A stretch of DNA of 44,451 bases. Source: an uncultured Bacteroidales bacterium. Its GTDB lineage: Bacteria; Bacteroidota; Bacteroidia; Bacteroidales; Paludibacteraceae. Shown here in pieces: positions 1-44,451 of the stretch. Where the stretch lies: positions 72,538 through 116,988 of the forward strand of contig CACZZL010000008.1 in assembly GCA_902785605.1 (NCBI GenBank), given 5' to 3'. The notes under the pieces are model-generated. The model was not told the DNA's origin. It made no database searches and worked only from the letters and a program-made list of their open reading frames with translations. Position numbers and translations under genes: made by a program. How positions within the stretch are numbered: the first letter of the stretch is position 1; each line of letters begins with the position of its first letter.

Positions 1-1
1 T

Positions 2-1384
2 ATGGAAGAAGAAGCCGGTTCGATCTCTGCGAAACGTGTCATCGGTGCACTCCGTTTCGAATATAACGAATTGGTAGGTCGTGTGGCTTCTTGGACGCCG
101 GATACACGTGCGAAGATGATGTTCTTCGTATCCTTCCCGTTTGATGTCAACGTAAGTGATATCTTCGGTTTGAATACCAACTATGGCGAAGCGTTCATCG
201 TTCAAGGATATAACGGTGCTAAGCGTGCAGAGAAGGGCTTCTTCAAGGGAGATGGAACAGACACCTTCTGGGAGACGCTGCCGGTTGATACCGTAATGCA
301 TGCAGGTGTAGGTTATGTTGTAACGCTGGATAACGACTATTTCAACGGTGATGTCGGTCATATCTGGGATAACAAGAGAGCAGGGGATCATGTATACATG
401 TACTTCCCGTCGGCTAATGATCCCGAACATCCGGTAATCATCAACTCGGACGACAAGACGATCAATGTTCCTGCGCACTTGTGTACGATCAACAGAACGT
501 TCAATAGCGGTAAACTCAACCACAAGTACACCGACTCGAACTGGAACTTGATGGGTGTACCTATCTTCCAGAACCACACCGGTAATGCTGAGTCGGGTAC
601 TCCGGGAGCTATCTTTACCGCTACTAAGGAGCCAGAGGATACTACAAGTTATGCAAATCCTGAGAATCCGGCGTTCGGTTACTTCTACGTATGGAATACA
701 GACAAGACATATACTATCCAGTCCGCGGTTGACTTTGTATTCAAACCGATGCATAGTTACATGGTTCAGTATGCCGGTGATGTGAAGTTCACTTGTGCAG
801 AACCGGTTGTACCTTCTTTGGCTCCGCGTAGAACGGAGATGAAGGAGAACTACAACATCGAGTTGCAAGTACTGAACAATAGTGGCGACATGCTCAACCA
901 TACGTATGTAGAGTTACGCGAGAATGCAGTAGATAGCTTCGCTCTGAATGAGGATATCTATATGATGAGTAGCAACAAGGCAGTGAGTGTATATACCTTC
1001 GCAGGAACGTATGACGTAGCAGCTAACGTGCTCTCTATTGGCAGTCATGTGGTACCGGTAGGTGTAATCGTTAAGCAGGCCGGTACGTACACCTTCACGA
1101 TGCCTTCGAACTTCAGCGGAACGGTAACGCTCGTGGATACCTTCGCGCAAACACGAACGAACCTGGCTATCGAGGATTATGAAGTAACTCTGCAGAAGGG
1201 TACGGACGAAGAGCGCTTCTATCTCGAAATCAACCCCAACAACGCTCCGACGGCTATTGATGGCGTAGAGGATGGCTCCGGTTCGCTTAAGGATGGTAAG
1301 GCACATAAGTTCATTATGAACGATATGATGTATATCCTGAAGGATGGCGTGCTGTATGATGCGCGTGGCGCAAGAGTGAAATAA
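2..1384 (+). CDS. C-terminal part of a large secreted surface protein (5' end outside the window)
   Basis: The reading frame is open to the window edge, so the Met at base 2 is probably internal and only the last 460 residues are visible. From about residue 38 it matches the C-terminal module of the 2078-residue protein at 13100-19336: both have a [FS]LP/SFPFD.NVSDI block, then a GYNGAKRA/TYDGATRA block, then HAGVGY. The last ~25 residues (KFIMNDMMYILKDGVLYDAR plus GARVK) follow the pattern K-x-I/L-x(4)-Y-I-L-x-G-x-[LV]-Y-D-A-x-G also seen there, resembling a sorting-type C-terminal tail of Bacteroidales secreted proteins. The next gene starts 6 bp downstream, so the two are probably co-transcribed. 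The specific function is unknown; a cell-surface or exported location is inferred. Confidence 0.8.
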   Translation: MEEEAGSISAKRVIGALRFEYNELVGRVASWTPDTRAKMMFFVSFPFDVNVSDIFGLNTNYGEAFIVQGYNGAKRAEKGFFKGDGTDTFWETLPVDTVMHAGVGYVVTLDNDYFNGDVGHIWDNKRAGDHVYMYFPSANDPEHPVIINSDDKTINVPAHLCTINRTFNSGKLNHKYTDSNWNLMGVPIFQNHTGNAESGTPGAIFTATKEPEDTTSYANPENPAFGYFYVWNTDKTYTIQSAVDFVFKPMHSYMVQYAGDVKFTCAEPVVPSLAPRRTEMKENYNIELQVLNNSGDMLNHTYVELRENAVDSFALNEDIYMMSSNKAVSVYTFAGTYDVAANVLSIGSHVVPVGVIVKQAGTYTFTMPSNFSGTVTLVDTFAQTRTNLAIEDYEVTLQKGTDEERFYLEINPNNAPTAIDGVEDGSGSLKDGKAHKFIMNDMMYILKDGVLYDARGARVK

Positions 1385-1390
1385 AATTGA

Positions 1391-1753
1391 ATGAATAATA
1401 TGAGAAAATTAGTAATTATGATGATCATGGGGGTGGCGCTGATGGCGCTACCCGCCTTGGCGCAAGAGCAGGAGTGGAAATCGACTTCTGCGATGCAGAC
1501 TTCCGGTAGCGCCTATACGCCGCAGGTGAATGCCGTTGGGGCGACCGGAGTGGCAGAAATGGCGACAACGACTAATGGGTCGAGCGCTTCGACGCCGAAT
1601 CGTGCGAAACGTTCTACGGATAATCCGGGTGAACCGGCTCCCGAATTTCACGATGAAGATTCGCCTATCGGTGATGCCGTTCTGCCGCTGCTGCTGTTCG
1701 CGGGCGCGTTCCTTATTTGGCGCGCAGCGCGTCCCCGCGCGGTAAAGGAGTAA
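1391..1753 (+). CDS. Small exported protein with C-terminal PxGD-transmembrane-Arg tail
   Basis: Unrecognised 120-residue protein. An ATG at 1400 (MRKLVIMMIMGVALMALPALAQ) gives a tidier signal peptide than the ATG at 1391. After cleavage there is a Ser/Thr/Ala-rich stretch of about 70 residues with no evident fold, then SPIGD at about residue 90, a hydrophobic span (AVLPLLLFAGAFLIW) and the basic end RAARPRAVKE. The same C-terminal architecture (PVGD, membrane span, RRFRREEK) is in the protein at 12406-13083, which also directly follows a large surface protein. The tripartite tail is reminiscent of C-terminal sorting/anchoring signals such as PEP-CTERM, but no sorting enzyme is visible here. 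The last 11 codons lie in a direct repeat whose second copy is at 3754. Confidence 0.75.
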   Translation: MNNMRKLVIMMIMGVALMALPALAQEQEWKSTSAMQTSGSAYTPQVNAVGATGVAEMATTTNGSSASTPNRAKRSTDNPGEPAPEFHDEDSPIGDAVLPLLLFAGAFLIWRAARPRAVKE

Positions 1754-1844
1754 AATGTTAGCTTCGCTCCCCATGAGCGAAAGATGAAAAATGATAAAAA
1801 ATGGCATACAAACTTGCGTATGTCATTTTTTTTTTGTAATTTTG
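1721..1844 (+). repeat. 124 bp direct repeat, left copy
   Basis: Almost identical to 3754-3877, 2033 bp downstream. It covers the last 11 codons of the preceding small gene, a small hairpin (TTCGCTC-N5-GAGCGAA, within 1762-1780) and the inverted-repeat promoter element. Differences are mostly in the A/T-runs and the base after ATGAT. The two copies bracket the BRO-like and DUF3800 genes. Confidence 0.85.
1796..1844 (+). promoter_or_regulatory. Inverted-repeat promoter element, copy 1
   Basis: TGGCATAC (1802-1809) and GTATGTCA (1818-1825) form an imperfect inverted repeat flanked by an A-run and a T-run. TTG at 1814-1816, in the loop of the repeat, lies exactly 20 bases before TAATTTTG (1837-1844), which matches the Bacteroidota -33/-7 promoter. 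The start codon of the BRO-like gene follows at 1862. The symmetry over the -33 box suggests an operator; alternatively the A-hairpin-T structure could also terminate upstream transcription. Confidence 0.7.
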
Positions 1845-1861
1845 TACAAAATTTGAGACTT

Positions 1862-2755
1862 ATGGCAACGCACGATTTGGTAAAAATGTTCGATAGCTCA
1901 AAAATCCGCGTGGTTTGGGATGATGAGCAGGAGAAGTACTTCTTCTCGGTAGTAGATGTGGTTGGTGTTCTCACAGAACAACAAACAGCGCGTAGTGCAA
2001 CAATATATTGGGCCGTAGTGAAAAAACGCCTTAAAGAGGAAGGCGCAGATGAACTGATTACAAATTGTAAACAGTTGAAATTAGTTGCCTCAGATGGCAA
2101 GCGCCGCGAAACAGATGTGGCTGATTTAGAAGGCATTCTGCGTATCATCCAATCTGTTCCGTCGAAGAAGGCGGAGCCGATTAAACGTTGGCTGGCGCAG
2201 GTAGGAAGCGAACGCTTCCGTCAGTTGCAGGACCCGGAACGGAGCATAGAGCAAGCGATATTGGACTACCGTCGTTTGGGTTATTCGGAGGCTTGGATCA
2301 ACCAACGTATCAAGACCATTGAGATTCGTAAGGGTTTGACAGATGAATGGAAGCGGAGTGGGGTAGAGAGCGAATTGGACTATGCTTCCCTGACGGATAT
2401 TATGTATCGTGCATGGTCCGGGATGAACGCTCGTGAGTATAAGAAATACAAGGGACTGCGACAGGAGAGTTTGCGCGACAACATGACCAATGTGGAGTTG
2501 ATGCTGAATGGTTTGGCTGAAGCTGCCGCTACGGAGATTTCTCAAGAGCGCAATCCGCAAGGATACAATGAGACAGCGGCTATTGCGAATGAAGGAGGCG
2601 AGGTCGCTGACGCAGCTCGTCAGAATCTGGAGCAGCGGTTAGGACGCAGCGTCATCTCCAGCCGAAGAGCCGTCAACTTCACTACCCCTCCTGATGAATT
2701 ACCTTTGCCTAAGGACCCAAATGAGGAGGAAGAAATTACGGATATAGGAAAGTAA
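1862..2755 (+). CDS. BRO/DinD-like antirepressor-family protein
   Basis: 297 residues from ATG 1862. The frame extends back to 1784, but those 26 codons run through the promoter and inverted repeat, so the upstream start is rejected. The N-terminal ~110 residues (KIRVVWDDEQEKYFFSVVDV, VLTEQQTARSATIYWAVVKK, later KRRETDVADLEGILRIIQSV) match the BRO N-terminal domain found in phage antirepressors and DinD-type proteins. The remainder is helical and charged (QAILDYRRLGYSEAWINQRI), as in the chromosomal Bacteroidota members that often stand alone. The role is probably DNA binding or regulation. It shares its promoter element with the two following genes, so it may be part of a co-regulated accessory set; whether it acts on that element cannot be told from sequence. 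Confidence 0.8.
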   Translation: MATHDLVKMFDSSKIRVVWDDEQEKYFFSVVDVVGVLTEQQTARSATIYWAVVKKRLKEEGADELITNCKQLKLVASDGKRRETDVADLEGILRIIQSVPSKKAEPIKRWLAQVGSERFRQLQDPERSIEQAILDYRRLGYSEAWINQRIKTIEIRKGLTDEWKRSGVESELDYASLTDIMYRAWSGMNAREYKKYKGLRQESLRDNMTNVELMLNGLAEAAATEISQERNPQGYNETAAIANEGGEVADAARQNLEQRLGRSVISSRRAVNFTTPPDELPLPKDPNEEEEITDIGK

Positions 2756-2762
2756 TTTTACA

Positions 2763-2811
2763 AAAAATGGCATACAAATTTGCGTATGTCATTTTTTTTG
2801 TTGTACCTTTG
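2763..2811 (+). promoter_or_regulatory. Inverted-repeat promoter element, copy 2
   Basis: Second copy of the TGGCATAC/GTATGTCA inverted repeat with flanking A- and T-runs. TTG at 2780-2782 and TACCTTTG at 2804-2811 are 21 bases apart. The DUF3800 start codon is at 2836. The stretch before it (ATTTTACAAAAAATGGCATAC) closely resembles that of copy 4 and differs from copies 1 and 3. Confidence 0.7.
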
Positions 2812-2835
2812 CCGAAAAATTAGAGAAACGATTGG

Positions 2836-3579
2836 ATGAAATATTATTTGTATATAGACGAATGTGGAGATAATAATCTCAAGAATTTTGATGAACAATT
2901 CCCGATTTTTACTCTTTGTGGTGTCATTGTCAGTGAGGAGAAACGCGAGTGGTTGGAACAAGAAGTGCAGGCATTGAAGGAAGAGTTCTGGGGAAACCAA
3001 TATACCATACTTCATTCTCGCGATATCCGTAAATGTCAACGAGGATTTGAAATCTTGTTCGACTTGGACGTGAAGAAGCGTTTTTATGAGCGTGTAAATG
3101 CTATTCTTGGAACAGCAGATGTCTATACAATCGTAGCATGCGCAATATTAAAGGAACCATACATTCGCAATTATGGCCGCTTGAATGACGTGTATGCCCA
3201 ATCGCTATCGTTTGTCTTAGAAAGAGCGGTCTTCTATTTGGATAGTCTGAATGCAGCGGAAGAGATAGAACTGCATACTGTAGTTGAGCAGCGAGGGAAG
3301 AAAGAGGATGAGAAGTTACGTATGTTCTACAATCAACTGCTTGGACAAGGCACCTATTGGGCAAGTGCAGAGCGGCTGAGACAATATGCCAAATCCTTCA
3401 AGCTTCTTCCTAAGAAAGCTAATGTGGTAGGCTTACAGGTGGCGGACTTGGTAGCATATCCAATAACACGACATATATTGGATCCTAATGAGCCGAATAT
3501 GGCTTACGAAGTGATAAAAGATAATATTTATTCAGAGAACATGAAGCAGGTGGGCATAAAGATTATCCCGAATGCATAA
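2836..3579 (+). CDS. DUF3800 domain protein
   Basis: 247 residues, the usual length for DUF3800. It begins MKYYLYIDECGD, the Y-x-D-E-[CS]-G motif that defines the family N-terminus, and ends with GLQVADLVAYPITRHI, matching the conserved Q-x-A-D-[LM]-[VI]-A-[YN] motif. The acidic residues in these motifs, plus E in the central ELHTVVEQRG stretch, are consistent with the RNase H-like fold proposed for the family. The biochemical activity is not established. DUF3800 genes are common in accessory and defence-rich regions. It has its own promoter copy and is followed by a strong hairpin at 3581-3608, so it is probably transcribed alone. ATG 2836 sits about 25 bases after the -7 box. Confidence 0.85.
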   Translation: MKYYLYIDECGDNNLKNFDEQFPIFTLCGVIVSEEKREWLEQEVQALKEEFWGNQYTILHSRDIRKCQRGFEILFDLDVKKRFYERVNAILGTADVYTIVACAILKEPYIRNYGRLNDVYAQSLSFVLERAVFYLDSLNAAEEIELHTVVEQRGKKEDEKLRMFYNQLLGQGTYWASAERLRQYAKSFKLLPKKANVVGLQVADLVAYPITRHILDPNEPNMAYEVIKDNIYSENMKQVGIKIIPNA

Positions 3580-3657
3580 AAAAGGATTGCCCGAACCGGC
3601 AATCCTTTCCAACCGGGGACACCCCAGTCCATAATTCCGACTCGCGGAATGTTCTCG
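3577..3657 (-). ncRNA. Candidate small RNA with intrinsic terminator
   Basis: On the minus strand a good promoter (TTG 3692-3690, 20 bases, TACCTTTG 3669-3662) is followed about 80 bases later by a perfect 11-bp stem (AAAGGATTGCC/GGCAATCCTTT) and a run of T. A small hairpin, TTCCG-N5-CGGAA, lies near the 5' end. The span has no convincing ORF of its own. A short untranslated RNA of roughly 80 nt fits best; the exact ends are inferred. It is encoded opposite the 3' end of the DUF3800 gene. Confidence 0.45.
3581..3608. terminator. Hairpin terminator, convergent
   Basis: Perfect 11-bp stem AAAGGATTGCC / GGCAATCCTTT with a 6-base loop, directly after the DUF3800 stop codon. The T-run is on the minus-strand side, so it is a canonical intrinsic terminator for minus-strand transcription and a simple hairpin for the plus strand. 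Confidence 0.75.
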
Positions 3658-3661
3658 GGTG

Positions 3662-3692
3662 CAAAGGTACAACTTTTTTTTGATATGTGCAA
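3662..3692 (-). promoter_or_regulatory. Promoter of the candidate small RNA
   Basis: TTG at 3692-3690, 20-base spacer, TACCTTTG at 3669-3662 on the minus strand. The layout equals that of other promoters in the window. No minus-strand protein gene follows. Confidence 0.55.
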
Positions 3693-3753
3693 CAATTTTG
3701 TGAAATAATTTACAAAAATGTTAATTTTTAAGCAAAATTGTGAAGTTTTGTGC

Positions 3754-3877
3754 CGCGCAGCGCGTCCCCGCGCGGTAAAGGAGTAAAATGTTAGCTTCGC
3801 TCCCCATGAGCGAAAGATGAAAAATGATGAAAAATGGCATACAAATTTGCGTATGTCATTTTTTTGCAGTAATTTTG
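3754..3877 (+). repeat. 124 bp direct repeat, right copy
   Basis: Near-identical copy of 1721-1844. Here it is outside a gene: the first 33 bases still read as the last 10 codons plus stop of the small PxGD protein, preceded by unrelated AT-rich sequence. This indicates a duplicated fragment rather than a functional gene end. Confidence 0.85.
3832..3877 (+). promoter_or_regulatory. Inverted-repeat promoter element, copy 3
   Basis: Third copy of the TGGCATAC/GTATGTCA repeat. TTG 3847-3849 and TAATTTTG 3870-3877 are 20 bases apart. It drives the nuclease gene starting at 3902, 24 bases after the -7 box; the spacing in copy 1 is 17. Confidence 0.7.
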
Positions 3878-3901
3878 CGGCAAATTTCAAAGTTTAGCCT
3901 T

Positions 3902-5026
3902 ATGGATAAGCAAGTAGCACATGTGTCTGGTAGTGAATATGCTCAGGATTTCGCGCAGATAGTGCAAATTATAGAGAACAACCGTTCGCAAGCGATACAG
4001 GTCATAAACCATGCCTCTGTACTGACGGCATGGCAAGTTGGTGCGTATGTGTCCGATAGGATTAAGAATGCTGCGTGGGGCTCCAAAGTGGTGCAACAAT
4101 TGGCGGAATATATCCACACCCAAAACCCAACTTTAAAGGGGTGGAGTAAACGTACAATCTACAAGATGGTGCAGTTTTATGAGACATATACTACAGTACA
4201 ATTTGTGGGAAGAGCTACATCGTTAAAATTGCTTTCGAAACCAGCAGATGAAATTGTGCCAACGGAATCGGCACAAATTAAATCATCATCAATTGTGCCA
4301 ATCTCATCGGCACAAATTCCAAAGTTCTTATTGAGAACAACATGGAGCAATCACCAAGTTATAATGAATAGATGCGAACTCGTTGATCAGCAGATATTCT
4401 ATATTCTCTATGCTGAGCATGAGCATCTCAAATATCAAGAGCTTGAGCGCGCCATCAAATCGGATGCCTACTCGCGCGTGCTGAGCGATAAGAAAATGCA
4501 ATCCGCTATCCTAAAAGAGACCTATCCGCAAGCAGAGGTGTTGCTTAAAGACAAATCCATCTTAGAGTTCTTGGGTTTGCCGCAAAGATACAAGGAGTCG
4601 AAGTTGCGTAATGAGATAGTGTCGCACATGAAGGAGTTTATTCTGGAGATGGGTAAGGACTTTCTCTTTGTGGATCAAGAGCATACGCTTGAAGTCGGAG
4701 GACAAAACTTCCGCTGCGATTTGTTGTTCTACCATCGAGCTCTGCAGTGCCTTGTGGCTATTGAACTGAAAACAACAACATTTGATCCGCGTGATTTGGG
4801 GCAATTGGAGTTCTACTTGGAGGCGCTTGACCAAAATGAGAAACGCAGTAATGAAAATCCGAGTATAGGCATCTTGATGTGCAGGGATGCCAATCCGGAG
4901 GTGGTGCGCTATGCGCTTAATCGTAGCATTAGCCCGACGATGGTGTCTAAGTACGAAGAGCAATTAAAGGTCGGCAGCGTTATTCAACGCAGTTTGGAGG
5001 AGTTCGTGGAGTTCTTGGATAAATGA
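3902..5026 (+). CDS. YhcG-type (DUF1016) PD-(D/E)XK nuclease domain protein
   Basis: 374 residues from ATG 3902; the frame extends to 3824 but only through the promoter element. The N-terminal half (residues ~10-115, INHASVLTAWQVGAYVSDRI then GWSKRTIYKMVQFYETY) is the DUF1016/YhcG N-terminal helical domain. The C-terminal half (residues ~225-370) is the YhcG C-terminal nuclease domain: FRCDLLFYH near residue 271 supplies the catalytic Asp and VAIELKTTTF near 287 the E-x-K. IGILMCRDANPEVVRYAL is also characteristic. Family members are predicted nucleases common in Bacteroidota genomes and accessory regions. A low-complexity hinge around 110-145 contains two near-copies of IVP(T/I)(E/S)SAQI. 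Substrate and partner are unknown. Confidence 0.88.
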   Translation: MDKQVAHVSGSEYAQDFAQIVQIIENNRSQAIQVINHASVLTAWQVGAYVSDRIKNAAWGSKVVQQLAEYIHTQNPTLKGWSKRTIYKMVQFYETYTTVQFVGRATSLKLLSKPADEIVPTESAQIKSSSIVPISSAQIPKFLLRTTWSNHQVIMNRCELVDQQIFYILYAEHEHLKYQELERAIKSDAYSRVLSDKKMQSAILKETYPQAEVLLKDKSILEFLGLPQRYKESKLRNEIVSHMKEFILEMGKDFLFVDQEHTLEVGGQNFRCDLLFYHRALQCLVAIELKTTTFDPRDLGQLEFYLEALDQNEKRSNENPSIGILMCRDANPEVVRYALNRSISPTMVSKYEEQLKVGSVIQRSLEEFVEFLDK

Positions 5027-5070
5027 TGCCGCTCCGCGTTAAGCCGTTAACGGGTTGGCATAAATTTTAC

Positions 5071-5119
5071 AAAAAATGGCATACAAATTTGCGTATGTCA
5101 TTTTTTTTTTGTAATTTTG
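5071..5119 (+). promoter_or_regulatory. Inverted-repeat promoter element, copy 4
   Basis: Fourth copy of the inverted repeat. TTG 5089-5091 and TAATTTTG 5112-5119 are 20 bases apart. It lies upstream of the PCMD-like gene, which may have acquired the element from the neighbouring accessory genes. Confidence 0.7.
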
Positions 5120-5170
5120 CGAGCAAAATCGCAAAACACGGAAGTGAATATGCTGAAGATTAGTGTGAAT

Positions 5171-6250
5171 ATGAGAAAAACGATATTAGTAATAGCATGG
5201 ATGGTGGCTGTGGTGAGTTATGCGCAGCAACTGCCGGATACTCATTTTGAGGATTGGTCGCGCACCTATAACGGAGACGCGCAGTTGGTGAACTGGAACG
5301 GGTCGAACGTGTCCCAGGTGGGAATGAAATTTACGTTCATGTTTCAGAAACCCGGTCGTACGGGATCGTGTGCGTATGTGACCGACCGTGAGATCGGTGC
5401 CATCGGTATCACCGCTACCGGCCCGGGTTACATGAGCCTCGGTCAGCCTTGGCAGTACATGAAAGGGTTGACCATCAAGAGTGCCACCGCCGGAACGGAA
5501 GGCGGAATCGCGTGGACCCATCGTCCCGATACGATCGCCGTTTGGGTGAAGCGTACCGGCGCCAATACGGACAAAGAGGATTTTCATATCCTCTACTACT
5601 CGTGGATAGGCACCGCCAAGAGTCATCAGTACAAGAATAAAGTGGGCGGTTGCACCTCGACCGAGCGTATCAACGAGGAGTCGGATATCCGTTCGGCGAC
5701 CAACGGGAACGAGTGCGGCATCGACCAGCCTGTCAAACAAGTGGCGGAGGGTTGGTACCGCGCGCGTGCCAAGTACAACGATTGGACACTCATCAAGGTG
5801 CCGATCCTCTACAAGAACGACGGCCGTCCGACGATGTGCAACGTCATCTTCTCTGCCGGTAATTATCCTGCCTTCCGCGCCAACGACGGCCTGTACGACG
5901 GAAACGGACTGTATGTGGACGATGTGGAGCTGATTTACTCGTCCCGCATTGACCGGTTGACCATCAACGGTACGGTGTGGAAAGAGTTCAACCCCAACAG
6001 CGAAGCGGTGCAAACGGTGTCCTTGACAGCGTTAGGGGTTACCGGTGACGGGTTACGGGTTGCGGGATATCGCGGAATAGGTACGCTGACGAACATCAAA
6101 GGGGAGAAAGCGCGCTTCAACGGCCGTAAGTTAGGCGCGAACGAGATGACCGTCGAGCCGGGAGAGATCAACGGCAAGCCGTGGACTATTACCGTCAAGG
6201 CGGAAGATGGAAGCTCTGTACATACGTACAGATTGAAGATTGTAAAATGA
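5171..6250 (+). CDS. PCMD-like secreted protein
   Basis: About 359 residues from ATG 5171 (MRKTILVIAWMVAVVSYAQQ, a clear signal peptide); ATG 5150 is an alternative, while ATG 5117 overlaps the -7 box. The mature protein begins LPDTHFEDWSRTYNG and continues with an LKSATAGTEGGIAWTHRPDTIAVWV-like sandwich, resembling the PCMD (putative carbohydrate metabolism) domain of Bacteroidales exported proteins. The last ~90 residues (IDRLTINGTVWKEFNPNSEA then TYRLKIV) look like a second small beta domain. An in-frame block at 6035-6066 is a reverse-oriented GTAACCC heptamer array encoding GVTGDGLRVAG. The stop is followed by a heptamer array leading directly into the next gene. Function is unproven; an extracellular or outer-surface location is inferred. 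Confidence 0.7.
   Translation: MRKTILVIAWMVAVVSYAQQLPDTHFEDWSRTYNGDAQLVNWNGSNVSQVGMKFTFMFQKPGRTGSCAYVTDREIGAIGITATGPGYMSLGQPWQYMKGLTIKSATAGTEGGIAWTHRPDTIAVWVKRTGANTDKEDFHILYYSWIGTAKSHQYKNKVGGCTSTERINEESDIRSATNGNECGIDQPVKQVAEGWYRARAKYNDWTLIKVPILYKNDGRPTMCNVIFSAGNYPAFRANDGLYDGNGLYVDDVELIYSSRIDRLTINGTVWKEFNPNSEAVQTVSLTALGVTGDGLRVAGYRGIGTLTNIKGEKARFNGRKLGANEMTVEPGEINGKPWTITVKAEDGSSVHTYRLKIVK
6035..6066 (+). repeat. In-frame heptamer block (GTAACCC family, reverse orientation)
   Basis: Read on the minus strand: GCAACCC GTAACCC GTCACCG GTAACCC. It lies inside the PCMD-like gene without breaking its frame. Confidence 0.8.
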
Positions 6251-6272
6251 AGATTGGAGATTGAAGATTGGA
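6251..6272 (+). repeat. Heptamer array (AGATTGG unit) at a gene junction
   Basis: AGATTGG AGATTGA AGATTGG A directly after the TGA stop of the PCMD-like gene. The likely TTG start of the next gene (6268) is part of the array. Confidence 0.8.
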
Positions 6273-7488
6273 ATTTTTTGAAAACATAGCGTGGTATGAG
6301 TGGACGCTGATCGGCGTGCTGTTGCTGCTATTCATTGCGCAGATTTATTGGTACGCGCGTTACCTGTGTGCGCCGGCGCGGAAATTAAGGAGAGATAAGA
6401 AATCCCCCGTAACCGGTAACCCGTCCCCTGTAACCGACGGCGTATCCGTCATCCTCTGTGCGCATAACGAGAGCGAGAACCTGTCGTACTATCTGCAGGC
6501 CTTGCTGACGCAGGATTATCCGACGTACGAGGTGATTGTCGTGGACGATGGTTCGGAAGACAGCACACGGGACGTGATCGAGCGATACATGGTGCGCGAC
6601 CCGCGTCTAAGGATGACTTTTGTTCCGTACGGCGCACGTGTTCGTTCGACCAAGAAGTTAGCGCTGACGCTCGCTGCCAAAGCGGCCCAATACGACTACC
6701 TGTTGCTCACCGACGCAGACTGCGTACCCGAGTCCAAGCATTGGATCAGCGAGATGATGGGGGGATTCGGTTACGGGTTACCGGTTACGGGTGACGGGAA
6801 GGAAGTGGTCCTTGGCTTCAGCCCGTACTTTGAGACGAAGGGACATATCAATCGTCTGGTGCGTTTTGATACGCTGTTCAACGGCCTGCATTACCTCGGC
6901 GCTGCGCTGTGCGGTCATCCGTATATGGGTGTCGGACGTAACCTGGCGTACCGCAAATCGCTCTTCTTCGAGTCGGGCGGTTTCACGCATATGATGAACA
7001 ATAGGGCAGGGGACGATGACCTGTTCGTCAACCATGTGGCGACCAAAGCCAATACAGCCGTGGTACTGAGCCGCGACAGTTATACCTGGTCGCTGTCCAA
7101 GACGACGATGAAAGATTGGTGGCAGCAGAAACGGCGTCATCTGTCCGTCTCACCGTCGTACAAAGGTATAACCCAGTTCCGCTTGACGCTGGAACCGCTG
7201 ACGCGCGGATTGTTCTACGCTGCTGTGATCGGAACGATCGTCTATGCGTGCCTGCGTTATCCGATTCAGTTCCTGCAACTGGGATTCGGTATGTGGGAGT
7301 TGCTGCTCTGTTGTGCGGTAGGCTTGTTCCTCGTGCGTTGGATCACCCAGACCGCCATCATCAACGTGTCCGCACGACGTATGGGGCTGCGGCGGTTTAA
7401 TATGTTCAGCATTCTGTGGTTCGACATCGCACTTCCGCTGGTCAACCTCTATATGCTGCTCGTCCCGAAGAAATATAATTGGAAGTAA
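6268..7488 (+). CDS. Membrane-bound GT2 family glycosyltransferase
   Basis: 406 residues starting at TTG 6268; no in-frame ATG occurs before the catalytic domain. An N-terminal membrane helix (WTLIGVLLLLFIAQIYWYA) is followed by the GT-A core: SVILCAHNESENL, VVDDGSEDS (~residue 90), LTDADC (~148, nucleotide-sugar/metal binding), GDDDLFVN (~248, catalytic base) and QQKRRH (~286, Q-x-x-R-R/W-type motif). Two C-terminal membrane helices (LLLCCAVGLFLVRWI and FDIALPLVNLYMLLV) suggest a processive or lipid-linked enzyme at the inner membrane. Two in-frame GTAACCC-family blocks encode SPVTGNPSPVTDG between the first helix and the catalytic core and GYGLPVTGDGKEV after the DAD motif, both likely surface loops. 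The sugar specificity is unknown. Confidence 0.88.
   Translation: MEFFENIAWYEWTLIGVLLLLFIAQIYWYARYLCAPARKLRRDKKSPVTGNPSPVTDGVSVILCAHNESENLSYYLQALLTQDYPTYEVIVVDDGSEDSTRDVIERYMVRDPRLRMTFVPYGARVRSTKKLALTLAAKAAQYDYLLLTDADCVPESKHWISEMMGGFGYGLPVTGDGKEVVLGFSPYFETKGHINRLVRFDTLFNGLHYLGAALCGHPYMGVGRNLAYRKSLFFESGGFTHMMNNRAGDDDLFVNHVATKANTAVVLSRDSYTWSLSKTTMKDWWQQKRRHLSVSPSYKGITQFRLTLEPLTRGLFYAAVIGTIVYACLRYPIQFLQLGFGMWELLLCCAVGLFLVRWITQTAIINVSARRMGLRRFNMFSILWFDIALPLVNLYMLLVPKKYNWK
6404..6435 (+). repeat. In-frame GTAACCC heptamer block in the GT2 gene (first)
   Basis: GTAACCG GTAACCC GTCCCCT GTAACCG encodes PVTGNPSPVT between the N-terminal helix and the catalytic domain. Confidence 0.85.
6769..6798 (+). 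repeat. In-frame GTAACCC heptamer block in the GT2 gene (second, reverse)
   Basis: GGTTACGGGTTACCGGTTAC followed by GGGTGACGGG, the reverse complement of the same unit. It encodes GYGLPVTGDG in the loop after the DAD motif. Confidence 0.85.
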
Positions 7489-7522
7489 AAGTTTTAAGTT
7501 GAAAGTTTAACGATTAAAGTTT
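7488..7522 (+). repeat. Heptamer array (AAAGTTT unit) at a gene junction
   Basis: AAAGTTT TAAGTTG AAAGTTT AACGATT AAAGTTT begins on the last base of the GT2 stop codon and reaches to within 7 bases of the ATG of the DUF3467 gene. Confidence 0.8.
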
Positions 7523-7529
7523 AGAAAAT

Positions 7530-7835
7530 ATGGCAGAACAGAAAGAATTGAAAATCAACATCGCTCCTGACAAAGCGCAGGGCGTGTTCGCTAACTTGGC
7601 ATTGATAGCACATACTCCGACGGAGTTCGTATTGGATTTTGCACAAATAATGCCCGGCATGCCGCAGGCGAATGTGGTATCGCGTGTCGTTGTCACCCCG
7701 GATCAGGCAAAGAAGATCCTGGCCGCACTGCAGAACAATATCGGTCAGTACGAGCAGAAGTTCGGTACCATCCAACCTGTTGGTCCTGCACACGGTAGCA
7801 CGCTGCCGCTGACCTTCGCAGGTGGCGAAGCGTAA
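7530..7835 (+). CDS. DUF3467 family protein
   Basis: 101 residues, the full family length. The diagnostic features are ANLALIAHTPTEFVLDFAQI in the first half and NVVSRVVVTPDQAKKILAAL followed by a QNNIGQYEQKFG helix. Family members are small cytosolic proteins, common in Bacteroidota and archaea, of unknown biochemical role. The gene lies in a same-strand run between a glycosyltransferase and a nucleoside phosphorylase, with heptamer arrays on both sides, so its neighbours give no functional clue. Confidence 0.88.
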   Translation: MAEQKELKINIAPDKAQGVFANLALIAHTPTEFVLDFAQIMPGMPQANVVSRVVVTPDQAKKILAALQNNIGQYEQKFGTIQPVGPAHGSTLPLTFAGGEA

Positions 7836-7845
7836 TGCTGCGCAT

Positions 7846-7880
7846 ATTGGAAATTGGAGATTGGAAATTGAAGATTTTAA
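7846..7880 (+). repeat. Heptamer array (ATTGGAA unit) at a gene junction
   Basis: ATTGGAA ATTGGAG ATTGGAA ATTGAAG ATTTTAA between the DUF3467 stop (7835) and the phosphorylase ATG (7894). Confidence 0.85.
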
Positions 7881-7893
7881 AATAGATATTACT

Positions 7894-8769
7894 ATGAAAA
7901 CATTCCCAGCTTCGCAGTTGATCATCAATGCAGATGGTTCTGCGTTTCATTTGCACCTCAAACCGGAGTTTCTGGCAGACAAGATCATTCTTGTTGGTGA
8001 TCAGGACCGTGTAAATATGGTGGCATCCTTCTTCGACGAAGGATCCATCGAGTGTAACGTTCAGAGTCGTGAATTCCATACCATTACCGGTAAGTTCCAC
8101 GGCAAACGTATCTCCTGTATCTCGACCGGTATCGGAACCGATAACTGCGACATCGTCATGAACGAGATCGACGCGCTCGCGAACATCGATTTTGCGACCC
8201 GCACCGAGAAAGAGAACAAGCGCTGTCTTGACATCGTGCGTATCGGTACATGCGGCGGCATGCAAGAGGACATCCCTCTGGGTACGTTCCTCGTGAGCCA
8301 GAAGTCGATCGGTTTCGACGGCGTGCTGGCGTTCTACGAGGACCGCGATAAGATCGCTGATCTCGGCTTCGAGAAAGCGTTCGTGGACTTTGTCGGTTAT
8401 CCGAAGAAAGCGGCTGTGCCGTACGTCGTAGCTGCTAACCCCGAACTGGTTGATCGTATCGCCAAGGACGACATGATGCGCGGCTGTACGATTGCTGCCA
8501 ACGGATTCTACGGCCCGCAAGGACGTGTGCTGCGCGTCGGCTTGGCTGTGCCGGATATCAACGAGAAGATCACGGCATTCCGCTACGAAGGACAGCGTAT
8601 CACCAACTACGAGATGGAAGGATCCTGTATCGCAGGTCTCGCACTCCATATGGGTCACCATGCAATGACCGTTTGCTGCGTGATCGCACAACGTAAGATC
8701 GAGGCGGCCAACACCGATTATAAACCGCGTATCAAAGAGTTGGTACGCACAGTATTAGAGCGTATCTAA
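7894..8769 (+). CDS. Nucleoside phosphorylase (uridine phosphorylase-like)
   Basis: 291 residues from ATG 7894; the open frame back to 7822 crosses a heptamer array. It belongs to the PNP/UDP phosphorylase superfamily, which cleaves nucleosides with phosphate to base and (deoxy)ribose-1-phosphate. Visible signatures are LVGDQDRVN near the N-terminus (phosphate side), CISTGIGTDNCDIVMNEI, VRIGTCGGMQEDIPLGTFLV (the G-T-[CS]-G-G core) and YEMEGSCIAGLAL (the M-E ribose-binding motif), then a C-terminal helix region with CCVIAQR. It fits the uridine phosphorylase side better than hexameric purine phosphorylase, but substrate specificity is inferred. Its stop overlaps the start of the following peptidase gene (TAATG), suggesting translational coupling. 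Confidence 0.85.
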   Translation: MKTFPASQLIINADGSAFHLHLKPEFLADKIILVGDQDRVNMVASFFDEGSIECNVQSREFHTITGKFHGKRISCISTGIGTDNCDIVMNEIDALANIDFATRTEKENKRCLDIVRIGTCGGMQEDIPLGTFLVSQKSIGFDGVLAFYEDRDKIADLGFEKAFVDFVGYPKKAAVPYVVAANPELVDRIAKDDMMRGCTIAANGFYGPQGRVLRVGLAVPDINEKITAFRYEGQRITNYEMEGSCIAGLALHMGHHAMTVCCVIAQRKIEAANTDYKPRIKELVRTVLERI

Positions 8770-10781
8770 TGAGAAAACAATTAGCAATCATCTTGGCAGC
8801 CGCGGGAATACTCTGCGGCTGTCAACAAAAAGAACAAGCATTCCAATACAACGTGGATAAGTTCTATGACCTGGAGATTCTCCGCTACGACGTACCGGAG
8901 TTTGAGAGCCTGACCCTGCAGCAGAAATCGCTGCTGTACTGTTTGAGCGAAGCGGCTCTGTGGGGACGCGATATCCTGTTCGACCAGAACGGCCGTTATA
9001 ACCTGCGTATTCGCCGTGCGTGCGAGGCACTGTACCTCAACTATCCGTATTCCAAAGATACGGAAGAGTTCGCAGCTTTTGAACGTTACCTCAAGCGTGT
9101 ATGGTTCTCCAACGGTATTCATCATCACTATTCGGAAGACAAATTCCTGCCGGAATTCTCGCAAGAGTGGTTTGTGGCTGCGTGTGAGCAGGCGGGAGTG
9201 GAGTACGATGCCGCTATCCTGCCGGTTATGTTCGACCCCGCTGTCATGCCCAAACGAATGACGGCTCAGGACGGTCTGGACCTGGTGGCTAATTCTGCCG
9301 GCAACTACTACGGCGAAGGAGTGACGCAGGCGGAAGCGGAAGCTTGGTACGCTGCGCACAAGGATAACTCGGACGAGCCGCTGTGGATTGGTCTCAATTC
9401 GCAACTCGTCAAGAACGAGAACGGCGAGATCGTGGAGCGCGTTTATAAAGTAGGCGGTCTGTACGGCGAGGCACTCGAGCAGGTCGTTTATTGGCTCAAA
9501 GAGGCACTGCAGTACGCAGAGAATGATCAGCAACGTGAGGTGATCGAGAAGATGATTGCGTTCAACGAGACGGGCGACCTGCGTCTGTTCAACGAATACT
9601 GCATTGCTTGGGTCAAAGATCTGGACAGCCGCGTGGACTACGTGAACGGTTTCACGGAGACCTACTCGGACCCGCTGGGTATCACCGGTACATGGGAGTC
9701 AATGGTTAACTTCAAGGACCTGGCCGCTACGAAGCGTACGCAGGCGATCTCCGACAACGCACAGTGGTTTGAGGACCACTCGACGACCGATCCCAAATAC
9801 AAGAAAGAGGAGGTAAAGGGTGTGACGGCCAAGGTCATCACCGCCGCAATCCTCGCCGGTGACTGCTATCCCGCTACGCCGATCGGTATCAACCTGCCGA
9901 ACGCCAACTGGATCCGTAAGGAGTACGGCTCCAAGTCCGTGACGATCGATAACCTGATGCACGCCTACAACGAGGCAGCCAAGGGTAACGGATTCAACGA
10001 AGAGTTCATGATCGACGACGAGATTCGTGCGATCTACGAGCAATACGGGGCGCTGTGCGGCGACCTGCATACCGATCTGCATGAGTGCGTCGGACATGGT
10101 TCCGGCAAACTGATGCCGGGCGTGAGCAAGGATGCGCTCAAAGAGCACGCTTCGACCATCGAAGAAGCACGTGCTGACCTGTTCGGTCTCTATTACCTCG
10201 CCGATCCCAAACTGGTCGAGTTAGGTCTGCTGCCGAATATGGAAGCGTACAAAGCCGGCTACTACCAGCAGATGATGAACGGCGCGATGACGCAACTCGT
10301 GCGTATTGAGCCGGGCAAGGACATCGAGGAAGCGCATATGCGTAACCGTCAGCTCATTGCCAATTGGGTACTGGAGCATGCGAACGGCGAGGTGGAGATC
10401 ATCAAAGTGAATGTACAAAGTGACAATGGACAATGTACAAAGCATTACCTGCGCATCAACGACTACGAAGGTGTGCGTCGTTTGTACGGTGAACTGCTGG
10501 CTGAGATCCAGCGTATCACGTCGGAAGGCGATTATGCGGCGGCCAAAGAGATGGTCGAGACCTATGCGGTCAAGGTGAACCCCGAACTGCACACAGAGAT
10601 CCTGGCGCGCTATGAGAAACTGAACCTTGCGCCCTACAAGGGTTTCGTGAACCCGGTTTATCACGTAGAGCGTAATGCCGAAGGTGAGATCACGAATGTG
10701 ACCCTCGATTTCACGGAAGGTTATATAGACCAACATCTGCGCTACAGCCGCGACTACAGTCCGCTGCCTGATGTCAATTGA
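8769..10781 (+). CDS. M49-family peptidase lipoprotein (dipeptidyl peptidase III-like)
   Basis: 670 residues. The N-terminus MRKQLAIILAAAGILCGCQQ is a lipoprotein signal with the lipobox ILCGC. The zinc motif HECVGH (H-E-x-x-G-H, ~residue 438) and the downstream EEARADLFGLYYL (~464, supplying the third zinc ligand Glu) identify family M49, which removes dipeptides from the N-terminus of oligopeptides. The length matches bacterial DPP III. As a lipoprotein it would act in the periplasm or at the outer membrane. An in-frame heptamer block (10412-10442) inserts NVQSDNGQCTKH between EIIK and YLRIND. ATG 8769 overlaps the previous stop. Confidence 0.9.
   Translation: MRKQLAIILAAAGILCGCQQKEQAFQYNVDKFYDLEILRYDVPEFESLTLQQKSLLYCLSEAALWGRDILFDQNGRYNLRIRRACEALYLNYPYSKDTEEFAAFERYLKRVWFSNGIHHHYSEDKFLPEFSQEWFVAACEQAGVEYDAAILPVMFDPAVMPKRMTAQDGLDLVANSAGNYYGEGVTQAEAEAWYAAHKDNSDEPLWIGLNSQLVKNENGEIVERVYKVGGLYGEALEQVVYWLKEALQYAENDQQREVIEKMIAFNETGDLRLFNEYCIAWVKDLDSRVDYVNGFTETYSDPLGITGTWESMVNFKDLAATKRTQAISDNAQWFEDHSTTDPKYKKEEVKGVTAKVITAAILAGDCYPATPIGINLPNANWIRKEYGSKSVTIDNLMHAYNEAAKGNGFNEEFMIDDEIRAIYEQYGALCGDLHTDLHECVGHGSGKLMPGVSKDALKEHASTIEEARADLFGLYYLADPKLVELGLLPNMEAYKAGYYQQMMNGAMTQLVRIEPGKDIEEAHMRNRQLIANWVLEHANGEVEIIKVNVQSDNGQCTKHYLRINDYEGVRRLYGELLAEIQRITSEGDYAAAKEMVETYAVKVNPELHTEILARYEKLNLAPYKGFVNPVYHVERNAEGEITNVTLDFTEGYIDQHLRYSRDYSPLPDVN
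10412..10442 (+). repeat. In-frame heptamer block (TGTACAA family) in the M49 gene
   Basis: TGTACAA AGTGACA ATGGACA ATGTACA AAG, almost the same sequence as the array between this gene and the next at 10782-10812. It is read through in frame. Confidence 0.85.
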
Positions 10782-10812
10782 TGTACAAAGTGACAATGTA
10801 CAATGTACAAAG
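10782..10812 (+). repeat. Heptamer array (TGTACAA unit) at a gene junction
   Basis: TGTACAA AGTGACA A TGTACAA TGTACAA AG immediately after the TGA of the M49 gene. The ATG start of the next ORF (10803) is inside the array. Confidence 0.85.
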
Positions 10813-12449
10813 GGATAAAATTGCCCATATCTAAAAGTATCGCAAATCGCATTTTGCTTTTGCAAGCTATCCATGGAGATCCGCTTATGCGGGTCTCTTC
10901 GGATATGCCCGACGATGTGATCGTGCTCCACGACGCGCTCGCGCGCTTGCGCGAATATAAAAAAGGAGAACCCCTCACGCTTTATCTCAAGAATTGTGGC
11001 ACAGCCTTGCGGTTCTTGGAGGTCCATTTGGACAAATGCTATCCCGATGAACCGATCACCCTTACCGGTGACGAGCGACTCATGGAGCGAAAAGGCAAAC
11101 CGACCTCGCAGACACATTCCGCTTTGCTCATGCATGGGGTGGAGGTGGATGACGATTCGCCTTATGTAGAGATGACCCGCCGTGTGATTGCCAACTACCC
11201 GAACGTGTCACTTGAACCTGATTGGTCGGCTGCGGCTTTCTGGTATGAGTACGTCGCAATTCATGGCGGTGAGTTGTTGCTGGAAGGCCTTACCGCTGAT
11301 AGCATTCAGGGCGACCGAGTGGTAGCCGACATCTATGCAAAGTACTTTGGCGTGGACACCACTTTCACCGCCGATGGGGCGGTGATAAGTACAAAGGGAC
11401 AAAGTACAATGTACAAAGGAAAATCGGTCTCGCTCGACTTCGAGCGGACCCCGGATCTCTATCCGCCAATTGCACTTACTTGTGAGCGGTTGGGTATCAC
11501 GCTCAAAGCGACCGGTACGGAGCGGCTGAAGTACAAAGAGTCCGATCGTCTCGAGGCGGTACGGTTGCACGAGGTGCGGAATGACCACCGAATGGCCATG
11601 AGTCTCCTATGTGCCGACTACCCGGTGTCGATCGCCGAGCAAGCCTGTATCGCGAAGAGTTACCCACAGTTTATCCGTCAGTTTTCCGCAATCCGTATTC
11701 AGCATATTACGCCTATCAAAGGCGTGAACGATGACAATTTGGGCAAGAAACATGCGCTCTCTAAACTGATCCATGCCGCTACTTCCGAGTATGTATGGAT
11801 GCACGATGACGATGTGGTGCTACCCAAGGCGACCGATATACCCTGTACAAAGGATGATTTGATTATTCTGCCGCTGCGCATGGAGAGTCTTTCTAAGAAT
11901 CCTTCGCTTTTGGAGATGCTGCAGATAGCGGAGTATGCGGCGATACAGGAACTGACTATGCGCACGGCCAAGGCGGGTAGGGCAGTCATGTGTTCAGGAG
12001 CGAACCTGATCGTTCGTCGTGAAGTGTGGCTGGCGTGTGAAGAGGATCTGCATCCTGAGATTCCGAGTGGGGATGATATGTTCCTGCTCGAATCCGCTAA
12101 GCGCCGCGGCTATAAGATCGGTGTCATCGACAAACCTGCATATACCGCCATTGTTCGTCCGCAGACGAGTTGGCGTGCTTTCTTTCATCAACGTATGCGC
12201 TGGGCCGGCAAGGCTCCGCATTACACCGATCGGGATATACGCCTTTGTGGCGCGTTGGTCGTGCTGGCAAATGTGCTGCAGGTCCTCTACCCCAAATTCT
12301 TTTGGGCCAAGTTCCCCATCGAGTATACGCTCATTCTCAAAAGAGAACCACACACCGAGTGGTATGTGGCTCTGCTTCTCGAACTGGTTTATCCGTTCTA
12401 TCTCCTTATTTCTCTTCTCGGCGGAATCTTCTCACGCCGCACATGGTAG
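10803..12449 (+). CDS. Fusion of a shortened AroA (EPSP synthase) with a GT2 glycosyltransferase C-terminal part
   Basis: One 548-residue frame with two unrelated halves. Residues 1-~295 are EPSP synthase (shikimate pathway): KLPISKSIANR, NCGTALRF (~64), GDERLMER, DWSAAAFW (~140), KESDRLEAV (~245), NDHRMAM (~259) and KSYPQF. Compared with ordinary ~410-residue AroA, the stretches after GDERLMER, around PYVEMT and between RLEAV and NDHRM are missing, about 100 residues in all, yet the frame is kept. Residues ~296-548 are the later part of a GT2 enzyme: GKKHALSKLI, HDDDVV (~333), SGDDMFLLE (~423), FFHQRMRW (~462) and C-terminal membrane helices; the N-terminal nucleotide-binding strand is absent. 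The ATG lies in a heptamer array, and another in-frame array sits at 11388-11419. Either half may be inactive. A deletion fusing aroA and a GT2 gene, or an assembly error, would explain it. Confidence 0.75.
   Translation: MYKGIKLPISKSIANRILLLQAIHGDPLMRVSSDMPDDVIVLHDALARLREYKKGEPLTLYLKNCGTALRFLEVHLDKCYPDEPITLTGDERLMERKGKPTSQTHSALLMHGVEVDDDSPYVEMTRRVIANYPNVSLEPDWSAAAFWYEYVAIHGGELLLEGLTADSIQGDRVVADIYAKYFGVDTTFTADGAVISTKGQSTMYKGKSVSLDFERTPDLYPPIALTCERLGITLKATGTERLKYKESDRLEAVRLHEVRNDHRMAMSLLCADYPVSIAEQACIAKSYPQFIRQFSAIRIQHITPIKGVNDDNLGKKHALSKLIHAATSEYVWMHDDDVVLPKATDIPCTKDDLIILPLRMESLSKNPSLLEMLQIAEYAAIQELTMRTAKAGRAVMCSGANLIVRREVWLACEEDLHPEIPSGDDMFLLESAKRRGYKIGVIDKPAYTAIVRPQTSWRAFFHQRMRWAGKAPHYTDRDIRLCGALVVLANVLQVLYPKFFWAKFPIEYTLILKREPHTEWYVALLLELVYPFYLLISLLGGIFSRRTW
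11388..11419 (+). repeat. In-frame heptamer block (TGTACAA family) in the AroA part
   Basis: AGTACAA AGGGACA AAGTACA ATGTACA AAGG, read in frame as STKGQSTMYKGK between the VIS and SVSLDFERTPD segments of AroA. Confidence 0.8.
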
Positions 12450-13083
12450 CATAAGCTGCTACGAGAAGAATCATCCATCCCCATGCTACATCGCCTACGG
12501 GCGTGAGAACAGGCGGCTCCAGTACCGGGCCATCGTTCTCTTCGGACCAGCCGTCACCTGCTTTCGCACGGCGCGACACGATACCCATTTTTTCATTGAC
12601 CACTTCTTCTGCATAGCCGGCTCCGACCGATGTGACGGCGTTATGCGGCGTGACCATGTAGATCATTCCGGTGTAGGCAGAATTGGTCGTTAGGATACCG
12701 CGTGTGGTGGTTGAACCCGTTGTGCTGATACCGAACGCACCGCCGTTACCTCCTCCGACCGAATGAACGGTAGCACTGCTGGTTTGATGAATACGCATCG
12801 GAGCCGTGGAGCGCATGGTGGTCGGGCTGACCGTGTGGTGATAGGTCGTAGTTGTTGGCCGGTAGGTGGTGGTCCTATGCGGCGAACGCGTGATGGTCGG
12901 TGTCCGATACGTTGGGGCCGGCGTGGTAGGCAGTACCACCGGTTGGTGCTCTTCCTGTACGAACAAATAGGGCTTGTGCAGCAACAAGTGTGCCGAATAA
13001 ATAGACACGCCTAACAGGGCCACTAAGCCGATACAAACGAGCGCTAAGCGAAACTTACGAGTTTTTTCTTGCATCTCTGTCAT
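12406..13083 (-). CDS. Thr-rich membrane protein with C-terminal PxGD-transmembrane-Arg tail
   Basis: 225 residues. An N-terminal helix (FRLALVCIGLVALLGVSIYS) acts as a signal or anchor. It is followed by a Thr/Pro-rich linker of roughly 90 residues (TTTYRPTTTTYHHTVSPTT), a Gly/Ser stretch, and the tail PPVLTPVGD, membrane span (WGWMILLVAAYATMC), GVRRFRREEK. It directly follows (16 bp) the 2078-residue surface protein on the same strand and has the same tail type as the small protein at 1391-1753. This makes it the second example of the same gene pair. The last 44 bp overlap the convergent AroA-GT2 ORF. The role is unknown; the pairing suggests assembly, anchoring or processing of the large partner at the envelope. 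Confidence 0.75.
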   Translation of the reverse strand: MTEMQEKTRKFRLALVCIGLVALLGVSIYSAHLLLHKPYLFVQEEHQPVVLPTTPAPTYRTPTITRSPHRTTTYRPTTTTYHHTVSPTTMRSTAPMRIHQTSSATVHSVGGGNGGAFGISTTGSTTTRGILTTNSAYTGMIYMVTPHNAVTSVGAGYAEEVVNEKMGIVSRRAKAGDGWSEENDGPVLEPPVLTPVGDVAWGWMILLVAAYATMCGVRRFRREEK

Positions 13084-13099
13084 AACTTCTCCCTTTCGA

Positions 13100-16000
13100 T
13101 TAGCGGTTCAACATTTGTTTACCGGTTGCGTCATAGACCCTTCCTCCTTGGAGGATATACAACTGCCCGTTGTACAGTATCTTGCGTGTCTGCTGCGCAC
13201 CACTCACCACGGTCTCAATGTCCGTAGGTGTCTGCGGTGCTTCTCGGCGTACTACGACGCTCAGCGTGAATCGGCTCTCGGTATAGATCCGTCCGCTCGT
13301 TTGGAACGAATAGGTGCCGTACAGCAGGTTAGTCGTCTGCCCGGTCTCACGGTCGGTTAGGTAAACCGCTTCCACGTAGTCGATCGGATAGTCTTCGCTC
13401 AGCGCGAAAGTGTACGTGCCGGCATACTCGCCATACACTCCCATCGGCATGGCGGTGTTAGCAGCCACTTCGTCACTCACAGCGCGGAACGCCATGCGGC
13501 TGCCGTTCACCATGTACACTTGCGGACGCTCGGTGTAATAGGTGATGAACTTATCCAGGTCGTAGCCCAACTTATACTCGTTGGTGAAATCCGGTCGTAA
13601 TCGAACGTTGGTTTGGTCACTCTTGCCGTTCGTCGTCAGCGTCACGCCCACAAAGAGCGACTCGTCGGCGTGTTCGGCTTCGGCCACCAAGTGCCGCGGC
13701 GGGGCGGCCGTAAGAATACGATTGGTCTTGTCGAACGTGATATCTCCTTCTCCTGCTCCCTGTACGAAGATAGCCAGGAACGGATTCAGCACGCCTGCTG
13801 CGCTATGAAGTTTTTGATCATAGGTCACTTTGCTAGCTCCGAAGGATGGCATGGTTAGATAGACATGGGTCTCATCCTTACGCTCCCAGATCACATTGTC
13901 GCCTTCGTCGTAGTGATAATCCAACCAACCGTATCGGATGTCTCCATCCTCCTGCGGGTTGAACGGACTGATGTACGGCTGGGCAATCAGGTTCCAGTTG
14001 TGGTTGTTGATGCTGGTTCCTAAATTCGTGTATTGATGAATAGCGGTGATGACGGCCTTGTCGTCCTCTTCAGCAGTCACGTCGGTTGTGGCGAGTGTCA
14101 TCGGGAACACCAGTTCGTGCAAGTACTGGTACGGGGTCTGGATGTTATAACCTACGCCGGCATGGATCACATCCGTTTCCGTGAGGTAGGTCCAGAAGCG
14201 GCCGTTGTTCGCGCTTCCTTGTGCTGCACGTGTCGCGCCGTCGTATGTCATGATGCGGTAGTCCGTGCCCAGAACTGGTGTCTCTCCGTTCGACCAGCGG
14301 ATATCGCTCACGTTGCAGTCGTACGGCAGTGAGAAGAAGTACGGACGACTGTTGTCCTGACGGCGGGTGACGATCACTTGCTGCGTAGCACTATTGAGTG
14401 TACCTTTCAGTTTGGCGAACGGTACGTTCTCTCCTTCAACGCGCAAGGTGAGCGAGTTGACGGTGTACTCATACTTGGCTCCACTTGGGATGATCAGCGT
14501 ACCGCCCGGATAAATGGTCAGGTTACGTACCTCGTCTATATCTTTTGTATCATCGCTAGAAGCCTTGGTCAGGGTTGCACCTTTGAGAATGACCACATCG
14601 CACTCTCTGCAGACATCTGCCGAATTGGTCTCACGTGCGTACGAATGGAAGTACGCATCGTCAGCGGTCGTGGCATCGGTCGTCTTAATCATGATCGGCA
14701 CTTTGTACTCCGTGCTCGCTTTCTCTTCCGTTCCTTCATACACTTTCACGCGCAGCATGGTACACGAGAGGGTGTCGAGTTGCGGAATAGGAATAGTGTA
14801 CGTACCATCATCATTTTTCTTGCCGGTCAATTCGTCTACGGAGGTGATGGAATCGAAATGTGCGTAGTAATTGTTGTAGTTATAGTGACCCACATAGGAG
14901 AAGTTGTCGCAGGATGTTTGAACTTCTATTGTAGCGTTATCCTCATCAGGAACCTGCGCTCCCCACCATTCGTCACAGAGGGTGTTAAAGTAATCCCGGT
15001 TTTGCGCTACGGCATTCAAACCGCTCTTGACGGTGTTCTTACGAACGAGCAAACAACGGTTCGTCGAGAGGGCAAGCGTATTACCTTCAGCGTCTTCTCC
15101 ATCATCGCAGTTCCAGCCATCGGCATCACCCCAGCTGGGTTGAGAATTAGCTGCGGAATAAGCTGTGCCGGCATTGATACCACCGATGACATCCAACGTA
15201 TCTGTGCCGTTTAAGAGCAACAAACCGTCATCTCCGGATAGGGAAGTAGTTAGGTTTTTAACCAAATACCATACCGAATCAGGATCATTCTTATAGGTCA
15301 GTCCATAGGTGCTTTCCATACAAGTGATGATACTAGCATCGTCTGCATCATTACCATTGTTATACACAATAATCTCCTCTCCCGGATAGATATAGCCTTT
15401 TTCGTGATGCCCCATGGTATCCAATGCAGTGATTTTTTGGTTATCATCAGTGCCGCTCGATTTTCCCCATTCGGAGCCGTTGTTACTGGATTTGACTTTT
15501 ATATTGGCAAGCGAAATCTTTTCTGCAGTACCGTTGTAGATTGCCCATAACTTGATGTTCTTATATGCCTCATAGTATTTTGAGAAGAATAATCCATCCG
15601 CATAGGAGGTGGTAACGGTACTATTTTCCTGCTTGTCCTCAATAATCACCGTAGCAGTAGCTTCGTCTGCTGCCAAGTTGATACGAATACTATCCGGGAA
15701 CCATTCGGCAATAGAAACCGCGGTCGCTTGCGTGCGGAATGGCTTAATTGGGTGAGGGCATCCACCGCCTGCAAAGACTTGCAAATAATAGTCCGTGTTA
15801 TCGTTCAGTCCGCTTATCGTGCATGGACTGGTCTGACTGGGAACCGAAGTTACAATGTTGGATCCTAAGTCATCGTCATAGATGACGATAGTAGCAGTAC
15901 TTGCTGAGGCTGTCCAGCGGATAGTGGCTGTGTGCGTTCCCACACTAACGGCTACATCAGTCGGCACGTCGCTACAACTAGCGGTGGTGAAACTGCCTTC

Positions 16001-19000
16001 GAACGTGCGGTTACAGGTAGCACCCTTGGCGGTGACGGTGTAGTCATACGAGGTGGAAGCACTCAGACCGCTGATAACCAAACTGGTCACTCCTGCGGCT
16101 ACATCTTGGTCTGTTCCGTTGGAGCAGGTGATGTGATAGCCGTTGGTAGCGCCCGATTGATTGTCCCAAGAGATAGTAGCGCTCACGTCAACTGGCTCAA
16201 CCACTACTGTCGGCACTGCTACTTCGTTACAGCACTCCGATGAGGTGGCATAGTAAGTCGTACTATTACTCTTGGTGAAATGTATGTCAATACTGCTTGT
16301 TGTGTTACTGGTAGCAGTCGATGAAACACCATATAATTTAAAATATCCACCACTACCTGCAGATGAAGGATTTTGGGCGCTATTGATATAATACCCGACA
16401 TTGGAATTATTAGTGGAAATGCTGGAAATGGTGCCCAAATCCGTGGTGTTGTAAATATAGCCATTATTCTTGAACTGAATAACACTACCTACTTTTCCTG
16501 CATTAGATTTATTGAAACTAACGCTCATTGTATTGGTATTGTCGCTATCATCTACGGCATCTATATCATTCAAGGTTCCGGAATATCCCTCACTGGCAAA
16601 GTCGCTTGGCTGAATAGTCAACGTGTACGCAGTAGAACCACCTCCGTCTGTATGTTTATATACGGCATATACAGTACCATCTGTGCTGACTTGATCGATC
16701 AAAGTAGGCTTACTGGTACTTTTACTATGTGGGGCAGCTGTCCATCCTTCGAACGTCCATTCCGTACAAGCGTTGTTGACATAAACACCGGTAGTAGGTA
16801 GGGTGTAGGGTTTGTCTTGCGGCCCCAAATGGTACTCCGTTCCGTCGCAGGACAAAGTAACATTGATCGGTGCTACATTGGTAGTGAAATTGCCACTCAA
16901 AGCACAGTCATTGTCTTTATCACCCGGAGAAATGATCCAGGTGTAATTGGTCTCCGGACTCAAACCCGAAATGGTAACCGGTGAAGTCACACCTGTTTCC
17001 GTTTTCTTGGTTACACCGCCTTCGTCAATATATACATTATAACTCGTACCGCTCTTGCCTGCCCACGTAAGGGTGATGCTATTATAGGTGGTGGCTGTTG
17101 CTGTAACCGTTGCACGGTTATCGCAGTCAACCGGCAAGAAACGGAAGGAGTTATTGCCCGAAGTGTACATACCAAACCGGCTCTCTCCGTCGCGGTAGTA
17201 TAGATTGCGTCCTTCGTCTATCTTTTGGGCAACGTTCGTGTTTATGGCATAGGTGATACCATCGGTTGTTACTAAGCTCCACTCGTAGTTATCGCTGGTA
17301 GCTGAAGCAGGGGCAGCGCCGTTGTTAATTCCCGTTCCGCCGTTGGCTGCATTGCTCCAAAGGCACTTTTCATTACCTAAGAAACGAACGCGTGTTCCAT
17401 ATTCCGCATAGCGGTCATTTGCGCCGCTGGCCTTATAGACATTAAGCAAACTGTACAGCGCGGTAGCAGGACCGGCAGTCACTTTAGTAGGGTTATTGAT
17501 ATCATCTACGCTCACTGCTTCTCCAGCGTATGTGCCCGAGCCGGACATATTAGCAGGCAGAGCGTACCATTGATCGCCGTTCTTGATAGCTATCACAAAT
17601 TTCTCCGGCAGGGAACGACCATGTACAGTACCGGCAGTGTAAACAGGTGTTTGGCTACCGCTGTAGTTGCTGCTGAAGGTGATTGTGGCGTCCGCAGTGG
17701 TGTTATATGCCGTCGGATTATATTCCAGAATAAGGCTGGTCGTCAGATCTTCGTCTTTCGTGACAACATTGCCGTTAGCGCCCCAACCTACGATAGAAAA
17801 TCCTGCACCTGACACAGAAGCACTCAACGTGCTGTTTTTGTCAAAATTAGTTGCCGTTACAGGTACTTCGACCTTGACAAACTGTCCGTTCGTACTCGTC
17901 ACCCACGGCGATGCCGTCGCCTGCACTTTCGGTCCGCACTCTGCCTCGGTAGAGTAGTATACATTTCCCGAACTGACTATTATCTCATTAAATCGAACTT
18001 GAGCGCTAGCTGAAAATGTAATGGATGATTCATTTCCCGTCCATACATTACCTGAAATAGATCCTTTTGTAGTACTGAGGTTTGATATGTAGTAACCAGA
18101 TGAGGGGGTAAATGAGATAGATGTTATTTTACCTATTGAAGTTGAAACAGTAAAATTAGAACCCGAATAAGTGCGTATCTCTGAACTACATATACCATCA
18201 TCTGTAGAAATCGTAAAATTACCAATAGTAGCGGATTGAGAGCCTCGTGAACTAGTCCAACCATTAGCAGAAGTGTTTGTTGGAGTAAAACTTTCTTCTC
18301 CTCCTCCTTCAGTATGCTTATACACTGCATAAGCGTTTCCGCTTGCGGTAAGTTCGGTAATGTAGGTCGGTTTGGTGGTACTCTTAGCATAGGCGCTTCC
18401 GTACCAACCATCAAACGTCCATGCGTCGCATGCATTGGCTGCGTATGTGCCGGTAGTAGGTAAAGTATAAGGGTTCGGTTGATTGTTTAAAGTAGTGGAA
18501 GTGCCTTTATAATAGAGAGTTACGTTAATTGGAGCTTTTGTAACATTAATCGTGTAAGAAGCAGAAGCAGAGCAATAGGTACCACTGGCTTCTACGGAAG
18601 CGGTGATGGTGGTAGAGCCTACTTTACCTTTTAGAGTTACTACTCCCGAGGTGTTTACCGTTCCAATGGTTTCATCACTACTTGTGTAAGCAACCGTTTG
18701 TCCTGCTCCTTTACCGCTGATATTTACAGTTTGTGTGTAGGAGGCGTCATCCGTCGTCTTATCAACTGACGTGTTAGTAAACGACATCGTAGGTGTGTTT
18801 GTACAAGTCGAAGCTGCAGTTCCGCTTATTGTTACGCTTCCGAGCCATAAGTTTCCGCCGCCTCCGTCGAGCGTGATTTTTATAGCTTGAACATTAGAAT
18901 TAATGCTTGTAACTGACCAAGGGGTGTTGCTGTCAGCTAATGTTTTGGATGCAAAAGCTGTACCAGAATAACTGGACCCATTTGTCGAAGTATATAAGGA

Positions 19001-19336
19001 CGCTGTGCAGGTCGCATTTTTTCTCCTAAGATTACTGATATTTAAACTTATATCCGTGTAACCACTTAAGTTCAGACCCGTTATGTATATACTGTTACCA
19101 TTTGTCCAAGTCCCATAATATGAGCCTGTTGCTCCTCCTGATCCTGCAGAAGTAAGACTACATTCGGACATTAATCTTGCTCCGGAATTATCGGTCTGTG
19201 AGCTTGTGGGAGCATAAGTTTGATTTGCTGTGCGCGATGCTCCATTCCAACTGGCTATTGTAACAGAGGCTCCCCATACACTCACACTGAGAACGATGAA
19301 TAAAACGATTGCAAAAAAGCGGTTGATGTTTTTCAT
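13100..19336 (-). CDS. Giant multidomain surface protein (Ig-like, FN3, lamin-tail-like, sorting-type C-terminus)
   Basis: 2078 residues from ATG 19336 with signal peptide MKNINRFFAIVLFIVLSVSVWG. Approximate order: a beta-sandwich (40-180); a BIG2-type Ig domain (182-268, TVNTSGVVTLKGKVGSTTIT); an InlB-repeat-like unit (270-343, DAWTFDGWYGSAY); a second sandwich (350-466); a second InlB-like unit (822-895); FN3 domains near 745-822, 1039-1122 and 1123-1207; and a lamin-tail-like domain (~1212-1462, YIYPGEEIIVYNNGNDADD). From about 1660 it carries the same module as the partial protein at 2-1384. The tail RKILYNGQLYILQGGRVYDA is followed by TGKQMLNR and matches the shared sorting-like pattern. 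It is probably exported and surface-attached; an adhesive or structural role is inferred from domain content only. No catalytic motif was recognised. Confidence 0.85.
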   Translation of the reverse strand: MKNINRFFAIVLFIVLSVSVWGASVTIASWNGASRTANQTYAPTSSQTDNSGARLMSECSLTSAGSGGATGSYYGTWTNGNSIYITGLNLSGYTDISLNISNLRRKNATCTASLYTSTNGSSYSGTAFASKTLADSNTPWSVTSINSNVQAIKITLDGGGGNLWLGSVTISGTAASTCTNTPTMSFTNTSVDKTTDDASYTQTVNISGKGAGQTVAYTSSDETIGTVNTSGVVTLKGKVGSTTITASVEASGTYCSASASYTINVTKAPINVTLYYKGTSTTLNNQPNPYTLPTTGTYAANACDAWTFDGWYGSAYAKSTTKPTYITELTASGNAYAVYKHTEGGGEESFTPTNTSANGWTSSRGSQSATIGNFTISTDDGICSSEIRTYSGSNFTVSTSIGKITSISFTPSSGYYISNLSTTKGSISGNVWTGNESSITFSASAQVRFNEIIVSSGNVYYSTEAECGPKVQATASPWVTSTNGQFVKVEVPVTATNFDKNSTLSASVSGAGFSIVGWGANGNVVTKDEDLTTSLILEYNPTAYNTTADATITFSSNYSGSQTPVYTAGTVHGRSLPEKFVIAIKNGDQWYALPANMSGSGTYAGEAVSVDDINNPTKVTAGPATALYSLLNVYKASGANDRYAEYGTRVRFLGNEKCLWSNAANGGTGINNGAAPASATSDNYEWSLVTTDGITYAINTNVAQKIDEGRNLYYRDGESRFGMYTSGNNSFRFLPVDCDNRATVTATATTYNSITLTWAGKSGTSYNVYIDEGGVTKKTETGVTSPVTISGLSPETNYTWIISPGDKDNDCALSGNFTTNVAPINVTLSCDGTEYHLGPQDKPYTLPTTGVYVNNACTEWTFEGWTAAPHSKSTSKPTLIDQVSTDGTVYAVYKHTDGGGSTAYTLTIQPSDFASEGYSGTLNDIDAVDDSDNTNTMSVSFNKSNAGKVGSVIQFKNNGYIYNTTDLGTISSISTNNSNVGYYINSAQNPSSAGSGGYFKLYGVSSTATSNTTSSIDIHFTKSNSTTYYATSSECCNEVAVPTVVVEPVDVSATISWDNQSGATNGYHITCSNGTDQDVAAGVTSLVISGLSASTSYDYTVTAKGATCNRTFEGSFTTASCSDVPTDVAVSVGTHTATIRWTASASTATIVIYDDDLGSNIVTSVPSQTSPCTISGLNDNTDYYLQVFAGGGCPHPIKPFRTQATAVSIAEWFPDSIRINLAADEATATVIIEDKQENSTVTTSYADGLFFSKYYEAYKNIKLWAIYNGTAEKISLANIKVKSSNNGSEWGKSSGTDDNQKITALDTMGHHEKGYIYPGEEIIVYNNGNDADDASIITCMESTYGLTYKNDPDSVWYLVKNLTTSLSGDDGLLLLNGTDTLDVIGGINAGTAYSAANSQPSWGDADGWNCDDGEDAEGNTLALSTNRCLLVRKNTVKSGLNAVAQNRDYFNTLCDEWWGAQVPDEDNATIEVQTSCDNFSYVGHYNYNNYYAHFDSITSVDELTGKKNDDGTYTIPIPQLDTLSCTMLRVKVYEGTEEKASTEYKVPIMIKTTDATTADDAYFHSYARETNSADVCRECDVVILKGATLTKASSDDTKDIDEVRNLTIYPGGTLIIPSGAKYEYTVNSLTLRVEGENVPFAKLKGTLNSATQQVIVTRRQDNSRPYFFSLPYDCNVSDIRWSNGETPVLGTDYRIMTYDGATRAAQGSANNGRFWTYLTETDVIHAGVGYNIQTPYQYLHELVFPMTLATTDVTAEEDDKAVITAIHQYTNLGTSINNHNWNLIAQPYISPFNPQEDGDIRYGWLDYHYDEGDNVIWERKDETHVYLTMPSFGASKVTYDQKLHSAAGVLNPFLAIFVQGAGEGDITFDKTNRILTAAPPRHLVAEAEHADESLFVGVTLTTNGKSDQTNVRLRPDFTNEYKLGYDLDKFITYYTERPQVYMVNGSRMAFRAVSDEVAANTAMPMGVYGEYAGTYTFALSEDYPIDYVEAVYLTDRETGQTTNLLYGTYSFQTSGRIYTESRFTLSVVVRREAPQTPTDIETVVSGAQQTRKILYNGQLYILQGGRVYDATGKQMLNR

Positions 19337-19407
19337 ATTGGTGTCTGCTATATATTACTATTGTTCGGGCGCGAGTGCGCGTGCAGGCACTTGCGCGGAT
19401 TCGACTA

Positions 19408-19438
19408 CAAAGGTACAACAAATTTTAGACATACGCAA
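19408..19438 (-). promoter_or_regulatory. Promoter of the giant surface protein
   Basis: TTG 19438-19436, 20 bases, TACCTTTG 19415-19408, about 70 bases before the ATG at 19336. Confidence 0.65.
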
Positions 19439-19444
19439 ATAAAA

Positions 19445-19507
19445 GTACATTTTTTATCAAAAATGTACAAAAAAGAACCACACACTAATTAGCATGTGGT
19501 TCTTTTT
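19445..19507 (-). terminator. Tandem hairpins ending the rnf/vWA operon
   Basis: Two perfect stems: a 13-bp stem AAAAAGAACCACA/TGTGGTTCTTTTT (19470-19507) just downstream of the vWA stop, and a 10-bp stem GTACATTTTT/AAAAATGTAC (19445-19468). The first has a T-run on both strands and should terminate in either direction. Confidence 0.75.
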
Positions 19508-19519
19508 CAAAGGATGTGC

Positions 19520-20731
19520 TTATTGGGCGTACTGGTTAATCAGCCGAACAATCAGTTCGTTGAGCAGTTCTACCTCATAATCGCCGACCGTGGCTTCTAT
19601 GTGATCGCCTCCGACACCGCTGTGGTTGGTGAGGAACACATAGGTGCCATCCGTGGAAATAGCTGTGAAGCGCAGGAAGAACTCCGTCTGTTTGTCAATA
19701 CCGCTGGCCGCAACCGGAATGATACGAATACCATGACTCGCGTAGCGCGGAATAGAGAACTGCAGGCTCTCGATCACATCGTTGCGCTTGTGAGGAGGAG
19801 CGTCCAGCAGCATAAATGCCAAACGAATACTGCTCTCTTCACGCCAACTCAGTTCTTGCAGACCTGCCTCCAAAGCCGTGTGTACCGCTTCCGGAAAATC
19901 GCCTCCGCCGTCTGCGTTCTGCTTCTGGATGAAAGCGACCGTCTGAGACAGATCGGATGTGAAATTGTTGGCCTTGGTCACGTACTCATCTCCTTCGTCG
20001 CGGTAGAACAACGCAGCTGTGCGGATGTTCGCCTCGGCGTGGTTGTTCTGCACGGTGGTGATGATGTTGGTCAGGTCGGCTTTGAGAAAATCGATCTCAT
20101 CGCTCATCGACCCGGTAGCATCGACAATGAACGCGATGTCGATGTTCGTAGTGGCGGGCACGGATGCGATACACTCGTTCCAAACCACCTCATCGCCCCA
20201 ACGGGTGACCTGAACCGCTATCTCTTGCGGCATGCCGTCCACGATCAGCATCAGGGTCGAGTCTTCGACCTCTTCCTGCAACTGCGTCAGACCGACAAAC
20301 AGGTTGGTCTCGCCTTTGTTATCCGTACGCGCTTCGTACAGGACCACCGAAGGACCGCACTCCTTGCAGATCAGTCGTACCGGCACATCTTTTTGTACCG
20401 CCCCGTTCGCATCCTTCACACGTACCGCTACGCGGTTGTTCGTGTACAATCCCCAGTAACTGCTCATGTCCGTGTAGTTGGCTCCTTCCTGATCTTGTTT
20501 GGTCATCAGATCAGACCAGAACGTCCAGTGGTCCAGGTCACGCCATTCGCCGGCAGTTACCTTACCGGCAAACTGTTGCTCTTCGCCTCCTTCACCATTA
20601 TCTCCGCCGCCACCTTCGCCGTAGAAGTCAGCGCTTTCCGGCTCTACGCCATCTATCAGTGGATTGGACTCTTTGACGGAGCAGGCACAGAGCATCGCTA
20701 CTGCGCAGAGCATTACTGAGAACTTTTTCAT
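19520..20731 (-). CDS. vWA-domain lipoprotein
   Basis: 403 residues. MKKFSVMLCAVAMLCACSVK is a lipoprotein signal with lipobox LCAC. A Gly/Glu-rich linker (EGGGGDNGEGGEEQQ) is followed by an Ig-like segment (residues ~95-190, RVAVRVKDANGAVQKDVPVR) and a von Willebrand A domain from ~197. The MIDAS motif DATGSMS is at ~204, with further Thr/Asp positions in DGGGDFPEAV. Such domains bind divalent metal and mediate protein contacts. The gene starts 12 bp after rnfA on the same strand, so it probably belongs to the rnf transcript, an uncommon neighbour for Rnf. A role in the complex is not supported by sequence alone. ATG 20731 is the only good signal-peptide start. Confidence 0.85.
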   Translation of the reverse strand: MKKFSVMLCAVAMLCACSVKESNPLIDGVEPESADFYGEGGGGDNGEGGEEQQFAGKVTAGEWRDLDHWTFWSDLMTKQDQEGANYTDMSSYWGLYTNNRVAVRVKDANGAVQKDVPVRLICKECGPSVVLYEARTDNKGETNLFVGLTQLQEEVEDSTLMLIVDGMPQEIAVQVTRWGDEVVWNECIASVPATTNIDIAFIVDATGSMSDEIDFLKADLTNIITTVQNNHAEANIRTAALFYRDEGDEYVTKANNFTSDLSQTVAFIQKQNADGGGDFPEAVHTALEAGLQELSWREESSIRLAFMLLDAPPHKRNDVIESLQFSIPRYASHGIRIIPVAASGIDKQTEFFLRFTAISTDGTYVFLTNHSGVGGDHIEATVGDYEVELLNELIVRLINQYAQ

Positions 20732-20743
20732 ATGCGTTGTTTT

Positions 20744-21385
20744 TTATGCTACACCACTGAATCCCATGAACGCCATCGCCAACAGACCAGCTGTCAACAG
20801 AGCGACCGGAGTTCCTTGCATGGCCTTCGGCACTTTCGCCAAAGCCAATTGCTCGCGGATACCGGCGAACAGAACGAGTGCCAGACCGAAACCGATAGCG
20901 GTTGCCAAAGCGTACAACGTACCGTTCAGCAGGTTGTAACCCAGGGTCACCTCTTCGGTCGAAGGCAGTTTCTGCATCAGCTGTGCCGGATCAGCCACGA
21001 TCAGGGCTACACCGAGAATACAGCAGTTGGTTGTGATCAACGGCAGGAACACACCCAGCGCCTGATAGAGCGAAGGGCTCACTTTCTTGAGCATGATCTC
21101 GATCATCTGCACGAGTGCAGCAATGACAAGAATGAACAAGATCGTCTGCAGGAACAGGAACGTGTTCGGATCACCGAAGATCTCCTGACCCATGTAGTTG
21201 AGCAACTGCTGGAGCAGATAGGTCACTACCGTGGCTACGGTGAGCACAAACGCAACCGCTGCACTCATACCAAGCGCCGTGTCAATCTTCTTACTTACTC
21301 CCAGGAACGGGCAGATACCCAGGAACTGGCTCAATACAATATTATTGACCAATATTGCAGAGACAAATATCAAGAAATAAACCAT
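20744..21385 (-). CDS. rnfA: Rnf electron transport complex subunit RnfA
   Basis: 213 residues with six hydrophobic helices. The start MVYFLIFVSAILVNNIVLSQ and the following FLGICPFLGVSKK are hallmarks of RnfA/NqrE. LGVFLPLITTNCCILGVAL carries the conserved Cys pair that, with RnfE, holds an intramembrane iron-sulfur centre. It is an inner-membrane subunit of ferredoxin:NAD+ oxidoreductase coupled to ion pumping. It is about 20 residues longer than typical, with the extra length in the loop PAQLMQKLPSTEEVTLGYN and the C-terminal end. It follows rnfE by 3 bp and is the last rnf gene. Confidence 0.93.
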   Translation of the reverse strand: MVYFLIFVSAILVNNIVLSQFLGICPFLGVSKKIDTALGMSAAVAFVLTVATVVTYLLQQLLNYMGQEIFGDPNTFLFLQTILFILVIAALVQMIEIMLKKVSPSLYQALGVFLPLITTNCCILGVALIVADPAQLMQKLPSTEEVTLGYNLLNGTLYALATAIGFGLALVLFAGIREQLALAKVPKAMQGTPVALLTAGLLAMAFMGFSGVA

Positions 21386-21388
21386 ACC

Positions 21389-21976
21389 TTACTTTTTGTT
21401 TATTTTGTTAACAATAGCCATCAGGTATGCCAACGCGATGAAGGCACCCGGGGCAAGTACGAAAATCAAAGTGGCGTACGAACCGTCGTAGATCTTGGCA
21501 CCGAAGATCATTCCGGAACCGAGGAACTCACGTACCAGACCGAGCACGGTCAGCGACAACGTGAAGCCCAGACCCATTCCGATGCCGTCCAACGCGCTCA
21601 GACCTACGCTGTTCTTCGCAGCAAAAGCCTCTGCACGACCCAGCACGATACAGTTCACCACAATCAGCGGAATGAACAAACCGAGCTGCTCGTCAACTGC
21701 AGGAGCATATGCCTTGAGCAGGAACTGAACGATGGTCACGAAGGTAGCAATCACCACAATGAATGCCGGAATACGCACTTTGTCCGGAATCAGTTTCTTG
21801 AGCATCGAGATCACCACGTTCGAGCAAACGAGCACGAACAAGGTAGCCAAGCCCATGAACATACCATTCTTGGCGCTGGTAGTGGTGGCCAGCGTCGGAC
21901 ACATACCCAATACCAAGGCAAACGTCGGATTCTCTTTGAGAATACCGTTGGTCAAAGTCTTTAATGCATTATTCAT
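21389..21976 (-). CDS. rnfE: Rnf electron transport complex subunit RnfE
   Basis: 195 residues with multiple membrane spans. NPTFALVLGMCPTLATTTSA and LGLFIPLIVVNCIVLGRAEAF are the RnfE/NqrD signature; the Cys in each half pairs with RnfA in an intramembrane iron-sulfur site. It is an inner-membrane ion-translocating subunit. ATG 21976 overlaps the rnfG stop (ATGA), indicating translational coupling. The length is normal for the family and nothing unusual was seen. Confidence 0.93.
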   Translation of the reverse strand: MNNALKTLTNGILKENPTFALVLGMCPTLATTTSAKNGMFMGLATLFVLVCSNVVISMLKKLIPDKVRIPAFIVVIATFVTIVQFLLKAYAPAVDEQLGLFIPLIVVNCIVLGRAEAFAAKNSVGLSALDGIGMGLGFTLSLTVLGLVREFLGSGMIFGAKIYDGSYATLIFVLAPGAFIALAYLMAIVNKINKK

Positions 21977-22719
21977 TTTGTTACCTCCGTTTCTTGAACA
22001 GGTTGATTTTCACAGTGGTGCTTGCAGTGGCCCTGGCACTTGCCTTGGCATTTGTGCTCGCACTTGCCCTCACAGTTGCCTTCACAATGGTGCTCTGCAG
22101 AAGCCACACTATCCGGGTGTTGCTCCGTGGCGCTGGTAACAGCTTCGATTCCTTCACCTTCATGCAACGCCAGATAAGCCTCGTTGATCGCTCTGAGGAA
22201 TGCGCGCGAGGAGATGGTAGCTGCTGTGATGGCATCTACATCACCACCGTCCTTGCTGACTGCGAACGAACCGTTCGCCTTACGGCCGAGGAGGTAACTC
22301 TTCACTTTCGTCGAATCGTTGAACCAGTCTGCGATATGATCGCCCAGACCCGGGGTCTCCTGGTGCTTGAGGATCTGATAGTTGACAATAACGTCCTCTG
22401 CATCCAATCCGACCATGATCTCCTGGTTGCCACCGAAGCCCATCGCTTTGGTCTTAACGGCTGCACCAATGAAGGTCGAGTCGATGTATGCGCGATAAAC
22501 GGTCAGACCTTTCTCGGTCTCAATCGTGTCTTTGATAACTGCACCTTCGCCTCCGTTCGGCAGGACGCTGAACACAGCCGCTTTCTGCTTGTCGGCTTCT
22601 TGCTTAGCAATCGTAGTCTTGGTCAGCAGATATACGCCTGCCAACGCACCGGCTGCAACAACGCAGATGAGCACGAGGCTAAGCATCATGTTGGGGAGTG
22701 AACTCTTTAATTTTTCCAT
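21973..22719 (-). CDS. rnfG: RnfG with a seven-cysteine C-terminal extension
   Basis: 248 residues. One N-terminal membrane helix (LSLVLICVVAAGALAGVYLL) anchors a periplasmic FMN-binding domain. VDAITAATISSRAF (~residue 158-170) is the S/T-[GA]-A-T-type motif whose Thr carries covalent FMN; here GAT is replaced by AAT. After the normal end of the domain (~residue 195) comes a tail of about 50 residues with Cys at 212, 216, 220, 224, 228, 232 and 236, exactly every fourth residue, interspersed with His, Lys, Glu and Gly (CEGNCEGKCEHKCQGKCQGH). It is encoded by a 12-bp tandem repeat. This periplasmic tail looks metal-binding or redox-active and I do not know it from other RnfG proteins. Its stop overlaps rnfE. 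Confidence 0.9.
   Translation of the reverse strand: MEKLKSSLPNMMLSLVLICVVAAGALAGVYLLTKTTIAKQEADKQKAAVFSVLPNGGEGAVIKDTIETEKGLTVYRAYIDSTFIGAAVKTKAMGFGGNQEIMVGLDAEDVIVNYQILKHQETPGLGDHIADWFNDSTKVKSYLLGRKANGSFAVSKDGGDVDAITAATISSRAFLRAINEAYLALHEGEGIEAVTSATEQHPDSVASAEHHCEGNCEGKCEHKCQGKCQGHCKHHCENQPVQETEVTK
22006..22098 (-). repeat. 12-bp tandem repeat encoding the RnfG Cys tail
   Basis: Degenerate units of the type TGT-GAG-GGC-AAG (minus strand), seven in succession, each encoding C-x-x-x. Confidence 0.8.
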
Positions 22720-22731
22720 AACAGATCCTCC

Positions 22732-23733
22732 TTATTTCTTTTTCTCGCCGAAACGCGTCGGACGAAGCTTGTTTAACAATGGAACGCACGCATTCATGAT
22801 CAGGATAGCGAACGACATACCTTCCGGATATGCACCCCAGGTACGGATAACCATCACGATCACACCAATGCCGATACCGAAGATGATCTTACCCCATGCC
22901 GTCATCGGGCTGGTCACATAATCGGTAGCCATGAAGAACGCACCGAGCATCAAACCACCGGTCAGCAGTTGGTAGCCAACGTAGTTGCAGGTGGTCATGC
23001 CTTCCGGCAGCATACCTGCCCATCCGAGGCAAGCTGCGAACAAGGCAACGGTTGCGATGATCGATACCGGGATGTGCCAAGTGATCACTTTCGTGCAGAT
23101 CAGGAACAATCCGCCGATGATGAGTGCGAGTGCACAAACCTCACCGAGCGAACCGCCCATCATGCCGAGGAAAGCGTTCTTCAACGGAACAAGGTCGTTG
23201 ATCACACTCGCGTCGCCTTCCTTCACCATGTGCTTCAGATAATAGAGCGGGGTGGCACCTGTTTCTGCGTCCAGATACGCCGTCTCAAAACCCTTGGCAA
23301 CAGGCCAAGTGGTCATCTGTGCCGGGAACGAGATGAGCAGGAACACACGGCCTACCAAAGCGGGGTTGAACGGGTTCTGACCCAGACCACCGAAGGTCAT
23401 CTTACCTACACCAATCGCTACGACTGCACCAATCAGCACAATCCACCAGTCGATGGAACTCGGCAGGTTGAAGGCTAACAACAGACCGGTCAGTACTGCC
23501 GACAGGTCACCTATCGTTTGTCTTTTCTCTTTGAGCACAAAACGGCTGATGATCCATTCTGTGCCAACGCATGCCAGAATAGAGATGGCCGCCGTGATCA
23601 GCGCTCCCCAGCCAAACTCCAACACCGATACCACATACGCGGGCAGCAGCGCAAGAATGACCAGAAGCATGTTTTTCCGAACTGAATCACTACCATAAGC
23701 GTGAGGAGCCGGAGCTACAATTAATTGTTTCAT
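22732..23733 (-). CDS. rnfD: Rnf electron transport complex subunit RnfD
   Basis: 333 residues of the NqrB/RnfD family with about nine membrane spans. FGGLGQNPFNPALVGRVFLL is the conserved core of the family, and the sequence ETGATPLYYL (~residue 155-163) carries the Thr expected to be linked to FMN through a phosphoester. It is an inner-membrane subunit, part of the ion pathway of Rnf. The start MKQLIVAPAPHAYGSDSVRK is typical. The rnfC-rnfD gap holds an AAAGTTT-type heptamer array. Confidence 0.93.
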   Translation of the reverse strand: MKQLIVAPAPHAYGSDSVRKNMLLVILALLPAYVVSVLEFGWGALITAAISILACVGTEWIISRFVLKEKRQTIGDLSAVLTGLLLAFNLPSSIDWWIVLIGAVVAIGVGKMTFGGLGQNPFNPALVGRVFLLISFPAQMTTWPVAKGFETAYLDAETGATPLYYLKHMVKEGDASVINDLVPLKNAFLGMMGGSLGEVCALALIIGGLFLICTKVITWHIPVSIIATVALFAACLGWAGMLPEGMTTCNYVGYQLLTGGLMLGAFFMATDYVTSPMTAWGKIIFGIGIGVIVMVIRTWGAYPEGMSFAILIMNACVPLLNKLRPTRFGEKKK

Positions 23734-23763
23734 ATTCGTAAATTATTCAGATTACTTGTTTTA

Positions 23764-23818
23764 CTTAAAACTTTAAACTTTAGAACTTCTCTAAACTTTA
23801 AACTTTCAACTCTCAACT
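23764..23818 (-). repeat. Heptamer array (TAAAGTT unit) between rnfC and rnfD
   Basis: On the minus strand GAGAGTT GAAAGTT TAAAGTT ... TAAAGTT TAAAGTT, beginning at the rnfC stop codon. Confidence 0.8.
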
Positions 23819-25163
23819 ACTTTTTCGCAGCAGCTGCACGCTCACGCAAAATAGCACCTACTTTGGCCTTACCCGGACGCATGGAGTCGAGCAGACGACG
23901 GTGAGCAGGACAAGTAAAGACGCAGCAACCGCAGTCGATGCAGTCCATGATGTCGTGTTTCTCCAACTCGTCGTACATCTCCAACTCAGCCATGCGGCTC
24001 AGCAGGAACGGCTCCAGACCCATCGGACATGCCTGTACGCACTTACCGCAGCGGATACAGTTCTCTTCCTCCGGACGGATACTCTCTTTCATCGGCAGGA
24101 ACAGCAGACCCGACAGACGTTTGTTAGCCGGCATCTCCTCTACATGGTCCATCGCGCGACCCATCATCGGACCGCCGCCGATAATCTTACCCGTGTCTGC
24201 AGGTATACCGCCTGCCAGCGCAATCACTTCCTCAATCGGCGTACCGAAACGAACACAGTAGTTACCCGGCTTGGTCACTTTCTTACCCGTCACGGTCATG
24301 ACGCGGCTGATGAGCGGTTTGTTCTTCTGAACAGCCTCGTAAACAGCATAGATCGTCGCTACGTTATCCACCACAGCACCTACCTCAATCGGCAGCGCAC
24401 CGCTCGGAACCTGACGACCGATACATGCGTCAATCAGCTGTTTCTCACCGCCTTGCGGATATTTGAGTTTCAGCGGCATGACCTCAATGCCCAGCGAGGT
24501 GTTCGCCAACTTGGTCATGTGCGCAATCGCATCCTTCTTGTTGTTCTCAATACCGATGATGGCGCGGTCTACGCCCAGCGCTTTCTTCAGAATCTGAATA
24601 CCGATGATGATCTCCTCACCGTGCTCCAGCATCAACTGGTGGTCACAGGTCAGGTACGGCTCGCACTCCACACCGTTCACAATCAGCACTTCTGCCTTCT
24701 TGCCCGGAGGCGGCAGCAGTTTGACATGGGTCGGGAAACAAGCACCACCCAAACCGACGATACCGGCTGCAGCGATCTTGTCGATGATCTCTTTCGGCTC
24801 TAATGTGCACGAACGAACCAGATCCGGGGTGCGGTCGATCTCCGGTAACCACTCGTCACCTTCGACATCAATAAAAATAGCCTGACCCGGAGCTCCCCAT
24901 GCATCTTTCCAATCGCCGATCTTGGTAACCGTACCGCTGACCGGAGAACTGATGTTGGCACTTACGAAACCGCCTGCTTTCGCCAGCAGCTCGCCTACTT
25001 TCACTTTAGCTCCGACAGCCACCACAGCCTGTGCCGGCGCACCGATGTGCTGCACCAACGGAATGATAGCCTGCTTCGGCAGCGGGCACTCCGTAATGGG
25101 CTGGTGTGCGGAGAATTGTTTGTTATCACGCGGATGAATTCCGCCTAATCTAAATGTTCTCAT
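23817..25163 (-). CDS. rnfC: Rnf electron transport complex subunit RnfC
   Basis: 448 residues. An N-terminal barrel-sandwich domain (~40-90) is followed by the NADH/FMN-binding region (VGLGGACFPTHVKLLPPPGK ~130-150 and IVNGVECEPYLTCDHQLML), the SLBB domain and two [4Fe-4S] motifs: CIRCGKCVQACPMG (~368) and CIDCGCCVFTCPAHR (~406). RnfC is the peripheral cytoplasmic subunit that exchanges electrons with NAD(H). The C-terminus is short and stops soon after RPGKAKVGAILRERAAAAKK, without the long Ala-rich repeats of some proteobacterial RnfC. The upstream gap to rnfB contains a heptamer array ending 6 bp from the ATG. Confidence 0.93.
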   Translation of the reverse strand: MRTFRLGGIHPRDNKQFSAHQPITECPLPKQAIIPLVQHIGAPAQAVVAVGAKVKVGELLAKAGGFVSANISSPVSGTVTKIGDWKDAWGAPGQAIFIDVEGDEWLPEIDRTPDLVRSCTLEPKEIIDKIAAAGIVGLGGACFPTHVKLLPPPGKKAEVLIVNGVECEPYLTCDHQLMLEHGEEIIIGIQILKKALGVDRAIIGIENNKKDAIAHMTKLANTSLGIEVMPLKLKYPQGGEKQLIDACIGRQVPSGALPIEVGAVVDNVATIYAVYEAVQKNKPLISRVMTVTGKKVTKPGNYCVRFGTPIEEVIALAGGIPADTGKIIGGGPMMGRAMDHVEEMPANKRLSGLLFLPMKESIRPEEENCIRCGKCVQACPMGLEPFLLSRMAELEMYDELEKHDIMDCIDCGCCVFTCPAHRRLLDSMRPGKAKVGAILRERAAAAKK

Positions 25164-25169
25164 AATTTG

Positions 25170-25199
25170 CTACTCTTTGTACGTTGTACCTTGTCATCA
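25170..25199 (-). repeat. Heptamer array (GTACAAC unit) between rnfB and rnfC
   Basis: Minus strand TGACAAG GTACAAC GTACAAA GAGTAGC, starting on the TGA stop codon of rnfB. Confidence 0.7.
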
Positions 25200-25622
25200 C
25201 TTCTTCTGCGCCATGCCGATGTGCATCGGGAAGGTTGCTCTCGGCGTCGGTAACGCTTTAATCTTAGCGGCAATAGCCGGGTCAAAGCCTTTCTTGTCAC
25301 CACCTTCGCCTGCTGCAGGGGCAGCTTCTTCGGCTGCGGCCGGTGTCAGTACTTTCTTGACCTCTTCCATCGTCGGTTCACCTCCTACCGGGCAAGCCAA
25401 ACCGTCAATGCCGCCTGCTTTCACACATGCTTCCGCAAAGTTACGACAACCGGCAAATCCACATCCGCCGCAGTTGGCTCCCGGCAATACCGCCGTTACC
25501 AAATCAATACGCGGATCTTCTTCTACTTTGAAAATCAGGCTGACAATGTACAGCAACCCTGCGGCTACCAAACCTGTCACTCCCAATACTCCCATAGAAA
25601 TTAGAATTACACTCCAATCCAT
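25197..25622 (-). CDS. rnfB: Short RnfB lacking the ferredoxin domains
   Basis: 141 residues against ~270-330 in usual Bacteroidota RnfB. The N-terminal helix (VILISMGVLGVTGLVAAGLL) and the 4Fe-4S/ASKHA-type cluster domain are present: LPGANCGGCGFAGCRNFAEA (~42-61) and CPVGGEPTMEEV (~76), with the four expected Cys. An Ala/Glu/Gly-rich linker follows and then an unfamiliar end, GFDPAIAAKIKALPTPRATF plus PMHIGMAQKK. The two ferredoxin domains that normally carry electrons onward from ferredoxin are absent, and the 33 bp before rnfC cannot encode them in any frame. It is either a genuine reduced RnfB or the result of an in-frame deletion. The surrounding subunits are intact. Confidence 0.85.
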   Translation of the reverse strand: MDWSVILISMGVLGVTGLVAAGLLYIVSLIFKVEEDPRIDLVTAVLPGANCGGCGFAGCRNFAEACVKAGGIDGLACPVGGEPTMEEVKKVLTPAAAEEAAPAAGEGGDKKGFDPAIAAKIKALPTPRATFPMHIGMAQKK

Positions 25623-25669
25623 GTTTAGAATTTGTTAAATTGTTTGTATATTTTGATTAATTATTGTTC

Positions 25670-26083
25670 TCACAATTTTCTTGCTGTGAACGAGAACTGC
25701 TTTTGCAACCGTCCTTTGAACGCTCCCAGCACGATGTAGTACAGCGCGATCGAAGCCAGCGATACCGATCCTACAATCGCTTCGTTGTAGGGTGTGAGGC
25801 ATGTCAGCGCCACCATCACAACCAGCATCACTACGAACGGCAATACATAGGCTAACAACACCGCTCTCCACGCCAGATGTTCACGCACCTCTACCTCCAC
25901 TTTGTCTCCCACCGCCATCGGTTCGGTCATGATCGCGTCCATCTCTTTCTGCCGGCTCTCACTCGACATACACATGCTCTTCGCTTTGCACGCCGAACAG
26001 GCACTCGTCTGCACAATCGCCACGTGCGCCATGTTGCCGTTGACGCTCATTACCACACCTGTATGTCGAATCAGTTCTTCCAT
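25670..26083 (-). CDS. SoxR-reducing system / RseC-MucC family protein
   Basis: About 137 residues from ATG 26083; the longer frame would need a GTG at 26089. The N-terminal part contains CSACKAKSMC (C-x-x-C-x-x-x-x-x-C), the Cys cluster of the RseC family, then two membrane helices (AVLLAYVLPFVVMLVVMVAL and VGSVSLASIALYYIVLGAF). The family is linked to Rnf: RsxC/RseC in enterobacteria helps keep SoxR reduced. Its place at the head of the rnf operon agrees with a redox accessory role at the inner membrane. The gene is divergent from ftsK. Confidence 0.88.
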   Translation of the reverse strand: MEELIRHTGVVMSVNGNMAHVAIVQTSACSACKAKSMCMSSESRQKEMDAIMTEPMAVGDKVEVEVREHLAWRAVLLAYVLPFVVMLVVMVALTCLTPYNEAIVGSVSLASIALYYIVLGAFKGRLQKQFSFTARKL

Positions 26084-26100
26084 AAACACAAAAAGCGGTG

Positions 26101-26131
26101 CAAAGATACAAATAAAAATTTATATATGCAA
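26101..26131 (-). promoter_or_regulatory. Promoter of the rseC-rnf operon
   Basis: TTG 26131-26129, 20 bases, TATCTTTG 26108-26101, ending 18 bases before the rseC-like start codon. Confidence 0.65.
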
Positions 26132-26187
26132 GCGCGCGCGGACTTTATTTATAAAAAAATGATTTTTTGCACAAAAAACGCCAATCT

Positions 26188-26217
26188 TTCAACTTTCAAC
26201 TTTCAACTTTCAACTTT
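26188..26217 (+). repeat. Heptamer array (TTTCAAC unit) upstream of ftsK
   Basis: Four perfect copies of TTTCAAC followed by TTTTTTT, ending just before the ftsK promoter box. Confidence 0.9.
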
Positions 26218-26223
26218 TTTTAG

Positions 26224-26231
26224 TACCTTTG
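26224..26231 (+). promoter_or_regulatory. Probable -7 box of ftsK
   Basis: TACCTTTG about 100 bases before the ftsK ATG. The -33 region falls within the TTTCAAC array and lacks a TTG at exactly 20 bases, so array length could influence promoter strength. Confidence 0.45.
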
Positions 26232-26261
26232 CATCGTATTTTGAGTTATTGTGCGCAAAAT

Positions 26262-26318
26262 CGTAAATCGTAACTAAATTGTCACTCGTCAATAAATCGT
26301 AAATCGTAAATCTGTAAA
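26262..26318 (+). repeat. Heptamer array (GTAAATC unit) in the ftsK leader
   Basis: Units GTAAATC, GTAACTA, then AAATC GTAAATC GTAAATC TGTAAATC GTCAATA, reaching to within about 15 bases of the ftsK ATG (26334). Confidence 0.8.
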
Positions 26319-26333
26319 TCGTCAATATACATC

Positions 26334-28973
26334 ATGCCAAGAACTTCATCTAAATCCGGAAATAGTGCTCCTGAGGCGAAAGCCGAACGGGAGATTCGTG
26401 TAGAGAAAACACCGTTCTGGGAGACGGTCAAGCGAATAGCGACCGCACGTGAGACGCGGGTCATCATCGGTATTCTGATGGTGACGTTTGCGCTGGTGAT
26501 GCTGATCGCGTACATCAGTTTCCTCTTTACCGGTGTGAATGACCAGTCTGTGCTCGCCATGGACCAGGCAGACCGCGTAGCCAATCGCGAGGCGATCAAG
26601 AACCTGCTCGGTTTGCCCGGCGCACTGTTGGCACGTTTCCTCGTGGACGGCTCGTTCGGTTTTGTGAGCGTGCTGCTGGCACTCATGCTCGGTATCTACG
26701 GCTTGCGTCTGATGCACGTAATCAAAGATATCCGCGCCATCAAGTTGTTCTGCGGCGGTACGTTCTGGATTCTGTGGGGTTCCATCACCCTGGGTTTTGC
26801 GCAACTGATGATCAACCACGGCGCTTATCGCTGGGGTGGGGCTTTCGGTTCATGGATAGCAAATTGGATGCATAGTTATATTCATGCAATCGGTACGTTC
26901 CTTGTGTTAGCTATCGTGCTGATTATCTTCCTGATCGTAACCGATCCGAAGTTCATCGACCGCTGCAAATCGTTCGGTCTGTGGGTAGCCGGTTTGTTCA
27001 AGAAGAAAGCGAAAGCAGAGGAGGTTGTTGTTCCGGTTGAACCGACTGAACCGGCTGCCGAAACGACTACAGAAGAGCCGGCTGAAGGCACCGAAGTGAC
27101 CATCGACCTTCCCGTAACCGCTAACCCGTCCCCCGTAACCGCTAACCCCTCTCCCGTAACCGCTTCGGACGACGATGTCACCTTCACCATTGAGCCGATA
27201 ACGGAAGAACCCGAACCCGAACAGGAGGCCGAGCCCGAAGAGGAAACGGAAGAGCCCGTGGAGGACGAGCCGCTGCCTGATGATGGCGGACCGACCGACG
27301 GTACATTGACCGACCTGCTGCAGAAAGAGGCGCAGGAAGAGGAGGATAAGTTGAAGATCGAGGATGTGAAAGAGGATGATCTCTATACCAAAGATCCGCA
27401 GAAACTGCTGGAGAAACTGGGCCCGTACGATCCGCGTAAGGACTTGGAATTCTTCAAGTTCCCGAGTTTGGACCTGCTCAAGGTCTATGACAACGAGTCT
27501 GCCCCGGTCATCGACGAGAACGAGCAACGGAACAACGGTGCACGTATCGTCACGACGCTGCGTAACTACGGTATCGAGATCGAGTCTATCAAAGCCACCG
27601 TCGGACCGACCGTGACCCTCTACGAGATCGTGCCGAAGGCCGGCATTCGCGTAGCGAAAATCCAAGCGCTTGAGAACGATATCATGATGTCCCTTTCCGC
27701 TACGGGCATTCGTATCATCGCCCCGATGCCGGGTAAAGGAACGATTGGTATTGAGGTGCCGAACGAGAAACCGCAAGTCGTCTCCATGCACTCCGTCATC
27801 GCTTCCAAGCGCTTCCAGGACGAGCAGAAGATGAAACTGCCGATTGCGTACGGACGTACCATCACCAACGAGGTGTTCATGTTCGACCTCGCCAAGACCC
27901 CGCACCTCCTCGTAGCGGGTGCTACCGGTACCGGTAAATCCGTCGCCATCAACGCCATCATCACGTCACTCCTGTACAAGAAGCACCCGGCTGAACTCAA
28001 ACTCGTCATGGTGGACCCGAAGATGGTCGAGTTCGCGCCTTACAAACCGCTCATCAAGCACTACCTGGCAGCCATGCCCGATACGGACCCCGAGCAGATC
28101 GTCATCACCGATTGCGACAAGGTGATCAACACGCTCAACTCGCTCGTCATCGAGATGGAGAACCGCTATAAGCTGCTCATGGATGCCGGCGTGCGTAACC
28201 TCGAGGACTACAACGAGAAGTTCGTCAACCGCCGGCTCAACCCCAACAAACTGGTCGGCGACAGCCTGCATCACCAGTTCCTGCCTTATATCGTCATCAT
28301 CATCGACGAGTACGGCGATTTCATCATGCAGGCCGGCAAGCAAGTCGAGACACCGATTGCCCGTATCACCCAGAAAGCACGTGCGGTCGGCATGCACATG
28401 ATCCTCGCAACCCAGCGTCCGTCCGTCAACATCGTTACCGGTGTGATCAAGGCCAATATCCCGACCCGTATCGCTCTGCGTACGCAGTCCGTCATCGACT
28501 CCCGTACCGTGCTCGATGCCAAGGGTGCCGAACAGCTCATCGGGCGCGGTGACTCGCTCTATGCCGGTAATGCATCCGTGACCCGTATCCAATGTGCTTT
28601 CGTTGATACACCCGAGGTGGACGCGATCGTCGGACATATCGCCAAGCAGCAGAAATATACCGAACCGTATCAACTTCCTGAGTATGTGGGTGAAGGCGGA
28701 GAAGGCGAAGCACTCGCTCCGGGTAGCGTCGATATGAAACGCCTCGATCCGATGTTCGCGGACGTAGCCCGTTACGTAGTAACGAAACAGGAGGGCTCAA
28801 CTTCTCGTCTGCAGCGTGCGTTCGAGATCGGTTATAACCGCGCCGGCAAACTGTCTGACCAACTCGAGGCAGCCGGAATCGTCGGACCGAACAAAGGACC
28901 GAAGGGACGTGATGTGCTCATCACCGACTTGGATCAACTGGAGAAATTATTGGCAGAATTAGACGTCAAATAA
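26334..28973 (+). CDS. ftsK: DNA translocase FtsK
   Basis: 879 residues, normal for FtsK/SpoIIIE. Four N-terminal membrane helices (residues ~38-205, the first VIIGILMVTFALVMLIAYIS) anchor it at the septum. A Pro/Glu-rich linker (~215-330) follows, then the alpha and beta motor domains with Walker A GATGTGKS (~528) and Walker B IVIIIDEYGDFIM, and finally the winged-helix gamma domain (TSRLQRAFEIGYNRAGKLSD) that reads polar KOPS-like sites. The protein pumps chromosome dimers and termini through the closing septum. The linker contains an in-frame GTAACCC heptamer block (27111-27162) encoding PVTANPSPVTANPSPVT. The stop codon TAA is the first part of the heptamer array that runs into lolA. Confidence 0.95.
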   Translation: MPRTSSKSGNSAPEAKAEREIRVEKTPFWETVKRIATARETRVIIGILMVTFALVMLIAYISFLFTGVNDQSVLAMDQADRVANREAIKNLLGLPGALLARFLVDGSFGFVSVLLALMLGIYGLRLMHVIKDIRAIKLFCGGTFWILWGSITLGFAQLMINHGAYRWGGAFGSWIANWMHSYIHAIGTFLVLAIVLIIFLIVTDPKFIDRCKSFGLWVAGLFKKKAKAEEVVVPVEPTEPAAETTTEEPAEGTEVTIDLPVTANPSPVTANPSPVTASDDDVTFTIEPITEEPEPEQEAEPEEETEEPVEDEPLPDDGGPTDGTLTDLLQKEAQEEEDKLKIEDVKEDDLYTKDPQKLLEKLGPYDPRKDLEFFKFPSLDLLKVYDNESAPVIDENEQRNNGARIVTTLRNYGIEIESIKATVGPTVTLYEIVPKAGIRVAKIQALENDIMMSLSATGIRIIAPMPGKGTIGIEVPNEKPQVVSMHSVIASKRFQDEQKMKLPIAYGRTITNEVFMFDLAKTPHLLVAGATGTGKSVAINAIITSLLYKKHPAELKLVMVDPKMVEFAPYKPLIKHYLAAMPDTDPEQIVITDCDKVINTLNSLVIEMENRYKLLMDAGVRNLEDYNEKFVNRRLNPNKLVGDSLHHQFLPYIVIIIDEYGDFIMQAGKQVETPIARITQKARAVGMHMILATQRPSVNIVTGVIKANIPTRIALRTQSVIDSRTVLDAKGAEQLIGRGDSLYAGNASVTRIQCAFVDTPEVDAIVGHIAKQQKYTEPYQLPEYVGEGGEGEALAPGSVDMKRLDPMFADVARYVVTKQEGSTSRLQRAFEIGYNRAGKLSDQLEAAGIVGPNKGPKGRDVLITDLDQLEKLLAELDVK
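27111..27162 (+). repeat. In-frame GTAACCC heptamer block in ftsK
   Basis: GTAACCG CTAACCC GTCCCCC GTAACCG CTAACCC CTCTCCC GTAACCG, seven units in the disordered linker, encoding two VTANPSP heptapeptides. Confidence 0.85.
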
Positions 28974-29011
28974 CCCGTAACCCGTAACCCATAACCCGTA
29001 ACCCGTAACCA
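28971..29011 (+). repeat. GTAACCC heptamer array spanning the ftsK-lolA junction
   Basis: From the ftsK stop: TAACCC GTAACCC GTAACCC ATAACCC GTAACCC GTAACCA, then the ATG of lolA. The array fills the whole gap exactly. Confidence 0.9.
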
Positions 29012-29581
29012 ATGACCAATTTGTTACTTATACTAACCATCCTCAGTTCGTTCCTTGCGAACCTGGAGACGAAGACCTTGCAATCGGACTTCACCGTCAC
29101 GGTGGCGGAGAACGTGGCATCCCCGATGAACTATCCGGGGTCGCTCACCATGCAGGGCACTCAATTCAAACTGTCCATGTTCAATATAGAAGCCGCCTAT
29201 GACGGCAAGACGCTCTATATGTACTCGCCGGACACGGACGAACTGACGCTGACCAATCCGACCGAGCAGGAACTGGTGGAAGCCAATCCGTTCCTCTACG
29301 CCAAAGCGCTGGTCGATGTGTGCAACATCACCGAACGAACCGTAACCGGTAACCCCTCACCCGTAACCGTTATCACCCTCACACCGAAAGATCAGTCGAT
29401 CGGTATTAACCGTTTTGTGCTCAAAGTGCGCACGGTCGACCTCATGCCGCTGCAACTGGAGATCAAAGAGGGCAATAAATCCTCTACGCTCAAACTAAAG
29501 AACCCGGCATTCGTCACCTCCTCGCCCAAATATGAAATTCAACCGGGCAAGGATACCTACCTCAACGACATGCGCTTCTAA
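29012..29581 (+). CDS. lolA: Outer-membrane lipoprotein carrier protein LolA
   Basis: 189 residues. A short signal peptide (MTNLLLILTILSSFLAN) precedes a LolA-type open beta-barrel: LQSDFTVTVAENVASPMNYP, GSLTMQGTQFKLSMFNIEAA (the F-x-[LM] strand typical of the family), YDGKTLYMYSPDTDELTLTN and a C-terminal LKLKNPAF...F ending. LolA shuttles lipoproteins through the periplasm from LolCDE to the outer membrane. An in-frame GTAACCC block at 29341-29368 inserts TGNPSPVT between NITERTV and VITLTPKD, probably a loop between strands. Its start and stop codons are both contiguous with heptamer arrays. Placement after ftsK is common in Bacteroidota. Confidence 0.9.
   Translation: MTNLLLILTILSSFLANLETKTLQSDFTVTVAENVASPMNYPGSLTMQGTQFKLSMFNIEAAYDGKTLYMYSPDTDELTLTNPTEQELVEANPFLYAKALVDVCNITERTVTGNPSPVTVITLTPKDQSIGINRFVLKVRTVDLMPLQLEIKEGNKSSTLKLKNPAFVTSSPKYEIQPGKDTYLNDMRF
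29341..29368 (+). repeat. In-frame GTAACCC heptamer block in lolA
   Basis: GTAACCG GTAACCC CTCACCC GTAACCG, encoding VTGNPSPVT. Confidence 0.85.
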
Positions 29582-29612
29582 TTTTTAATTCTTAATTTTT
29601 AATTTTTAATTA
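29579..29612 (+). repeat. TTTTTAA heptamer array spanning the lolA-trxB junction
   Basis: TAA (lolA stop) TTTTTAA TTCTTAA TTTTTAA TTTTTAA TTA, then the ATG of trxB at 29613. It fills the whole gap. Confidence 0.9.
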
Positions 29613-30602
29613 ATGAAAGTAAAATGTTTAATTATAGGTAGTGGCCCTGCTGGTTACACAGCCGCTATATATGCTTCGCGCGCTAATCTGGCGCCGGTAC
29701 TCATCGAAGGTCCGCAACTCGGCGGACAGTTGACCACCACCACCGAGGTGGAGAATTTCCCCGGTTATCCCGACGGAATCGATCCGTTCACCATGATGGA
29801 CGATATGCGCCGTCAAGCCGAACGCTTCGGTACCACCTTCGTCTCCGGTATCGTGACCAAAGTGGAGTTTGCCGCTCCCGTAACCGGTAACCCGTCACCC
29901 GTAACCCATAAAGTCTGGGTCGAAGACACAGACCTCTATGAAGCGGATGCGGTCATCATCGCTACCGGCGCGAGTGCCAAGTACCTGGGTATCGAGTCCG
30001 AGCGTACGTACCGCGGCCGCGGCGTGAGTGCGTGTGCGACCTGTGACGGATTCTTCTACCGCAAGAAAACGGTAGCGGTCGTAGGTGGCGGCGACACGGC
30101 GTGTGAGGAAGCGAACTACCTCGCAGGCCTGTGCGAGAAAGTATATATGATCGTGCGCAAACCGTACCTGCGCGCGTCCGAGATCATGCAACAGCGTGTA
30201 CTCAATAATCCCAAGATTGAGGTGCTCTTTGAGCACAACACCCTCCAACTGACCGGAGAAGGAAAGGTGCAAGGTGCCGATCTCATCTTCCGCAAAGGGG
30301 AGCCCGACGAGGCTATCAAACACATCGCTATCGACGGATTCTTCTTGGCGATCGGACACCATCCCAACACCGGCCTCTTCAGGGATTTCATTGCCCTTGA
30401 CCCCGAAGGCTACATCATCACCGAAGGACATAGCACGCAGTGCTATCAACCCGTAACCGGTAACCCCTCACCCGTAACCCCTCTTCCCGGTGTCTTTGCT
30501 GCCGGCGATTGTGCCGACCCGCATTACCGTCAGGCCGTCGTGGCTGCCGGCTCAGGTGCCAAAGCGGCAATCGAGGCCGACAAATATATCAAGTCTCTTT
30601 AG
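29613..30602 (+). CDS. trxB: Thioredoxin reductase
   Basis: 329 residues. The FAD motif is at the N-terminus (IIGSGPAGYTAAIYASRANL), followed by GGQLTTTTEVENFPGYPDGI, the redox pair CATC (residues 141-144), the NADPH motif VGGGDTACEEANYLA and the C-terminal GVFAAGDCADPHYRQAVVAA. The enzyme reduces thioredoxin with NADPH in the cytosol. Two in-frame GTAACCC blocks insert TGNPSPVT: after VEFAAPV (~residue 90) in the FAD domain and after TQCYQPV (~residue 280), just before the conserved PGVFAAGD. Conserved motifs are not interrupted, so the enzyme is probably functional. Confidence 0.95.
   Translation: MKVKCLIIGSGPAGYTAAIYASRANLAPVLIEGPQLGGQLTTTTEVENFPGYPDGIDPFTMMDDMRRQAERFGTTFVSGIVTKVEFAAPVTGNPSPVTHKVWVEDTDLYEADAVIIATGASAKYLGIESERTYRGRGVSACATCDGFFYRKKTVAVVGGGDTACEEANYLAGLCEKVYMIVRKPYLRASEIMQQRVLNNPKIEVLFEHNTLQLTGEGKVQGADLIFRKGEPDEAIKHIAIDGFFLAIGHHPNTGLFRDFIALDPEGYIITEGHSTQCYQPVTGNPSPVTPLPGVFAAGDCADPHYRQAVVAAGSGAKAAIEADKYIKSL
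29877..29909 (+). repeat. In-frame GTAACCC heptamer block in trxB (first)
   Basis: GTAACCG GTAACCC GTCACCC GTAACCC, encoding PVTGNPSPVTH. Confidence 0.87.
30449..30481 (+). repeat. In-frame GTAACCC heptamer block in trxB (second)
   Basis: GTAACCG GTAACCC CTCACCC GTAACCC, encoding PVTGNPSPVTP. Confidence 0.87.
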
Positions 30603-30607
30603 CCGCT

Positions 30608-30638
30608 CCCGTAACCGGTAACCCGTCACCCGTAACCC
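30608..30638 (+). repeat. GTAACCC heptamer array after trxB
   Basis: GTAACCG GTAACCC GTCACCC GTAACCC immediately downstream of the trxB stop, nearly identical to the two blocks within the gene. Confidence 0.87.
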
Positions 30639-30641
30639 ATA

Positions 30642-30670
30642 AAAAATGACCTCATTGCGAGGTCATTTTT
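30642..30670. terminator. Bidirectional terminator between trxB and the convergent gene
   Basis: Perfect 12-bp stem AAAAATGACCTC/GAGGTCATTTTT with a 5-base loop and T-runs in both directions. It separates convergent trxB and the Ig-rich gene. Confidence 0.85.
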
Positions 30671-30687
30671 CATTTTTCATTTTTCAT
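30663..30687 (-). repeat. TTTTCAT heptamer array forming the 3' end of the Ig-rich gene
   Basis: Three copies of TTTTTCA/TTTTCAT overlap the terminator arm. On the minus strand they encode the last residues MKNEK and the TGA stop of the gene. Confidence 0.75.
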
Positions 30688-32292
30688 CCCCTTCATATCG
30701 TACTTCGTCCTTTCAGTCACGATGTACGGCACACCGTCGATAATCACTTTCTGACTACTGACTGCTGACTGCTGAATACTCTCCACGTTCGTCGGCTCAC
30801 CGGCTGCGATCTGGAACACCGTCATGATAACCGTTGTCGGCAGGTAGTTGTTGTTACCCGGGTGATAAGCCACCACCGTCACTTCGCCTTCGTTCTCCGG
30901 GGTGATCATGCCGTTCTCGATGGACAGCAGACACTCCGTATACGCGTACGTGATCTCCAGGCCCGAACTGAGGACCGCAGAAGACGGGATCGATTGACCT
31001 ACCGTCAGTTCGGTCTCCTGGTTCTCCCACGTGATGAACTGAGCAGCTTTGTTGATATGGAGCGCTACGGGCAGTTCACGGGTGTTGTACAGACACAGGT
31101 CATTCGGCGTGAAAAGAACCTTCAGAGCATAATCGCCTGCATCCAGAATGCTGCTCGGGTCTTGATCTACCCAACTGAACGTACCTTCTACCTTGCCCAG
31201 TTGCTCCTCAATGAGTGCTTCGCTCAAGGCCTGACCATAGGTCAGATCGCCTACCGTCACACCAATCATCGGGTCCGCTTTGCGGATCGTCAGCGTCTTG
31301 CTGATCGGCTCGGCTGCGTTGAACTTATAGTTACCCGGTTGGGTCGCGGTCAACGTCACTTCACCGGCACACACAATCACCACTTCACCGTTCTCCACGT
31401 ACGCCACGCTCTCGTCCGAACTCTCGTACACCACTTCCAGCGCGGACGAACTGAACGCATTCAGTAGCACATGATCACCCGCTGTGCACTCGACTAAGTT
31501 CTGAATCCACGTCAACGTCTGGTCGTATTTCTTCGTTTCTCCGCTCACGGCAATACGCACTTCCTTGCCCTCACCGGCTAGCACGATCTCACCGCTGTGC
31601 TGACCGGCCTCGCTGTGCGAATAACGAATGGTCAGTTGCGTCGTCTGCTCAATCAGGTTCTTCTGACCGATAGTGCTCAACGATGCCGAGAAATGCGGGT
31701 CGGTCGAACTAACCTCTGCCACGATGTTCGTCCACGTGATGTTCACCGTCTTCGTCCCGTCGGCATCATCCACCATGCCACTACCGAACGGCCACTCGTC
31801 CGTACCCGCACTCAGTTTCTTCAGCTCCGTCACTTTGATCTTACGGAATACCACTGCGGTGTGGGCGCTCGCCGCGAACTTCAGGTAACGCGTCGTCGTT
31901 GCCAAAGCCACTTCTTCCTGGGTGTCGGTCGAGATGGTGTTACCCTCTTTGGATACCACCAACGACCAGTTGTTGTGGTCGGCTGACTGGTACACACTGA
32001 ACGTACCGTTACTACCGCCTTGCCAAGAGAAGCTTAAGGTCTCTGCGATACCGGTCTGCGATAACGCGATCACACACTCGTCATCGTAGGTACTGAATAC
32101 AGATATCTTACCAACGGACAAACCGCCTCCGACACCTAACACCGGATTGGAGAAACTGACGTTATCAGTCTTAGAGATAACGGTCTGGGCGTTCTCAAAA
32201 TCACTCTTGCTCATCTCTGTGTCCCATGCCAATTGAGCGGACACCGTCATAGCCAGCAGCATGCCGGCAACTATCATGTAGATCTTTTTCAT
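30670..32292 (-). CDS. Secreted Ig/MBG-domain protein with sorting-like C-terminus
   Basis: 540 residues from ATG 32292 (MKKIYMIVAGMLLAMTVSAQ, signal peptide). The first ~170 residues form a jelly-roll type module (QTVISKTDNVSFSNPVLGVG). Next come Ig-like domains, including ADPMIGVTVGDLTYGQALSE, which resembles the MBG repeat, and ITWENQETELTVGQSIPSSA. The tail QKVIIDGVPYIVTERTKYDM matches the K-V-I-x-x-G-x-x-Y-I-V-x(5)-Y-D-x-x-G pattern shared with the proteins at 2-1384 and 13100-19336; it ends GMKNEK because a TTTTCAT array supplies the stop. A second heptamer array (CTGACTG) encodes IQQSAVSSQ just before the tail. Probably exported; function unknown. Confidence 0.8.
   Translation of the reverse strand: MKKIYMIVAGMLLAMTVSAQLAWDTEMSKSDFENAQTVISKTDNVSFSNPVLGVGGGLSVGKISVFSTYDDECVIALSQTGIAETLSFSWQGGSNGTFSVYQSADHNNWSLVVSKEGNTISTDTQEEVALATTTRYLKFAASAHTAVVFRKIKVTELKKLSAGTDEWPFGSGMVDDADGTKTVNITWTNIVAEVSSTDPHFSASLSTIGQKNLIEQTTQLTIRYSHSEAGQHSGEIVLAGEGKEVRIAVSGETKKYDQTLTWIQNLVECTAGDHVLLNAFSSSALEVVYESSDESVAYVENGEVVIVCAGEVTLTATQPGNYKFNAAEPISKTLTIRKADPMIGVTVGDLTYGQALSEALIEEQLGKVEGTFSWVDQDPSSILDAGDYALKVLFTPNDLCLYNTRELPVALHINKAAQFITWENQETELTVGQSIPSSAVLSSGLEITYAYTECLLSIENGMITPENEGEVTVVAYHPGNNNYLPTTVIMTVFQIAAGEPTNVESIQQSAVSSQKVIIDGVPYIVTERTKYDMKGMKNEK
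30751..30780 (-). repeat. In-frame CTGACTG heptamer block
   Basis: Plus-strand CTGACTA CTGACTG CTGACTG CTGAATA, read on the minus strand as IQQSAVSSQ before the C-terminal tail. Confidence 0.8.
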
Positions 32293-32307
32293 AGGCATAA
32301 TTTTCCG

Positions 32308-32338
32308 CAAAATTATAACTTTTCACCCATATAAACAA
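32308..32338 (-). promoter_or_regulatory. Promoter of the Ig/MBG-domain gene
   Basis: TTG 32338-32336, 20 bases, TAATTTTG 32315-32308 on the minus strand, 16 bases before the start codon. Confidence 0.65.
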
Positions 32339-32386
32339 AAAAAAGTTTCCTTTCCTTAATAATCGACAATAAAATCACAAATATAT

Positions 32387-32417
32387 TTGCATATGTGCAA
32401 AAAAAGTAGTAATTTTG
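32387..32417 (+). promoter_or_regulatory. Promoter of the IgGFc-binding-like pair
   Basis: TTG 32387-32389, 20 bases, TAATTTTG 32410-32417, followed by a 41-base leader to ATG 32459. Confidence 0.7.
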
Positions 32418-32458
32418 CGGGCTGTTAACAAATAACCGTGAACAAACAATTCAATTGA

Positions 32459-35400
32459 ATGAAAAAATATCTACTTAGTCTACTCTTTTTATTACTCTGT
32501 GGTACGACTGCGTTGTATGCCCAACAAGACACGAAGTTTTGGTTTGCTGCACCTTATTTCAACTGTATCCACGGAGAATCCAGTCCGTACCGTATGGTCA
32601 TCTTCGCGTTCGAAGAAGATGCAACCGTTACCATCTCCATGCCGGCCAATTCATCGTTCACGCCGATTGTGCAAACTGTGCCGAAGGGTGGGTACGCCAA
32701 TATCCAGATGGCGAGCAACAAAACAGCCGGTGACGCATCTATCACCACGCCTTTTAACCAGATTTCTGATCGCGGTCTGTTCGTTTCTTCGACCAGTAAG
32801 ATCGAGTGCTATTTTCAGGTGGATGGAGATAACTCTGAAGCATTTACCTTAAAAGGAAGGAACGCGTTGGGTACGAACTTCCTCATCACCGGACAGAAAT
32901 CCTTTAACAACGGAAGTGGAGGCTCGTTTGAAGGCTCGCGACACAGTTTCCATATCGTGGCGTCTGAGAACAACACAGTAGTGACCATCAACCCTTCTGC
33001 CGCTATCTTAAAAGCGGACGGTACTGCCGGAATAGGACCGATCACTGTTACGCTGCAGAAAGGCCAGACATACGCGGTCGCTGCCTATTCGCAAAATGCG
33101 ACAGATAATCTAGTCGGGACGACCATTACCTCTACCAAACCGATTGCTGTAACTTCCAACGATGACTCCGTTTATACCAACGGTAGTGCCGATACAGTAG
33201 GCGAGCAGATAGTGCCGACCGACTTTGCCGGAACGGATTTTGTGATTGTATGCGGAGGTGGTTACTATGAGTACTGCACCATTTTTGCGATGCATGACAA
33301 CACGACTGTCACTACTTCCCAAGGCGATTCGTTCTCGATGAACAAAGGAGATTATGAAGTTGTTTCCATGTACGGCCGCAATGCCATGCGTATCGAATCC
33401 GACCTGCCTATTATGGTCTTTCAGGTATTAACTTCCTCCGGGTCTAGCGGGGAATTAGGAGGAACGGTGGTACCGCAGGTTCACTGTACCGGTTCGAATA
33501 TAGCCGGTTATAAGACTTTCTCCAGCGGTATGAGCGTGAGCATTAACTTGATTACAGAGAAGAAGAATATATCCCATTTCTTGCTGAACGGCACAGCGAT
33601 CTCTGCCTCCTCGTTCCAGCCGGTGGATGCGACGGAGGAGTATTACTATGCGCGTCTGCAGCGGACCGCTTCTTCCGATGCTTCCTATGTGGTAGAATGT
33701 ACTTCGGGCTTCTTCCAGATGGGTGTGTCGGAAGGTGATTATAGCGGTTCTAGCACCTATGGTTTCTTCTCGAACTACGGTGCGTACTATTTGTCCGAGG
33801 TAGAAGCGGTCTTCCTGGAGAATTCCGTCTATACATGGGAGAACCATTTCCGGCCCGGAGAAACGACTCCGATGACGTTTACTGTTCCGGGCGAATACCG
33901 CGACACCATACCGGCAGCGGATGGATGTGACAGTATTTGTATCCTCCACTTGCAGAGCACCGGTTGTCTTCCGATGGAGACCCGTCCGGATACGATTGTT
34001 CATACCGGCGCATCGGTGCCTATGTGGGCTACCGGTTCGGATTATATCACATGGAGTCCGACAACCTATCTTTCTACAACAGCGGATGGAGACTTGTACG
34101 CCAATCCGGTTAATACGATCACCTATACCGTTTCCAGTTATAAGAAAGGACTGTTAGGTAGCAACCTCGTGGTCAATGGTGATTTTGAAGCCGGCAATAC
34201 AGGATTCACGACAGACCTGAACTATATCGCACCTCGTCCCGGTACCGGAGGATGGGTCAGTTGGGGTGAATATACGGTAGCGGATCAGGTAGGCTCTTTC
34301 TGGGGGACATCGGATGTCGGCTACGCATACGGTGGTAGCGGACAGATGATGGTTATTGACGGATATGACAGACCTAATGTAATGATTTGGCAGCAGGAGG
34401 TTGCAGTAGAGCCCAATACCTATTATGCGTTTTCGACGCAGGTCATGTCCTGCCTCATCTCGAATCAGACAGGTAGCTATGCCTTACTGCAGTTCTCGGT
34501 CAACGGCGAGCAATTGGGCGATATCTTCCATTCACCGACTGCGCTCTATGAATGGTCGCGTTACTACGAAGTGTGGTACAGCGGCAATAACACAACCGCA
34601 CAGTTGACTATTCTCAACCAGAACAGCGACGGGTATGGGAATGATTTTGCTATCGACGAGATCATCTTCGAGCCGCTGAATATCCTTTGCGATACCCGAA
34701 CGGTGAAGATCACGGTGTTCGAATCGGTGGATACCACGCGCTTTGCAGATGCTATTTGTGCGGACGAACTGCCGTACACCCATCTGGAGACCGGACTCGT
34801 CTTCCCCGAAGGGACTGTTTCCGGTACGAAGTTGACCAAGACCCTCACCAACCAATACGGTTCGGACAGCGTGCTGTTAGTAGAGTTGTTTGTATTGCCA
34901 ACTCCTAACCTCGTCGTTCGTCCTGACACCGTGATTGGCCCGGGCGATACGGTGCAACTGTGGGCTACCGGCGCTGACTACTACGAGTGGTCGCCGGCAG
35001 ACGGCTTGATACAGACTGCGGATAATAAGATATACGCTTCTCCGACTGAGACGACCACCTACACCGTGACGGGTTATTCCACCAACTCTTTGGGAAAAAG
35101 CAACTTGGTCATCAACGGCGATTTTGAAGAGGGGAACAAGGATTTTACATCGGATATGTTTTATCGTCCCGGCTTCAAACCGACCGGTACCTCCGGCGAA
35201 TATTCCATCAACGATGCCGTCAATAAGTTCTGGGAATCGAGTAGCGCGCCTGATGCTGCTACCGCTCCTGCGTATGGTGGCAGCGGTCTGATGATGATCG
35301 TGGATGGTGCCAACTGGGCCAATGCCGTCGTGTGGCAGCAGCAGGTAACCGTCACCCCGCATACCTATTACACGTTCTCTGCACAAGTGATGTCCTGCCT

Positions 35401-36565
35401 CGCCTCCAATAAGCACGGCAAGTACGCTCTGCTGCAGTTTTCGGTCAACGGCGATCAATTGGGTGAGATCTTCCACTCGCCGACCGTCCTCTACGACTGG
35501 TCACGTTACTACGAAGTGTGGTACAGCGGCGAGAGCACAACCGCTACGCTCACCATCTACAACCAGAACACCGACCATAACGGCAACGATTTTGCGATTG
35601 ACGATATTCGTTTCGAACCGCTTAACTCCGGTTGTGCATCGACTGCTTCGGTCACCATTGTTTATTACTGTGAACCGGTACAGGGCTCGTTCCAAGTGCC
35701 GACTGTCTGTGCCGACGCACCGACGCTGCCGATTGAACTGACGCTCACGGCCGGTGAGATCAGCGAGTACTCCGTGCATTTCACCAATGCGGCACGCAAT
35801 ACCATGCCGTTCCGCGATACGACCATCACGGTTGCCAGACAGCGTGCGTCCGCTTCGCCGATCATCCTCGATGTGCCGATGCCTGCAGACCCGACCGATC
35901 GTAGCCGTTACCCGCGTCCGGATGACACCTACACGGTCAGTCTCTCTGTCAGCGATATCTGCGGCAACACGCTCCAACTGAATGCTCAACCCTTCACGGT
36001 GCTCTATCCGTCGTGGATTACCGAGCAGCATTGGGATGACGTCATCTCGCTCGTCAACGACACCTACAACGGCGGTTACACCTTCAGCCACGTGGCGTGG
36101 TTGCGTGACGGCGTCGAGTTGGAAGGAGAGAACAACTACTACATCTACCTGCCGCACGACCTGTGGACCGATGAGACGCATACTACGCACGCTACTTATC
36201 AGTACCAGGCTCTGCTGACCCGTACCGATGACGGCAAGACGTTCCTCACCTGTCCGATGGAGCCCACGCCAATTGATAAGACCGACATGATGGATGGGAA
36301 CAACCCGTACGTCGATGTCACCCCGCGTCTGGTGCCCAAAGAGAACCCGGTAGTGGAATTGTCCACCAACACGGTCGGCACCTATTGGCTGTACGACATG
36401 GCAGGAAACTTGGTACAAACAGGAACGTACGCACCTTGCGTGCATGCCAAATTGGACTTGCGTGTGCCGGATATACGAAGCATGTACGTGCTCGTGTTCA
36501 CCCCGACAGGCGTGAAGAAACCGCTGGATGAGAAATACCGTGTAATCCGTATCATCGTTGAGTAA
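32459..36565 (+). CDS. IgGFc-binding-like surface protein with T9SS-type C-terminus
   Basis: 1368 residues. Signal peptide MKKYLLSLLFLLLCGTTALY is followed by DTKFWFAAPYFN, the start of the IgGFc-binding N-terminal domain (to ~440; ECYFQVDGDNSEAFTLKGRN, GTDFVIVCGGGYYEYCTIFA). Then come two copies of a carbohydrate-binding-like jelly roll (~567-744 and ~881-1060: SNLV[VI]NGDFE.GN, QVMSCL.SN, YALLQFSVNG, SRYYEVWYSG), each preceded by a short Ig-type unit with the ATG[SA]DY...WSP motif. The last ~80 residues (GTYWLYDMAGNLVQTGTYAP ... YVLVFTP ... RVIRIIVE) are a classic T9SS type A sorting domain, so export to the cell surface is well supported. The ligand is unknown. The next gene starts 3 bp downstream and carries a related N-terminal domain. 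Confidence 0.88.
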   Translation: MKKYLLSLLFLLLCGTTALYAQQDTKFWFAAPYFNCIHGESSPYRMVIFAFEEDATVTISMPANSSFTPIVQTVPKGGYANIQMASNKTAGDASITTPFNQISDRGLFVSSTSKIECYFQVDGDNSEAFTLKGRNALGTNFLITGQKSFNNGSGGSFEGSRHSFHIVASENNTVVTINPSAAILKADGTAGIGPITVTLQKGQTYAVAAYSQNATDNLVGTTITSTKPIAVTSNDDSVYTNGSADTVGEQIVPTDFAGTDFVIVCGGGYYEYCTIFAMHDNTTVTTSQGDSFSMNKGDYEVVSMYGRNAMRIESDLPIMVFQVLTSSGSSGELGGTVVPQVHCTGSNIAGYKTFSSGMSVSINLITEKKNISHFLLNGTAISASSFQPVDATEEYYYARLQRTASSDASYVVECTSGFFQMGVSEGDYSGSSTYGFFSNYGAYYLSEVEAVFLENSVYTWENHFRPGETTPMTFTVPGEYRDTIPAADGCDSICILHLQSTGCLPMETRPDTIVHTGASVPMWATGSDYITWSPTTYLSTTADGDLYANPVNTITYTVSSYKKGLLGSNLVVNGDFEAGNTGFTTDLNYIAPRPGTGGWVSWGEYTVADQVGSFWGTSDVGYAYGGSGQMMVIDGYDRPNVMIWQQEVAVEPNTYYAFSTQVMSCLISNQTGSYALLQFSVNGEQLGDIFHSPTALYEWSRYYEVWYSGNNTTAQLTILNQNSDGYGNDFAIDEIIFEPLNILCDTRTVKITVFESVDTTRFADAICADELPYTHLETGLVFPEGTVSGTKLTKTLTNQYGSDSVLLVELFVLPTPNLVVRPDTVIGPGDTVQLWATGADYYEWSPADGLIQTADNKIYASPTETTTYTVTGYSTNSLGKSNLVINGDFEEGNKDFTSDMFYRPGFKPTGTSGEYSINDAVNKFWESSSAPDAATAPAYGGSGLMMIVDGANWANAVVWQQQVTVTPHTYYTFSAQVMSCLASNKHGKYALLQFSVNGDQLGEIFHSPTVLYDWSRYYEVWYSGESTTATLTIYNQNTDHNGNDFAIDDIRFEPLNSGCASTASVTIVYYCEPVQGSFQVPTVCADAPTLPIELTLTAGEISEYSVHFTNAARNTMPFRDTTITVARQRASASPIILDVPMPADPTDRSRYPRPDDTYTVSLSVSDICGNTLQLNAQPFTVLYPSWITEQHWDDVISLVNDTYNGGYTFSHVAWLRDGVELEGENNYYIYLPHDLWTDETHTTHATYQYQALLTRTDDGKTFLTCPMEPTPIDKTDMMDGNNPYVDVTPRLVPKENPVVELSTNTVGTYWLYDMAGNLVQTGTYAPCVHAKLDLRVPDIRSMYVLVFTPTGVKKPLDEKYRVIRIIVE

Positions 36566-36568
36566 GCT

Positions 36569-38845
36569 ATGAAACACACTATCAAACATATATACCTCTT
36601 GTGCGCTCTCTTGTGCACGATGGGAGCACAGGCTCAACTCGGTCGGCAGTTCTGGTTCGCAGCCCCCGAGATGGCGCAGCACAGCAAGGACATGTCCCTG
36701 CGTCTTTACCTGGTGACCCAAACCGAACCGGCTGAGGTCACGATTTGTATGCCGGCGAATGAGCACTTTGCTCCGCAGACTTTCCATATCGCCCCGGACG
36801 GGTTCCAAGAAGTGGTGCTGGCTGCCGATTATACCGCGTTCATGGAGCGCTTCGCAGCTTATCATAACCGCGTGAATACCAATGCCTTGTGCATTGTTTC
36901 TGATCAACCCATCGGCGCGTATGTGCAGATGACGGGTGTCAATAGCGAGACCTATACGCTCAAGGCCGAGAACGCCCTGGGTACAGATTTTCGTCTGGCG
37001 GGACAGAACACGTATCGCAACTCGAACTCGTTCCCCAAGCACGAGACCTATCGCAACGCGTACTCGAGTGCGCAGATTATCGCGACGGAAGATAGTACGG
37101 TCGTGATCGTCACGCCGACGCAATTGCTGTTTGGCGATAACCAACTCATCCCGCGCCAAGTGACACTCAACCGTGGTGAGGTGTACTCGTTCCGCGCGGA
37201 TAGCAAACAGGCGGAGAGTCATATCGCCGGTACGCATATTGAAGCCGACAAACCGGTAGTAGTCAACACGATGGACGACTCCATGTCGCCTTATCAGGAC
37301 TATTACGGCGAGGATGCCGTAGCAGATCAGATGGTGCCTTCGTCCCTGTTGGGAACGGATTATATCGCCATCGGTCACGGGCTCAAGTGGGAAGGTGTGT
37401 GTATCACCGACCTGGAGACCGGAGATACGGAGTTCTGGTACATGGGCGATAACGAGGTGCGTTTCATTCATCGGGATCAACCGGTTCAGGTCTTCCAGAT
37501 CTCCGGCCATCGTAACGAAGCCGGAGGTACGCAGTTACCGCCCCTCACGGCCGGTTCCAAACAGGTGCAGTACAAGCGTCTTGGTGACTCCCAATGGTGC
37601 TGGTTCCATGTGCTGACGCCGAGTTCTAACATTGCTAATTTCCAAATAGACGGCGCGCCGCTCGATTCAACGGTGTTCAAGACCGTAGAGGATGCTCCCG
37701 GGTGGTCCTATGCCGTGCTCAATATGGATAACCGAAACAAGAACGACGTCATCACCGTCACCTCGTCCGGCGAACCGTTCCAGATGAGCGTGATTGACGC
37801 CTCCTCGGCACGCCAGAGCGCCGACGGACGACCCGTTCCGACCAGCTGCTCGTTCGGCTATTTCTCCAACTACACGACCGATTCGATTCCCCGCATCGAC
37901 ACCATCGTGAAGCCGGATACGATCATCGTGCCGGATACGGTCAAGGTGGACTCTGTGCCGCGTAAGCCCAAGTACGGCCCGCACAGCATCCTCATCTACG
38001 GCGAGGGTATGTACTCGCATATCCCGTTCGGCAACACGGATTTCCAATGGGGCTTCGGTTACGGTGCCGGCATCGGTCTGCTGTACCAGTATCAGAAGAA
38101 CCATTTCCTGCTCAATGTGGGAGCCGGTTTTATGTGGCAGGATACGGAGCATAAACGTACGATCCATACAACCAATAACATCATCGATTCGCAAGGCACG
38201 CCCTGTATCGTCCAATCGACCAACGTTCGCTCGGACCGCAGCCGCTTGGGGTACGTCGAACTGCCCGTGCTGGTCGGTGGTACATGGGGTGGGTTCTACC
38301 TTCTGGGTGGTGTCAAGATCGGCGCGCCGCTCTTCGGTAACACCCTCTGCCGCACCCGCGTCACAGATGACGCGATCTACGACCGGTACTTCGTACCGTT
38401 TGAGGACATGACCAACCATGCGCTGCGCTTCGATGTGCCCTACGAGCAGAAGAAAGAACGCATCGTTTATAAGTTCGACACCCGTCTCAGTCTTGAACTG
38501 GGGGTTAACCTGGGCGATGTCACGATGCGTCGTCACACGGTCGCTCCGACCGATACGCTGGACAGCCTGTCTGCCGCTCCAATGGAAGAGATCATCCTGC
38601 CCGAAGAGCAACCCGAACCCGCGGTCGAGTGCCGCTTGGGCGTGTTCGCGGACTACGGCTTGCTGTGGCTGCCCTATACGGGCACACAAGCATGGCTGGA
38701 TGACTCCAACTTCATGCAGGTGGAGAAATGGCAGATGTCCCATCCGCTCAACTCCACGCTCAATAACCGCAACCGGGCGCAGAACTTCTTCGTCGGCATC
38801 AAACTCACCGTCCTCTTCCATATCCCTGCAAAGCAGGACGAGTAG
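36569..38845 (+). CDS. IgGFc-binding-like N-terminus fused to an outer-membrane beta-barrel
   Basis: 758 residues. Signal peptide MKHTIKHIYLLCALLCTMGA then QLGRQFWFAAPEMAQHS, the same IgGFc-binding-type opening as the upstream gene (GAYVQMTGVNSETYTLKAEN aligns with ECYFQVDGDNSEAFTLKGRN). The domain ends at about 435 (SFGYFSNYTTDS). A Pro/Asp/Thr-rich linker (VKPDTIIVPDTVKVDSVPRK) leads to a C-terminal outer-membrane beta-barrel of about 280 residues (LLNVGAGFMWQD, GYVELPVLVGGTWGGFYLLG, RLSLELGVNLGD, ending FFVGIKLTVLFHI). There is no T9SS tail, so the barrel itself probably holds it in the outer membrane. Tandem arrangement suggests this protein may anchor or partner with the secreted one; that is an inference. 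Confidence 0.85.
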   Translation: MKHTIKHIYLLCALLCTMGAQAQLGRQFWFAAPEMAQHSKDMSLRLYLVTQTEPAEVTICMPANEHFAPQTFHIAPDGFQEVVLAADYTAFMERFAAYHNRVNTNALCIVSDQPIGAYVQMTGVNSETYTLKAENALGTDFRLAGQNTYRNSNSFPKHETYRNAYSSAQIIATEDSTVVIVTPTQLLFGDNQLIPRQVTLNRGEVYSFRADSKQAESHIAGTHIEADKPVVVNTMDDSMSPYQDYYGEDAVADQMVPSSLLGTDYIAIGHGLKWEGVCITDLETGDTEFWYMGDNEVRFIHRDQPVQVFQISGHRNEAGGTQLPPLTAGSKQVQYKRLGDSQWCWFHVLTPSSNIANFQIDGAPLDSTVFKTVEDAPGWSYAVLNMDNRNKNDVITVTSSGEPFQMSVIDASSARQSADGRPVPTSCSFGYFSNYTTDSIPRIDTIVKPDTIIVPDTVKVDSVPRKPKYGPHSILIYGEGMYSHIPFGNTDFQWGFGYGAGIGLLYQYQKNHFLLNVGAGFMWQDTEHKRTIHTTNNIIDSQGTPCIVQSTNVRSDRSRLGYVELPVLVGGTWGGFYLLGGVKIGAPLFGNTLCRTRVTDDAIYDRYFVPFEDMTNHALRFDVPYEQKKERIVYKFDTRLSLELGVNLGDVTMRRHTVAPTDTLDSLSAAPMEEIILPEEQPEPAVECRLGVFADYGLLWLPYTGTQAWLDDSNFMQVEKWQMSHPLNSTLNNRNRAQNFFVGIKLTVLFHIPAKQDE

Positions 38846-38923
38846 TCGGGTAGTCGCTACAACCGCTCTAATTCAACCGTGAAGTGCCGCATCAAGGATT
38901 AGCATTATTTTTGTTTGCGACAA

Positions 38924-39805
38924 TTATTGCATTCTCTTGAGCTCTTCGAGCACCTTGTTGAACGGTTCGGCATATGCCGGATAATGCCCTTGGAGCCATG
39001 TGGACATCTTGGTCATAAGAGAAACGGATAAAGCCACAGGATTAGAGACAATCTCCTTGGTTGCTTCCATCGTATGTTTCTGCGCCGGTGAAGCAGACGC
39101 CTCTATCAGTAGATGGAGGTCTTCTTGTGTAAATGCTTTGCTGAATATATTCAAGAAAAGCGTCTCCATATTGTCAGAGATATAGGTCATCACAGATGCC
39201 ACAATAGTTTTTGCATTCTTGATTCCGTTATCAGTCAGCGATTGCTCCAGCACCCCCACAATCGGTTTGAATGCTCCGTTCATCGCCTCGCCTATTTGCG
39301 ACTCTACATAGTAGGTATGGAATAATTGACGGTATTCCTCCGAAATAGAAGCATTAACGGGTAGCGGTTCCGGTTTGTCGCCGAGCGCTATCTTTCGCAT
39401 AGCAGTAGAGAAATAGGTGATGAACTGCGCATACTCCGGCGATTGTTTCACTTCTGATAGCACCTTGGCGGAGCGCTGCATCATCCCTTGATAACGAGGA
39501 TCGCTATATAAGTTTTCCAATTCATTGAGATCATCAAGCGATACATATTTGCGAAAGACGGGTTCATAGATATCCGCTAAATCTTCAGCGGCCTGCGTAG
39601 AGACATATTCCGTCATGATCTGCGTTACTTTCGCCGAATCATCCGGGAACGTCATCTGCAGAATTGAGCCTAACGCCTGCGGAATCCGGTCGATATCATC
39701 TTGCGATCTGTTCACGTAATTCATTAACGCATCGCGATAAGCGTCTGCAAAAACCATAGAGGAAGCAATGCTTACGAAAAGCAAAAGGGAGAAGATTCGT
39801 TTCAT
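38924..39805 (-). CDS. DUF2059 domain secreted protein
   Basis: 293 residues with signal peptide MKRIFSLLLFVSIASSMVFA. The body is helical, with two similar halves: SLDDLNELENLYSDPRYQGM (~residue 90) and TQEDLHLLIEASASPAQKHT (~225), each followed by a KVLSEVKQSP / KEIVSNPVAL helix. This duplicated pattern is the DUF2059 signature. Periplasmic location is predicted; no function is known. It has its own promoter at 39837-39867 and convergent orientation to the beta-barrel gene across 78 bp without a clear terminator. Confidence 0.82.
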   Translation of the reverse strand: MKRIFSLLLFVSIASSMVFADAYRDALMNYVNRSQDDIDRIPQALGSILQMTFPDDSAKVTQIMTEYVSTQAAEDLADIYEPVFRKYVSLDDLNELENLYSDPRYQGMMQRSAKVLSEVKQSPEYAQFITYFSTAMRKIALGDKPEPLPVNASISEEYRQLFHTYYVESQIGEAMNGAFKPIVGVLEQSLTDNGIKNAKTIVASVMTYISDNMETLFLNIFSKAFTQEDLHLLIEASASPAQKHTMEATKEIVSNPVALSVSLMTKMSTWLQGHYPAYAEPFNKVLEELKRMQ

Positions 39806-39836
39806 ATGTATTAGGATTTAGTTTGTTAATCGGCTG

Positions 39837-39867
39837 CAAAGTTACAACAAATTTTCCAAATTTGCAA
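39837..39867 (-). promoter_or_regulatory. Promoter of the DUF2059 gene
   Basis: TTG 39867-39865, 20 bases, TAACTTTG 39844-39837, about 30 bases before ATG 39805. Confidence 0.65.
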
Positions 39868-39926
39868 GATTTGGACGTTTTTTTTGCATATTTTTATTGG
39901 CGTCAACTTTTTCAGGACGAGTGTCT

Positions 39927-40034
39927 ATGTTTCTAGGAAATCGCATACTTTTAACTTTTTATCTTTTTTGCGTACTTGCGGTAATGGCATCGTACGGGCA
40001 CGTTCGGGATGCGAACGTAATGCGAACGGCATAG
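39927..40034 (+). CDS. Possible 35-residue signal-peptide-like microprotein (SYGHVRD)
   Basis: ATG 39927 opens MFLGNRILLTFYLFCVLAVM, a good hydrophobic segment, followed by ASYGHVRDANVMRTA and stop. A second peptide with the same LA.M...SYGHVRD pattern lies 300 bp downstream. The two SYGHVRD codon strings differ at four of 21 bases, all third positions, suggesting selection on the peptide. No promoter or family was recognised. Confidence 0.35.
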   Translation: MFLGNRILLTFYLFCVLAVMASYGHVRDANVMRTA

Positions 40035-40135
40035 CCTCGAAATACCCACGAGAATGGTTAACGGACCACCAAGAATGACTAAGAACAACTAACGATTTTA
40101 GGTGCAATCAGGCGTGAATTAATAAAAATTAACCA

Positions 40136-40197
40136 TGTCAGTTCTGTCAGTTCTGTCAGTTTAGAAAAGGAAACTGACAGAACTGACAATACTGACA
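40136..40197. repeat. Inverted 9-bp tandem repeats forming a 27-bp hairpin
   Basis: Left arm TGTCAGTTC TGTCAGTTC TGTCAGTTT, 8-base loop AGAAAAGG, right arm AAACTGACA GAACTGACA ATACTGACA. The arms pair over 27 bp with two mismatches at the base. It lies in a 750-bp gap (39806-40556) that otherwise holds two microprotein candidates and no ordinary gene. Confidence 0.85.
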
Positions 40198-40220
40198 AAT
40201 CAAAAAATGATGTGAGATTA

Positions 40221-40262
40221 TGGGACTTTGGGACTTTAAAGTCTCATAGTCTCAAAGTCTCA
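40221..40262. repeat. Second inverted tandem repeat (GGGACTTT/AAAGTCTC)
   Basis: Two copies of TGGGACTTT/GGGACTTT face AAAGTCTCA TAGTCTCA AAGTCTCA. The arms pair with a few mismatches, or G-T pairs in RNA. It is close to and of the same style as the 40136-40197 hairpin. Confidence 0.7.
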
Positions 40263-40290
40263 GTGCAAATTTTTACTTTTTTTAGCGCTC

Positions 40291-40383
40291 ATGGTATGGG
40301 TGTCCTATGGGCATGTTCGAGATGATTGCGAAATGGAAAACATCGACTGCGGGTGTGGAGCGGTGTCAACTAGACACCTGTAA
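40291..40383 (+). CDS. Possible second SYGHVRD microprotein, perhaps a remnant
   Basis: ATG 40291 reads MVWVSYGHVRDDCEMENIDC then GCGAVSTRHL. The hydrophobic lead (KFLLFLLALMVWV) extends upstream in frame but no start codon is available before a stop, so the N-terminus may be lost or use a rare start. The relation to 39927-40034 rests on SYGHVRD and the preceding Leu-Ala-x-Met. Confidence 0.25.
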   Translation: MVWVSYGHVRDDCEMENIDCGCGAVSTRHL

Positions 40384-40497
40384 TACAAAGAAGAAACGGC
40401 AAAGCCGATTGTCAGGATTAAATCCCGACGCAATAGACGAAAAAGGCGACGTTTGACAAACACCGACAACTACCAAGAAGAAACAAGAATAATTAGT

Positions 40498-40533
40498 AAA
40501 ACAAAAGGTAACCCGTTAGGACTACCCTTTGTT
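40498..40533 (-). terminator. Probable terminator of the three-gene lipoprotein operon
   Basis: AAACAAAAGGTA and TACCCTTTGTTT form an imperfect 12-bp stem about 25 bases beyond the minus-strand stop at 40557, with T-rich sequence following on that strand. Confidence 0.55.
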
Positions 40534-40556
40534 TATAAATAGAGAGATGTTGAAAT

Positions 40557-41075
40557 TTACCAACCATCTTCTGATGCCGGAGAACTTTGATTAGAGTCCG
40601 TTTCTGTATTCGTTTTATCAGAAGAACTTTTGTCTTTTTTTCTTCCCATAGCATCAAACATGGTAGTAAATGCATCTTTAATTGCAACTCCTGCATCTTT
40701 GAAGGCTTGTCCAACCTCTGAGTTACCTCCACTACGTTCTCTTTTTTCGCGTTTTGTGCGGCGGTTAGAAGTTGTTTGAGAATCTTCAGAAGGCACATTC
40801 TCTACAGCCCATGAATCATCATGTGTACTTTCATATGATTCAGTTGCAACCGATTTCTTTGGTGGAGATACAAATCTGCCATCATCATAAAGCACGCCTT
40901 CTACCTCTGAAGAAGCTATCGTTTTTTGAGCATTGCCTTTCATGTACGCAACCTCTTCTACTCCGATAGATACTACCGTTACATCCTCAATGTTTCCATT
41001 ATTGAATGTTACAATTATGTCGGAATAGGCAAATAGAGGACATATAGCACACAAGGCTAAAAGAATCCGTTTCAT
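40557..41075 (-). CDS. Small secreted protein of unknown function
   Basis: 172 residues. Signal peptide MKRILLALCAICPLFAYS is followed by a short beta-rich part (DIIVTFNNGNIEDVTVVSIG, then EEVAYMKGNAQKTIASSEVE), and from ~residue 70 a low-complexity, strongly charged tail (SNRRTKREKRERSGGN, KKDKSSSDKTNTETDSNQ). A short amphipathic helix (VGQAFKDAGVAIKDAFTTMF) sits between. The ATG overlaps the stop of the upstream lipoprotein gene (TAATG), so the two are translated together. No family recognised. Confidence 0.7.
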   Translation of the reverse strand: MKRILLALCAICPLFAYSDIIVTFNNGNIEDVTVVSIGVEEVAYMKGNAQKTIASSEVEGVLYDDGRFVSPPKKSVATESYESTHDDSWAVENVPSEDSQTTSNRRTKREKRERSGGNSEVGQAFKDAGVAIKDAFTTMFDAMGRKKDKSSSDKTNTETDSNQSSPASEDGW

Positions 41076-42043
41076 TAATCTTCGGGTACTAATCTGAACA
41101 TATAACTAACATCGTTGTCATCAATAATAGAAAGAATATCTATCTTTTTAGTCTGCGAGTAGTATCCTTTCTTCTCACATTTGATTTCGATTTGCACATT
41201 TCCGGCATTGTTATAGGTCAAACCTTTGATATTGATAGTCTCGGTTCCTTCGTACGGAGTTGTCTCCAGATACTTGTAATTCTGGTTCTTAACTTCGGGT
41301 GTTTGAGAAATGACACGCCAGGACACATCAGCTCCCTGTGGTCGAGAATTTACATTCCAATGCACAGCAATATGTTCCAAAGCTGTATTGCCTTCGCCTG
41401 TGACTTTCTTATTAGCCTCTTGTTTGGGGTCTTCAGAACGATGCAGGAAATATGCTACACGATCCCAGTCAATGTCTGCAAGAGCAGCGGCATAAGCTTT
41501 GTTGATGGCTTGCTGAGCGTACGAAATGGACTGTGCGCTACCATAAACACTTGCTCGGCCAGCGACTTCTGTAGTCGGATAAACGATTGCACGGTTATGG
41601 TCAAAGATCTTTATGTCCATGATTACCGTTCCATTCCATCCTATACCAGACAACCAGTCGGTATGGAACTCCTTAATTGTAATTTGCATCAAATAATCCG
41701 TAGCGACATCTGCGTCCATATTGAAACCCATCGTACGCATATAACGGCGCATACTTTCCGGCACAAAAGAACCAATTCCTGGATTAACATTAACGGTGGG
41801 TTTACTCGTAGCGGCTGCGTCATAGACTTGGATAAGTCGTTTGTCAGCACGTCCGTCTTGCACATTAAGGCGGATTCCATACTCAAGATTTGCATATTTG
41901 TCTGCTTGCGGATTTTCAACAAGAGCGAGATTGATTGTTTGCACTTGTGGCTGAGCAGGAGCAACTGCTTTACTCGAAGACGAACAAGAGGTGGCTGTCA
42001 TTGCCACTAAAGCCATAAAGGCAAGAATAAATTTACTTTTCAT
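41075..42043 (-). CDS. YajG-like lipoprotein
   Basis: 322 residues. MKSKFILAFMALVAMTATSC has a lipobox (ATSC). The first ~190 residues (IRLNVQDGRADKRLIQVYDA, FVPESMRRYMRTMGFNMDAD, DYLMQITIKEFHTDWLSGIG) resemble the YajG family of periplasm-facing lipoproteins. The C-terminal ~90 residues (NSRPQGADVSWRVISQTPEV ... LETTPYEGTETINIKGLTYN ... IKCEKKGYYSQTKKI) look like a PEGA-type beta domain. Role unknown; it probably works with the two flanking co-transcribed envelope proteins. Confidence 0.7.
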   Translation of the reverse strand: MKSKFILAFMALVAMTATSCSSSSKAVAPAQPQVQTINLALVENPQADKYANLEYGIRLNVQDGRADKRLIQVYDAAATSKPTVNVNPGIGSFVPESMRRYMRTMGFNMDADVATDYLMQITIKEFHTDWLSGIGWNGTVIMDIKIFDHNRAIVYPTTEVAGRASVYGSAQSISYAQQAINKAYAAALADIDWDRVAYFLHRSEDPKQEANKKVTGEGNTALEHIAVHWNVNSRPQGADVSWRVISQTPEVKNQNYKYLETTPYEGTETINIKGLTYNNAGNVQIEIKCEKKGYYSQTKKIDILSIIDDNDVSYMFRLVPED

Positions 42044-42054
42044 GGTAGTTCGAA

Positions 42055-42618
42055 TTATTTAGCGTCTGTTTTCAGTTTGATGAGTTTGGCAGAAACGGTG
42101 GTCTTGAGTACTATTTCCTTACCACGTTGTTCAATGTTAGTCGAAATTACGGGTTCTATTATACCATCTGCGCCCCGTACTTTAGATGCATTGATAACAC
42201 GGTAAATAGCCAATTTACGAACGACATCTTCTGGAGCCGGATCTCTCAACGATACGCTTCCATAATCGTTTGTGAGGAAGCCGAAGCGTGCTATACCTTC
42301 GTAATCAACAAGTTTCCATTTGTAATCCTCATTGTCCCAACGATAAACGAGTTTAAATTCACCGTTTTCCTCTTTTACTGTAATCTGTTCTCCTTTCTTC
42401 TGTTCGGAATAGAAAATAGTGGCATCAGCGGTTACTGTATTTACTATTGTGTAATCTGTTCCGTGCTTGAGATTTAACTCATCTAAACCTACAGAGTTGA
42501 TAGTGTTAATCGCCTTAGGGACAATTCTTTGTGTCATCTTCTTCGGACCAAAGCAAGATGTCATTGTAAACATGCATACCATCGTCATGGATGCAATAAT
42601 CAGTTTTTTGTTAAACAT
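42055..42618 (-). CDS. Lipoprotein of unknown function
   Basis: 187 residues from ATG 42618 (MFNKKLIIASMTMVCMFTMT, lipobox MTSC); a start at 42630 adds only MHLF. The mature part has two recognisable stretches, KHGTDYTIVNTVTADATIFY and IARFGFLTNDYGSVSLRDPA, and a beta-rich end (GKEIVLKTTVSAKLIKLKT). No family recognised. It is the first gene of a three-gene run (11 bp and then a 1-bp overlap to the following genes). Confidence 0.7.
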   Translation of the reverse strand: MFNKKLIIASMTMVCMFTMTSCFGPKKMTQRIVPKAINTINSVGLDELNLKHGTDYTIVNTVTADATIFYSEQKKGEQITVKEENGEFKLVYRWDNEDYKWKLVDYEGIARFGFLTNDYGSVSLRDPAPEDVVRKLAIYRVINASKVRGADGIIEPVISTNIEQRGKEIVLKTTVSAKLIKLKTDAK

Positions 42619-42739
42619 AAATAAATGCATTTAATTTGTGTTTTTCTACTCACTTAACGGCTTTTCGAATACTCCGTTAGCTCGCATAGGGATGAGAGTG
42701 AGGCGCATAAAAAGAGCGTGGAGCTAAGCTGCTTCAATC

Positions 42740-42875
42740 TGGGTCTAAAGGATTTGCTGGACTACCTAACACACCAAATCTATACGAACAAAGCCCACGC
42801 TTCAACGTGAGCATTTTGGCTTGTTCCTTGGTGTGTTTTAAGTCTTAAGATAAGTGTCCAGCTTTCTTAGACCCA
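42740..42875. ncRNA. Long structured RNA candidate, 6S-like
   Basis: The segment folds on itself end to end. From outside in: TGGGTCTAA/TTAGACCCA (42740-42748, 42867-42875), GCTGGAC/GTCCAGC, a large asymmetric internal loop, AACACACCAA/TTGGTGTGTT, GAACAAAGCC/GGCTTGTTC and an apical CACG-N6-CGTG. A rod-like hairpin with a central bubble is the architecture of 6S RNA, which binds RNA polymerase. I cannot settle the strand: neither side has a clean -7 box or T-run at the expected distance. The rest of the gap 42631-43034 holds nothing I can assign. Confidence 0.45.
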
Positions 42876-43034
42876 AGTATTTGAGCTAAAACGCTATAAT
42901 TTTATGTATGTTGCCTTTTAATCGTTTTTTATCATAGGCGGTATTTTTTTGTTTAGTGTTGTTTTTTAATCGGTCAAGATTGCGGGGCAGAGCCTACATT
43001 GCTCCTATTTTTACGTCTCGGAGAGGGGACGGTA

Positions 43035-43262
43035 TTAACAAGTGAGCAAATACTCAGGTGCAAAATCTGCACCGTTCGCCCACTCAATCGTATTATACGC
43101 GATGTGGAAGTTCTTAAAGAACGTCAAATCGCGCAAGGGTTCAAAAGCGGCACCTTTCAACTTGTCGCTGAAATCGACCACCCTGTCCACATTGTTATTG
43201 AACCACAGATGAATCTTGTGGTCGCCAACGTACTGTGCTTTTGTAATTTCCAGAAAATCCAT
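43035..43262 (-). CDS. DUF2442 family protein
   Basis: 75 residues with the DUF2442 pattern: ITKAQYVGDHKIHLWFNNNV, VVDFSDKL near the centre and FHIAYNTIEWANGADFAPEY at the end ([TI]-[IV]-x-W-x-N-G-[AV]-D-[FI]-[AS]-P-[ED]). It follows the DUF4160 gene by 7 bp. The two families are very often adjacent and are sometimes considered a toxin-antitoxin-like pair; activity is not established. Confidence 0.9.
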   Translation of the reverse strand: MDFLEITKAQYVGDHKIHLWFNNNVDRVVDFSDKLKGAAFEPLRDLTFFKNFHIAYNTIEWANGADFAPEYLLTC

Positions 43263-43269
43263 AATCGTA

Positions 43270-43527
43270 TTATTTTAAAGGTACAATATGCTTTACCATA
43301 TCACCGTTCTGAGCACGATCCCAATTCTCCAACAGTTCGTCACGGTGCAAATCCAGCCACTCAAGTATCATGCGCAAAGCACGTCCGGGCATCTCGCCTT
43401 TCACCACACCATCTTTAATGCTGACCATAATCTTGTAATCGCCATACCAGGCATGGAAATGAGCAGGAGCATGATCCTGAAAGTTCATAAAAATGATGAT
43501 TCCGTAAAACGTACTAATCTGCGGCAT
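43270..43527 (-). CDS. DUF4160 family protein
   Basis: 85 residues from ATG 43527. The open frame extends to 43692 through the promoter and the rpsA terminator, so the upstream starts are rejected. MPQISTFYGIIIFMNFQDHA and PAHFHAWYGDYKIMVSIKDG are the typical start of DUF4160 (the P-x-H-[FI]-H-[AV] motif), and LRMILEWLDLHRDELLENW the C-terminal helix. It forms a two-gene unit with DUF2442. Confidence 0.9.
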   Translation of the reverse strand: MPQISTFYGIIIFMNFQDHAPAHFHAWYGDYKIMVSIKDGVVKGEMPGRALRMILEWLDLHRDELLENWDRAQNGDMVKHIVPLK

Positions 43528-43578
43528 AATATCGAGTATTTTAATCGTTAATTTTGTTATCTTTGCAACTTTTGGCTG

Positions 43579-43609
43579 CAAAGGTACTGCTTTTTTGCGA
43601 TATATGCAA
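43579..43609 (-). promoter_or_regulatory. Promoter of the DUF4160-DUF2442 pair
   Basis: TTG 43609-43607, 20 bases, TACCTTTG 43586-43579, about 52 bases before the DUF4160 ATG. Confidence 0.65.
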
Positions 43610-43640
43610 GAAAAAAATGCATTTTTATGCGAAAATAGGT

Positions 43641-43678
43641 AGAAAAAGAAGAGGAGCAGTTCCGAAGAACTACTCCTC
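43641..43678 (-). terminator. Terminator of rpsA
   Basis: On the minus strand GAGGAGTAGTTC-TTCG-GAACTGCTCCTC, a 12-bp stem with one G-T pair and a UUCG tetraloop, followed by TTCTTTTTC. It is 22 bases beyond the stop of the rpsA tail. Confidence 0.8.
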
Positions 43679-43700
43679 ACATTAAATCCCAAAGGAATGA

Positions 43701-43943
43701 TTACTCCTCTTTTTTGGTTGCTTTCTTAGCAGCAGCTTTCTTAGCCGGCTTCTCTGCCTCTGCTTCCATGGAAGCCTTGAGGTCTGCGAGCGCAGAGAGA
43801 TCACCGAGGGTGGTCTTCTCTACCTTCGGCAGGTCGAGAGCGGGTTCTTCAGCCTTAGCGGCTTTCTTAGCTGCCTTCGGAGCTGCCTCCTTGCGCTCCT
43901 CCCATGTGCGGAGGTGCGAAACGAGGATACGCTTAGCGTCAGA
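43701..43943 (-). pseudogene. rpsA: Out-of-frame C-terminal tail of ribosomal protein S1
   Basis: Directly after the premature stop of the S1 frame, another frame reads SDAKRILVSHLRTWEERKEA followed by an Ala/Lys-rich end (AAAKKATKKEE, stop at 43701). DAKRI[IL][VL]SH is the usual end of the last S1 domain in Bacteroidota, so this is the real C-terminus of S1 displaced into another frame. Confidence 0.75.
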
Positions 43944-44451
43944 ATGCCTCCACGCCGTCCTCGAGCGAAACGACAGCGCCCTTGTCGGTCAGTTCAACAA
44001 CCTTACCATTAACGATGGTATCTACGCCGAACTTAGCCTCGAGCTCTTCCCACGGGTTCTCCTCGAGTTGTTTGTGACCGAGGGAGAGACGGCGGTTAGC
44101 TACGTCGATGTCGAGAACGACAACTTCGATCTGTGCGCCGATCTGGGTGAACTCATTCGGGTGTTTGATCTTCTTGGTCCAGCTGAGGTCGCTGATGTGG
44201 ATCAGGCCGTCAACGCCTTCCTCGATCTCTACAAAGACACCGAAGTTGGTGAAGTTACGAACCTTAGCCCAGTGGCGAGTGCCAACTGCGTACTTGGTCT
44301 CCACGTTAGCCCACGGATCAGCCTTGAGTTGCTTGATACCGAGGGACATCTTACGCTCAGCGCGGTCGAGAGTCAGGATAACAGCATCTACCTCGTCGCC
44401 GACTTTGAGGAAGTCGTTAGCGGAACGGAGGTGCTGGCTCCAGCTCATCTC
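43939..44451 (-). CDS. rpsA: 30S ribosomal protein S1, 3' part, with a disrupted end
   Basis: The frame is open at the right window edge, so only about 170 residues are seen. There are two to three S1 (OB-fold) repeats: FLKVGDEVDAVILTLDRAER, then VRNFTNFGVFVEIEEGVDGL with IHISDLSW, then VNGKVVELTDKGAVVSLEDG. S1 holds mRNA on the 30S subunit. The frame stops at VEAF, where homologues continue with about 30 more residues before FN.DAKRI. That piece is missing and the remainder lies in another frame (43701-43943). Because S1 is essential, an assembly or sequencing deletion is more likely than a true mutation, unless a second rpsA exists. Confidence 0.85.
   Translation of the reverse strand, partial: EMSWSQHLRSANDFLKVGDEVDAVILTLDRAERKMSLGIKQLKADPWANVETKYAVGTRHWAKVRNFTNFGVFVEIEEGVDGLIHISDLSWTKKIKHPNEFTQIGAQIEVVVLDIDVANRRLSLGHKQLEENPWEELEAKFGVDTIVNGKVVELTDKGAVVSLEDGVEAF

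What the first reader, a model, noticed from the sequence alone, without database searches (positions are those of the whole stretch)
6251..30780. Degenerate 7-bp tandem arrays at gene junctions, each locus with its own unit
Many intergenic gaps between 6.2 and 31 kb hold a tandem heptamer array: AGATTGG (6251), AAAGTTT (7488), ATTGGAA (7846), TGTACAA (10782), TAAAGTT (23764), GTACAAC (25170), TTTCAAC (26188), GTAAATC (26262), GTAACCC (28971, 30608), TTTTTAA (29579), TTTTCAT (30663). The period is always seven although the unit changes. Several arrays run exactly from a stop codon to the next start codon. A shared period with unrelated units points to one generating mechanism rather than one mobile sequence. 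The nearest analogy I know is the heptameric STRR repeats of filamentous cyanobacteria.
Basis: partly seen in the sequence, partly recalled or inferred. Interest (0 to 1): 0.85.

Follow-up and report, generated by a model that had tools for sequence, protein, structure and literature searches.

The report
Tiny dispersed elements made of heptamers
This gut bacterium's genome is sprinkled with very short repeated DNA elements built from 7-letter units, which turn up between genes and, in frame, inside proteins, and which differ from one related species to the next, so they look like a very small kind of spreading DNA rather than ordinary simple repeats.

Summary
The 7-bp arrays are real. In a 0.82-Mb sample of this genome there are 143 period-7 segments, at most 11 for any other period from 2 to 13, and 0 in shuffles. 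"Each locus has its own unit" is only partly right: arrays fall into recurring families of short (about 28-56 bp) dispersed elements, mostly with a fixed end register. They also lie inside called genes, 65 of 143. One 33-bp family has 33 copies; 22 of 25 in-gene sites examined share one strand and frame. Arrays at gene 3' ends carry a sense stop codon in 52 of 60 cases, against 21 of 55 inside genes. Against a relative, 140 syntenic junctions give arrays here only 24, there only 14, both 7, unit shared in 2. Nearest named relatives are ruminant-gut Paludibacteraceae. Best reading: very small mobile repeats that spread by copying and are filtered by selection on reading frames. The machinery was not found; no Y1 transposase or reverse transcriptase was detected. 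Closest known kinds: cyanobacterial heptameric STRRs and small dispersed repeats, and Beggiatoaceae TAACTGA repeats.

The parts
6031..6066 (-). F1-type (GTTACGG) heptamer array inside gene 5117-6250
   Evidence: an F1 copy of this place is listed
6230..6270 (+). AGATTGA/AGATTGG array from the 3' end of gene 5117-6250 into the start of 6268-7488
6408..6440 (+). F1-type stretch inside the glycosyltransferase gene 6268-7488
   Evidence: read by eye; gene named
6769..6798 (-). F1-type array in frame in the glycosyltransferase gene, peptide GYGLPVTGDG
7486..7525 (+). degenerate AAAGTTT/AAGTTGA array filling the junction between 6268-7488 and 7530-7835
   Evidence: by eye; below the TRF threshold
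7846..7876 (+). ATTGGAA array after gene 7530-7835 (DUF3467)
10412..10443 (+). F5 element in frame in the M49-type peptidase gene 8769-10781; five of six relatives aligned have the shorter loop ERDG instead, the sixth (G021) another insert
10782..10813 (+). F5 element directly behind the stop codon of 8769-10781; absent in G006, G003, G018 and G004, present as a variant in G015 and G021
11388..11419 (+). F5 element in frame in gene 10803-12449; several relatives carry other heptamer, 11-mer or palindromic insertions in the same loop
23763..23818 (+). F3 element (heptamer blocks with a phase break) at the junction of the RnfD- and RnfC-like genes; five of 9 relatives compared reach score 10 here with other units (four at period 7, one at 8)
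25164..25196 (+). weak GTACNNN array at the junction 23817-25163 / 25197-25622
   Evidence: score 8 only
26186..26217 (+). CTTTCAA array between a conserved upstream block and the TACCTTTG box upstream of ftsK; one of the few arrays shared with relatives (G006, G030)
26258..26326 (+). F4 element (TAAATCG units) upstream of the ftsK start codon
27111..27164 (+). 21-bp (3 x 7) repeats CCCGTAACCGCTAACCC inside the ftsK gene
28969..29020 (+). GTAACCC array that supplies the stop codon of ftsK and fills the junction to the lolA-like gene; no gap in G006
29340..29382 (+). F1-type array inside the lolA-like gene
29579..29611 (+). F2 element TAATTTTTAATTCTTAATTTTTAATTTTTAATT that supplies the stop codon of the lolA-like gene; exact 30-mers shared with 4 other loci; no gap in G006 and several others
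29871..29912 (+). F1 element in frame in trxB, with flanks, identical over 42 bp to 30602-30643
30448..30483 (+). F1-type array in frame in trxB; G006 has an aligned array with changed units
30602..30643 (+). second copy of the 42 bp of trxB, at and behind the trxB stop codon
30663..30687 (+). TTTTTCA array at the 3' end of gene 30670-32310 (- strand), beside a terminator-like hairpin
30751..30780 (-). CTGACTGCTGA array in frame near the end of gene 30670-32310, peptide IQQSAVSSQ

Best explanation
The arrays are members of several families of very small dispersed elements (about 28-60 bp, roughly 4-8 degenerate heptamers each). SHOWN: the families are dispersed, have internal order and mostly a fixed end register, sit both between and inside genes, and differ between related species at the same sites. 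INFERRED: an existing array is copied to a new place, probably by replication slippage and template switching in which the repeated units serve as annealing sites, so the heptamer structure itself is what makes a sequence spread; it then changes by loss, gain and substitution of units. SHOWN as a pattern, INFERRED as cause: selection keeps copies that put a stop codon at a gene's 3' end (7 is not a multiple of 3, so a stop in the unit is met in all three frames) and copies that are stop-free in frame in tolerant protein loops. No dedicated enzyme is identified; an unknown mobilising enzyme is not excluded.
For: Period-7 excess: 143 against at most 11 at other periods from 2 to 13, and 0 in shuffles. 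Community detection on short self-matches gave 11 families of four or more peaks: four are promoter regions with no gene copies, and the other seven have best lags of 7, 14 or 15. Shared structure: 29 pairs of array loci share an imperfect 30-mer, of which 3 are neighbouring arrays with overlapping flanks, leaving 26 informative pairs. F5 has 33 copies with up to 3 mismatches and 0 in the reversed control; 30 of 30 examined sites have A before the element, and 22 of 25 in-gene sites have the same strand and frame. End register: 15 of 20 tests (10 units or genomes, start and end) have p below 0.05, and the start register of CTTTCAA and of ATCATAA agrees between this genome and G006. Stop codon in the sense unit: 52 of 60 at 3' ends, 21 of 55 in genes, Fisher p 7.5e-8; in 41 of 60 the gene's stop codon lies wholly or partly in the array (28 of the 143 arrays fell in neither group). 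Turnover: 140 junctions, 24 here only, 14 G006 only, 7 both, 95 neither. In genes, 16 of 34 aligned arrays are net insertions of 12 nt or more over G006, and at six of the 34, by eye, G006 has a different heptamer array in the loop. Species-specific palettes. A 42-bp piece is identical in trxB and 731 bp downstream, flanks included. Multiples 14, 21 and 28 are frequent (83, 50, 15), as slippage of several units would give.
Against: Copies rarely share long flanks: among 544 same-class pairs (both sides), runs of 8 bp or more number 2 against 1.2 in the control, though runs of 5 or more number 32 against 8.2; the trxB 42-mer is the only clear case of copying with flanks. Same-family arrays are only weakly clustered: at 60-500 bp 7 pairs against 4.5 permuted (82 of 500 permutations as high), at 500-1000 bp 10 against 5.2 (17 of 500). 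The sharp ends of F5 would also fit a dedicated enzyme. Five of the 20 end-register tests have p of 0.05 or more, and the tests overlap because similar units share arrays. Period 7 is uneven in the genus: only 9 of 20 same-genus 20-kb stretches have any segment (18 in all), against 14 at period 11. No intermediate, within-species copy-number variation or experiment is available.
Confidence: 0.55

Rival explanations
1. Local slippage only: each array grew in place from a chance 7-bp duplication because DNA polymerase slips preferentially at this length (the proposal that MacGregor attributes to Mrazek et al. 2007); families only look alike because mutation is biased.
For: Higher-order periods 14, 21 and 28 are frequent. 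Heptanucleotides were the most abundant class in most genomes of that study, as quoted in PMC4679880 (passage seen). Array units are AT-rich.
Against: Same imperfect 30-mers at several loci; family register of ends, partly agreeing between two species; 33 copies of one 33-bp structure, mostly in one strand and frame of genes; repeated peptides in different genes.
Confidence: 0.15
2. Enzyme-driven miniature elements: a transposase, integrase or reverse transcriptase mobilises the heptamer elements in trans, as RAYTs are proposed to do for REPINs.
For: Sharp ends and constant preceding base of F5; copy number from 0 to 33 between species; F5 frame constancy.
Against: No Y1 transposase (PF01797) and no RVT_1 reverse transcriptase (PF00078) was detected in this genome (83.5% complete), in G006 (84%) or in G034 (97%, 11 F5 copies). 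Terminal repeats of F5 are direct, not inverted (read from the sequence). Other enzyme families were not tested.
Confidence: 0.2
3. Functional sites: the arrays are binding or regulatory sequences for translation or termination, as proposed for TAACTGA repeats in Beggiatoaceae.
For: Placement between stop and start codons; stop codon in the sense unit in 52 of 60 arrays at 3' ends; one array lies in the promoter region upstream of ftsK and is kept in relatives.
Against: Presence at a junction is close to independent between two species (7 observed in both, about 4.7 expected from the margins) and units differ; many arrays lie inside proteins.
Confidence: 0.08
4. Assembly artefact or chance.
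For: Many of the genomes are metagenome assemblies (titles) and short tandem repeats are hard to assemble.
Against: Arrays are short (about 30-60 bp), keep genes in frame, have species-specific units in assemblies from several projects (RUG, UBA, metaWRAP and RGIG titles), and are absent from shuffles.
Confidence: 0.02

Closest known systems
Heptameric STRRs of heterocystous cyanobacteria (Mazel et al. 1990, recalled; three heptanucleotides of Calothrix are mentioned in a passage of PMC4692102 seen)
   Same: Tandem 7-bp units, several units per genome; mostly intergenic (recalled).
   Different: Here many dispersed families with internal order, frequent in-frame copies inside proteins, and units replaced between species at the same junction. 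A different phylum.
Small dispersed repeats (SDRs) of cyanobacteria, Elhai et al. [quoted passage not shown] content recalled; paper not held)
   Same: Dispersed elements of a few tens of bp that look mobile without a visible enzyme (recalled).
   Different: The elements here are themselves built from heptamers and enter coding frames; SDR features could not be checked.
TAACTGA direct repeats of Beggiatoaceae (MacGregor 2015, PMC4679880; abstract, sections 9 and 12 and passages read)
   Same: 7-bp direct repeats, mostly between genes; stops in all three frames, so forward copies end genes; five Bacteroidetes listed, including Paludibacter propionicigenes; other heptamer repeats noted beside them in three Bacteroidetes.
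   Different: There one unit dominates and related heptamers are rarely repeated; here dozens of units form families, and in-gene copies are common.
GGGNATC repeats of Xanthomonas and Nostoc (Rehm et al. 2015, PMC4692102; passages read)
   Same: Heptameric repeats, mostly at the same junctions in two close relatives but with variation in length and sequence.
   Different: One G-rich, quadruplex-forming type; the families here are mostly A+T-rich.
Rickettsia palindromic elements (recalled)
   Same: Short repeats inserted in frame in unrelated protein genes.
   Different: Those are longer and palindromic; these are direct heptamer repeats. A palindromic element does occupy some of the same protein loops in G006 and G018.

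Membership tests
Cyanobacterial heptameric STRR | tandem degenerate 7-bp units, strong excess over other periods | tested here: met
   143 at period 7, at most 11 at other periods from 2 to 13
Cyanobacterial heptameric STRR | intergenic location | tested here: not met
   56 intergenic, 22 edge, 65 inside called genes, of 143
Cyanobacterial heptameric STRR | occurrence in cyanobacteria | tested here: not met
   nearest named relatives are Bacteroidales
Cyanobacterial heptameric STRR | units shared with the cyanobacterial ones | not tested
   no cyanobacterial sequence was fetched
Small dispersed repeats (SDR) | dispersed copies of a fixed short sequence at unrelated sites | tested here: met
   F5: 33 copies, 0 in control; seven heptameric families
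Small dispersed repeats (SDR) | sequence relation to published SDR families | not tested
   Elhai et al. 2008 not held
TAACTGA repeats (MacGregor 2015) | the unit TAACTGA, related heptamers rare | tested here: not met
   TAACTGA (class AACTGAT) is not among the 51 classes; top class AACCCGT
TAACTGA repeats (MacGregor 2015) | stop codons in all frames at gene ends | tested here: met
   sense unit has a stop in 52 of 60 arrays at 3' ends
REP/REPIN with RAYT | Y1 transposase (RAYT) in the genome | tested here: not met
   PF01797: 0 matches in G000 (83.5% complete, so a gene may be missing), G006 and G034; 16 of 41 genus genomes have some match
REP/REPIN with RAYT | palindromic repeat | tested here: not met
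   F5 ends are direct repeats (sequence)
Reverse-transcriptase-driven repeats (DGR, retron, group II intron) | RVT_1 gene in the genome | tested here: not met
   PF00078: 0 matches in G000 (83.5% complete), G006 and G034; 10 of 41 genus genomes have one
Rickettsia palindromic elements | in-frame insertion into protein genes | tested here: met
Rickettsia palindromic elements | palindromic structure | tested here: not met
   families are direct heptamer repeats
Phase-variable simple sequence repeats | copy number varies within a strain and switches genes | not testable with these tools
   one genome per species held

The most novel reading that the evidence does not exclude
In these Bacteroidales the heptamer array is itself the replicator: an ultra-short selfish DNA whose only transposition determinant is its tandem structure, copied by host replication and repair without any enzyme of its own, and repeatedly domesticated as gene ends (three-frame stops) and as in-frame protein loops, so that a measurable part of the DNA between genes and of protein loop diversity is made of it.
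Probability: 0.25. Interest if true: 0.85.

Novelty: new variant of a known kind. Interest (0 to 1): 0.62.

Why it matters
Heptameric repeats have been noted in cyanobacteria, Xanthomonas and Beggiatoaceae, but how they arise and why seven is open. Here is a genus (41 genomes sampled, one per species) in which several species carry many such elements, in many families at once, with almost complete turnover in the one pair compared in depth, and with footprints as in-frame protein insertions. That makes the questions testable by comparison: what sets the period, whether arrays move, whether an enzyme is needed, and how proteins acquire new loops. It also warns annotators that recurrent peptides such as VQSDNVQCTK or VTGYGLPVTG in Bacteroidales proteins may be insertions of repeat DNA rather than domains.

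Tried and rejected
'Each locus has an unrelated unit': rejected by the class counts and shared structure.

'Arrays are only intergenic': rejected.

'Patch copying with flanks is the rule': after the 42-bp trxB duplication I tested flank sharing over 544 same-class pairs; it is not the rule.

'Short-range spread': only a weak excess of same-family neighbours within 1 kb.

'Y1 transposase or reverse transcriptase drives it': no support.

'Phage or plasmid carriage': the F5 pattern has 0 matches in viral contigs; an F1 pattern has 3 matches in viral contigs, not followed up; one 71-base piece against plasmids gave no match.

A first version of the end-register test was biased by its heptamer register, so I replaced it and rely on that. 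In one search, 15 of 20 tests have p below 0.05, 2 lie between 0.05 and 0.1 (starts of TTTTTCA and CTTTCAT) and 3 are above 0.1 (end of ATCATAA in this genome, start and end of CCATACA in G006); similar units share arrays, so the tests are not independent. The phylum-wide probe TGTACAA x3 was badly chosen: it has 0 matches in this genome too, so its zeros say nothing. The reversed-pattern control is invalid because CTTTCAA reversed is a rotation of itself. F5 frame constancy may come from selection against hydrophobic peptides rather than from the mechanism; I could not separate these. Of the 29 array pairs with an imperfect shared 30-mer, 3 are neighbours with overlapping flanks and do not count.

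Gene calls are from my own hexamer scorer, not a published caller; starts are approximate and some in-gene calls may be wrong.

Full report
WHAT WAS CHECKED. The window is part of contig C8 of an 83.5% complete, 2.08-Mb genome. Its nearest named relatives, by the trxB protein, are uncultured Paludibacteraceae/Bacteroidales metagenome assemblies, many with ruminant-gut titles. TRF and a lag-identity scan confirm the heptamer arrays. In 0.82 Mb of the genome the count is 143 at period 7, with 14, 21 and 28 as its multiples (83, 50, 15), and at most 11 at any other period from 2 to 13; shuffles give none at 7. A relative, G006, gives 110 at period 7 in 0.81 Mb, but also 28 at period 11 and 19 at period 8. 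In 20-kb stretches of 20 same-genus genomes there are 18 segments at period 7, in 9 of the 20, beside 14 at period 11 and 7 at period 8. So seven dominates here and in G006 without being exclusive or universal in the genus.

FAMILIES, NOT PRIVATE UNITS. The 143 arrays form 51 classes; three classes hold 52 of them. Comparing the genome sample with itself, I found 11 families of short dispersed repeats with four or more peaks. Four are promoter regions (TACCTTTGCA box, no copies in genes). The other seven have best lags of 7, 14 or 15. Their members share more than the unit: 30-mers of TAATTTTTAATTCTTAATTTTTAATTTTTAATT occur at five loci, and two longer types (TAAATCG- and ACTTTCAA-based) have the same phase breaks at several loci. 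Array ends mostly lie in a family-specific register (for example start of CCCGTAA p 2.7e-5, of CTTTCAA 1.5e-6; 15 of 20 tests below 0.05), and CTTTCAA and ATCATAA arrays start in the same register in this genome and in G006.

THE CLEAREST FAMILY, F5. TGTACAAAGTGACNATGTACAATGTACAAAGG has 33 places within 3 mismatches and none for the reversed pattern. I examined the 30 fetched. All have A before the element. Of the 25 inside called genes, 22 are on the sense strand in one frame and read about [ND]VQSDNVQCTK; 1 is sense in another frame and 2 antisense (one of these in a weakly scored gene); 5 are intergenic. Several lie before a KVIRDGQLYI-like segment that recalls the type IX secretion tail (recalled, not tested), but others lie in unrelated contexts. 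Five of the six frames are open (my reading of the sequence), so stops alone do not explain the bias; the antisense frames read as hydrophobic, so selection on the peptide may. In 41 genomes of the genus F5 occurs in 21, with 0 to 33 copies.

INSIDE PROTEINS. In-gene arrays give the same peptides in different genes, for example LKIKNEEL, GYGLPVTG and MTNDQSP. The TrxB of this genome has two heptamer inserts lacking in most of 29 relatives; the two solved thioredoxin reductases shown in the alignment have gaps near both. Against G006, 34 in-gene arrays could be aligned (47 had no ortholog in the G006 sample, 3 fell outside the alignment). Of these, 16 are net insertions of 12 nt or more, 6 of 3-9 nt, 3 are neutral and 9 are shorter than G006. 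By eye, G006 carries a different heptamer array in the same loop in six of the 34, and a palindromic element in two. One loop of gene 10803-12449 carries F5 here and other repeats in G006, G003, G021, G018 and G015 (by eye).

BETWEEN GENES. At the junction 23734-23816, five of 9 relatives compared have a short array of score 10 or more, with differing units, four at period 7 and one at 8. Over 140 syntenic junctions with G006: 24 arrays only here, 14 only in G006, 7 in both, 95 in neither. Independence would give about 4.7 in both. Of the seven, two share the unit. Several junctions with an array here have no gap at all in G006. Arrays at 3' ends carry a stop codon in the sense unit in 52 of 60 cases, in-gene arrays in 21 of 55, and random heptamers of the same base mix in 48%; in 41 of 60 the gene's stop codon lies wholly or partly within the array; 28 arrays fell in neither group. 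This is the expected signature of selection on where and how an array may sit.

HOW IT MAY SPREAD. Shown: copies of structured arrays at unrelated sites, species-specific palettes, turnover, and one 42-bp identity between trxB and a place 731 bp downstream, flanks included. Its last bases encode the H-K that G006 and G029 also have there, which suggests that the gene was the donor. Inferred: slippage and template switching by host machinery. Not shown: that long flanks usually travel or that spread is strongly local. A Y1 transposase and a reverse transcriptase were not detected in this genome, nor in G006 or the 97% complete G034, which carries 11 F5 copies. Other enzymes were not searched for. 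That 7-nt loops escape mismatch repair is recalled, not tested.

RELATION TO THE KNOWN. Literature was searched. MacGregor 2015 (abstract, sections 9 and 12, passages) describes TAACTGA heptamers with three-frame stops, lists five Bacteroidetes, and reports from Mrazek et al. 2007 that heptanucleotides were the most abundant class in most genomes, with a polymerase-footprint proposal. Rehm et al. 2015 (passages) describes heptamers of Xanthomonas and Nostoc and says that no detailed literature focused on heptameric repeats was available then. Elhai et al. 2008 on very small mobile elements is not held; only its title was seen. Within those searches, of which I saw listings and the passages named, I found no description of multi-family heptamer elements in Bacteroidales or of their in-frame copies. 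In 50 loci of other Bacteroidales around trxB (144 kb) there are 12 period-7 and 6 period-8 arrays against 0-2 for the other periods from 4 to 13; in 20 stretches of other families of the order, one per genome, there are 6 at period 7, in two genomes. So the phenomenon is wider than the genus, but unevenly spread.

VERDICT. It is best described as a new variant of the known heptameric or small-dispersed-repeat kind: many families at once, in frame inside proteins, and replaced between species. The engine remains unknown.

Noticed in passing
window 26090-26240 and about 160 peaks of the genome sample: A 40-60 bp promoter-type block (ATATGCAA..., T-run, TACCTTTGCA box) recurs many times and was never inside a called gene; its upstream part contains imperfect palindromes.
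   Followed up: partly
G006 near trxB (L010, L059); L011; L154: A palindromic element (TCCCTCCCTTCAGGGAGGGA..GAGGGTAGG and relatives) sits in frame in the same protein loops that hold heptamer elements in this genome.
   Followed up: partly
G006 stretches: Besides period 7, this species has many 11-bp arrays (28) and 8-bp arrays (19), such as CCCAAGGATCA and CGTGATCA; other genus members show 8- and 11-mers too.
   Followed up: partly
window 39949-40262: A cluster of 8- and 9-bp tandem repeats (TGTCAGTTC, AAACTGACA, AAAGTCTC), partly inverted to each other; not period 7.
   Followed up: no
window 19496-22719: Long open frames on both strands; Pfam matches (VWA, FMN-binding) only on the minus strand among the four frames tested; a 36-bp tandem repeat lies at 22009-22095.
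   Followed up: partly
window 10803-12449: One frame matches EPSP synthase and then a family-2 glycosyltransferase; in some relatives the halves are in separate frames.
   Followed up: no
window 13100-19336: A 2078-aa open frame on the minus strand, not examined.
   Followed up: no
G012:C26 and G035:C21: Two F5 copies with identical variants lie 3654 bp apart in both genomes, which suggests transfer of the region or contamination.
   Followed up: no
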